Assembly (NCBI GenBank): GCA_946887045.1
Contig: CAMPKC010000044.1
Location: 1 to 38,875, forward strand
From: an uncultured Sphingobacteriaceae bacterium
Lineage (GTDB): Bacteria > Bacteroidota > Bacteroidia > Sphingobacteriales > Sphingobacteriaceae
DNA length: 38,875 nucleotides
Direction: 5' to 3'
The position numbers were made by a program, and so were the translations under genes. Shown here in pieces: positions 1 through 38,875 of the stretch. The number at the start of each line of letters is the position of its first letter. The stretch's first letter is position 1. Below the pieces are notes generated by a model. It was given only the letters and a program-made list of their open reading frames with translations. It did not search any database and was not told the DNA's origin.

Positions 1-455
1 GATGCATTCAGAACGCTCGCAAATGTTACCCATGCCAGGTAAGCGATCTGCAAATATGCTGCCCATTTGTTTACCCGGTAAAAGGCGATTATCATCATTA
101 ATATAGCGACCCACAAAACAATGATTTCGAGCAGGGCTGTTCCCGTTTGGTGAAAGTAAAAAAAGATAAAGCTCCATGCGAAATTAAGGAGTAGCTGAAC
201 GAAAAAAATTCGAAGTGCTGATTTTCGCTTTGGCGTGTCAGGTTGCTTCCAGACAATAAACAATGAAATACCCATGAGAATATAAAGCGCCGTCCACACC
301 GGCCCAAATAGCCAGTTGGGAGGATTAAAAACGGGCTTATCCAGGAAAGCATACCAGCTTTCGATATTGGATGAGGTTACAAAACCAGCAATCCCCCCAG
401 TCAACAGCGGAACAGAGATACAAATCAACAGCGCGATTAGATTCTTGAAATTCAT
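1..455 (-). CDS. tspO: TspO/MBR family tryptophan-rich sensory protein (3'-partial)
   Basis: This reading frame starts at the ATG at 455-453 and runs off the left edge of the window with 151 complete codons. TspO/MBR proteins are five-helix membrane proteins that bind porphyrins and similar ligands and are linked to stress and tetrapyrrole handling. The translation shows the family hallmarks in order: a first hydrophobic helix with GGIAG, a WYAFLDKPVFNPPNWLFG block near residues 34-52, FGPVWTALYILMG, LNFAWSFIFF in the middle, and AYLAWVTFASVLNA at the visible end. The family is usually about 155-160 residues, so only a handful of C-terminal residues should be missing. The call is secure; the ligand is unknown. 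Confidence 0.93.
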   Translation of the reverse strand, partial: MNFKNLIALLICISVPLLTGGIAGFVTSSNIESWYAFLDKPVFNPPNWLFGPVWTALYILMGISLFIVWKQPDTPKRKSALRIFFVQLLLNFAWSFIFFYFHQTGTALLEIIVLWVAILMMIIAFYRVNKWAAYLQIAYLAWVTFASVLNA

Positions 456-700
456 TTATTGTTTTTATCGTAACACAAAATAGCACAATAAGATTGCAAT
501 GAAAATGCTTTTATGTTTACCTTATTTCCTGTGAGAGCTTCCCTCTTCTGGATTAAACTCAAACACAGAGGATGCTAAAGCCGGCTTAAGCAAACTTTTC
601 AAACACTAAAAGGTTTGTATTTCCATGCGGATCCAGTTCCGTTCAGAAAAACATTCAGGATAACCCTCCCTTGTGAGTATCTGGTTATGAAACTTTTAAA

Positions 701-1216
701 ATGACGCAAATGATAGTACAATCTTTAATAGCGGAATTTGAATACGAAGTAAACAGCACACGAAAACTTCTGCAGGCAGTGCCGGAAAAAGATCTGGCTT
801 ATAAACCATCTCCAATTTCATGGAACATGGGCGAACTCGCTCAACATATTGCTACCATTTATTACTGGTACGTGGGAACGCTTACTAAAGATGTATATGA
901 TATGGCAACAGATCATCTTGAACGCGGCGAACCCGGAGATATCAAAGCCACACTTGCTCTTTTCGAACAGAATGTGGAAAAAGCGAGGAATGCGCTAAAG
1001 TCAATAAGCGAAGAAAGTTTACAGCATCAATGGACAATGAAAATCGGCGATCGCACTGTTTTGGGTCCGATGCCCAGAGCTGTGGTAATTCGTAGTTTCC
1101 TTTTCAACCATATTTACCACCATCGCGGCGAAATGATTGTTTACCTGCGGGCCACCGGGAACAAGGTACCCGGAATGTACGGGCCGACGCACGAAGAGAG
1201 TACTCAGGGCGGATAG
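701..1216 (+). CDS. DinB superfamily protein
   Basis: A 171-residue protein with the four-helix DinB/YfiT fold pattern. These proteins carry a three-histidine metal site and include thiol-dependent S-transferases, but many are uncharacterised. The presumed ligands are visible: His49 in GELAQHIA, and His137 and His141 in HIYHHRGE. SPISWNMGELAQHIA and YHHRGEMIVYLR are typical DinB_2-type segments. The start is the first ATG; a second ATG lies three codons in and cannot be excluded. The gene stands alone. The last 22 codons and some 3' flank recur at about 3253, marking a broken paralogue. The substrate cannot be inferred. Confidence 0.88.
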   Translation: MTQMIVQSLIAEFEYEVNSTRKLLQAVPEKDLAYKPSPISWNMGELAQHIATIYYWYVGTLTKDVYDMATDHLERGEPGDIKATLALFEQNVEKARNALKSISEESLQHQWTMKIGDRTVLGPMPRAVVIRSFLFNHIYHHRGEMIVYLRATGNKVPGMYGPTHEESTQGG

Positions 1217-1420
1217 AGTTGCCGTCATAACAGAGAAATCTAAGAGGAATTCGCAGACTATCGAAAGATCAGACGGCCTAGCCGGATCTTTGCCGCTCGC
1301 GAGAACTTATTATTACCTGGTACATTGTCTTAGTTCAAGATCTTAGCGAGACGCCAAGACCAGTGGCGTAACTATCAACGTTGTGACAACGCCAGCAAAG
1401 CAGTGAGCGGTATGTGGCTT

Positions 1421-3046
1421 TTATTTTAATAAATCCACTATCTCTCTTTCGAGTTGCGCTGATCCTGGACCACCAGCCTTTGAATTTATTATTCTACCAT
1501 GTTTATCCACAAGGACGTAATGTGGAATACCACTTATCTGAAACTTTTCTGCTAAAATTTTATATTCAACATCCTTTAAAAGATAATTTTCGCCATTCAT
1601 GTCAAGTTCTGCAATTACAGCTTTCCAGGTTTTTTCGGGCGAGCTTACACCAAGATAAACAAACACCACATCTTTATCTTTGAGCTTTTCCCGAAGAATT
1701 TTTGAATTAGGCATTTCATCTCTGCATGGTCCGCACCATGTTGCCCAGAAATCGATATAAACTACTTTGCCTGGATATTTTGAAACAATTTTATAGAATA
1801 CGCTATCCGATTCTGTTACCGGAAGAGCCCGAAAGTTAGCGTTAACTGGTAATTCGTAGTCCCTTATTTTACCCAGCGCAGTATAATATTTATGCAGTAT
1901 CTTATCCTTTAGATAGTTCGTAGCTACCAATTCTTTAAAGTCTTCTATGTAGGGCTCTATTTCTTCTAACTGTCGTGCTTCTATTGTGCTATTAACTAAA
2001 TTTGAAAGAAGCACATCGCGTAAAAACCCATTAGAATGCACAGCGTAGTAATCTATTAAGGGCTTATATGTTTTATACGACAATTTTTGATTAAGAAATT
2101 CTTCGTTATTTTCATTCTTAAACATCTTGCGCAAGAATAGCATATCAAATATGGACAAATTCTTGCTGGTATCTTTTAATGAAATTTTTTCTAGCTTTTG
2201 AAGATCTTTTTTAGGAAGTTCGGTATTTTGAAGTAGAATGGCAGCCACTTGTTGTGATGACATATTTAAGGGGGCACTAAGTTCAGCTTTTGAAATAAAA
2301 TACTTACCATACTCCTCAAGGTAACTACCATAATTAGAGCTGACAGAAGCCTCGGGGTTATCGAGCGGAAATCTGTCAAAAAAATCAAAGTAGTCTGCAG
2401 GTAATACATTGTCCTTATTTGTCATCAAATGTACCCAGGTATAACGAAGCAATTCATCAGCACATCCGTACTCTAATTCAGCCAGAGCCCATTTTTTAAA
2501 AGTTTCGCTAACACTTCTTCCCTGTATGAAACTTTCGTAAATTTCTTTCTCATCTTTTAGCCTGTTATAAAGAAATGCCTTATAAGCATCTGCCGAGCTA
2601 TCTTTTTGAGCTGCAGAAAGCTTCTGGAACCATGCGTAATTATCGGGCCGATGTTTTATGATTTCCTGCTTGTAGGCAAGAATATCTTCATTTACATTTG
2701 CTGAGGAGCCTTGAAATGTTTTACTGCTATCAGGGTTATCAGCATCAAAATTCACGATAAGATCATCTCCCGGCGACACAAAAATTGTAATCAATCCGCG
2801 GTATTCCAGATAAATATCCTGTGGTTGATCCTTAGGGAAAACTATTTTAAAAGTTCCGTCGCTGTTTATCTTGCCGCGGTAAGTCAGCTGGTCGGCAAAG
2901 GCAAGATCGTTGACGATTACCTGTACTGAGTTTGCCTTATCTAGATATTTGTTAAAATTCTTGATACGACCGCTTATTGTAACATCGGATTGAGCCTGAA
3001 GAGAAGCCGAAAGCAACAAAAAAACGCAGAGGATGGTATATTTCAT
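1421..3046 (-). CDS. TlpA-like thioredoxin-domain protein, periplasmic
   Basis: A 541-residue exported protein with a C-terminal TlpA/ResA-type thioredoxin domain, the kind that reduces or shuffles disulfides in the Bacteroidota periplasm. The start is taken as the ATG at 3046, because it opens a clean signal peptide (KYTILCVFLLLSASLQAQ); the frame stays open upstream only through a TTG at 3067. An N-terminal beta-rich region with ISGRIKNFN and INSDGTFKI resembles the DUF4369-like domain often fused to such thioredoxins. A long helical middle follows. The thioredoxin domain covers about residues 420-541, with FWATWCGPCRDEMP (CxxC near 438-441) and the cis-proline in SGIPHYVLVD near 508. TTACTTTG, close to the Bacteroidota -7 element, lies just upstream. 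It is monocistronic; partners are unknown. Confidence 0.9.
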   Translation of the reverse strand: MKYTILCVFLLLSASLQAQSDVTISGRIKNFNKYLDKANSVQVIVNDLAFADQLTYRGKINSDGTFKIVFPKDQPQDIYLEYRGLITIFVSPGDDLIVNFDADNPDSSKTFQGSSANVNEDILAYKQEIIKHRPDNYAWFQKLSAAQKDSSADAYKAFLYNRLKDEKEIYESFIQGRSVSETFKKWALAELEYGCADELLRYTWVHLMTNKDNVLPADYFDFFDRFPLDNPEASVSSNYGSYLEEYGKYFISKAELSAPLNMSSQQVAAILLQNTELPKKDLQKLEKISLKDTSKNLSIFDMLFLRKMFKNENNEEFLNQKLSYKTYKPLIDYYAVHSNGFLRDVLLSNLVNSTIEARQLEEIEPYIEDFKELVATNYLKDKILHKYYTALGKIRDYELPVNANFRALPVTESDSVFYKIVSKYPGKVVYIDFWATWCGPCRDEMPNSKILREKLKDKDVVFVYLGVSSPEKTWKAVIAELDMNGENYLLKDVEYKILAEKFQISGIPHYVLVDKHGRIINSKAGGPGSAQLEREIVDLLK

Positions 3047-3106
3047 GATAGGTCGATTTGAAACCAAAGTAACAAAATTTCCTTTTCAGAAGAGTCATTT
3101 TTAACA

Positions 3107-3250
3107 TTTGCGAGGAGGATGAAGCGAGAAATTCACCAACCCATTTGTTGCTGCAAAATCTCCGCGCTACTCATCAAAAAATCTTCGCCTCGGTCGTGTG
3201 TCCTCACGCATCAATAAAATAAATCTTCTATTTTCGTGAGGACGCGGACC
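3107..3250 (-). pseudogene. RAYT-type transposase 3' remnant with REP-like palindrome
   Basis: On the minus strand a short stretch reads EDFLMSSAEILQQQMGW then stop. It resembles the C-terminus of the RAYT remnant at 36836-37345 (AEDYLMSSA). It is bounded on one side by GAGGATGAAGCGAGAA, the conserved REP tail of this window, and on the other by a hairpin: GTCCTCACG (3200-3208) pairs perfectly with CGTGAGGAC (3235-3243), with an outer GGTC/GACC pair. The rest of the transposase is absent. The hairpin ends only a few bases before the broken DinB fragment, which suggests insertion or recombination of the element cut that gene. Confidence 0.6.
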
Positions 3251-3252
3251 TG

Positions 3253-3318
3253 TGCCACCGGGAACAAGGTGCCCGGAATGTACGGACCGACTAACGAAGA
3301 GAGTACTCCGGCTGGGTA
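3253..3318 (+). pseudogene. DinB paralogue, 3' fragment only
   Basis: This stretch encodes ATGNKVPGMYGPTNEES followed by TPAG and a stop. It is nearly identical to the last 22 codons of the DinB gene at 701-1216, and the stop sits in the same place. Several differences are silent (GTA/GTG, GGG/GGA), so the two copies probably diverged as working genes before this one lost its 5' part. Weaker similarity continues downstream: both copies have a related block ending in CGGTACATTGTCTT or TGGTACATTGTCTT (about 1317-1331 and 3443-3457). No start codon or upstream coding region remains. The fragment abuts a REP-like palindrome. Confidence 0.75.
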
Positions 3319-3588
3319 GAGTTGCTATCAAAATAGTGAAAAAGCGGATTTCGTACCCTCAAAAGATACTTGGCTACACAGAGGACGATTGATGTATCGA
3401 AAGTTTACTGCCTGATCTTAGGATCTCTAAGACTTATTTAACCCGGTACATTGTCTTCCGGAGGTGAAAGTGATTAAATAACGATATTACCCATCGTACT
3501 TATCAGTTCCTGAAAGTTTGCTTACTTTTCAAGGTTTACTATCTTTAAGGATATTATAAATAATCCGGCCAGTGCGTTCTTCATTAAT

Positions 3589-4239
3589 ATGCCAACCATG
3601 ATCAAAATCGCAATTATTTTTATCGGCCTTATTCTTATCATCTTTGGTCTTTTTATGACCTTTAGCCTGGTAATATACTCTGCCAAAGAAAGAGACAATG
3701 CTGGCTATATTGGCTTAGTCATATCCTTACCAATTGCAGCGTACGGAGTTTATCTGATGATTAAGGCTTTTAAATACAAAGAAGTGAGTGCTGGTACAGA
3801 TCAAACCTCTTTAAGTAATGGAATTTTATTCGAAGAAACAGGAAGCTTTCTCAAATGGGGAACTCCGATAGAAAAGTTAAAGAATACCTTCAAGGCAAAA
3901 AAGAATCGCCGTGGATACAGAGACACCTTTCATTGGGGTAAACATTCAATTCTTAACGGTCTGGAACTGGATCTCTCAACCACCTACTGGAACTTTGGAG
4001 TTGACAGTTATTTTCGAAAATTCAGTTCAATAGAGTTTCGGGCTTATAGTGATGAGGAAGCTGAACGATATCTAAAACTTATTTTATCTCACTTAATCAG
4101 AGAATTTGGTGAAGCTCATAACAAAAAAGTTGATAAGTCTGACGAATCATATGATTGGATAGTTGATGGTGTAAGTATCCGTTTGTCCTTATTTGAGCAT
4201 CATGTCGATAAGTTGCATTTTAAAATAACTAAGAATTAA
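3589..4239 (+). CDS. Membrane-anchored protein of unknown function
   Basis: A 216-residue protein I do not recognise. Residues 4-30 form a strongly hydrophobic helix, and a second hydrophobic stretch (YIGLVISLPIAAYGVYLMI) follows, giving two N-terminal membrane segments. The remaining roughly 150 residues are soluble and mixed alpha/beta, rich in aromatic residues, with a charged AYSDEEAERYLKLILSHLIREFG helix and a C-terminal segment with alternating strand character (DWIVDGVSIRLSLFEHHVDK). Such a layout is compatible with an immunity-like or envelope-associated protein, but nothing shows that. The start may be the ATG at 3589 or the one at 3598. It converges on the DUF4180 gene and has its own upstream region. 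Confidence 0.75.
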   Translation: MPTMIKIAIIFIGLILIIFGLFMTFSLVIYSAKERDNAGYIGLVISLPIAAYGVYLMIKAFKYKEVSAGTDQTSLSNGILFEETGSFLKWGTPIEKLKNTFKAKKNRRGYRDTFHWGKHSILNGLELDLSTTYWNFGVDSYFRKFSSIEFRAYSDEEAERYLKLILSHLIREFGEAHNKKVDKSDESYDWIVDGVSIRLSLFEHHVDKLHFKITKN

Positions 4240-4282
4240 AACGCTTCTTTTTTGTCATCGCCGGCAGCCTGAATAAAGACAT

Positions 4283-4633
4283 TTAATTATTTAAAACTTC
4301 TGTCGTTGACGCTACAAAATTTATATGTCTGCCTTTGTTACTTTCATAAATAAAATCATTTAAGCTCTTGCTTGCATATTTGGAGAAATCACCAACTATA
4401 ACCAGGCTAACACGATAGTTTGAAAATTTTTGGAGTATTTCTCCTGCAATCCCATTTTTAAGATCAAAAAAATCTGGTGTGATGTTTTCTTCACAAAGTA
4501 TAATTTTGTCAAAGCCTTGATAATATAGGTTTCCTAATAGGTCTACTCCATCTTCAATGTTGTTTATTATAGTGGTTTCTGATATCACCTCCGCAATCTT
4601 TGTGTCGTTTATATTGTGGGTTTCAATTTTCAT
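4283..4633 (-). CDS. DUF4180 domain protein
   Basis: A 116-residue cytosolic protein matching the DUF4180 pattern, a small family of unknown function common in Bacteroidota and Firmicutes. Recognisable blocks are ITPDFFDLKNGIAGEILQKF near residues 52-71, YRVSLVIVGDFSKYASKSL and DFIYESNKGRHINFV. The fold appears alpha/beta, resembling STAS-like domains, which would fit a regulatory or binding role. That is an inference. The gene is complete, starts at the only sensible ATG and converges with the membrane protein ending at 4239, leaving about 40 bases between the stops. Confidence 0.85.
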   Translation of the reverse strand: MKIETHNINDTKIAEVISETTIINNIEDGVDLLGNLYYQGFDKIILCEENITPDFFDLKNGIAGEILQKFSNYRVSLVIVGDFSKYASKSLNDFIYESNKGRHINFVASTTEVLNN

Positions 4634-4766
4634 TTTGTCGGCTTATTAATTGCAATAATAATAATCTTTACATCCATGCAAACGGGTAAATTGATTTATT
4701 TTTGATTTTATAATCGTACTCAGGAAACTGCTCAGAATCGGCCCTCCGACACCACAGCTGGTAAAA

Positions 4767-5414
4767 TTACCTCTCTAAACAATCTTGACCGGAACTATTC
4801 TTAAATGCCAGTATTTTAGAAAAATCTTTTAATACGGGTTCTAAAGACTTACAGTCAACTTGCTTGCTCTCGACATTTACAGGTTGAGGATTGTCTGAGG
4901 AATGAGACCTTTTTACATATCTTTTTTCCAGGCAAAGCAATGCTTTTTCCCGGACTATATACAAACGTCTTTCTAAAATATTGTCTTTGGTAGCTCCCGT
5001 AGCAGCGTTTCCAGATTCGAAACTCCAACTTATGCCGGTGAGGTGTGCGAAAAACAACTTATCATCACTTACAAAGTACTGATCTGTCGCTGAAAAATGA
5101 CTGTATTCGCTATAGCGATGCCTGATCATACTCAATTTTCCATTATCCGAAAAATAAGTAACCGTGCCGGATCTTTCGCCGCTGCAATCATATTTTATTG
5201 AAGTTGAATCCAGCTTACCACCTTGCAATTTGCCGTTTATGTCTGCGTAAAGCTGTTTGATATCCTTTAATGAGGCTGGATTTTTGACTACTGTAATCGT
5301 ATCAGCGTCAGAAGCTGATGAACTGGTACCTAGGGAAGCTTCGTCATTGTTAAGCCGGCCTTGCCCGCACGAAAAGAATATTAAGCAGAGTAAAAAAGGA
5401 ACGTGGTTTTTCAT
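4767..5414 (-). CDS. Lipoprotein of unknown function
   Basis: A 215-residue predicted lipoprotein. The ATG at 5414 is chosen because it opens a short signal peptide ending in a lipobox-like LIFFSC; the in-frame ATG at 5462 would put the signal inside the protein and lies within the hairpin described at 5453-5484. After the Cys comes a polar, Ser/Asp-rich linker, then a compact region with TVTYFSDNGKLSMIRHRYSE and repeated strands. This looks like an MORN- or toxin-immunity-like beta sheet but is not diagnostic. No family is recognised. It probably sits in the outer or inner membrane facing the periplasm. Confidence 0.75.
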   Translation of the reverse strand: MKNHVPFLLCLIFFSCGQGRLNNDEASLGTSSSASDADTITVVKNPASLKDIKQLYADINGKLQGGKLDSTSIKYDCSGERSGTVTYFSDNGKLSMIRHRYSEYSHFSATDQYFVSDDKLFFAHLTGISWSFESGNAATGATKDNILERRLYIVREKALLCLEKRYVKRSHSSDNPQPVNVESKQVDCKSLEPVLKDFSKILAFKNSSGQDCLER

Positions 5415-5452
5415 AGCTAAAAATAGTAACCTCCTGATGAAATGAAAATAAG

Positions 5453-5484
5453 AAATGCCCATGCAATTACTCGCATGGGCATTT
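5453..5484 (-). terminator. Perfect 12-bp hairpin after manganese catalase gene
   Basis: AAATGCCCATGC pairs perfectly with GCATGGGCATTT across an 8-base loop. It starts about 20 bases past the catalase stop on the minus strand and is followed on that strand by a T-rich stretch (TTTCTTATTTTC). It fits an intrinsic terminator separating the catalase from the downstream lipoprotein gene. Confidence 0.7.
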
Positions 5485-5503
5485 AAATAAACATAGTATA
5501 CTC

Positions 5504-6439
5504 TTATTCTTTACTATACGAACTCCACTGGGCGACTCCTTCAGGTTCAGCACTTTTCACTTCTTCGCTTCGTACTTTACTAAGTTCCGCGTTAAGCTTT
5601 TCGGTTTCTTTCATCTTCTTACTCATTCCTTTTTCCTCTGTCTGCAGACCATTAGTTTCAGAAATATGTGTAACAGGATTTTCAATATAGTCCCATGGCT
5701 CGCCTGTTAAAGGCATTGAACCTTCATTCCAGGGCCCTCGCACGCTTTCTCCCTGCGAAAGGTTAAAGTATTTGTTGGTAAAGCGAGGATCTCTTTGCAG
5801 TACACCCGGCGGGTAATTTGGCGAAATGGTAGAAAGAGCCGCATCGAACATCTCAAAGTGGGCAATCTCTCTTGTCATAAGAAACGACAACGTTTCCTTA
5901 ACGTAAGGATCATCCGTAAACTGCATTAAATGCTCATAAACTAATTTCGCTCTCGATTCGGATGCGAGATTTGAACGAAGATCAACCGTTAAATCACCAT
6001 TTGAATGAATGTATGAGGCACACCAGGGAATTCCCTGACTATTGGTTAACCGTGGACCTCCTGCACTTAACACATAATGCTGCGGGTTTTCGATCGCGCT
6101 ATGGATAATACTTTCCTTCGCCCCCTTCCCATTTAACACCTGCATAATTTCAGATTCATCCGCTGCATCCTTTAAATCGCCGTTAACACCTTTTAATAGC
6201 ATTTGAATAGTAGCACCAACTATTTCAAGGTGACTAAATTCTTCCGTTGCTATATCCATCAACATATCGTATTTATCCGGATAAGGCATTTTCGCGGCAA
6301 ATGCCTGGGTAAAGTACTGCATGGCCGCTGCGAGTTCGCCATTTTCGCCGCCAAACTGCTCCAAAAGCAAGGTGGCAAAACGAGGGTCAGGCTTTGAAAC
6401 CCGGGCATTAAACTGTAAATCTTTTACGTGATGAAACAT
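5504..6439 (-). CDS. Manganese catalase (non-haem)
   Basis: A 311-residue dimanganese catalase, which converts hydrogen peroxide to water and oxygen in the cytosol. The ATG at 6439 gives MFHHVKDLQF, the usual N-terminus of the family; an upstream GTG would add eleven residues. The dimanganese ligands fall where expected: Glu35 in GELAAAMQYF, the Glu66/67 and His70 pair in TEEFSHLE, Glu161 in ASESRAKL, and His194 in REIAHFEMF. The C-terminus carries a lysine- and glutamate-rich tail typical of Bacteroidota versions. The length matches the family. The gene is monocistronic and ends in a strong hairpin. Its presence fits aerobic life with general stress resistance. Confidence 0.95.
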   Translation of the reverse strand: MFHHVKDLQFNARVSKPDPRFATLLLEQFGGENGELAAAMQYFTQAFAAKMPYPDKYDMLMDIATEEFSHLEIVGATIQMLLKGVNGDLKDAADESEIMQVLNGKGAKESIIHSAIENPQHYVLSAGGPRLTNSQGIPWCASYIHSNGDLTVDLRSNLASESRAKLVYEHLMQFTDDPYVKETLSFLMTREIAHFEMFDAALSTISPNYPPGVLQRDPRFTNKYFNLSQGESVRGPWNEGSMPLTGEPWDYIENPVTHISETNGLQTEEKGMSKKMKETEKLNAELSKVRSEEVKSAEPEGVAQWSSYSKE

Positions 6440-6528
6440 ATAATCTGTCTTTTTATTTGTAGATGTTAACACAACATCACCTGCTTACAATTGTGTTGCT
6501 TTAAATTTTTAATTAATTTTCCCCATCA

Positions 6529-6708
6529 ATGGGCACGAAGCGGACAACAATTCTGCGGAACTCAAAGTTAAGCGGTTGGTGGAGACAACTGCCGGGGCGA
6601 AACCCGGCGTTGGTGCCCGAAACAAAGGCGGATTATTGGCTCAACCTTACCCGGAACCGCTACCCCAGTGTAAATTATCTAAACCCCTTGCCGCTATTTG
6701 CTACTTAG
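6529..6708 (+). CDS. Possible 59-residue small ORF
   Basis: An ATG-initiated frame in the catalase-to-transporter gap. Its translation contains protein-like stretches such as GWWRQLPGRNPALVPE and DYWLNLTRNRYP. It is GC-rich for the window and uses many CGG/CGC/CGA arginine codons. No ribosome-binding signal is evident. It could equally be a structured untranslated region, because GCCGGG-GCGAAA-CCCGGC at 6591-6608 forms a tight hairpin. It could also be a relic of a lost gene. No family is recognised. Confidence 0.2.
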   Translation: MGTKRTTILRNSKLSGWWRQLPGRNPALVPETKADYWLNLTRNRYPSVNYLNPLPLFAT

Positions 6709-6711
6709 CAC

Positions 6712-6719
6712 TACCTTTG
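6712..6719 (+). promoter_or_regulatory. Bacteroidota -7 element TACCTTTG
   Basis: TACCTTTG matches the Bacteroidota TAnnTTTG -7 consensus, and CTTG at 6687-6690 is spaced correctly (21 bases) for a weak -33 element. Transcription would begin close to the GTG at 6728, so the EamA transporter message would be nearly leaderless if that start is right. Confidence 0.45.
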
Positions 6720-6727
6720 TCGCAATT

Positions 6728-7618
6728 GTGAAACAGGTATTGATTGGTATTGTCTTTTCTGCTCTGTGGGCATCGGCTTCTGTAGCTACGAAGTTTGGGG
6801 TAGAATCTGCGCCTCCGCTGGTGCTGGCCAATATACGCTTTTTCATTGCCGGATTCGTTCTGCTGGGGTACTCGTACCTCGGAAAAAGAGGAGAAAATTA
6901 TCGTATGCCAAACAGGGCTGAATGGAAAGAACTCAGCATTTTTGGACTGCTGAATACAAGTCTGTACCTGGGGCTTTATGTATACGCTATGAAAAACACC
7001 GCTGCTGGTATTGGAAGCCTGGCCGTTTCTACTAACCCGCTTATCATCGTTATCCTATCCGCATTTTTCCTCAATCGTAAGCCATCAGTAATAGAAATTC
7101 TCAGTATTGTACTGGGCATGGCAGGAATTGTAATTGCGGCCTGGCCGCTGCTCCAGAACAGCTATGGCACCATCGGAGGGCTTGTACTTCTCATGCTGAG
7201 CATGGTAGCGGTTTCATTTGCCAGTGTTTACTATGCTTCGGTTAACTGGCGATTGCCCAATTTGCTTATCAATGGCTGGCAGGTGTTTCTCGGAGGTATA
7301 TTTCTACTGCCCCTCACTCTGCTGCTGAGCAATTTCGATCAGGTATCCTGGGATATACGCTTCACTGCTTCCGTTCTCTGGCTAAGTCTTGCTGTGTCCG
7401 TAGTGGGATTGATCTGCTGGTTTCACCTTTTACGAATCGACACCGTTAAAGCAGCTCTCTGGTTGTTTCTTTGCCCCTTGTTCGGATTCTTATATGCCTG
7501 GTGGATCATGGACGAACCCATAAGCCTCTACACTATAACCGGAACCGCCATGGTGATTGTAGCCTTATATGCAGGTCAGCGAAGCAGGTTTCGTGCGCGA
7601 AAAGAGGAGCAAAAATAG
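6728..7618 (+). CDS. EamA/DMT-superfamily transporter
   Basis: A roughly 296-residue inner-membrane protein with about ten hydrophobic helices arranged as two EamA repeats. This family exports amino acids, nucleotides or other small metabolites. Diagnostic segments are SALWASASVATKFGVES in helix 1, PPLVLANIRFFIAGFVLL, NTSLYLGLYVYAMKNTAAGIGSL, and the second-repeat AALWLFLCPLFGFLYAWWIMDEPIS. The GTG at 6728 is preferred because the frame upstream contains only a TTG at 6698, which overlaps a likely promoter. The first helix begins right after the GTG. The substrate cannot be told from sequence. It converges on the DUF808 gene. Confidence 0.9.
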   Translation: MKQVLIGIVFSALWASASVATKFGVESAPPLVLANIRFFIAGFVLLGYSYLGKRGENYRMPNRAEWKELSIFGLLNTSLYLGLYVYAMKNTAAGIGSLAVSTNPLIIVILSAFFLNRKPSVIEILSIVLGMAGIVIAAWPLLQNSYGTIGGLVLLMLSMVAVSFASVYYASVNWRLPNLLINGWQVFLGGIFLLPLTLLLSNFDQVSWDIRFTASVLWLSLAVSVVGLICWFHLLRIDTVKAALWLFLCPLFGFLYAWWIMDEPISLYTITGTAMVIVALYAGQRSRFRARKEEQK

Positions 7619-7653
7619 GTTTTTACATACTGCAGTTCTCTACGGCGGAAGCC

Positions 7654-8541
7654 TCACTCTTTTAACCTTGGACGCATCGCTTGAATAGCGAAAGCTCCTT
7701 TTTTGACTATTGAAAAAATGATTACGGACAGTAATCCGACAGTCGCTCCCACTAAAAACTCCTTGATGGTGGCAGGAATTGCCGGGAAAAGATGATGAAA
7801 GTAGTCGATGTTATGAACGAAGATGCCACCGGCGACCAATAGTAAGGCTATAGTGCCAACTACAGCCAGAATCCTGATAATAACGGGCAGCGACTTAACC
7901 AATAAAGAGCCTAGTGCGAATAAAATACCTTTATTATTTGAACGTTTGATAAGCTTTAAACCAGTATCATCCATTCGTACAATAAGGGCAACAATTCCGT
8001 AAACCCCTACCGTTGCCAGTATGGCCACAGCAGCAACGGTCGCTATTTGAGTGGTTAAGATTTCTTCAGCTGCACTACCTAAAGCAATAATTACAATTTC
8101 GACAGAGAGAATAAAATCTGTTGCTATTGCAGATTTTATTTTTGCCTTCTCGAGGGCACTGTCATCTTGTTCGACCTCCTCAATAACCTCATGTCCGGTT
8201 TTTGAGCGATGAAAAAGGTACTCAATTATCTTTTCTACGCCCTCATAGGCCAGGTATATTCCTCCCAGTATCAAAACAATTTTAAGGGCGGCGGGAAAAA
8301 AAGCGTTCAGCAGAAGTGCAATCGGAACGATTATCAGCTTATTAATAAACGAGCCTTTTGTAATAGCCCAGAGTACCGGTAATTCTCGCGAGGAGAGAAA
8401 TCCCGTTGCTTTCTCTGCATTTACAGCCAGATCGTCACCCAGAATACCGGCTGTTTTACGCGTCGCAATTTTCGTTGCTACCGCAACGTCATCCATTAAA
8501 GCAGCTATATCGTCCAGAATTGCAAAAAAGCCTGATGCCAT
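7654..8541 (-). CDS. DUF808 family membrane protein (YedI-like)
   Basis: A 295-residue inner-membrane protein of the DUF808 family, relatives of E. coli YedI, whose function is unknown. The N-terminus has the typical SGFFAILDDIAALMDDVAV followed by KIATRKTAGILGDDLAVNA near residues 24-42. Several membrane helices follow. The characteristic ELPVLWAITKGSFINKLIIV, an acidic cytosolic loop (EVEQDD) and KIKSAIATDFILSVEIVIIAL are present. The length agrees with the family. It starts at an ATG with no competing candidate. It is transcribed away from the 21-bp repeat region upstream and its neighbours give no functional hint. Confidence 0.9.
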   Translation of the reverse strand: MASGFFAILDDIAALMDDVAVATKIATRKTAGILGDDLAVNAEKATGFLSSRELPVLWAITKGSFINKLIIVPIALLLNAFFPAALKIVLILGGIYLAYEGVEKIIEYLFHRSKTGHEVIEEVEQDDSALEKAKIKSAIATDFILSVEIVIIALGSAAEEILTTQIATVAAVAILATVGVYGIVALIVRMDDTGLKLIKRSNNKGILFALGSLLVKSLPVIIRILAVVGTIALLLVAGGIFVHNIDYFHHLFPAIPATIKEFLVGATVGLLSVIIFSIVKKGAFAIQAMRPRLKE

Positions 8542-8733
8542 GTTATCTATTGTTGTGTTAATTTATAAATCGTACTCCTCTAACGGTTGTAAGACAAAAC
8601 CGTTTGCCCGATGGCTGTAAACTTGTCCCGATAATAATCAAAGAATCGGAGATTTGAAATTAAATACTTCAAAAAGCTCGCCCTGAGACTTTAAAGGGCG
8701 AAAACAAATAAGTTACGGACAGAAAACAAGCCA

Positions 8734-9078
8734 TTTTCTTTAAATGAAATCACAGATTCTTTGAAAGATATGCGCCTTTCTTTATAAACAATTCCCCTTT
8801 TGTTAAAGACATGGGCACTTTTCCCGAAAACAACACAACTTGTTTTCGGAACAATTGATCTTTCGTTGAAGACTATTGAGATTTCACTGAGGACAATTGG
8901 CATTGTACTGAATACAAATGAAGTTTTATTAAAAACAATTAGAATTGTGTTAACAACAATTGAATTTTCCTTGAAGATAATTGGCGTTGTATTAAACAAA
9001 GATGAGATTTCACTAAGACAATTGGCATTGTTTTAACAACAATTGAGCTTTTCATTTAAACAACTCGCGTTGCACTCC
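8734..9078. repeat. Array 1: about 16.5 degenerate 21-bp units
   Basis: Units begin at 8734, 8755, 8776, 8797, 8818, 8839, 8860, 8881, 8902, 8923, 8944, 8965, 8986, 9007, 9027, 9048 and 9069. Every step is 21 bases except one step of 20 (9007 to 9027). Units are strongly diverged but share a pattern of T-rich start, central TTRAA and ACAATTG-like end. In the right half, two unit types alternate: one starting ATTGT or GTTGT and one starting nTTTY. This gives a 42-bp higher-order period. The ATTGT units are dyad-symmetric, for example ATTGTTTTAACAACAAT at 9027-9043. Confidence 0.85.
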
Positions 9079-9192
9079 ATATTCTGACGTTTTCTGTACA
9101 TCCTTAACCTATCAATTACACGAAACGGGGAAAGGAATCAAACAAAAGTACTCTTCCTATCGCAAAATCGTCTTCGTTTACCACGAGCGAGT

Positions 9193-9224
9193 CTGTGCAA
9201 TCGTTCCCGGGCACGATTGCACAG
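9193..9224. repeat. Perfect 12-bp inverted repeat upstream of pectate lyase
   Basis: CTGTGCAATCGT pairs perfectly with ACGATTGCACAG around the 8-base loop TCCCGGGC. The hairpin lies about 110 bases before the pectate lyase start and next to a REP-like TTCGTTTACCACGAG stretch. It resembles the palindromic part of the REP elements elsewhere in the window, where GCGATTGCATCGC is found. It could be a decayed REP or a regulatory structure. Confidence 0.6.
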
Positions 9225-9336
9225 TTTCATTCAAACATCAGCAAGATTTGCATCGTTCTTGTCTATCAGGTTTCCGTTAAGCTCATTAGGAACCTGGCCT
9301 TTATAAACCATTTATATAACTAAAATTAAAACCAAA

Positions 9337-10434
9337 ATGACTAGAAATCAAATCCTGTCAGCAGCACTTGGCGTTGTCTTGTGTGCTTCATTGTCTTATT
9401 GTTCCAAATCAGAGGTGAACGAAAGCCAGACAGAAGAATTAACCACCGGATCCGGATCAAAAGCTCAAGTATCAGCTTCATTCGGTTTGGTTGGATTTGC
9501 AACTCAAAACGGCGGAACCACAGGCGGTTCTGGCGGTACTACAGTTACGGCAACTACCTATGCGCAGCTAAAATCATATCTTGAAAGCTCTACCAGGTAC
9601 GTCGTAAGGGTAGACAGACGGATTTATAATGGCACAAAGGGGGGCTCCATTAATGTAAATTCTAATAAAACTCTTTTAGGTGTCGGTTCAGCCGGATTTT
9701 TAGATGGCATCGGACTGAACATCAGCAGCAAGAGTAATATTATCATTCAAAATGTAAAGATCACCCTAACTTCTATTACAGATCGCACCGATCCTACGGT
9801 TTACGACCCTGACGGGGACGAAGGACGCCCTCAGATTATTGTTAATGGCGGTGATTGTATCGGTATCCAGGGAAGCAGTTCAAGAGTTTGGATCGACCAT
9901 TGTGAAATATACAATGAAAACCCTTCAACTCAAACAAACCAGGATCTTTACGACGGACTGATTGATATAAAACACACCAGTCAGTACATTACTATTTCAT
10001 GGAATTACTTCCACGACAATCACAAAACTCACCTGGTGGGCTCTTCTGATACCGATAACTCAGACAGAAAACTAACGTTCCACCACAACTGGTACCGGAA
10101 CATCAAATCGCGTCTTCCGTTAAACCGCTTTGGCCAGGCACACGTTTACAACAACTATTACAACGCTATTGGCTCTTCGGCTATCGACTCCAGAATGGGT
10201 GCCTGTGTTAAGATCGAGAATAATGTATTTGAAACTGTAAGAAGCCCGATCATCAGCTCTGGCACCACACCGGGAAAATACCAGATATCAGGCAACTCAT
10301 TCAGTGGAATTACAGGAACTGCTGCACCAACAAGCTCTACCTGCAGTTTCACGCCCTCATATTCTTACACGATGGATGCAACCAGCAGTGTAAAAACTGA
10401 GGTAACCACCAAGGCGGGAATAGGTAAAATTTAA
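9337..10434 (+). CDS. Pectate lyase, PL1 family, predicted lipoprotein
   Basis: A 365-residue secreted pectate lyase of polysaccharide lyase family 1, which cleaves polygalacturonate by beta-elimination. The N-terminus is a signal peptide ending in a lipobox-like LSYC, so the enzyme is probably a surface or periplasmic lipoprotein. A Ser/Thr/Gly-rich linker (to about residue 75) precedes a right-handed beta-helix. Family motifs are SSSRVWIDHCEIY (the vWiDH motif), LIDIKHTSQYITISWNYFHDHN-like strands, HHNWYRNIKSRLPLNRFGQAH with the catalytic Arg region, and VYNNYYNAIGSS. Asp clusters (DPDGDEGRP, QDLYDGLIDIK) are candidate calcium ligands. It is monocistronic. Export and family are secure; exact pectin preference is unknown. 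Confidence 0.93.
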   Translation: MTRNQILSAALGVVLCASLSYCSKSEVNESQTEELTTGSGSKAQVSASFGLVGFATQNGGTTGGSGGTTVTATTYAQLKSYLESSTRYVVRVDRRIYNGTKGGSINVNSNKTLLGVGSAGFLDGIGLNISSKSNIIIQNVKITLTSITDRTDPTVYDPDGDEGRPQIIVNGGDCIGIQGSSSRVWIDHCEIYNENPSTQTNQDLYDGLIDIKHTSQYITISWNYFHDNHKTHLVGSSDTDNSDRKLTFHHNWYRNIKSRLPLNRFGQAHVYNNYYNAIGSSAIDSRMGACVKIENNVFETVRSPIISSGTTPGKYQISGNSFSGITGTAAPTSSTCSFTPSYSYTMDATSSVKTEVTTKAGIGKI

Positions 10435-10556
10435 GGATATTAAAGGTGGCCAGAGCTTAGGCCCCTTTATTAGGAACGTCAGTAAAATACATTTACAAAT
10501 TCCCAAGAGCTGGTCACAGATTCCTAAAAGCGGAGGAAAAGTTTCGCTACGGATTA

Positions 10557-10829
10557 TTAAAAGTCGAATAAATCGTCTAAAAATGATTTCTTCTTTTTAT
10601 GATGACCATGCTGTCCTTTATGATGATCGCTATCGTGTTCGCCATATCCATATCGTTTATAGTCAGACTCATAATTTTCTCTTTTTGAATAATGATCGGC
10701 AGAACGCTCGATAATTTTCTCCAATTCACCCCGGTCTAACCATATACCTCTGCAATCTGGGCAATAGTCAATCTCTATTCCTTTTTTATCGGCCAGCAAT
10801 AAGGTGGCCTGGCAATTTGGACATTTCAT
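10557..10829 (-). CDS. zf-TFIIB-type zinc ribbon protein
   Basis: A 90-residue cytosolic protein with a single zinc ribbon formed by CPNC at residues 3-6 and CPDC at 23-26, followed by RGIWLDRGELEKII. This is the standard signature of the zf-TFIIB family of small bacterial proteins of unknown role. The second half is low-complexity, rich in Tyr, Asp, His and Lys (HHKGQHGHHKKKK), and ends in a hydrophobic FLDDLFDF motif. That tail could bind metal or a partner protein. The gene is separate from its glycan-degrading neighbours by more than 100 bases on each side. Confidence 0.88.
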   Translation of the reverse strand: MKCPNCQATLLLADKKGIEIDYCPDCRGIWLDRGELEKIIERSADHYSKRENYESDYKRYGYGEHDSDHHKGQHGHHKKKKSFLDDLFDF

Positions 10830-10954
10830 AATACGCTTGTTAGATATATATAAGAAATTAGATTATAAAAGTTTTTAAATCTCTCTCCTGAACACGATTA
10901 ACCAGATTAGAATGAGAGATCCTTAAATAGATTTTAGGAGCAATGCTACGCGAT

Positions 10955-12880
10955 CTACTTCTTCTTTATCCTGGTTTTTAAATCAGCAATTTGCATAGTG
11001 ATCATACGTCCGATTGGTTTTCCACCCCGATAGGTAATTACTTTCAATGTTGCAGCATCTTTCGGAACAATCAACGATTCGGTATACTTCGGATAAAAAT
11101 TATCCGGAAAAGAATTATCAAAGGTATAATGAATATCTAATCCTGGGATTTCTGTACTAAGTTCTACTCGTAAAGTATTGCCAGGTCCGGCGGAAGGAAG
11201 AAAAATAGGGTCGTATATACTTGGAGAGTATTTTACCTCTGCAATGTCGAACCGTTTAAAATGATCTTCCACTTTACCATAAAAATTGGTCCAGTTTTTT
11301 TTATTAACCGGCGACCATACCGATTCTGCAATAGCCAGAGCACGTGGCCACACCATATATTCTGCATGACGCATATTATAGATATTCTCTGTCCACAGAT
11401 TAGCCTGCCCGCCTTTTACATACTTTATGTCGGCAATACCCTCTCCCGGATCAAATTGATAGGCCTTGTTTAAACGTAAGGAAGCATATACTTTAGGTTC
11501 TATGGCTACATCTCCCTGCATATAATCGAGGTAAGCATAGGTGCTGGGGCTCATCACCACCTCATGACCTAACTGGGCTGCTTTTATACCGCCTTCAACA
11601 CCGCGCCAACTCATAACAGCTGTGGATTGAGATGGACCGCCTTCCAGTATCTCATCCCATCCAATAAACTTTTTCCCTTTGCCTATCACAATGGCCTCTA
11701 CCCTTCTGGTAAAATACCCCTGTACTTCTTCCATTGTTTTAAGGCCTTCTTTTAACATCAATTCTTTTATAGCAGGGTTCTTTTCCCAAAAATTGTGCGG
11801 CGCTTCATCGCCTCCCATATGTATATATTCAAACGGAAACAGGGCTGCTACTTCAGTTATAACTTTATCCAAAAACTCGTAAACCTTTTCGTTTGCAGGG
11901 CATAAAGTATTATCTACTAAAGCAATCGGAGGTGCGCCCCTCGACCAATCCATAATCTGTTCGCCCGAACGGACATTGTATTTTTCTACGCCTGGTGTAC
12001 AAGACAATTCGGGATAGGATACTACGGCAGCCAGGCTATGTCCCGGTACATCTATTTCCGGCAGAATATTTACGAAACGTTCGGACGCATATTGGATTAG
12101 TTCCTTCACATCTTCATGAGTATAAAACCCTCCGTAATCTCTCGGCTCTGTAGGTGTAGGCGGAGAAAAAGTCCCGAACTGCCCTGTTTTATTTACCCTC
12201 CAAGCCCCAACCTCAGTAAGTTTAGGTAAACTTTTTATCTGTATCCTCCAGCCTTCATCGTCGGTTAAATGAAGATGTAATAGATTATACTTGTACTTCA
12301 CCATATTATCGATGAATTTCTTTACCTCTTGTTTGGTGAAGAAATGTCTCGACACGTCGAACATTAATCCGCGCCATCCAAACCTGGGATAATCGGTGAT
12401 CGTTACACAAGGAAGCTGCCATGCTCCTCTTTTCAAAACCGTTTCGCTTTCAATTTCTTTTGGAAATAGTTGCACTAAGGATTGCACACCATAAAACAAA
12501 CCTGCCGGTTGATTAGCTTTTACTGTAACGTTTTTCGGATTTATCAGCAAACGATAGCCCTCTTTTCCTAAAGTAGTATCCGCTGTGCTATTTATTTGCA
12601 ACCTGATTGCGGCATTATCATCTTTAACAGTACTACTGGTATTTACCTTAATTCCGGTGGCTGTAGTAATTCTTTTCCTTAACAGCGCAAGGGTTGTCGC
12701 TAGCTCAGAAGAAGCAGGGGATTTTATAGTAATTTCTTCGGGAAGTGTAAAAAAGCCTTCTGTTCTTATAAGTTCAACAGGTTCGGGGATAATAGCAATT
12801 TTGCCAGTTCTGTCTTGTGCAAAGGCAGATAAACTTATCAAACAAAAAGATACAAAGGTTATAAATCGGCTCGTGTTCAT
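10955..12880 (-). CDS. Beta-N-acetylhexosaminidase, GH20 family
   Basis: A 641-residue exported glycoside hydrolase of family 20, which removes terminal N-acetylhexosamines from glycans by substrate-assisted catalysis. The ATG at 12880 is chosen because it opens a signal peptide (RFITFVSFCLISLSAFAQ); an in-frame ATG 96 bases upstream would bury it. Residues about 30-160 form the GH20b domain (IPEPVELIRTEG, GYRLLI). The catalytic barrel follows with YPRFGWRGLMFDVSRHF, HLHLTDDEGWRIQI and LPEIDVPGHSLA. The catalytic Asp-Glu pair is D358-E359 in HMGGDEAP. An AYLDYMQGD segment and LWTENIYN close the site. The C-terminus holds a beta-sandwich (about 565-635) like those in other bacterial hexosaminidases. 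The stop is about 125 bases from the zinc-ribbon gene. Confidence 0.95.
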   Translation of the reverse strand: MNTSRFITFVSFCLISLSAFAQDRTGKIAIIPEPVELIRTEGFFTLPEEITIKSPASSELATTLALLRKRITTATGIKVNTSSTVKDDNAAIRLQINSTADTTLGKEGYRLLINPKNVTVKANQPAGLFYGVQSLVQLFPKEIESETVLKRGAWQLPCVTITDYPRFGWRGLMFDVSRHFFTKQEVKKFIDNMVKYKYNLLHLHLTDDEGWRIQIKSLPKLTEVGAWRVNKTGQFGTFSPPTPTEPRDYGGFYTHEDVKELIQYASERFVNILPEIDVPGHSLAAVVSYPELSCTPGVEKYNVRSGEQIMDWSRGAPPIALVDNTLCPANEKVYEFLDKVITEVAALFPFEYIHMGGDEAPHNFWEKNPAIKELMLKEGLKTMEEVQGYFTRRVEAIVIGKGKKFIGWDEILEGGPSQSTAVMSWRGVEGGIKAAQLGHEVVMSPSTYAYLDYMQGDVAIEPKVYASLRLNKAYQFDPGEGIADIKYVKGGQANLWTENIYNMRHAEYMVWPRALAIAESVWSPVNKKNWTNFYGKVEDHFKRFDIAEVKYSPSIYDPIFLPSAGPGNTLRVELSTEIPGLDIHYTFDNSFPDNFYPKYTESLIVPKDAATLKVITYRGGKPIGRMITMQIADLKTRIKKK

Positions 12881-13047
12881 TAACTTGCTTAAAGTGCGAA
12901 AATAGGCATTATGATAATTTGATAAACTCTGGATGTGATTTTTTATTGCTTTTATGTCTGCATCAAGGCCTATCACATTCCGATTTACCCCACCCCATCC
13001 AGCGCAGGCATCTCCCCTTGCGCTGATCTATCTTGGATTATACGGAT

Positions 13048-13078
13048 AAAACCGAATCTCTTTTTGAGACCCGGTTTA
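13048..13078 (-). terminator. Putative terminator after PL1 gene
   Basis: AAAACCG and CGGTTT flank an inner CTC/GAG pairing with a T/A loop, forming an imperfect stem. It lies about 65 bases past the stop of the pectate lyase on the minus strand, and the minus strand then reads a short T run. Its position between two minus-strand genes fits a terminator. Confidence 0.45.
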
Positions 13079-13142
13079 AAGGTCATATAGTTAAAACTGA
13101 TAAAGAGTTGATTCTTATTATTTAATGAACTTTTTAACTGGA

Positions 13143-14672
13143 TTAACTAATCGTATCGATATTGTTGCCAAGATTGCGGTAATTGATTTTTTCGTGAGGG
13201 TTAGTACCATTAAGGTATTCTTCAACATTTGTATATACATCGCCGTCCGAATCCATAGCGCCATCTTTGGAATTTTTCGGATCAAACTTGTGTTTGATTT
13301 CCCACGTGTCAGGCATACCATCTCCGTCGCTGTCAACAGGTACCTGGGCTGGATTGAATGTCAGGTTAGGATAACCCCCAACTTCCGCAACATCTTTAAT
13401 GATACCGGTTGCAGTCATCGGTTTTCCAGTACGTACCATCTCGGTTACACGTGTATCAACAGCATCACGTTTTGGTAGAGTAGCGCCTGCCTTCGCCAGT
13501 ACCGACTCGTAAGCGGCACCAGCTGTGTGGTGTGGTGCTACCGGCCAGCCTACAAACGGGGTATTCACGCGGGCAAGCGTCTCTGGTCCGCGCATACCGG
13601 CCCAGTTGCTTTTGTTTAGCTCTTCATTACCGTGCATGATGTTACCGGCAACATACCATTTGCCCGGACGGTTAGTTTCCTTTTTGTACCAGTCGCCTTC
13701 CTTCCATGCACTGCCGGGAGAATACATGCTGCGTTGTTCGATACGGGCAAACACTGCGCGCATGTTTTCATTAGTAGCCGGACCCGGTTTGAAATAGTTA
13801 TTGATAAGATTGATCATTGAAGTTTCATCGCCACCATCTACCGAACGGTGCTGCCAATTGAAAACCACATTGTTCCGGAAATCAAAAGGACCTGACATCC
13901 CTATGGAAGGATTCCGGGCCGTGTTGCTGGCAAACAGGTTATGATGGAAGGTAGATGGGTTTCCTCCCCAGGTTCCGCCAAAAGCATGCCCTCTGGCATT
14001 TAACGCTTCGCTGGAAATAGTCCATTGAACGGTTATATGTTCTGCAGCATCTTTTATTTGTGTGCTTCCGTCTAACGATGGTCGCATGTGGCGGTAGAGC
14101 GAAATATTTTCGTCCATACCCCAGCTTGTAGAACAATGGTCGATAATAATGTGATGGTCCGGATTTCCACCTATATTATCATCACCCTGTCCGCCTGTAG
14201 GAACGCCTCGGCGTACACGCAGGTGGCGGATAATCACATTGTGTGTGTTGATATTAAGCGTTCCGGCAATACAAATACCATCGCCCGGCGCGGATTGGCC
14301 GGCAATTGTGATGTCGGGATGATTGATATTGAGATCTCCGTTAACTTTGAGCGTACCTGCAACACGAAAGACAACAGTACGTGGCCCCTGAGTCTCTAAA
14401 GCAGCACGAAAACTTCCCGGACCATTATCGTTAAGATTTGTGACAGCAATAACTTTGCCTCCACGTCCTCCGGTGGTAAACATACCACCTCCCCATGCTC
14501 CTGGAAATGCAGGGATAGCACCCTCGGGTAATCGGGTAGGATGTGGAGGTATTTGTCCTGATTCAGGCTGCCCGACAGCATTGTTAATATTTTGTGCATT
14601 CGCGCCCTCACCCAGACATAAAAAAGCAAACAAAAGCAAACTCGATGCGAAAACTTGATAGGATCTTTTCAT
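13143..14672 (-). CDS. Pectate lyase-like PL1 protein with calcium-loop tail
   Basis: A 509-residue exported polysaccharide lyase. The signal peptide (VFASSLLLFAFLCLGEGANAQ) follows the ATG at 14672. A second ATG at 14702 is in frame and preceded by a near duplicate of the same start sequence (ATGAAAAGATTCTAT against ATGAAAAGATCCTAT), so the exact start is uncertain. The beta-helix shows AFPGAWGGGMFTTGGRGG, GSFRAALETQGPRTVVF, HVIIRHLRVR-like strands and HHIIIDHCSTSWGMDENIS, all typical of PL1 lyases that act on pectin. The last 70 residues contain DSDGDGMPDTWE and DSDGDVYTNVEEY, thrombospondin-type-3-like calcium loops common at the end of such Bacteroidota enzymes. It is divergent from the GH2 gene. 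Confidence 0.92.
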   Translation of the reverse strand: MKRSYQVFASSLLLFAFLCLGEGANAQNINNAVGQPESGQIPPHPTRLPEGAIPAFPGAWGGGMFTTGGRGGKVIAVTNLNDNGPGSFRAALETQGPRTVVFRVAGTLKVNGDLNINHPDITIAGQSAPGDGICIAGTLNINTHNVIIRHLRVRRGVPTGGQGDDNIGGNPDHHIIIDHCSTSWGMDENISLYRHMRPSLDGSTQIKDAAEHITVQWTISSEALNARGHAFGGTWGGNPSTFHHNLFASNTARNPSIGMSGPFDFRNNVVFNWQHRSVDGGDETSMINLINNYFKPGPATNENMRAVFARIEQRSMYSPGSAWKEGDWYKKETNRPGKWYVAGNIMHGNEELNKSNWAGMRGPETLARVNTPFVGWPVAPHHTAGAAYESVLAKAGATLPKRDAVDTRVTEMVRTGKPMTATGIIKDVAEVGGYPNLTFNPAQVPVDSDGDGMPDTWEIKHKFDPKNSKDGAMDSDGDVYTNVEEYLNGTNPHEKINYRNLGNNIDTIS

Positions 14673-15014
14673 TTTTTTTAAATTCTTATAGAATCTTTTC
14701 ATTGATTTATAAATTCTACCTGAATATATACGAAAGCCATCTGAATAAGTGTAACATTTACGTTCAACGGGGGATTATGGGGAATCGGTTTGACAGTCTA
14801 AAGGCAAGCAGAATTATAAATCTCGTCTGATTTTCTACTTTGTAATGATGAGGCTAAACTCACATTCAGATTGTACAGCTCAAGCGGGACTATCTAAAGA
14901 ACGCAACTAAAAAACTATGCAGTTAAAAAAAAAGAATGCATAGATATAATGTCAAACAATATTTAAAAGGTTTATGCCTTACTTTGTTGATATTTTCTTT
15001 GGATAATTAAAACC
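14673..15014. promoter_or_regulatory. 342-bp divergent upstream region, PL1 and GH2
   Basis: This gap must hold the promoters of two divergently transcribed glycan-degrading genes. TTACTTTG at 14979-14986, 28 bases before the GH2 start, differs from the TAnnTTTG -7 consensus by one base. No clear -33 element, operator dyad or coding region was found, so shared regulation is possible but not shown. Confidence 0.35.
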
Positions 15015-17510
15015 ATGATAAGATTTATAAAATCCCAAGTTTTGGCATTAGCGCTATGTTTGCTTATTACAAAAAATGTTTCTGCCCAACCCGGCTTCGG
15101 CAAAGCGGAGAAAATCAATGCCGATTGGCGTTTTCACCTTGGTGAAACTGACCCTAAAATAACGATAGATGCACGTGACCGATCCTGGAGATCTATACAG
15201 TTGCCCCACGACTGGACCATCAAGCAGACCTACAACCCCTCACTTGCCAGTGCTACAGGATTTCTTCCGGGAGGTATAGGCTGGTACAAAAAAAACCTTA
15301 CTATCTCCAAAGAAGATGAGGGAAAGAAACTTTATCTCTATTTTGAGGGAGTTTATAACCGAAGCGAAGTTTTTGTAAACGATCAATCTTTAGGTAAACG
15401 TCCTAACGGTTATATTTCATTTAGCTACGATATTACTCCTCACATCAAATATGGAGCAGAAAACCAAATTACTGTTCGTGTAGACCATAGTCAGGATGCT
15501 GATTCCCGCTGGTACACAGGCTCAGGAATCTATCGCGATGTTTACCTTGTTCGTGCAAATCCTGTCCATCTTGAGCAATGGGGAGTATATGCCTTTCCAG
15601 AGGTAAAGGGCAGCAAGGGGATCCTTAATGTACAAACAGCGCTAACCAACGAGTCGCCATCGAGTGCCGGCATATCCATCGTTAATGAGCTCCTGGATAA
15701 AAGCGGAGCCGTTTTGGATAAAAAAACGAGTAAGCTAACACTTGCCAAAAACAGCAGACGGGAAGTAAAGACTGATCTTTCGGTAAATAATCCAAAATTA
15801 TGGAGCCTGGATGCACCTAATCTTTACAGGCTGCGCACAACCGTTCTCCAAAACAATAAGATCATCGACAGCACTACAGTTGTTACAGGCTTCCGTACCT
15901 ATAAGTTTGATCCCGACAAGGGCTTTGCCCTTAATGGTAAAAACATGAAAGTGAAAGGGGTATGTTTACATCACGATTCGGGTGTGCTGGGCGCAGAAGT
16001 GTATCCCGAAGTGTGGCGCCGTCGTTTATTAACATTGAAATCACTTGGTGTAAATGCCATCCGAACCAGTCACAATCCCCAGGCTCCGTCGCTTTATAAT
16101 CTCTGTGACGAACTGGGACTACTAGTGATGAACGAGGCCTTCGACGAATGGGAATTCCCCAAACGCAAATGGCTTCAAGGCTGGAACGTCGGCACTCCCG
16201 GGCATCAGGGATCTTTCGATTTCTTCAAAGAATGGGGAGAAAGAGACCTGGCAGATATGGTAAAAAGAGACCGTAACCATATTTCGATATTTGCCTGGAG
16301 CATCGGCAATGAGGTAGATTATCCAAACGATCCCTACTCCCACCCAATACTTGCCGGTAACACCGAAGGTGGCTTTACACAGCCAATGTATGGCGGCTAT
16401 AAAAAAGATGCTCCGGATGCAATGCGTTTGGGCGATATTGCCAAAAGACTTGCCGCAGTAGTTAAAAAGTATGATACAAGCCGTCCGGTAACTGCTGGCT
16501 TGGCCGGCGTGGCCATGTCTAACGAAACAGAATACCCTGGCACACTGGACATTGCGGGGTATAATTACACAGAAAGCCGCTATATCTCAGATCATAAAAA
16601 ATATCCTAAGCGTGTAATATACGGCAGTGAAAACCGCCACGACCTGACCGCATGGAAAGCGGTAACAGATAACGAACATATTTTTGGACAGTTCTTGTGG
16701 ACCGGGATCGATTATTTGGGTGAGTCTGGTCGTTGGCCGGCCCGCGGATTCTATTCAGGACTATTGGATTTTGCCGGCTTCATCAAACCAAGAGGCTATT
16801 TCCGCCAGTCGCTATGGTCAGATAAACCTATGGCCTACCTGGGCACATACGTACTTAGAGGAGGTGGTGCTTCCGCCGATGCATGGTCTATGCTCGAATC
16901 AACACAAGTTCCGCAAAGAGCCCAGATTCCTTCAATGGATGCATGGCCAATCTGGAACTACCAAACCGGACAGATGATCCGTGTAGTTGCCTATACCAAC
17001 GCGGCAAAAGCACGTCTGGAACTGAATGGAACGGTAGTTGGCCCGACTAAAGACTATGACCAAAAAACCGGCATTATCTATTGGGACATTCCCTATGCCG
17101 CAGGCAAACTTGAACTGGTAGGCATGGATACTAAAGGAAAGGAAACCATCCGTCACCAGCTACAATCCAGCAAACGTCCGCACGCAATCAAAGTACTCCA
17201 AGGCGAACAGCTGCAGGTTAAAGCAGACGGGATAGCTCAGATTGAACTGCAGGTGATTGATGAAGACGGTATTCCGGTAGCAACCGCTGATGATGAGATA
17301 ACCTGTGAAATTTCCGGAAACGCCCGATTACTCGGTATGGAAGCCGGAGATAATTCGGATGTAAGTGATTATACGGATAACAAGCAGCGTGCTTTCCATG
17401 GAAAAATGATTGTCTACATACAAGCAAAGGGTAAAGCCTCCGATGAAGTAATGGTACGTTTCAGCGCACCATGGCTCAAGCCAGCCATCGTTAGGGTTAA
17501 ATTGCTGTAA
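15015..17510 (+). CDS. Glycoside hydrolase family 2, beta-galactosidase-like
   Basis: An 831-residue exported GH2 enzyme. A signal peptide (residues 1-24, ending VSAQ) is followed by the sugar-binding jelly-roll domain (WRSIQLPHDWTIK, GIGWYKKNL, FEGVYNRSEVFVND) and the immunoglobulin-like domain (about 190-300). The TIM barrel begins near 305 with FALNGKNMKVKGVCLHHDSG, then NAIRTSHNPQAP. The acid/base is Glu433 in WSIGNEVD and the nucleophile is Glu539 in YGSENRHD. DYLGESGRWPARG and two C-terminal beta domains (about 620-830) match the DUF4982-type architecture of Bacteroidota GH2 enzymes. Substrates in this subgroup include galactosides and uronides; the exact one is unknown. Neighbouring pectate lyases suggest side-chain removal from pectic glycans. 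A strong hairpin follows the stop. Confidence 0.93.
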   Translation: MIRFIKSQVLALALCLLITKNVSAQPGFGKAEKINADWRFHLGETDPKITIDARDRSWRSIQLPHDWTIKQTYNPSLASATGFLPGGIGWYKKNLTISKEDEGKKLYLYFEGVYNRSEVFVNDQSLGKRPNGYISFSYDITPHIKYGAENQITVRVDHSQDADSRWYTGSGIYRDVYLVRANPVHLEQWGVYAFPEVKGSKGILNVQTALTNESPSSAGISIVNELLDKSGAVLDKKTSKLTLAKNSRREVKTDLSVNNPKLWSLDAPNLYRLRTTVLQNNKIIDSTTVVTGFRTYKFDPDKGFALNGKNMKVKGVCLHHDSGVLGAEVYPEVWRRRLLTLKSLGVNAIRTSHNPQAPSLYNLCDELGLLVMNEAFDEWEFPKRKWLQGWNVGTPGHQGSFDFFKEWGERDLADMVKRDRNHISIFAWSIGNEVDYPNDPYSHPILAGNTEGGFTQPMYGGYKKDAPDAMRLGDIAKRLAAVVKKYDTSRPVTAGLAGVAMSNETEYPGTLDIAGYNYTESRYISDHKKYPKRVIYGSENRHDLTAWKAVTDNEHIFGQFLWTGIDYLGESGRWPARGFYSGLLDFAGFIKPRGYFRQSLWSDKPMAYLGTYVLRGGGASADAWSMLESTQVPQRAQIPSMDAWPIWNYQTGQMIRVVAYTNAAKARLELNGTVVGPTKDYDQKTGIIYWDIPYAAGKLELVGMDTKGKETIRHQLQSSKRPHAIKVLQGEQLQVKADGIAQIELQVIDEDGIPVATADDEITCEISGNARLLGMEAGDNSDVSDYTDNKQRAFHGKMIVYIQAKGKASDEVMVRFSAPWLKPAIVRVKLL

Positions 17511-17520
17511 AAATGGAACG

Positions 17521-17560
17521 TAGGTATGGGTAAATCCTAATGCATTTTTACCCATACCTA
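17521..17560 (+). terminator. Perfect 14-bp hairpin after GH2 gene
   Basis: TAGGTATGGGTAAA pairs perfectly with TTTACCCATACCTA across a 12-base loop, eleven bases after the GH2 stop. No long T run follows on the plus strand, but position and stem length favour a transcription terminator. Confidence 0.65.
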
Positions 17561-17599
17561 TTGCTTCCACCAGTTTGGGTTGATGCCGTTGTTTAGTTT

Positions 17600-17651
17600 G
17601 ATGCACAAGTACTCAGCCCTCCTTCAGCGCTGCATACTGCACCAAAATGAG
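17600..17651 (+). repeat. Interspersed ~50-bp repeat, copy A
   Basis: Contains GCACAAGTACTCAGCCCT and GCGCTGCATACTGCACC, matching copies near 23850, 33896 and 38629. It lies between the GH2 terminator and the T9SS remnant. Function is unknown; see the finding on this repeat family. Confidence 0.7.
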
Positions 17652-17715
17652 TGAAAAAAGATCATCGTGTAAGAATGGGAACTGGCGATTTTTTTTGTTA
17701 ATTAGGCTTAATTAG

Positions 17716-18117
17716 TGGAATGCCACGACGTACTTGTGGAGCAATGGGGCAATACCCGTACGATATCAGTAAGCACAGAGGGCGATTATACCTGCGAAGT
17801 TACAACGCCCTGCGGCTCGATAAGTTCCGATCACATCGTTATCAAAGTGCTTAGCCTGCCTGAAGCACTTAATACGTTCACTCCAAACGGCGACGGAATA
17901 AACGATACCTGGATGGTGCAGCACCTGGATACTTACCCTTCTGCATCCTTGGATATCTTCAACTGGTATGGTGCAAGAGTATGCACGGCAAAAGGATTTT
18001 TAAGCCCTGGGATGTGAAATCTAATGGCGTCGACTTACCTGTGGGCACCTACTATTATATAATTAACCCCGGCCTTGGAAGAAAAACATCGCCGGACAGA
18101 TTACGATTCTAAAATAG
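17716..18117 (+). pseudogene. T9SS type-B (gliding-motility) C-terminal domain remnant, frameshifted
   Basis: Only the end of a large secreted protein survives, spread over several frames. The first piece reads NATTYLWSNGA (from about 17719). A shifted frame continues TRTISVSTEGDYTCEV, CGSISSDH and the T9SS type-B hallmark NTFTPNGDGINDTW, then FNWYGARV. After another shift near 18000 it reads KPWDVKSNGVDLPVGTYYYI, and after a third near 18090 it ends GQITILK with a stop at 18117. This is the PKD-like plus CHU_C/gliding-motility-associated domain that targets proteins to the type IX secretion system. At least three frameshifts and the missing N-terminal part make it a clear pseudogene. The parent function is unknown. 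Confidence 0.85.
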
Positions 18118-18181
18118 AAAAATGCCGGCAGCTTAATTGCTGTTGCATTAATCCTTCATTGGCCTAAATTATTCTTGTTTC

Positions 18182-18826
18182 CTAAATGCTATAAAGTTGA
18201 TTTTTCATTGCAAAAGCTACAAGCTCGCTGACATTTTTTAATTTAAGCTTCTGCAACAGGTTTTTCCGGTGCTGACTCACTGTATGTATGCTTATGAATA
18301 AGCGATCGGCAATTTCGGCACTTGTATAACCTTCTGTAATAAGTGAGATAATCTCGAGTTCTCTGCAAGAAATACTTCCTCCGCCTTCCAACTTAAAGTT
18401 TTGTTTTCCCGAAGCACCATCTTTCAGGTCCGGAGAAAATACACATCCTCCATCAGCAATAATTCGCAATTTTTCTAACAACACCTCCGGATCTACTTCT
18501 TTATTAAAAAAGCCCTTAACCCCTAGAAGTTTCAATCGAGGTTCTATTCTTTTTCCATTTTCGAAAGTAACAACTACAGTCTTGATTTCTGGATACTTTA
18601 AGCCAATCTCTGTACAGCATGTCAGCCCATCCATAAGTGGCATATTTAAATCGGTTATTACGATATCTACCTCTGTATTTTCCAGCACTTTCAATAATTC
18701 AATACCGTTAGATACTGTGGCTGCGATATGAAAGCCCGGATACTGTTTTATGATCAAAGAAAGTCCCTGAAGAAACAGAGAATGATCGTCTGCAAGGGCC
18801 AGTTTAATTAGTTTATCTGAAGGCAT
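18182..18826 (-). CDS. NarL/FixJ-type response regulator (second of two)
   Basis: A 214-residue two-component response regulator. The receiver domain (residues about 7-125) has the acidic pair in LALADDHS, the phosphoacceptor Asp59 in DIVITDLNMP, and the conserved Lys in GFFNKEVDPE. The C-terminal LuxR-type helix-turn-helix (about 150-210) reads SCRELEIISLITEGYTSAEIADRLFISIHTVSQHRKNLL. It lies 106 bases downstream of another regulator and its kinase on the same strand, separated by a strong dyad. It could be driven by the same kinase or have its own promoter in that gap. DNA targets are unknown. Confidence 0.93.
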   Translation of the reverse strand: MPSDKLIKLALADDHSLFLQGLSLIIKQYPGFHIAATVSNGIELLKVLENTEVDIVITDLNMPLMDGLTCCTEIGLKYPEIKTVVVTFENGKRIEPRLKLLGVKGFFNKEVDPEVLLEKLRIIADGGCVFSPDLKDGASGKQNFKLEGGGSISCRELEIISLITEGYTSAEIADRLFISIHTVSQHRKNLLQKLKLKNVSELVAFAMKNQLYSI

Positions 18827-18898
18827 TTTTATGGCTTAAAACTTGGGCCAATATAAACCTAAGATGATTTATAGAACAAGGGGAAATTTCCTGTATTT

Positions 18899-18920
18899 AG
18901 AACAGGGATTTCCCTGTTCT
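18899..18920. promoter_or_regulatory. 22-bp perfect dyad between two response regulator genes
   Basis: AGAACAGGGA-TT-TCCCTGTTCT is a near-perfect palindrome located 12 bases past the stop of the first regulator. A related half-site AGAACAAGGGGAAATTTCC lies 26 bases to the left, and AGAACAGGGAA occurs again at 19584 inside the end of the kinase gene. It may terminate the upstream operon or act as an operator for the downstream regulator. Confidence 0.5.
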
Positions 18921-18932
18921 GCCGAATGACAA

Positions 18933-19574
18933 TTATTTATCTATGCTGATAAGTTTTCGTCTTAATCCTTCAAGCACCATTCCAACCCGCGATTTTACAT
19001 TGAACTTCTGAAAAACCGATTCCCGGTATCCATCAATGGTCTTCTCAGAAAGACACATTTTTGCTGCAAGTTCTTTATAAGTAAGATCGCTGCTGGCAAG
19101 TTCCAGAAAGTCTTTTTCCCTGTTAGTAAGTTGTGGCTCCCGACTTTCATCGGCCATTATTAACCTTCTATAATTTCGATGAATAGCATCAGAATTGTAA
19201 AAACCTTTACTATAAATTTCTTCTATTGCTTTTTGAAGTTCGGAAGGATGAATGTCTTTTAATAAATAAGCAATTGCGCCCGCTTTCAACATACTTAAAA
19301 TCGATAAATCATCATCTTTCATAGATAATGCGACTGTTTTTATCCCGGGGTATTGTGCTGTTAATATTTTAAGAGCAGCGGGCCCATCTAAAACAGGCAT
19401 ATTTACATCAATTAGTAAGATATCGGGTTTTATTGTTGTGTTAGCCAGCTTTGCAAGCAGATCGTTTCCGTTATTTGCTTCAATCACTACTTCAACTCCA
19501 GCAAAAGTTTGAATAAGGTTAACTAATGATTTTAAAAAAAGTTGCTGATCGTCTGTTACTCCAATCCGTATCAT
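18933..19574 (-). CDS. NarL/FixJ-type response regulator (first of two)
   Basis: A 213-residue response regulator. The receiver has IGVTDDQQ, phosphoacceptor Asp56 in DILLIDVNMP, the Ser/Thr switch in VALSMKDDD, and Lys in AYLLKDIHPSE. The LuxR-type DNA-binding domain reads LTNREKDFLELASSDLTYKE then LAAKMCLSEKTIDGYRESV. It starts only 6 bases after the kinase stop, so the two are almost certainly co-transcribed and form a cognate pair. It is clearly different from the regulator downstream (18182-18826), so the pair is not a recent duplication. Confidence 0.94.
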   Translation of the reverse strand: MIRIGVTDDQQLFLKSLVNLIQTFAGVEVVIEANNGNDLLAKLANTTIKPDILLIDVNMPVLDGPAALKILTAQYPGIKTVALSMKDDDLSILSMLKAGAIAYLLKDIHPSELQKAIEEIYSKGFYNSDAIHRNYRRLIMADESREPQLTNREKDFLELASSDLTYKELAAKMCLSEKTIDGYRESVFQKFNVKSRVGMVLEGLRRKLISIDK

Positions 19575-19580
19575 AGCTTA

Positions 19581-20786
19581 TTAAGAACAGGGAACAGTTA
19601 CAAGGATTGTAGTTCCCTTATTAACATCAGAATCTATTGCCAGCTGTCCGTTTAAAAGTTTAACCCGATCCTGAATATTTGTTATTCCCTGGCCCGTGGA
19701 AGAAAGTCTTTTAAGATCTATGCCAATACCATTATCACCTACTTTTAAGCAGAGAGAGTTGTCTATTTCCTTTAATTCCACAAAAATGCTCGAAGCTTGT
19801 GCATGTTTTATGATATTATTTATTGTTTCCTTAAATATCCTGAATAACACAAACTGAATTCTAGGATCGAGGCTGTCGTTAACTACTACGGAGGAATACT
19901 GCGTTTTATAGGCTCCTGTTCCCGAAATATTAGTTAATTCTGTTTCGATAGATTGAGAGAGGTTAAATTCGGTAATATTATCTTCATATAAACTATGAGA
20001 GATATTTCTTAACTCATAAATGGCCTTACCAACCAGATCAACTGTTTCCCTGGCCTTAAGTTTATAGCTATCGTCATTTAACAGGTTTATGAGGTGCAAA
20101 TTCAATTTAACAACCGATAAGGTATGCCCCACATTGTCGTGTATCTCCTGCGAGATATGATTCAGGGCAGCTTTCTTTTTCTCTTCTGCCAAAAGGATAT
20201 TATTTGCTGCTAGTTTAGTTAAAGCTGTATTTTTTCCATTTTCGAAAACAAGGGCAGTAAAGAAAATAATTAAAACCAGACCAGAATAGCAATTGGTGCT
20301 AAGCATATTGGCCCAGCTCTGATCATAATTATTAGGAAAAGAAAAACCTTGCTTATCAAGCGCTCCTAAAACTATAACAGTTAAGGTATTAAAAACCGCC
20401 CAGAAAATACCTGTTGCTCTTCCCGCCATCAGCATGGTTACAATTGGGGTTGTGGCTAACCAGGGCAAAACAGGCGACTTAAACCCTCCCGAATAATAAA
20501 TAGAAACTAAAATTGTAGCTACGCCAACACATGCATAGAGATTAACTGTTACTAAAAGGTTAAGTCCCCGCTTTATCGCAAAAAGCAGCAATACATTCAA
20601 AAATGCAGTAAAGAACAATAATGGAGTTGCCTCATCCAGTCCTATTAGTATAGTTGTACCTCCATAATTTAGATCATAAAGGGCTGTTAACAGGATAATA
20701 ATTATTACCAGGTTATACTTTCTATATGTCTCAGGTAGCGAGACCTTATCGGCTGGAATAAAATAAGCCGGAATTCTTTTTAGCAT
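19581..20786 (-). CDS. Membrane sensor histidine kinase, HisKA_3/NarX-like type
   Basis: A 401-residue kinase. Residues about 25-175 form six hydrophobic segments with short loops and no recognisable extracellular sensor domain, so the signal may be sensed within the membrane. A short coiled coil leads to the dimerisation/phosphoacceptor region, where SQEIHDNVGHTLSVVKLNL places the phosphorylated His at residue 216. The ATPase domain has KETINNIIKHAQAS (N box), KVGDNGIGID (G1), and TGQGITNIQDRV. It lies 7 bases after the FAD-dependent enzyme gene and 6 bases before its regulator, giving a tight operon. The position suggests it responds to the product or membrane state made by that enzyme; this is inference. 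Confidence 0.94.
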   Translation of the reverse strand: MLKRIPAYFIPADKVSLPETYRKYNLVIIIILLTALYDLNYGGTTILIGLDEATPLLFFTAFLNVLLLFAIKRGLNLLVTVNLYACVGVATILVSIYYSGGFKSPVLPWLATTPIVTMLMAGRATGIFWAVFNTLTVIVLGALDKQGFSFPNNYDQSWANMLSTNCYSGLVLIIFFTALVFENGKNTALTKLAANNILLAEEKKKAALNHISQEIHDNVGHTLSVVKLNLHLINLLNDDSYKLKARETVDLVGKAIYELRNISHSLYEDNITEFNLSQSIETELTNISGTGAYKTQYSSVVVNDSLDPRIQFVLFRIFKETINNIIKHAQASSIFVELKEIDNSLCLKVGDNGIGIDLKRLSSTGQGITNIQDRVKLLNGQLAIDSDVNKGTTILVTVPCS

Positions 20787-20793
20787 GATGCGA

Positions 20794-22539
20794 TTATTTA
20801 AGAATTAAGTTTAATAGTGAAGCAAACCATGGCTTGCTTACTTTCCATTCAAGGCCTCTTTCAAACCTTCTTTTATCCACCCATTTATAATAACAAAGCC
20901 ACCATGGCTCTTTAAATTTCCATATTTTACAGTAAGAAGCATCTACTCCCGAACTATCAATAATATGGTTCACCGCTCTTCTGGCCGCTTCATTTGCCCC
21001 TTCCATAGTAGCAAGATCAGTATTGCTTCTAACATAATCTGAGGCAAGAAAGAAATTAGGAATATCTGTTTTTGCGTCGTTCCTTAGGGCCCAGCTGTTA
21101 GTGGTATTCACAAGCAGCGGTTCTTCGTTATGGTTTATTCCTTTAGAGCCATATTTTGAAGGCTCATTCATTTGAGAATCCAAAAATCCAGCGTTGTTAT
21201 GGAGTTCATCTCCAAATAAAATAGCTCCATCCACATATATCAGCTCAAGATTAGCTTCGTCCAGAATTATTTGACCATCTTTATTTAAAGAAGCCTTCAT
21301 TTGCTCCCATACTTCTTCAATTACTTCTTTTTTTTTACATCTGTTAGCCGGCTTTTTAATGCAAATACCATCGTTCTCCCAATTAGAAACATCAACGGAT
21401 ATTATTCCTTCTACTTTTCTGTTACCATACTCCTTCAAATCAATGGTCCAGTATTGCGCCTGCGAAATAGCTGTCAGGGCCCATGGCGTATCTGCCATAA
21501 TAATGTGGCCCTTATTAATTGAAACATCTTTTTTTAAATAGAACTGTATACCATTCATCCAGGCTACATCATCCTTAAGACGAAGAATATTTTCTAAACT
21601 TTTATCCAGATTGAATATTTCTTTATTTTTAGAAAGCAATTCCGCTGTACGCTCTACAGGAAGGGCGCACAGGTAATAATCGGCGGTATATTTTACTTTT
21701 TTCTCATCTGTCTCGACCCATACCCCATTTATCTCCCGTTCATCAAAGGATAACTCAACAACCTCACTGTTAAAAAAATATTCTACACCTCTTTCTTTTA
21801 AATACTTTAACCATGGGAAAAGCCATACATCATTTGTTGGCCCGTTAAGAATGCGGTCATTCTGTTTAAACGGATTGAGCAAATCGAATATCATTTGAAG
21901 CAGAATATTACCGTTCGTCTTTGTATTGCAAGTTTCGGCTTTTGCAGCTACCAGCGTTCTGGTTAATCCGTTTACAAAAAGACTCTGATACTCTTCGCTA
22001 TAAGCTGAAGCTTCTGTAAACTCCCACCATCCAAGGCGTTCATAATCGTGTATTCGCCTAAGTTCGCAGCTTGTCATTAACTGCCACACTTTATTACCTA
22101 TCAGATCCAGCTCGCCCGGCTTAAGCACACTCTTTAAAATTTTTATCGAATCAGAGATCATTTTTAGATCTCTGCCTGACCGAGGAAAGTGACTTGGAAG
22201 ATAGATGGTTTTTTGTTTGATGCGGGCCATCATAATATCCTCGCACTCTACAAGGTTGTTGTAAACGCTGCCCTTCCATTCTGTGGTATGGTAAGGAATT
22301 CGTTTTAGTGTATCAATTATATGCTTATAGAAACCAGGAAAGAACCTGAAGCCGTGTTCGCCGGGCAGCGCCCTGGTTTGTTCAGTTTTGGTTTTTGGTA
22401 CGTCAACTGATCTTGCTTTTCCACCTGGGATACAAGCTTGCTTTTCAAAAACGGTTACTCTAAAACCCCTTTCAATTAGCTCGTGGGCGGCGCTCATACC
22501 AGCTACACCACCTCCTAAAATAATAACGTGCTTACTCAA
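20794..22539 (-). CDS. FAD-dependent oxidoreductase, phytoene desaturase/hydroxysqualene dehydroxylase-like
   Basis: A 581-residue flavoenzyme. The Rossmann dinucleotide motif ILGGGVAGMSAAHEL opens the protein, followed by VFEKQACIPGGKARS. GEHGFRFFPGFY and the C-terminal FFLASDYVRSNTDLATMEGANEAARRAV are typical of the carotenoid-desaturase and hydroxysqualene-dehydroxylase branch of the amine-oxidase superfamily. The start must be the TTG at 22539: it is preceded by an in-frame TAG a short way upstream and no ATG comes before the Rossmann motif. The C-terminal 40 residues (WKFKEPWWLCYYKWVDKRR) are rich in Trp and Lys and may bind membranes. The substrate is probably an isoprenoid or other lipid. 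It is the first gene of the kinase operon. Confidence 0.88.
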   Translation of the reverse strand: MSKHVIILGGGVAGMSAAHELIERGFRVTVFEKQACIPGGKARSVDVPKTKTEQTRALPGEHGFRFFPGFYKHIIDTLKRIPYHTTEWKGSVYNNLVECEDIMMARIKQKTIYLPSHFPRSGRDLKMISDSIKILKSVLKPGELDLIGNKVWQLMTSCELRRIHDYERLGWWEFTEASAYSEEYQSLFVNGLTRTLVAAKAETCNTKTNGNILLQMIFDLLNPFKQNDRILNGPTNDVWLFPWLKYLKERGVEYFFNSEVVELSFDEREINGVWVETDEKKVKYTADYYLCALPVERTAELLSKNKEIFNLDKSLENILRLKDDVAWMNGIQFYLKKDVSINKGHIIMADTPWALTAISQAQYWTIDLKEYGNRKVEGIISVDVSNWENDGICIKKPANRCKKKEVIEEVWEQMKASLNKDGQIILDEANLELIYVDGAILFGDELHNNAGFLDSQMNEPSKYGSKGINHNEEPLLVNTTNSWALRNDAKTDIPNFFLASDYVRSNTDLATMEGANEAARRAVNHIIDSSGVDASYCKIWKFKEPWWLCYYKWVDKRRFERGLEWKVSKPWFASLLNLILK

Positions 22540-22677
22540 ACAAAAACAATTAGATGAAGACCCCTAAACTCAAATTGAGCCTTTAAATATAAAAAATTAT
22601 CGAATTAGTAAAGAATCAATCTGAAGGCCTATCGGGTCGGGAGACTCTTGTTCATTTAATAATCTGTAGAGTTTGTC

Positions 22678-22950
22678 TTAATTGTCTCGACGGGAGCAAC
22701 AAAATGAGCCAGTGAGGGTACTATCTGCTTCAGACAATAACTTCATCAAAAAAGCCGTCGTTTCTGGATCTGCCTCACTTTTAATCTTGGTCTCCAGGTT
22801 TCCGAAAATATCTTTAGAATTCTTTATTGAAATAATCTCACGTCCATCCTTCGTAACGTTTCTATTTTCGTTACCAGATAGGATAATTGGATCTATGGTC
22901 TTCCGCAATAAGCGCCGTTCTTTCCCAAAAATATGGCCTTCATTCTGCAT
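22678..22950 (-). CDS. Small protein of unknown function with C-terminal Cys pair
   Basis: A 90-residue frame starting with MQNEGHIFGKERR and ending GSFCCSRRDN. The minus strand is preferred because it reads as a polar, protein-like sequence (TKDGREIISIKNSKDIFG, ETTAFLMKLLSEADS), while the opposite frame has the hydrophobic, Ser/Arg-rich look of an antisense shadow. No signal peptide, domain or family is recognised. The vicinal Cys pair near the C-terminus could bind metal or form a disulfide; it also recalls small modified peptides, but no modification gene is adjacent. The FAD enzyme gene starts about 140 bases downstream on the same strand. Confidence 0.45.
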   Translation of the reverse strand: MQNEGHIFGKERRLLRKTIDPIILSGNENRNVTKDGREIISIKNSKDIFGNLETKIKSEADPETTAFLMKLLSEADSTLTGSFCCSRRDN

Positions 22951-23030
22951 TAGAATATTGTGGGAATATTGATTACGGTTGATTTACAAAATTCTTTTAT
23001 TGACAAAGCTTGAGTTCCAAAGCTAATGAA

Positions 23031-23618
23031 CTATCGTTTAGGCAGTGCAAAAGTAATTGAAACACCAATGGCATTAGCCGAATACTTCTTATCAGCCTGG
23101 TCCTTATAAGTCATAGCTGTATAGGTCAATCCTATTACGCTATAAGCTAACTCGACTGTGGGCCCCAGGGCGTTGCGGAAAGTTATGTCTTCTCCGATAC
23201 CGTCCGCTTTAAAACGAATGGCCTGATGAGAAGCTACTCCCGCGCCGAAACGTAGTTTTTTAGTCGCCATCCAGTTCGCGGTAACCTGAACAGGCACTCT
23301 GCTCAAACTAATGTTCGCATTATCAGCCTTAGTCGTTACAAACTTGTATCCCGCCGTAGCATGAAACAATAAATTTTTTAAAGTAGGAACTTGAAATTCA
23401 GCTCCAATTCCGATAGAGGCCCCCTGCCCCGCTTTGACAGATTGCTTGCTTCCGTCAACAAAATAAACTTCTGCCACATCATCGCCACCATATTCAAGGC
23501 CACCCCGAATTAAAAAACGAAAAGGTGAACCTTTCTTTTCGGCTTGTTGGCCAAATGAATCACAAAAGGTTGCGGAGAAAAAAAAGGAAAGCAGTAATAG
23601 TTTCTGGATAGTCGTCAT
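23031..23618 (-). CDS. Outer-membrane beta-barrel-like protein
   Basis: A 195-residue exported protein with a signal peptide ending near SFGQQ (residue 25). The rest is a run of alternating amphipathic strands with Gly and aromatic turns: RFLIRGGLEYGGDDVAEVYF, GASIGIGAEFQV, LLFHATAGYKFVTT, VQVTANWMATKKLRFGAG, NALGPTVELAYSVIGLTYTA and ANAIGVSITFAL. This is the pattern of a small eight-stranded outer-membrane barrel. The C-terminus is LPKR, not the canonical terminal aromatic residue. No binding partner or family is recognised. It is monocistronic. Confidence 0.75.
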   Translation of the reverse strand: MTTIQKLLLLSFFFSATFCDSFGQQAEKKGSPFRFLIRGGLEYGGDDVAEVYFVDGSKQSVKAGQGASIGIGAEFQVPTLKNLLFHATAGYKFVTTKADNANISLSRVPVQVTANWMATKKLRFGAGVASHQAIRFKADGIGEDITFRNALGPTVELAYSVIGLTYTAMTYKDQADKKYSANAIGVSITFALPKR

Positions 23619-23785
23619 ATTCGCGCTCGATACGTGAGATCTGAAATCAGGTTTCGTAAACTACTGCCGGAATTTTTAACTGTCTGAGAGTATGCAAGAT
23701 TGTTTTTTTGTGTAGCCAAAAGAACTGAAAGTATCTGTCTCCCTGAATGCAGGCTGATGAGGACTAAAATACAATATAAGGGCAG

Positions 23786-23893
23786 GAAAAAGCGAAGAAT
23801 TTGCAGACCTCGCTGAATCCTAGTTACCAACGAGGACGATTGGGACTACGAATACACTGCCCAAACGCTGCATACCTCGCGCCAAACTAGGAG
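23786..23893. repeat. Repeat cluster: decayed REP flank and ~50-bp repeat copy B
   Basis: AGCGAAGAATTTGCAGACCT at 23791-23810 resembles the flank GGGCGAAAAATTCGCAGACTT found beside the RAYT remnant at 37317. TTACCAACGAGGACGA at 23824 resembles half of the REP hairpin. It is followed at about 23850-23893 by AATACACTGCCC and CGCTGCATACCTCGCGCC, a shortened copy of the ~50-bp repeat. Confidence 0.6.
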
Positions 23894-23913
23894 GTAATAT
23901 TGCCAACAGAGCA

Positions 23914-24612
23914 CTAGTTAAATGATTGCACAAAAAGCAGCAGTCTGGTCAAATCATTCTCATTTCCAAAATTGACATTCGTACTGCTTATATAAGTTTT
24001 AACTTCTTTTTTATTACGAGGATACGCTAGTAAAAAACCCTTTTCACTTGCTTCAATAAGTTTTTTTGAAGAGGTAAGAAGGTAATATGTATCTGTTAAA
24101 GTAAACGATAGATTCTCATCTACACTCACTCTTTCACCCGTTCCGTCAACGCCAGGCAGCGTAACGACAGGCTTAGCTCCAGAAGCTTTTGAATAGCTGC
24201 CAAAAGCTCCTTTGGCCTCCCGATCGATCAGTTTCAATCTTGATGTTTTTACCAATGAAACCGCTGGATACGCAATAATTTGTTTAACAAAACCGCCTGC
24301 CGGCGAAACAAAAAAGGTATCTTTTGCTATAATAACCTTTTCGACTGTTTCAAGTTTGTTTAAGGCCAGTACGTTATTGCCATCTTTAAAAAGGATTTCT
24401 CCATTTACTCTGCTGTAATTGAGTTTTGCCGGCGTAATACCTTTATTAACAAAAAAGACGCGGCCATCTATGAAATGTGGATAAGCGTATTGAATAGAGG
24501 CAATTGAATCTGCATCGTTAATAGAGTTCAGTTTAATCAATTTGCTCTGAGCAGATGTTGTTTCTCTATGTATCAGAATTAACAACAAAAAACAGAAAAG
24601 ACCTTTTTTCAT
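23914..24612 (-). CDS. Exported protein of unknown function
   Basis: A 232-residue protein with an N-terminal signal peptide (LFCFLLLILIHRETTSAQ). The mature part shows short strands and loops (FIDGRVFFVNKG, LNYSRVNGEILFKDGNNVLAL, DTFFVSPAGGFVKQI). This pattern is seen in Bacteroidota secreted proteins of unknown role, in which a stored value or property is described, but no domain is recognised. It has a good promoter upstream. It is not in an operon: the next gene on this strand (23031-23618) is about 300 bases away, separated by repeat relics. Confidence 0.72.
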   Translation of the reverse strand: MKKGLFCFLLLILIHRETTSAQSKLIKLNSINDADSIASIQYAYPHFIDGRVFFVNKGITPAKLNYSRVNGEILFKDGNNVLALNKLETVEKVIIAKDTFFVSPAGGFVKQIIAYPAVSLVKTSRLKLIDREAKGAFGSYSKASGAKPVVTLPGVDGTGERVSVDENLSFTLTDTYYLLTSSKKLIEASEKGFLLAYPRNKKEVKTYISSTNVNFGNENDLTRLLLFVQSFN

Positions 24613-24630
24613 AAGATGAATATATTATAC

Positions 24631-24661
24631 CAAAGATAATCAGAATGTTTAATCCCCACAA
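24631..24661 (-). promoter_or_regulatory. Bacteroidota promoter for exported protein gene
   Basis: On the minus strand TATCTTTG (complement at 24631-24638) is an exact TAnnTTTG -7 element. A TTG lies 20 bases upstream (complement at 24659-24661), matching -33 spacing. It sits 19 bases before the ATG at 24612, so the leader would be short. Confidence 0.6.
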
Positions 24662-24671
24662 TTCAGACATA

Positions 24672-24728
24672 TCATCGTCCTCGTTTGCAACGAGGATGGA
24701 TCGCGAGCAGCGATTGTATCGCTCATTA
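24672..24728 (+). repeat. REP element copy
   Basis: ATCGTCCTCGTTTGCAACGA begins a REP whose hairpin is CCTCGTT-TGC-AACGAGG. The tail AGCGATTGTATCGCTC matches copies at 30263, 36851 and 37719. It lies in a 540-bp gap (24613-25152) that otherwise holds only a promoter and a doubtful 25-codon frame. Confidence 0.8.
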
Positions 24729-24931
24729 TATTGTAATGATCCGCTATTCCTGTTCTTCTGTTCAATGATTTACAACGATTTGTTTGTAAACGGGACAAAT
24801 AAACAGGTCTACCCAAACTTAAGTTCAGAATAAATCTGTATCATATGGTCTCGAATCAGGAACTTGCGCTTTACTCTAACCAACAAGCCTTTGTTTTTTA
24901 AAGATGAAGATAAACTTCTGAAACCTTTTGG

Positions 24932-25009
24932 TTAATCTACAAACCCAGATACATTTTTATCATCGCCAACCTCTGACTGATCTTCGCTTATTACTACAAA
25001 ATTTTCCAT
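24932..25009 (-). CDS. Possible 25-residue small ORF
   Basis: A short ATG-started frame reading MENFVVISEDQSEVGDD then KNVSGFVD. It is acidic and begins 144 bases past the recQ stop on the same strand. It is too short for family assignment, and conservation is unknown. It is listed because its composition is protein-like and the surrounding 540-bp gap has no other gene. Confidence 0.2.
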   Translation of the reverse strand: MENFVVISEDQSEVGDDKNVSGFVD

Positions 25010-25152
25010 AACAATTATTTAGATTCCTACAAATTACGCTCGCTCGGCGCGTTTAAAGAATGATGCAGGTCACCATGATTTATGATATGGGGGACATTTT
25101 AATATAAGCGGGAATGAAAAGTAAATAATAGTCTATAATTTCGACCGGAACA

Positions 25153-27282
25153 TCAGTTCAAAAGCATTTTCTTCCGCTCGAGTACAGCCATAGCCAAACG
25201 AATTTTATGATACGGTATTTGTTCCTGCAAGTAATCAAACAAAGGCTTTAACGCTTTACTTTCACCAGTAATCTCAATTGCTTGCTTAACAATTCTTACC
25301 TCTTCATCAGAGACTAAAGAAGAAATGCTGCCTATTTTGTTATTGATGTACAGGTAGGCAATGTGTGAGTATATTGTAGTTTCATGAAGTCCCCTTTTTT
25401 CGGCGGCTTGTGCCGGAGTCAGACCGGCTTTTAATAGTTCAAGAGTATCCTGGTAGGTATCCACCTTCGTTTTTTTGGAATTGCTTCCATCCATGAAATT
25501 GCTGATCGTATCCAAGCAAGCCTGACCATATTTCCACATCTTATGTTCTCCGATTCCCGGAATCTGTATCATTTCCTCCGATGTCAGAGGCTTTTCCTTA
25601 ACCATTTCCTGCAATACAGCGTCACTAAAAATGATGTAAGCCGGTACATCTTCCTGCGTTGCAAAACGCATGCGAACCTGTTTTAAACGACTAAATAAAT
25701 CTTCCTCCGGTCTAACCGAAACCCTGGTACGTTTTCTCTCTGCCGGTTTTTCAACTTGTACCAAAGGTTGAAGTACGGTCAACTCTATTGTTTTTCTTCC
25801 GAAAAGGATGTCCTGGCCCAAAGGAGTAATCTTTAAAGCGAAATTTTCATCGTAGGCCATTTCAATGACCCCCAGATTCAGCATCTGCATCAGGTAGCGT
25901 TGCCAGTCGACCGCTCCAATCTCTGCACCCGCTCCGTGCGTCTTTAAAGTATCGTAGCCGGCCTGCATTATCTCTGCTTTACGCGAGCCGCGCAAAACAT
26001 CGATCACCATGTTGGCTCCCTCTTTCTCTCCCATCCGGTAAATAGCCGACAATGCTTTTTGCACCAAAATGGTTCCGTCAAAGTGCTTTCGCGGATTTTT
26101 ACATACATCACAGTTTCTGCAGTTCTCGTCGAGGTTTTCAGAAAAGTAGTTCAGCAGAATTTTACGCCGGCAAAAATCAGCCTCAGCATAATGCTGAATA
26201 CGTTTTAGCTTTTCTAAGTTAATTTCCGATTGGGCACTTTGAGCTGCAAACTTATTCAGCATCGTTAGATCTGCGTAGTTATAATACAGGATAGTTTCGG
26301 ATGGGAGACCATCGCGGCCGGCCCGTCCGATCTCCTGGTAATAACCCTCCATATTTTTCGGCAGATTATAGTGGATCACCCATCGAACATTCGATTTATC
26401 GATTCCCATTCCGAAAGCAATGGTTGCGCAAACCACCTGCAATTTATCATTTATAAAATCCTCCTGAACTTTTGCTCTGGCATCTCCGCTCATTCCGGCG
26501 TGATAGTAAGCGGCATTGATGCCATAGTTTCTCAAGGCTTCGGCCACATCCTGACAATTATTGCGGCTCAGGCAATAGATGATTCCGCTTTGGTCTTCTC
26601 GCCTATCAATAAAGGCGGCTATTTCCTGAAGCTTTTCCTTTGTTTTTACCCCGATACGCACATCAAGACTTAAATTTTTCCTGTCGAACGACGAGATAAA
26701 TACACTGGGCGATTTTAATTTGAGCTGTTTAAGAATATCTTTCCGGGTGACTTTATCTGCCGTTGCTGTTAAAGCGATAAAAGGAACATGGCTGAATTTT
26801 TTTCTCAGTAAGCCTAACTGTGTGTATTCCGGTCTGAAATCATGGCCCCAGGAAGAAATACAATGCGCTTCATCAATGGCAAACATCGAAGGTTGAGCCA
26901 TCTGGGTGATCATCTGCAGGTCTGAAATTAACTTTTCCGGCGACACGTACAGCAATCCTATTTCCTTTTTATAACAGGATTCCAAAATAGACTGCTGTTC
27001 TTCCTGCGATTGCGAACTATTTAAAAATGCTGCCGCGATGCCGTTTGCCTTTAAAGCATCAACCTGATCTTTCATTAATGATATCAGCGGAGAAACTACG
27101 ATACAAATGCCATCCAGCATCAAAGCCGGGATTTGGTAACACACAGATTTGCCTCCGCCAGTGGGCATCAAAACCAATACATCGCGACCAGCAACAACCT
27201 GTTCTATAATTTCTTCCTGCTGCGCGCGGAAAGTATCATACCCAAAATATTTTTTTAAAATCTGATTTGCAGATGATGGCAT
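25153..27282 (-). CDS. recQ: ATP-dependent DNA helicase RecQ
   Basis: A 709-residue RecQ helicase that unwinds DNA 3'-to-5' in recombination and repair. The helicase core has the Q-motif region FGYDTFRAQQ, Walker A TGGGKS (41-46), DEAH box (137-140) in FAIDEAHCISSWGHDFRP, TALTATA-type motif III (ALTATADKV), and motif VI YYQEIGRAGRDGLPS. The RecQ zinc-binding domain has CRRKILLNYF and CRNCDVC. A winged-helix RQC domain and an HRDC domain (about 520-600, with IPGIGEHKMWKYG) follow. The end carries a helix-turn-helix-like segment (GLTPAQAAEKRGLHETTIYSHI) typical of longer Bacteroidota and Firmicutes RecQ. It is divergent from a second helicase gene. Confidence 0.96.
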   Translation of the reverse strand: MPSSANQILKKYFGYDTFRAQQEEIIEQVVAGRDVLVLMPTGGGKSVCYQIPALMLDGICIVVSPLISLMKDQVDALKANGIAAAFLNSSQSQEEQQSILESCYKKEIGLLYVSPEKLISDLQMITQMAQPSMFAIDEAHCISSWGHDFRPEYTQLGLLRKKFSHVPFIALTATADKVTRKDILKQLKLKSPSVFISSFDRKNLSLDVRIGVKTKEKLQEIAAFIDRREDQSGIIYCLSRNNCQDVAEALRNYGINAAYYHAGMSGDARAKVQEDFINDKLQVVCATIAFGMGIDKSNVRWVIHYNLPKNMEGYYQEIGRAGRDGLPSETILYYNYADLTMLNKFAAQSAQSEINLEKLKRIQHYAEADFCRRKILLNYFSENLDENCRNCDVCKNPRKHFDGTILVQKALSAIYRMGEKEGANMVIDVLRGSRKAEIMQAGYDTLKTHGAGAEIGAVDWQRYLMQMLNLGVIEMAYDENFALKITPLGQDILFGRKTIELTVLQPLVQVEKPAERKRTRVSVRPEEDLFSRLKQVRMRFATQEDVPAYIIFSDAVLQEMVKEKPLTSEEMIQIPGIGEHKMWKYGQACLDTISNFMDGSNSKKTKVDTYQDTLELLKAGLTPAQAAEKRGLHETTIYSHIAYLYINNKIGSISSLVSDEEVRIVKQAIEITGESKALKPLFDYLQEQIPYHKIRLAMAVLERKKMLLN

Positions 27283-27298
27283 TTTATGAAGATAGGCT

Positions 27299-27306
27299 CA
27301 AAAATA
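27299..27306 (-). promoter_or_regulatory. Bacteroidota -7 element upstream of recQ
   Basis: The minus strand reads TATTTTTG here, an exact TAnnTTTG match, 16 bases before the recQ ATG. No convincing -33 element was found, so confidence is moderate. Confidence 0.45.
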
Positions 27307-27350
27307 GGAAATCCTTTGGTATGTCTCCTTATTTAAACCTATCTGAAATC

Positions 27351-27500
27351 CCCCTCATCCCTAACCCTTCTCCCTCTGGAGAAGGGAACCAAAGGCGTGT
27401 GGATCAACATTTCTGAATTTAAACTACCATCCTCTTAAAAGCGTTATCCAAGTTAAAGCGATATACACCCTCTCCTTGAGGAGAGGAATTAAGGGTGATT
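27351..27500. mobile_element. MITE-like 150-bp element with imperfect inverted ends
   Basis: The left end CATCCCTAACCCTTCTCCCT with CTGGAGAAGGG, and the right end CCCTCTCCTTGAGGAGAGG with AATTAAGGGTGAT, are imperfect inverted copies of each other. Each end also forms its own hairpin (CTTCTCC..GGAGAAG and CTCTCC..GGAGAG). The element carries no gene. It fills the space between two divergent helicase promoters. It is most likely a non-autonomous mobile or REP-like element; no transposase partner is in the window. Confidence 0.55.
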
Positions 27501-27607
27501 ACCTACATTTGGGCCGCACCAAGCTTAATTACTATAATTTTTAGCATTAAACCGAAAAAGCTAGCATCTTTGCAATCACCGGCAAAAATTTGTCTGGTGT
27601 TGTGCGA

Positions 27608-29599
27608 ATGAAGAAAACAAATCCGGAGATGCAATTAGCCTACGATTATCTGGAAACTACCAATACGGTGGTTTTTTTAACAGGAAAAGCGGGCACAGGC
27701 AAAACCACATTTCTACAAAATCTGCGGCAAACTTCAAAAAAGAAGCTGGCTATTGTGGCACCTACAGGCGTGGCCGCGCTTAATGCAGGCGGCATGACCA
27801 TCCATTCCTTTTTTCAATTGTCTTTCGGTCCTATCATCCCTTCAGGCAAGGTAAAACAAGAAGTGTATTATAGCGACGAGAAAAAAGAGCTGCTCGCCAG
27901 CCTGGAATTATTAATTATCGACGAGGTAAGTATGGTACGGCCGGATGTATTAGACCAGATTGATCTGATATTGCGTACTATTAAAGACACCTCCTACCCT
28001 TTTGGAGGTGTACAACTTTTACTAATCGGGGACTTGTCGCAGTTGAGCCCAATTATTCGTGATGATGAATGGGCCATGCTAAGGCAGTATTATTCAAGTC
28101 CTTATTTTTTTAGCAGCCTGGTGATGCAAAAAACGCCTTATGTCAGGATAGAGCTCAGCCAGGTGTTTCGTCAGAAAGAACAAGATTTTGTTGATATCCT
28201 GAACGAGGTTCGTAACCAGGTGATCAGTACATCCAGCCTTGAATTGCTCAATGCCAGATACCAGCCGGATTTCCGGCCAAGTTCTGACGACCCATATATT
28301 ACCTTAACCACCCACAATAGTATTGCTCAGCAAATCAACAATGAATATATTGAAGCCTTAGCCGGACAAGAATATGAATTCACAGCTACGATTAGCGGCG
28401 ATTTCCCAAAAGATGCTTATCCCACCGAAACCACTCTGAAACTGAAGGTTGGAGCGCAGGTGATGTTTGTTAAAAATGACAGCTCGGCCGAAAAGCTTTA
28501 CTATAACGGCAAAATTGGTACAGTTATTAAAGTTGAAGACAGAACTGTATATGTAAAATGTGACTCTGCGGATAGGGTAATAGCAGTTGAGGCATTACAA
28601 TGGACGAATATAAAGTATCAGATGGATGGCGATTCCATTAATGAAACAAATGCCGGAAGCTTCAGTCAGATACCCTTAAAGCTAGCCTGGGCCATTACTA
28701 TACATAAGAGCCAGGGATTATCTTTTGATAAAGCAATAATAGATGTTTCTGAAGCTTTTACGCATGGACAGGCGTATGTGGCCGTAAGCCGTTGCCGCAG
28801 TTTGTCGGGCATGGTATTGCGTAATCCGATATCTGTTCACAACATTATCGGTGATCCGGCAGTCGCCCGTTTCAACCAAATGGCAACAACTCTTGAACCG
28901 GATCGAGGCAGGCTCGAAAACAATCAGGAACAATACCGTTTATTCTTACTCAGCGAATTATTCAATTTTCAGCCGCTTCAATCGAGGTTGCAGGGCTTCG
29001 AAAGCCTGCTTCCCAATTTTGAAAAAGAGATTTTAGACGTAGCCGAGAAATTCAGTAAACAGCTTAATGCCGAACGAAGTCAGCCAGCGGCGGCGTATTT
29101 TCTTGATAAACTTACAGTCATAACCGAAAGCTTACACAAGCAGCTACCGCTTTTTATAGAACAATCAAAAGACAAAGCATTAAAGGCAGATCAATTAATA
29201 AGCTGGTTAATGCAGCGCATCCGGGTTTTAGAGTATTTCTCTCTTAATCCATTTACAACGTCTGCCTATTTATCCCTTACAAAAGATAAAATCAACAATC
29301 AGGATCGCTCCTATCTTAAAGCACTGAATGCAAAGCCAAATGAAAAACTATTCGAGCAATTATTAAGCTGGCGAGATAATATAGCTGAAAATGAAAAGCT
29401 TATGCCCGGTATGATTTTCTCGGAAAAAACTCTTGCTGCCATCGCAGAGAAACTACCGGCAACTATTAAAGCTTTGAGCAGTATTAAAGGGGTTGGCCCA
29501 CCGAAGGCAACACAATACGGGCCTGACTTAATCATGCTGATACGGGCTTATGAACAGGAACTAAAGGGGCCGGCGGCGGAGCAGAGCAGCTTGTTTTAG
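27608..29599 (+). CDS. Pif1-like helicase with HRDC-type C-terminus
   Basis: A 663-residue superfamily 1 helicase of the Pif1/RecD-like type. The ATG at 27608 is chosen; upstream in-frame there is only a TTG. Walker A is GKAGTGKTTFL (residues 26-36), followed by APTGVAALNAGGMTIHSFF, Walker B LLIIDEVSMVRPD, and GDLSQLSPI. The UvrD-like C-terminal motif AWAITIHKSQGLSFDKAIID and AYVAVSRCRSLSGMVL closes the core. A linker and an HRDC-like domain (about 570-655: LLSWRDNIAE, IKALSSIKGVGPPKATQYG) complete the protein. Such Pif1 homologues act on forks, G-quadruplexes or R-loops. It is divergent from recQ, which also carries an HRDC domain, so a shared DNA-maintenance role is likely but inferred. Confidence 0.93.
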   Translation: MKKTNPEMQLAYDYLETTNTVVFLTGKAGTGKTTFLQNLRQTSKKKLAIVAPTGVAALNAGGMTIHSFFQLSFGPIIPSGKVKQEVYYSDEKKELLASLELLIIDEVSMVRPDVLDQIDLILRTIKDTSYPFGGVQLLLIGDLSQLSPIIRDDEWAMLRQYYSSPYFFSSLVMQKTPYVRIELSQVFRQKEQDFVDILNEVRNQVISTSSLELLNARYQPDFRPSSDDPYITLTTHNSIAQQINNEYIEALAGQEYEFTATISGDFPKDAYPTETTLKLKVGAQVMFVKNDSSAEKLYYNGKIGTVIKVEDRTVYVKCDSADRVIAVEALQWTNIKYQMDGDSINETNAGSFSQIPLKLAWAITIHKSQGLSFDKAIIDVSEAFTHGQAYVAVSRCRSLSGMVLRNPISVHNIIGDPAVARFNQMATTLEPDRGRLENNQEQYRLFLLSELFNFQPLQSRLQGFESLLPNFEKEILDVAEKFSKQLNAERSQPAAAYFLDKLTVITESLHKQLPLFIEQSKDKALKADQLISWLMQRIRVLEYFSLNPFTTSAYLSLTKDKINNQDRSYLKALNAKPNEKLFEQLLSWRDNIAENEKLMPGMIFSEKTLAAIAEKLPATIKALSSIKGVGPPKATQYGPDLIMLIRAYEQELKGPAAEQSSLF

Positions 29600-29631
29600 G
29601 GCATGGTTTGAATAATTCTATGAATTTCTTG

Positions 29632-29712
29632 AAGCGGGAACAGCTATTGTATCGCTCTTTAAGCAATCTAAATTGGCACTAAACTTGAATAGTCATCGTT
29701 ACAAACGATTAG
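29632..29712 (+). repeat. Degraded REP element
   Basis: GAAGCGGGAACAGCTATTGT followed by ATCGCTCTTTAAGCAATCT matches the tail of intact REPs at 36851 and 37719, but the hairpin half is missing from this end. A damaged half-hairpin CATCGTTACAAACGATT lies about 30 bases later. It lies between the Pif1-like gene and the cold-shock gene. Confidence 0.6.
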
Positions 29713-29746
29713 GGAAGATTATGCAGGGCCGTGTAAAACATATATG

Positions 29747-29754
29747 ATATCTTT
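29747..29754 (+). promoter_or_regulatory. Bacteroidota -7 element TATCTTTG before cold-shock gene
   Basis: An exact TAnnTTTG match, 15 bases before the ATG at 29770, giving a very short leader. No clear -33 TTTG is seen at the expected distance. Confidence 0.5.
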
Positions 29755-29769
29755 GTTGAACTAAAAATT

Positions 29770-30222
29770 ATGGCAAAATCATCAGAGACTTTCAATAAAA
29801 AAGAAAAAGAGAAAAAAAGGCTAAAGAAGGCTAAGGATAAGCTGGAAAAGGCGCAAGATCGCAAGGCTAATGTTACCAAAGGTAAAAGTTTGGAAGAAAT
29901 GTTCGCTTATGTGGATGAAAACGGAAATATTACCTCAACTCCTCCGGATGCAACTAAGAAAAAGAAAGAAATCAATTCTGAAGACATCCAAATCGGCATA
30001 GCAAGACAAGAAGCTATACCTCACGATACAGTGAGAAAAGGTATAGTTACTATGTTTAACGAGTCTAAGGGCTTTGGTTTTATTAAGGACTCAGAAACTC
30101 AGGAAGGCATCTTTTTCCACATCAATGGCTTAATTGACCCTGTTAAAGAAGGCAATAGCGTAAGTTTTGAAACAGAGCAGGGACAAAAAGGGCTTAATGC
30201 GATTAAGGTAAAAAAAGCCTAG
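29770..30222 (+). CDS. Cold-shock-domain protein with basic N-terminal extension
   Basis: A 150-residue RNA-binding protein. The C-terminal half (residues about 88-150) is a cold-shock domain: KGIVTMFNESKGFGFIKD carries RNP1 (KGFGFI), and GIFFHINGL carries RNP2. The N-terminal 40 residues are an almost uninterrupted lysine-rich charged helix (NKKEKEKKRLKKAKDKLEKA), followed by an acidic/Pro-rich linker. Stand-alone Csp proteins are near 65-70 residues, so this is an extended form, of a kind frequent in Bacteroidota. It likely acts as a nucleic-acid chaperone. It has its own promoter and is monocistronic. Confidence 0.92.
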   Translation: MAKSSETFNKKEKEKKRLKKAKDKLEKAQDRKANVTKGKSLEEMFAYVDENGNITSTPPDATKKKKEINSEDIQIGIARQEAIPHDTVRKGIVTMFNESKGFGFIKDSETQEGIFFHINGLIDPVKEGNSVSFETEQGQKGLNAIKVKKA

Positions 30223-30262
30223 ACGGTTCGCTTCCACAGGGAGTACTAATAATATATCCTTG

Positions 30263-30395
30263 AATCGTCCTCGTTTGCAACGAGGACGAAGCGAATACGC
30301 GATTGTACGCTCTTTAAACAATCTCAATTGTTAAAAGCCCGACTCTCCGGAATAGTTTTTTGCGCTGATCATCAGGCATTTTCGGCTCTTTCCAC
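30263..30395 (-). pseudogene. REP plus 3' relic of a RAYT transposase
   Basis: The plus strand starts with a REP hairpin whose stem is 11 bp in this copy (TCGTCCTCGTT-TGC-AACGAGGACGA). On the minus strand the adjoining sequence reads AGIVERAENA, two stops, then SAKNYSGESGLLTIEI. It matches AGIVERAEDYLMSSAKDYSGEP in the RAYT remnant at 36836-37345. Everything upstream in the transposase is gone. It fills the 303-bp gap between the cold-shock gene and the SDR gene. Confidence 0.78.
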
Positions 30396-30525
30396 AATGC
30401 CTGCACAACAGGGGTGCTACAAATGTGACGACTCGATTCAAAGATTCTTGTATAATCCAGCATTTCAACGCAATTCCTTTTCATCCCCTAGCCTTTTAAA
30501 TCCCTACATTAAATCAACATAGGTT

Positions 30526-31950
30526 ATGAAGATTCTTTTAACAGGCACAACCGGTTACATCGCCCAGCGACTTTTACCACTATTACTGGAAGGAGGGCAT
30601 GAACTGTTCTGCTGTCTCAGAGATAAAAGCCGGTTTGACCTGGAAAAATATAAAGATTTCAAAATCACTTTACTGGAGGTTGATTTTTTAAATACTGATT
30701 CTCTGAACATTATCCCGAATGATATTGATGCCGCCTATTACCTCATGCATTCCATGTCGTCGGCTTCCGGCGACTTCTCAGAAATGGAAGGACAAACGGC
30801 CATCAACTTTAAGCACCGGCTTGAGCAAACTAATGCCCGGCAAGTGATCTTTCTCAGCGGAATTATAAACGATACACAACTTTCCAAACACCTCAATTCA
30901 AGAAAAAACGTAGAAGAAATTCTTTCCTCCGGCAGCTATAGCCTCACCACGCTAAGAGCCGGAATAATAGTGGGTTCGGGCAGCGCAAGCTTTGAAATTA
31001 TGCGCGACCTGGTTGAAAAGCTGCCGGTGATGGTTGCTCCGAAATGGCTCGAAACAAAGTGCCAGCCCATCGCTATCAGAAATGTGCTGGAATACCTATA
31101 CGGTGTTTTACTGTCTGAACCTGACTTTAACCAAACGTATGATATTGCCGGTCCAGAAATAATCTCTTATAAAGACATGCTGTTACGATTTGCCGAAGTG
31201 AGGAAATTAAAACGCCGCATCCTGGTGGTGCCTGTCATGACTCCGCGTCTGTCTTCCTACTGGTTATATTTTGTAACCTCGGTATCTTATAGTCTTGCAA
31301 AGAATCTGGTAGAAAGCATGAAAGTAGAGATCATTGGGCAACCCAACACGCTCGGGCAACGACTTAACATTCAACTTATTCCGTATAATGATGCTATTGA
31401 ACTCGCTTTTGATAAGATTGAACAGAACCAGGTAATTTCCAGCTGGCGCGATGCCATGAACAGCAGGGCCTACCAGTCGGGATTTGCCAGCCTGGTAGAA
31501 GTTCCGGTTGATGGTTGTTTTACTGATAAACGCCGGATGAATGTCAGCAATCCTGAAAAAGTGATGACTAATATCTGGTCTATAGGTGGACAGACCGGCT
31601 GGTACTATGCAGATTTCTTATGGTCGCTTCGGGGCATTCTGGATAAAATGGTGGGTGGCGTTGGTCTGAAAAGGGGGCGAACAAATCTGAATGAAATACT
31701 CCCGGGACATGTTATCGACTTCTGGAGAGTTATTCTGGCAGATAAAAAAGACCGGAGGCTGCTATTGTATGCCGAAATGAAGCTCCCGGGCGAAGCCTGG
31801 CTTGAATTTCGATTGGACAAGGATAATGTCCTCCATCAAACGGCTACTTTCCGGCCCCTGGGCCTACTTGGGCGACTTTACTGGTATTCGGTTCTACCTT
31901 TCCATTCCTTTATTTTTAAAGGGATGTTGAGGAAGATAGTTGCGGAATAG
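30526..31950 (+). CDS. NAD(P)-binding SDR-type protein with DUF2867 domain
   Basis: A 474-residue protein in two parts. Residues 1-about 300 form an atypical short-chain dehydrogenase/NmrA-like Rossmann fold: MKILLTGTTGYIAQRLLPLL carries the TGxxGYI nucleotide-binding motif, and AAYYLMHSMS, VIFLSGII and TTLRAGIIVGSGSASFE follow. Residues about 320-474 form a DUF2867 domain (SLVEVPVDGCF, WSIGGQTGWYYADFLWSLRG, GDVVDFWRV-like GHVIDFWRVILADK, MKLPGEAWLEF). This fusion is widespread in bacteria and uncharacterised; a redox role on a lipid or small molecule is plausible. The start is the first ATG and the length agrees with the family. It is monocistronic. Confidence 0.9.
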   Translation: MKILLTGTTGYIAQRLLPLLLEGGHELFCCLRDKSRFDLEKYKDFKITLLEVDFLNTDSLNIIPNDIDAAYYLMHSMSSASGDFSEMEGQTAINFKHRLEQTNARQVIFLSGIINDTQLSKHLNSRKNVEEILSSGSYSLTTLRAGIIVGSGSASFEIMRDLVEKLPVMVAPKWLETKCQPIAIRNVLEYLYGVLLSEPDFNQTYDIAGPEIISYKDMLLRFAEVRKLKRRILVVPVMTPRLSSYWLYFVTSVSYSLAKNLVESMKVEIIGQPNTLGQRLNIQLIPYNDAIELAFDKIEQNQVISSWRDAMNSRAYQSGFASLVEVPVDGCFTDKRRMNVSNPEKVMTNIWSIGGQTGWYYADFLWSLRGILDKMVGGVGLKRGRTNLNEILPGHVIDFWRVILADKKDRRLLLYAEMKLPGEAWLEFRLDKDNVLHQTATFRPLGLLGRLYWYSVLPFHSFIFKGMLRKIVAE

Positions 31951-32299
31951 ATTTAAGGCGAAGGCTTCGTTGGATTTGTGCGTTGAAACCGTGGCAATCT
32001 GTTTGCTACGAAGTTGGGATCTAAAACATACTGCAAACATTTCTATCAACAGAATTCCTTTAATAGCATAACTTGCTATTGCTCTGGCATGAGCTCAGTG
32101 CCATGACTGTAAAGTGGGTCTAGCTTAATGCCGATTGCAGAAAGAAGGCTGTACGTCCAGAGTAGACGGATTTACAAACCTCCTTTCATAGCAACCCTTA
32201 TTTATCCGGGCTCAGGCAGCGCCTTAAACTCAAACCAAAACTCCATCTACTTAGGCATCCATATAATAGTCATATCTTCGAGTAGCCCGAAAATGTCGC
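31951..32299. other. 349-bp gap with no recognisable feature
   Basis: The two genes on either side converge here. I see no gene, REP hairpin, array or clear terminator; only a short dyad TGGCA..TGCCA near 32077-32095. It may hold weak terminators that cannot be recognised by eye. Confidence 0.4.
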
Positions 32300-33256
32300 C
32301 TACCGATTAATTGCAGATTTGGCCGTTAAGAAGCGATTAACCTCAAGCCAATGCATAAAGGCATCAAACCAACGATTACTTGTTCTGTCCGGATTGCCTA
32401 GTCCAAAGCCGTGACCGCCGTTTTGGTAAAGATGAAACTCTACTGGGATACCGGCTTTATACCAGGAATCAACCACGCCAAACTGTCCGCGGAAAAGGAA
32501 ATCATCCGTAGCAATTACGTTGAACATAGGCGGAGCATTCTTTGGCACCTGCACCGGACCCATACCTCCGTAGATTGGACCGATGAAAGCGAGTTTCATA
32601 GTTTTAGAATTAAGTGTTGAGTGCATGGTTAGGCCTGCCCCGGCCGAGAACCCAATCATCCCTATTCTTGCAGTGTCAACACCCCACTCTTTGGCACGCT
32701 TAATAATCATGGCGTATGCGGCCTCTGCGTCGGCGAGTTGGTTAGACAGATCAGGTTGTGCGGGTCTGGCTGGTGCCGTACCCGGTGTATTATTAGCAGA
32801 GGCGGCAGCTGCAGGGCGCGGAGCATTCATCGATTGCTTAAAATCTTCAAGCGATACGGGAGTAGGTTGCAGCCTGTATTTAAGCACAAAAGCGGCGATT
32901 CCTTTGTCCGCAAGTGCCTTTGCAACTTCCCAGCCCTCGTTGTCTAACGATAGCCACCTGTAACCTCCGCCGGGCGCTACAATCACCGCGGTGCCATTTG
33001 CTTTGCCGGCCTTAGGCAGAAAAGGGGTTAAAGTCGCTTTGGTGATATTCCTTGCCATTGGATCACCCCATTGGCGGAACCAGGTTTCTTGTGCCGGCTG
33101 ATTATTGACACCGCCGGTGCCGAGTGGAATTGCATTCGGCTCTGCAGGCGCATTTAGTGGATAGATAGTGCCGTCCTGTGCCATGGCAGACGCTGAAATT
33201 GTCATTAAGATCGCTAAGGCGGACCTTTTAGCAAGATTTATTGGCTTTTGAATCAT
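32300..33256 (-). CDS. Exported alpha/beta-hydrolase, esterase-like (BD-FAE/acetylesterase type)
   Basis: A 318-residue secreted alpha/beta-hydrolase. The signal peptide (residues about 1-26) ends at SASAMAQ. The fold shows VIVAPGGGYRWLS (oxyanion-hole HGGG-like motif), GWEVAKALADKGIAAFVLKYRL, the nucleophile elbow GFSAGAG with catalytic Ser in IGMIGFSAG, PPMFNVIATDDFL with the presumed acid Asp, and the catalytic His in LYQNGGHGFG. This pattern is typical of acetyl-xylan or carbohydrate esterases in Bacteroidota, fitting the nearby pectinolytic genes, though it lies 15 kb away. A Pro/Ala-rich insert (about 140-165, AAAASANNTPGTAPARPAQ) is unusual. It is monocistronic. Confidence 0.9.
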   Translation of the reverse strand: MIQKPINLAKRSALAILMTISASAMAQDGTIYPLNAPAEPNAIPLGTGGVNNQPAQETWFRQWGDPMARNITKATLTPFLPKAGKANGTAVIVAPGGGYRWLSLDNEGWEVAKALADKGIAAFVLKYRLQPTPVSLEDFKQSMNAPRPAAAASANNTPGTAPARPAQPDLSNQLADAEAAYAMIIKRAKEWGVDTARIGMIGFSAGAGLTMHSTLNSKTMKLAFIGPIYGGMGPVQVPKNAPPMFNVIATDDFLFRGQFGVVDSWYKAGIPVEFHLYQNGGHGFGLGNPDRTSNRWFDAFMHWLEVNRFLTAKSAINR

Positions 33257-33533
33257 GGTGGTTGATATGTGTTAGTTATTTAATTTTTTTTACGCAAATC
33301 CTCTGCCTTGGTGAATTCTCAGGAATTAATTAAACCCTTGTCTGCGTGAGCGCATGAACCAGGCAGAAAGGAATTCAGTTTTTTTCATGTTTTATTAAAG
33401 ATAAAGCACAGTCTAATCCAGCCGATAGTTCGAGGTTTATAGAGAATCCGGTATTCAAAAGTAGAGCAGCACACTTAGAACGACTGTTACATTTGATCAA
33501 GGTGATAGCAAAAATGTGTAAACTTAAATCATT

Positions 33534-33742
33534 GTGATGCCCAATTACAAAACGGTAATGCTTAGTTACAAGGCTGTAATGCCTGGTTACAAAGCCGTAA
33601 TACCGGATTACAGGGCTGTAATGCATGATTACAATGCCGTAATGCGTGGTTATAATGCCGTAATGTTCGATTACACTGCCGTAGTGGCCGATTACACGAG
33701 CTAATACTCATTTACAGTGCATGGATATCCATTTACCTGCCT
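33534..33742. repeat. Array 2: ten 21-bp units with GTAAT..ATTAC dyads
   Basis: Units start at 33534, 33555, 33576, 33597, 33618, 33639, 33660, 33681, 33702 and 33722; all steps are 21 bases except one of 20. Six consecutive units begin GTAAT and each carries a downstream TTAC or TTAT, so the core is a 15-bp dyad GTAAT-n5-ATTAC. The spacer ends in GCC or GCT. Units differ in the five central bases, while the arms are conserved, which points to constraint on the palindrome rather than simple duplication. Confidence 0.88.
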
Positions 33743-33895
33743 GTTAAGTGGCCTTGGATTCGTCGGACTTTTGGCTTTTTGGTGGGAGGCTTGGGCGGAA
33801 TAACGGATTGAAAAACGGGCGAAAAATTCGGAGATTTAGCTGCATTCTTGCGCCAAAAACCAGCATCCGATTATCTAAAACATTCAATAGAATCA

Positions 33896-33950
33896 GGCAC
33901 AAGTACCCAGCCCGCAGTCAGCGTTGCATACTTGCGCCAAACCAGGGCGA
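33896..33950 (+). repeat. Interspersed ~50-bp repeat, copy C
   Basis: Best-preserved copy: AGGCACAAGTACCCAGCCCG, then CAGTCAGCGTTGCATACTTG, then CGCCAAACCAGGG. It lies about 150 bases beyond the end of array 2 and just before the GPxYKN gene's 3' end. A partial copy (GCATTCTTGCGCCAAAAACC) lies 50 bases to its left. Confidence 0.78.
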
Positions 33951-33983
33951 ACACTAAAAAATAGTGGCCCGAACCAACGATCC

Positions 33984-34307
33984 TTAATTTGGTCTTCTGA
34001 AATGATGATTGTAGTTTTTGTATGCAGGACCTTTTAATTTCTGCTGCTCATTGCCACCAGTGGTCACTATGGTCTGTTCTACATTTGACGTAACTCTCCC
34101 CGGCTGACGGTTCTTATATGCTGGCCCTTGGACTGTTTCTACAGAGGTGGCCGACTGTAATTTTGTTGGCACCGCTTTGTGCATCCAATGTTTAAAATTT
34201 TTATATTCCGGACCTTTCAGATCACTTTGTTTTACTTCGCTTTTGTCTTGTGCCAACGCACCAAATGAAATGACAAACAATCCTAAAATTAATGTTGCCT
34301 TTTTCAT
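33984..34307 (-). CDS. Small exported protein with GPxYKN repeats
   Basis: A 107-residue exported protein. The ATG at 34307 opens a signal peptide (ATLILGLFVISFGALAQ); an in-frame ATG seven codons upstream is less likely. The mature part holds three copies of a short motif: LKGPEYKNFKHW, VQGPAYKNRQPG and LKGPAYKNYNHH. They are separated by Thr/Val/Gln-rich spacers. No domain is recognised. Regular GPxYKN motifs with basic and aromatic residues suggest binding of a polymer, metal or partner. It lies directly downstream of a kinase-regulator pair on the same strand, with a dyad between. Confidence 0.78.
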   Translation of the reverse strand: MKKATLILGLFVISFGALAQDKSEVKQSDLKGPEYKNFKHWMHKAVPTKLQSATSVETVQGPAYKNRQPGRVTSNVEQTIVTTGGNEQQKLKGPAYKNYNHHFRRPN

Positions 34308-34386
34308 GACTGTTTTTTTATTGTTCATAAATCAAATCTACAGTCGATGACAGGGCTTTGGTAATATGTGAATTTACTCTATTTGT

Positions 34387-34404
34387 ATCCGTATTTATAC
34401 GGAT
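34387..34404. promoter_or_regulatory. Dyad ATCCGTA..TACGGAT between regulator and GPxYKN genes
   Basis: ATCCGTA-TTTA-TACGGAT is a perfect 7-bp stem with a 4-base loop, 18 bases past the regulator stop and 80 bases before the GPxYKN start. It may be a terminator for the two-component operon or an operator for the downstream gene. Confidence 0.5.
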
Positions 34405-34421
34405 GGTGTTGAATTAGTGAG

Positions 34422-35054
34422 TTAGATTAAGTTTATTTCAGTGGCTTTTTTAATGAGCTCGGCAGTGTTTTTCACTTCAAGCTTTTTAAGAATATTAGTG
34501 CGATGGGTTTCTATTGTGCGTGAACTCACAAACAACTTGGCAGCGATCTCTTTTGTGGTCAAGCCCTTAGAAATCAGTCCCAAAACCTCGGTCTCTTTCT
34601 TTGATAAAACATTTTCGCTGACGCTTTGGGCAGACATAAAGTTTATCATTTTTTCAGAAATTTCAGCGCTAAAATATTTCTTTCCTTTGTATACAGTTCT
34701 AATTGCAAAGATCAGTTCAGATTCATCGGTATTCTTTAACAGGTAACCGTAAGCGCCCATCCTGGCACATTTTGCTATATAGTTACCGGCACTGTGCATG
34801 GAAATCACAATAGGTCTTATTTTAGCGTTTAAGTTTTTTAATTCTTTTAAAACCTGAAAACCGTCCATTTCTGGCATAGTAAGATCGAGCAAAACAATAT
34901 CCGCATCAAACTCCTCTTTTATTACGTTCATAAACTCAAAGCCATCAGCAACACTTTTAACAATCTTAATGTCGTCATGCTTTTTAAGTAACTCCACAAG
35001 CCCATTTCTAAAAAGCTCATGGTCATCAGCAATTATTAACTTGATCTCATTCAT
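34422..35054 (-). CDS. NarL/FixJ-type response regulator
   Basis: A 210-residue response regulator. The receiver carries the acidic pair in LIIADDHELF, phosphoacceptor Asp57 in DIVLLDLTMPEMDG, the switch Ser in VISMHS and Lys in YGYLLKNTDES. The LuxR-type helix-turn-helix reads LSKKETEVLGLISKGLTTKE then IAAKLFVSSRTIETHRTNIL. Its ATG overlaps the kinase stop as ATGA, showing translational coupling and a cognate pair. It differs from the two regulators near 18-19.5 kb. The nearest candidate target is the GPxYKN gene downstream. Confidence 0.94.
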   Translation of the reverse strand: MNEIKLIIADDHELFRNGLVELLKKHDDIKIVKSVADGFEFMNVIKEEFDADIVLLDLTMPEMDGFQVLKELKNLNAKIRPIVISMHSAGNYIAKCARMGAYGYLLKNTDESELIFAIRTVYKGKKYFSAEISEKMINFMSAQSVSENVLSKKETEVLGLISKGLTTKEIAAKLFVSSRTIETHRTNILKKLEVKNTAELIKKATEINLI

Positions 35055-36706
35055 AGTTCAACGGGTAGTTCAATTTCGAAAGTTGTATTTCCGGGTAAAG
35101 CATTGATCGTAATTTTACCATTGCAAATGTCTACCCGCTCTTTAATGTTTGTGATTCCAGATCCCAGTTTAACAGTGTTAATATCAAAACCAGAACCATC
35201 ATCAAAATAGAAAAGTGAAATAAACTCATCAAATTCTGAAAGTGTAATTCGGATATTTTTCGCTTTAGAGTGTTTTAATGAGTTATTTATTAGCTCCTGG
35301 CTTATTCTAAAAAGGTTGATCGCTTGATGATCAGTTATTTTAGAGTTCTCTTGCTTAGTCAGATCTTCATATTCAATGTTTATACTGGTTGATTTATTTA
35401 AGTTTTCGATGTAGTTTGTTAGTGTTACGCCAATTCCAAAATCGTCTATTGATGCAGGCATTAATGCGTTCGACATTGACCTGATCTCGGAAATGGTCTC
35501 ATCCACTATTTTTTTCATTTCAGTTTTCTTCAACTCATTTTCGACGTTATTTTCGATATAATACTTCAAAGAAGTTAAATAAGGGCCCAAACCATCATGA
35601 AGCTCTCTCGAAAGTCGACGCCTTTCGTTTTCCAAACCACTCACCAACAGCCGCTTTGCCATTATTCTAGTATTATCTTCTTTGTTTTTAAAATCGATGA
35701 GCTTATTTCTCATCGTTAGAAGACTTTTTCCAAGGACGTCATTGGCACTGCTAGGTTCATAATTTGTTTTTAGATCCATATTGCCGATTGCCTCAGAAAA
35801 TTTTACAGCACCTTGTAAAGAAGCTTTCAGGTTCGATAGCGCATCGAACATTTCTTTTATTTCACTTGAACTTCTTTTGTATTCGATGCTTTGATTGTAG
35901 TCGCCTTTAGCCATAACTCTCAGGCTATTTCGCATATTCTTTATCGGATCAATAATAATTCGTGTTAGGAAAAGTGACAGAGTAACAGCAACTAAAAAAA
36001 TGATAAGAGTTAAGGTCATAAGCCTTAACTTCAATTTTTCTAAGGGCTTCGTAACCTCACTTACATCAATTTCAGAGAGAATGACCAACTTTAGATTTGA
36101 AATTTGAATAAGACTGTAGACACTATAAACCGGAACACCTCTGTAATCCTTAAAAATATCTCTTCCATTGATCCCTTTTAACGCACTGATTACCCCCTGC
36201 GTTTTTACAATAATATCATAAGGTTTTTTATTCGAAAAAAAACGAGATTCAGAACGCATTCGAAAATCTTCGCCAACAAGATAGGTCTCTCCACTCTCGC
36301 CCATACCGGTTCGTTCCAAAAGAATGTTTTGAATATTGCTGTAATCTATTACTTTGATCTTTCTGCCTTTTTTGGTATTTAAAATAAAACCTATTGTTGG
36401 TTTTTTATCCTTATGATAAGGAGTGAAATCATGGATGCCACTGATCATTTTTATACTGTCCGGAAGCGCGAAAGTAGTACTATCAATATTTTCGCTATAC
36501 CCGTCAGATGATTCAAGACTTTCCCATTCTGCCTTTATAAGATTTTCTATCTGAATACTTTCAAGGGTTTCGATTGAATTTAACTGCATTAAAATACGAT
36601 CGTTCAAAACACTTGAAAACTGTTCATAAAACGAAAAAGACAACAAAGCGATCACCAATACGATCAAACTATTGATCATAATTAGTATTAGTGTTTTTAT
36701 GTTCAT
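35051..36706 (-). CDS. Sensor histidine kinase with dCache-like sensor, HAMP and HisKA_3
   Basis: A 551-residue membrane kinase. A first transmembrane helix (residues about 5-27) and a second (about 230-250) enclose an extracellular sensor of roughly 200 residues that has the dCache/PAS-like signature GMGESGETYLVGEDFRMRSE. A HAMP linker follows (IIDPIKNMRNSLRVMAKGDY), then a second helical HAMP-like stretch, and the dimerisation/phosphoacceptor region with RRRLSRELHDGLGPYLTSL, His370. The ATPase domain shows RISQELINNSLKHSKA (N box), FDDGSGFD (G1) and GSGITNIKERV. It is coupled to the regulator by a 4-base overlap. The ligand is unknown. Confidence 0.94.
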   Translation of the reverse strand: MNIKTLILIMINSLIVLVIALLSFSFYEQFSSVLNDRILMQLNSIETLESIQIENLIKAEWESLESSDGYSENIDSTTFALPDSIKMISGIHDFTPYHKDKKPTIGFILNTKKGRKIKVIDYSNIQNILLERTGMGESGETYLVGEDFRMRSESRFFSNKKPYDIIVKTQGVISALKGINGRDIFKDYRGVPVYSVYSLIQISNLKLVILSEIDVSEVTKPLEKLKLRLMTLTLIIFLVAVTLSLFLTRIIIDPIKNMRNSLRVMAKGDYNQSIEYKRSSSEIKEMFDALSNLKASLQGAVKFSEAIGNMDLKTNYEPSSANDVLGKSLLTMRNKLIDFKNKEDNTRIMAKRLLVSGLENERRRLSRELHDGLGPYLTSLKYYIENNVENELKKTEMKKIVDETISEIRSMSNALMPASIDDFGIGVTLTNYIENLNKSTSINIEYEDLTKQENSKITDHQAINLFRISQELINNSLKHSKAKNIRITLSEFDEFISLFYFDDGSGFDINTVKLGSGITNIKERVDICNGKITINALPGNTTFEIELPVEL

Positions 36707-36835
36707 TAAAATCTTATTAAAAACAGGTGGTCTAATAAACCTATTACTGATCGAGCTACTATAATGAGCTTTTCGAACGCGTAATTATACGGATTTGCAA
36801 TGTGTAAAACGACATCGTTAACTGGATATTCCGGA

Positions 36836-37345
36836 CTAAGCTGACCCTTTGATCGTCCTCGTTTGCAACGAGGATGAAGCGAGAACAGCGATTGCATCGC
36901 TCTTTAATACAATCTCAATAGGCACCAAGCCGGGCTCTCCTGAATAATCTTTCGCGCTGCTCATCAGATAATCTTCGGCTCTTTCCACAATACCTGCCCG
37001 AACCGGATTGTCGTGCATATACGAAAGCTTTTTTCTTATGTCCAAACCAGATAGATCAATTGCATGATTATCATCCCGCCAGATTTTGTATCGGTCTGCC
37101 CGACTGCTCCTTCTTGCTCCAAAAACAAACTTATCCATAAGCCACTCCCTCCTGCTTTCTGGTATCCTGAGCACAGCGTTCGCTAAAGTTTTTGATGTAT
37201 GCTTTTTAAAATCCCACAGGAAATCTGACATTCGATGCGGTTCTTCGCATCTTCCAGCGAAATGAAGATGCTGACGGTCTCCAAATTTAGAAATTCGTTT
37301 TAGATGAGAATAAAACGGGCGAAAAATTCGCAGACTTCGTTGCAT
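36836..37345 (-). pseudogene. RAYT (REP-associated tyrosine transposase), N-terminally truncated
   Basis: A RAYT/Y1 transposase frame that lacks its normal start region. It keeps the HUH-type motif in HLHFAGR and the family blocks MSDFLWDFKKHTSK, ESRREWLMDKF, YKIWRDDNHAIDL, KLSYMHDNPVRAGIVERAED and LMSSAKDYSGEPGL. The usual first 60-70 residues, which begin GIYFVTF-like, are replaced by sequence unrelated to the family. The last 22 codons read through a REP (ASSSLQTRTIKG). It is bounded by a REP at 36851 and a second hairpin CCTCGTTACAAACGAGG at 37363. A non-functional relic is the best reading; the catalytic tyrosine could not be identified. Confidence 0.82.
36851..36920 (+). repeat. REP element copy at RAYT 3' end
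   Basis: GATCGTCCTCGTTTGCAACG opens the element, and GATGAAGCGAGAACAGCGAT then TGCATCGCTCTTTAATACAA follow. The hairpin CCTCGTT-TGC-AACGAGG is intact, with a second dyad GCGATTGCATCGC. It overlaps the end of the RAYT frame, the arrangement expected for a REP recognised by its own transposase. Confidence 0.85.
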
Positions 37346-37447
37346 CCTCCTTGCATCCTCGTTACAAACGAGGAAGATATTTCTGTTATTCTTTTTATGG
37401 CTAATAGCAGATATGGTTTATATTAGCAGTACTTAAACTTAAATCCT

Positions 37448-37669
37448 ATGATTTTTGCATTCTTAAACATCGGTACACCAGAATTAATTATTCTATTTAT
37501 TGCTTTGGTGCTTGTGACGGCTATCACAGCGATAGTGTTTCGTTTTATCCTTTCTATTTCACAAAGAAACAAACTGATGAAGCAGCAAGTGCAGCTATTA
37601 GAAGAGATAGCGAAAGCTAATAATGTACCCGCAGACAGAATATCTGGTATTCAGAATGAAAACAGGTAA
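37448..37669 (+). CDS. Small single-pass membrane protein
   Basis: A 73-residue protein: one hydrophobic helix (residues about 10-36, LIILFIALVLVTAITAIVFRF) followed by a charged coiled-coil-like helix (KLMKQQVQLLEEIAKA) and a short tail. No family is recognised beyond the general class of small Bacteroidota membrane proteins with this layout. It stands alone between the RAYT remnant and a REP, in its own transcription unit. The start is the first ATG. Confidence 0.7.
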   Translation: MIFAFLNIGTPELIILFIALVLVTAITAIVFRFILSISQRNKLMKQQVQLLEEIAKANNVPADRISGIQNENR

Positions 37670-37718
37670 GATGAATCTTTCAAGTCAAAAAAAGCCAACT
37701 TACATACCCCATCCTTAA

Positions 37719-37788
37719 ATCGTCCTCGTTTGCAACGAGGATGAAGCGAGAACAGCGATTGCATCGCTCTTTAAACAATTTCAATAAG
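37719..37788 (+). repeat. REP element copy
   Basis: Starts ATCGTCCTCGTTTGCAACGA and continues GGATGAAGCGAGAACAGCGA, TTGCATCGCTCTTTAAACAA. It matches the copy at 36851 almost base for base over 60 bases. It lies between the small membrane protein and the BLUF gene, which converge on it. Confidence 0.87.
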
Positions 37789-37812
37789 TATACTGGACGG
37801 GGTAAACTTTAT

Positions 37813-38223
37813 CTAAGATTTCACAGTGCTTTTACCACGTAATAAATTAAAAAGGGAAACCAAATCAAGTGCACCACTACTACCGGGGGTATAAATGTCC
37901 TTGTAGCCAGGTTCGTTAGCTAATTCTGCTTCAGAAACAATTCTGAAGCTCATTGACCAGCCCGGAAATAATCGTTTATCCGCCGGTCCATCTTTCAACA
38001 TAGTCACATGCCTGTGTCTGTCGTCGGCACAAATTGCTTTATAAAGCAATTTTACCTGCTCTTCGTCTCCCTCGAGCAATTGCAGGAATTTATTGTCGAA
38101 ATACAGGAGCATGCCTGTAATATCCAGGCTGTTGTTTCGATGACGCGATTGAGTCAAAAGAGACTTCAGGTCTGATTCGCTCATTGGATTTATTGCTTCA
38201 CTGCGGTATATAAGAAAATACAT
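37813..38223 (-). CDS. BLUF-domain blue-light photoreceptor
   Basis: A 136-residue single-domain BLUF protein, which binds FAD and senses blue light. All key residues fall where they do in Slr1694 (offset by two): Tyr6 in LIYRSEA, Asn30 in RHRNNSLDITGMLL, Gln48 in FLQLLEG, Trp89 and Met91 in WSMSF. ADDRHRHV and LFPGWSMSF are standard. The C-terminal 40 residues form a short helical cap with no output domain, so it must signal by interacting with another protein or a neighbouring gene product. No obvious partner is adjacent; the kinase pairs are several kb away. It is monocistronic. Confidence 0.95.
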   Translation of the reverse strand: MYFLIYRSEAINPMSESDLKSLLTQSRHRNNSLDITGMLLYFDNKFLQLLEGDEEQVKLLYKAICADDRHRHVTMLKDGPADKRLFPGWSMSFRIVSEAELANEPGYKDIYTPGSSGALDLVSLFNLLRGKSTVKS

Positions 38224-38402
38224 AAAACAAAGAATGATACCTCTATGGATAAACCCTTTAGCTATATTAAAGACATTAGATCCGCTAATTGAATATAAAT
38301 TTTCGTCAAAATGTTTTGGCCAGGTCTATTTGTTTAAATCTGAATAGAAAAGAGCCTGGAGTATCTGTTAAAATCTGGGCAAATAAACGACCAAACCCCT
38401 TG

Positions 38403-38452
38403 GGTCGTCCTCGTTTGCAACGAGGATGATGCGAGAATAGCAATTGCCAACG
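38403..38452 (+). repeat. REP element copy fused to RAYT 5' relic
   Basis: GGTCGTCCTCGTTTGCAACG then AGGATGATGCGAGAATAGCA, an intact hairpin with a changed tail. The tail runs straight into the start region of a RAYT gene in reverse orientation (next entry), so the middle of the element has been lost. Confidence 0.8.
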
Positions 38453-38459
38453 TGTACAG

Positions 38460-38581
38460 GTGAATTGTGATAAAATAGATTCCCTGAGATTCGTAGATTG
38501 TTCTTCTAACAGGCATAGTGGTTTAAAGGTACAAGAAAGTTTTTTCTACCGCGGAGTGCCTGAAAGTAGGAGACTCTGCGG
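38460..38581 (-). pseudogene. RAYT 5' relic with upstream hairpin
   Basis: On the minus strand, from the ATG at 38516, the sequence reads MPVRRTIYESQGIYFIT, the usual beginning of Bacteroidota RAYT proteins, and then ends within about 20 codons in the REP. Upstream of the ATG, CCGCGGAGT (38549-38557) and ACTCTGCGG (38573-38581) form a stem with one mismatch. The piece is a start-plus-hairpin remnant joined to a 3' REP, an internal deletion derivative of a full element. Confidence 0.7.
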
Positions 38582-38628
38582 GGAAGGAAAAAAATCACTT
38601 AAGATATCCGCACGTCTTGTTAATATGA

Positions 38629-38681
38629 GGCACAGGTACTCAGTCCACAATTGGCAATGCATACTTGCGCTAAATAGAAGG
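38629..38681 (+). repeat. Interspersed ~50-bp repeat, copy D
   Basis: GGCACAGGTACTCAGTCCAC, AATTGGCAATGCATACTTGC, then GCTAAATAGAAGG. It sits about 20 bases before array 3 starts. It shares the GCATACTTGCGC core with copy C. Confidence 0.72.
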
Positions 38682-38702
38682 TTTAATACATAACTTACCT
38701 AT

Positions 38703-38875
38703 ACGATTGTATTTTACACATAGACTATTGTATTTAATACAAGAGCCTTTGTATTAAATACATTGACCGTTGTATTTAATACAAGAGCCTTTGTAGTCAT
38801 TACATTAACCATTGTATTTCATACAAGAGCCTTTGTATTCTTTACATTGACCATTGTATTTAATACAAGAGCCTT
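38703..38875. repeat. Array 3: at least eight 21-bp units, runs off window
   Basis: Units start at 38703, 38724, 38745, 38766, 38787, 38808, 38829, 38850 and 38871; every step is exactly 21. Two unit types alternate: ACC or ACT then nTTGTATTTAATACAAGA, and GCCTTTGTA..TTACATT. The first type holds the perfect 15-bp dyad TTGTATTTAATACAA. The 42-bp alternation matches the pattern in array 1. The array continues past the window end. Confidence 0.9.

Follow-up and report, generated by a model that had tools for sequence, protein, structure and literature searches.

Introduction

Direct repeats of about 19–22 bp, phased with the helix and linked to the gene of a protein that binds them, are familiar from plasmid iterons and centromere-like arrays, and REP and BIME elements, with their RAYT transposases, are dispersed, intergenic and often placed at the 3′ ends of genes. 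Twenty-one bases correspond to two turns of the double helix. The arrays described here occur in a 38,875 bp stretch of DNA from an uncultured Sphingobacteriaceae bacterium, the whole of which was analysed and is referred to as the window, and in related genomes. Unlike iterons and centromere-like arrays they are dispersed and have differing units, and no replication initiator or partition protein was found among the neighbours of the three window arrays or among those tested in relatives, which are a subset of all array neighbours. They resemble REP and BIME elements in being dispersed, intergenic and often at gene 3′ ends, and some contain dyads, but they have a fixed tandem step and no general hairpin; unlike CRISPR arrays, which combine constant repeats with unique spacers, the whole unit is repeated and spacers are absent.

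BrickBuilt, a minisatellite MITE of Porphyromonas gingivalis, consists of one 23-nt unit with a leader, a tail and terminal inverted repeats (PMC4596501). The arrays described here likewise belong to the Bacteroidota, have a short tandem unit, are always intergenic and lie at many sites per genome, but their units measure 21, 42 or 63 bp, fall into several families rather than one, and are linked to a protein family. No shared leader, tail or terminal inverted repeats were found in 32 flanks of 16 arrays from four unit families. Flanks of different loci match at length in one case only, that of L233 and L235, beside duplicated genes, where the flanks are 79% identical over 394 bp and yet the units differ; the two flanks of L237 share a 56-bp direct repeat, and the other flank matches are 15–27 bp long (E 0.014–0.049). 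The heptamer tandem repeats of prokaryotes are intergenic, unexplained and of fixed 7-bp unit length; the present arrays share the fixed length and the intergenic position, but with a unit of 21 bp (PMC6344855). We found no description of such arrays in the open-licence literature, in agreement with a sequence-only reading of the window that could put no name to them.

Three tandem arrays in the window

A lag scan reveals only three places in the whole window where identity at lag 21 exceeds 0.5 over 126 bp (8685–9077, 33458–33774 and 38637 to the end, with peak identities of 0.63, 0.75 and 0.68 respectively, against a window background of mean 0.276 and sd 0.058), and Tandem Repeats Finder is concordant. 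The three arrays with a 21-bp step picked out by the sequence-only reading are thus real, and they are listed as W1, W2 and W3 in Table 1.

Table 1. Coordinates of the window arrays and of the genes that adjoin them
Feature	Position	Strand	Description
DUF808 protein gene	7654..8541	-	PF05661, E 4.7e-92; adjoins W1
Array W1	8734..9078	.	about 16 units of 21 bp, consensus TGAAAACAATTGAACTTTTAT; between divergent genes
Pectate lyase gene	9337..10434	+	PF00544, E 8.5e-41; adjoins W1
Alpha/beta hydrolase gene	32300..33256	-	PF07859, E 1.5e-10; W2 lies upstream of the gene
Array W2	33534..33742	.	about 9 units of 21 bp, consensus GTAATGCCTGATTACAAGGCC
Small protein gene, 114 aa	33984..34328	-	ORF without Pfam or NCBIfam match; adjoins W2
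BLUF photosensor gene	37813..38223	-	PF04940, E 9.6e-31; adjoins W3
Array W3	38703..38875	.	8 units of 21 bp, alternating 42-bp pattern; continues past the window end

The units of W1, W2 and W3 diverge by 45, 30 and 34% respectively and the 21-bp step is nonetheless held; by eye there is a one-base slip in W1 near 9014–9035, where a gap-penalised script counted none. W3 is better described with a 42-bp unit (identity 0.87) formed of two alternating 21-mers, and it contains the 15-bp perfect dyad TTGTATTTAATACAA. The arrays had been read as unrelated in sequence, and this stands only in part: W1 is a relative of W3, inverted with respect to it (profile z 4.7), and the W2 unit family is also present in two arrays of Paradesertivirga mongoliensis. 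A pair of inverted ends around W1 (ACAGAAAAC and GTTTTCTGT) was dropped on two grounds: beside locus L171 the matching word marks a gene end, and within the window its near-matches stay at chance level.

Comparison of the window by blastn with the RecQ loci gives recQ itself as the only match, and scanning of the DUF808 loci of relatives (L089–L092, L094, L096 and L098) finds no period-21 array, such that conservation of position, which the sequence-only reading had proposed as a check, is not seen at either set of loci. Near W3, the array examined for a RAYT gene, a RAYT-like fragment lies 1.4 kb away; its match (E 2.4e-8) scores 34 bits, where the cut-off is 80.

A class of arrays in related genomes

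In 792 kb of the related genome G018, 16 of the 29 tandem-repeat regions have a period of 21 or 42, two of them apparently coding, and no other period occurs more than once; P. mongoliensis has at least seven such arrays, with two unit families over six places. The common architecture of the window arrays, a 21-bp step, is therefore found in relatives, with other sequences, and is not peculiar to the window. Among 61 more distant loci (1.09 Mb, with L048 excluded by its title and with L061, L071 and L072, titled Sphingobacteriales and having RecQ identities of 55% or less, retained), there is no array with a fundamental period of 20–22 or 41–43. The unit of L216 has 12 matches over nine G018 loci, including copies of one and two units, and this dispersal, like that of the P. 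mongoliensis families, fits the earlier suggestion of a spreading repeat family; the same unit has no match in the other 19 genomes of the genus to which G018 belongs.

We have compiled 28 arrays, leaving out the G018 regions L146 19647 and L228 14861, which are coding or likely to be so. Comparison of 5,892 positions gives 1,555 mismatches against five lag switches (about three indels), a ratio biased towards indel-free arrays insofar as most came from an ungapped scan; the arrays found by BLAST (L230–L237 and L259–L262) contain one indel. Apart from ORFs composed mainly of array sequence, no ORF of at least 100 aa spans any of the 28, which bears out their intergenic placement, and the G018 arrays lie between convergent genes in 9 of 19 cases, compared with 32 of 194 gaps (P 0.003). 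Identity at lag 7 is raised only in L146 (0.41) and L225b (0.39) among 19 arrays. The class is thus present in several Sphingobacteriaceae, intergenic and held in step, and W1–W3 are members of this class of non-coding tandem arrays.

BLAST searches with W3 against 151 genomes (best five or six candidates per genome) gave four weak matches, none in a 21-bp array, and the same depth of search with L214a gave one match, in G022, without an array; L146-like matches in G088 (best two candidates per genome) proved to be 7/14-bp arrays and were rejected. Because few candidates were scored per genome, absence in these searches is weak evidence.

Palindromic cores

All three window arrays had been credited with palindromic cores. 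The dyad is clear in W3 (column-permutation P 0.0005, and 0.017 and 0.06 in two further versions), restricted to the outer arms in W2 (P 0.002; whole core 0.08 and 0.10), and weak in W1 (P 0.013 and 0.027, with 0.06 for a narrower stretch and 0.39 for the arms). Nineteen pooled arrays give P values of 0.009 and 0.015, but the 16 that remain without those of the window give 0.11 and 0.16, and 22 gene-linked arrays give 0.63. Permutation tests thus rule out a common dyad as a general feature, dyads being confined to some unit families, and what is constant in the class is the 21-bp step. Covariation of the arms is partly borne out in one 42-bp family, where the dyad is maintained through changes on both sides but two of five measures are not above shuffles (41 units analysed, four of 47 having been removed as poor or shifted matches and later two identical units).

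Linkage to a family of helical proteins

There is strong linkage between arrays of this class and the 3′ side of the genes for an unnamed family of basic, two-repeat helical proteins, for which GHA is our own label. The 3′ flank holds such an array in 24 of 31 GHA genes (L273, with 35 bases before a contig end, is not counted), with all of the first three beside an array and newly obtained flanks contributing 2/2, 3/3, 9/13 and 7/10; by genome the linkage is seen in 15 of 19, and also in three metagenomic contigs. Without the three discovery cases the comparison is 21 of 28 flanks against 5 of 1,892 control pieces (P 5e-39), where the control pieces are mostly coding DNA, mostly from GHA-free genomes, and were scored at two lags, 21 and 42, with 63 allowed in addition for the flanks, where the array-rich G018 has a higher background of arrays than the control, and where some flanks are from one genome or have related arrays. 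Among the seven genes with no array in the flank read are the ones from G003, G004 and G117, together with each of the three read in G188, and for most GHA genes the 3′ side is the only one read. Many arrays, W1–W3 included, have no adjoining GHA gene; the window arrays are tied to GHA by class only, because the window holds no GHA gene. No 5-mers are common to the GHA arrays above chance (in this comparison, as in that of dyads, L276 was excluded as a relative of L290 and L289 was not included). The linkage was invisible to the sequence-only reading.

Structure prediction gives a confident helical model of GHA (pLDDT 90, pTM 0.80), its two halves are homologous (hhalign 94%), and its net charge is positive in 42 of 42 members, with ten conserved basic columns. 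The family is large, with 4,190 relatives at E ≤1e-3 among 7,997 candidates scored, and has no convincing match in Pfam, NCBIfam, PHROG or PADLOC; neither GHA nor W2 has a plasmid match. Homology between GHA and a second array-linked protein, that of L233, is unsupported (hhalign 2.8%), and the family of the latter has no relative in viral_contigs.

Possible roles of the arrays

We tentatively favor the explanation that the arrays are platforms read by helical phase rather than by sequence, with GHA or a partner as the candidate cognate factor. On this view a protein assembling on a single face of the DNA, with each unit spanning two helical turns, would maintain the 21-bp step, making helical phase count for more than the letters. 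GHA, being basic and having two homologous halves, is the leading candidate for the assembling protein and, we infer, may bind the arrays; at other places in the genome arrays would act as additional platforms that might, for instance, fold or insulate DNA at gene ends. Slippage or unequal exchange would multiply and homogenise units and pieces of one or two units would seed new loci, with unit length locked to 21 (or 42 or 63) bp as the sequence drifts and is dispersed among the loci of a genome. As a point against this reading, indels could likewise be removed by neutral homogenisation. A bolder form, which we regard as unlikely, is a two-part chromosomal system of the Bacteroidota in which the two-domain helical protein, with one helical turn per half, polymerises on the arrays and recognises phase and not letters, distant arrays being remote stations; such a phase-reading system would comprise a protein and arrays free to drift in sequence while their geometry is fixed.

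The varied units, the rapid turnover at L233/L235, the higher-order 42- and 63-bp patterns and the enrichment between convergent genes, where little is disturbed, would all suit selfish minisatellites without function, copied or exchanged in two-turn steps at tolerant intergenic sites, with GHA a frequent neighbour or part of the same mobile element; we consider this somewhat unlikely, as by itself it leaves unexplained both the spread of the GHA linkage across genomes and metagenomic contigs and the both-sided preservation of the dyad in the 42-bp family. It is improbable that the arrays are transcribed into a repeated RNA bound by GHA, a protein and non-coding RNA pair in which 21 nt is the RNA or processing unit: although GHA is basic and helical, with no sequence-level relatives known, and the array is 3′ of its gene in the linked cases (in most, the only side read), the gene is apparently separated from the array by terminator-like stems in L264 and L265 (by eye), the window has no Rfam match, and folding of 24 arrays is mostly not above that of column-permuted versions on either strand (mean z −0.42 and −0.37), the exceptions being both strands of W3 and a single strand of L230. 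Arrays of RNA hairpins, among the roles first suggested, therefore fail as a general rule. Platforms for general nucleoid proteins, or intrinsic curvature in which the two-turn step sums the bend of each unit, would operate independently of GHA and seem distinctly improbable; predicted curvature does fall when the units are placed 20 or 22 bp apart, but the arrays are not more curved than column-permuted ones (of 28 arrays, 9 under one model and 12 under another exceed the mean of their permuted versions, with assumed wedge values). There are true coding 21-bp repeats in these genomes (L127, and L146 19647–19729 inside a 435-aa ORF), but that the arrays are heptad repeats, seven codons each, of small or decayed proteins is very improbable indeed: 19 arrays taken together give no codon-position signal (combined P 0.47, with individual values of 0.027 for L002 and 0.022 for L218), all six frames are interrupted by stops in 9 of 28 arrays, and stop-free frames show no synonymous excess (324 seen against 357 expected of 1,356 changes), which argues against the arrays being pieces of repeat proteins. 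Tests against permuted or expected values thus rule out RNA hairpins, curvature and coding as general features.

Significance

Bacterial repeat elements are usually defined by their sequence, whereas in these arrays it is the geometry, not the sequence, that is conserved, and a large protein family without a name is tied to it. Because the arrays often sit directly behind the gene of an unstudied family in relatives, these genomes suggest a putative protein-and-array system that is undescribed. If it is true that GHA reads helical phase, this would be an unusual mode of DNA recognition; even if the arrays are selfish, the sharp preference for 21 bp would point to a specific copying mechanism, and either way the linkage offers a direct experimental handle.

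Arrays in the window

At lag 21, identity exceeds 0.5 at only three places in the window (126-base windows, periods 5 to 63; window mean 0.276, sd 0.058), and these are W1, W2 and W3, the three arrays picked out by the sequence-only reading (see the table below); at lag 42, identity in W3 reaches 0.87. That reading had also described dyad cores in all three and had taken their sequences to be unrelated, and both descriptions hold only in part. W3 has a perfect 15-bp dyad (P 0.0005 in one test, 0.017 and 0.06 in another), but in W2 only the outer arms are conserved (P 0.002), the whole core not being significant, and the dyad of W1 is weak. Nor are the window arrays wholly unrelated, since W3 is related to W1 in the inverted orientation (z 4.7). 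W2 is a member of one of the two unit families of Paradesertivirga mongoliensis (G002), and we place the window in the class described here on the basis of period, non-coding and intergenic position, and this common unit family.

Array-linked genes

Genes for an unnamed family of basic, two-repeat helical proteins of about 240 residues, for which we use the working label GHA, often have such an array beside them. The first three GHA genes met are each beside an array, at 65, 173 and 503 bp. An array also lies 3′ of both the second GHA gene of G002 and the third of Sphingobacteriales MAG 341R (G018) (2/2), and arrays are present in the flanks of all three relatives in metagenomic viral contigs (L265, L266, L267), in nine of 13 further 600-bp flanks and in seven of ten more (L284 being marginal, with a score of 22). 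This amounts to 24 of 31 flanks (21 of 28 when the discovery cases are set aside) and to 15 of 19 by genome. The flanks read are mostly on the 3′ side, the stretch covered being 800 bp in L080 and 280 bp in L267. Some flanks share a genome with others (in G173, G151, G197 and G066, as well as three without an array from G188), and L276, L289 and L290 have mutually related arrays. Among control pieces of 600 bp, five of 1,892 score at least 20, against 21 of the 28 flanks (P 5e-39); the control pieces are largely coding, come largely from genomes that lack GHA, and were tested at lags 21 and 42 alone, whereas the flanks were counted at lag 63 too and their array score had to beat all other periods. 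Arrays are dense in G018, where the background is higher, at an estimated few per cent of genes.

A GHA profile search accepted 4,190 of 7,997 candidates scored; relatives among the matches listed are mostly without a name, and the names are mostly 'hypothetical protein'. There is no convincing relative in Pfam, NCBIfam, PHROG, PADLOC or PDB. An AlphaFold2 model is confidently all-helical (pLDDT 90.2, pTM 0.80), the two halves are homologous to each other (hhalign probability 93.7%), all 42 of 42 members carry a net positive charge, and ten columns are basic in at least 90% of members, compared with four that are acidic. Of 201 genomes of the bacterial family, 23 carry a GHA homologue; among 12 relatives GHA is restricted to G002, G003, G004 and G018, and tblastn with two GHA proteins (E 1e-4) finds none in the window. 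A second unnamed protein family (~229 aa) was found, among the 201 genomes, in G018 only; each of its two genes lies about 95 bp from a 42-bp array on the gene's 5′ side.

Arrays, neighbouring genes and other repeats, by coordinate
Sequence	Coordinates	Strand	Feature
Window	8734-9078		W1; lag-21 peak 0.63; Tandem Repeats Finder period 21
Window	33534-33742		W2; lag-21 peak 0.75; periods 21, 42, 63
Window	36836-37345	minus	RAYT-like ORF (REP-associated tyrosine transposase), 1.4 kb from W3; score below family cut-off, only later part of model matched
Window	38703-38875		W3; lag-21 peak 0.68; periods 21, 42; sequence stops inside the array, possibly an assembly break
L233	1874-2563		second-family gene
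L235	1811-2485		second-family gene
L080	3902-4285		DUF559 (endonuclease-like) gene, 35 bp from array; 90% identical to that of L233
L233	2896-3267		DUF559 gene, 1.1 kb from array
L275	38-557	reverse complement	behind GHA gene; 63-bp higher-order repeat of three 21-bp units, ~25 units
L237	1500-1685		array; 56-bp direct repeat, 80% identical, between left and right flank
L127	3969-6182	minus	coding 21-bp periodicity; 737-aa protein, heptad repeat (RDT-type)
L205	17749-17896		7-bp or 14-bp array
L146	5610-5675		7-bp or 14-bp array
L246	1452-1590		7-bp or 14-bp array
L171	205-287		7-bp or 14-bp array

Occurrence in relatives

By RecQ identity the window is closest to the Sphingobacteriaceae MAG G001 (90%) and to G002 (89%), with Desertivirga at 76-79%. 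The expectation of further 21-bp arrays is borne out in G018 and G002. The 792 kb of G018 hold 29 tandem-repeat regions, whose periods range from 8 to 109. Period 21 accounts for ten and period 42 for six, two of these 16 looking coding, and any other period occurs in at most one region. A first sample of G002 (426 kb) yielded one array, six further 20-kb stretches no period-21 array and two period-42 repeats inside ORFs, and BLAST six arrays in two unit families; a seventh adjoins the second GHA gene. G001 has one weak three-unit period-21 array in 367 kb, and a search with W2 over 151 genomes of the family matched G002 alone, among at most five candidates scored per genome. Non-coding period-21 or period-42 arrays with more than three units occur in G002 and G018; G001, G006, G011 and G017, which lack GHA, show none in the parts sampled, and neither do the sampled parts of G003 and G004, which have GHA with no array beside it. 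No region with a fundamental period of 20-22 or 41-43 was found in 61 loci (1.09 Mb) from more distant Bacteroidota and other bacteria (RecQ identity at most 57%), at a score threshold slightly higher than for G018.

Arrays of 7 or 14 bp apparently form a separate class of fixed unit length and varied sequence; by eye, the arrays of G007 (no GHA) look 7-bp-based, as does the array of L020, which also scores at lag 21 (27). Heptamers are described as the most abundant intergenic tandem repeats in many prokaryotes, still unexplained (PMC6344855), and repeats and curvature are surveyed in PMC4060949. The open-licence literature searched gave no description of 21-bp arrays of this kind, the closest found being BrickBuilt of Porphyromonas gingivalis, described as a 23-nt minisatellite inside a MITE (PMC4596501).

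Genomic position and constancy of the step

The arrays are non-coding. The intergenic position put forward for checking is confirmed in a catalogue of 28 arrays (3 window, 6 G002, 19 G018), none of which is spanned by an ORF of at least 100 aa, ORFs mostly made of array being set aside. The flanking genes are co-directional in 12, convergent in 10, divergent in 5 and undecided in one (W3, with one neighbour visible). In G018, convergent-gene gaps hold nine of the 19 arrays versus 32 of 194 gaps of at least 150 bp (P 0.003), and in L146, L171, L230, L232 and L261 the array starts within 5 bases of a stop codon.

The comparison of units covered 5,892 positions and gave 1,555 mismatches versus five lag switches (about three indels), in a scan that favours indel-free arrays. 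Since indels arise about ten times less often than point mutations in bacterial mutation experiments, roughly 150 indels would have been expected had there been no constraint; the BLAST-found arrays (L230-L237, L259-L262) contain one. Neither curvature (calculated from wedge values) nor RNA folding exceeds that of column-permuted arrays, except for folding in W3 and one strand of L230.

Turnover of units

Among 22 gene-linked arrays, profile z exceeds 3 in 14 of 231 pairs, so that some are related; there is no common 5-mer beyond chance, and as a group they lack dyads (P 0.63). Compared with the window arrays, z exceeds 2 in five of 66 pairs, the best being W1/L284 (4.5, an A-rich unit) and W1/L002 (3.2).

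The 42-bp unit of L216 has 12 matches at nine G018 loci, including one copy with a single unit and one with two; the 19 other genomes searched in its genus give no match. In 41 units from eight arrays of this family, a dyad goes on pairing through two-sided changes: its positions pair in 73.3% of cells (57.7% in shuffles), 38 cells have both sides changed yet paired (11.6 in shuffles), and covariation is 0.425 (0.174 in shuffles, at most 0.200 in slid versions), none of 500 shuffles being as high in any of the three, although relatedness among sequences can by itself, in the absence of structure, raise such values above shuffles. Two further measures are at shuffle level (pairs with change on both sides, 5 versus 4.4; further pair types, 11 versus 10.2). 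Pairing at the dyad axis is the highest among 84 axes tested (0.70; mean 0.27, sd 0.10), and four other axes equal it in number of two-sided columns. Outside this family many arrays lack a dyad. The flanks of L233 and L235 are 79% identical over 394 bp and their units differ, which argues for turnover of the arrays at constant step and dyad. The flank repeat of L237 could be a trace of insertion or recombination.

Possible reading of the arrays

The strongest alternative is that the arrays are selfish minisatellites whose two-turn step is mechanistic. We favor instead a reading of geometry: units spaced 21 or 42 bp apart all face the same side of the helix, and because the spacing persists as the letters change, geometry is probably what is read. 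The candidate reader is GHA, which is basic, has two homologous halves and is encoded beside arrays; one half may engage each turn, with one molecule per unit.
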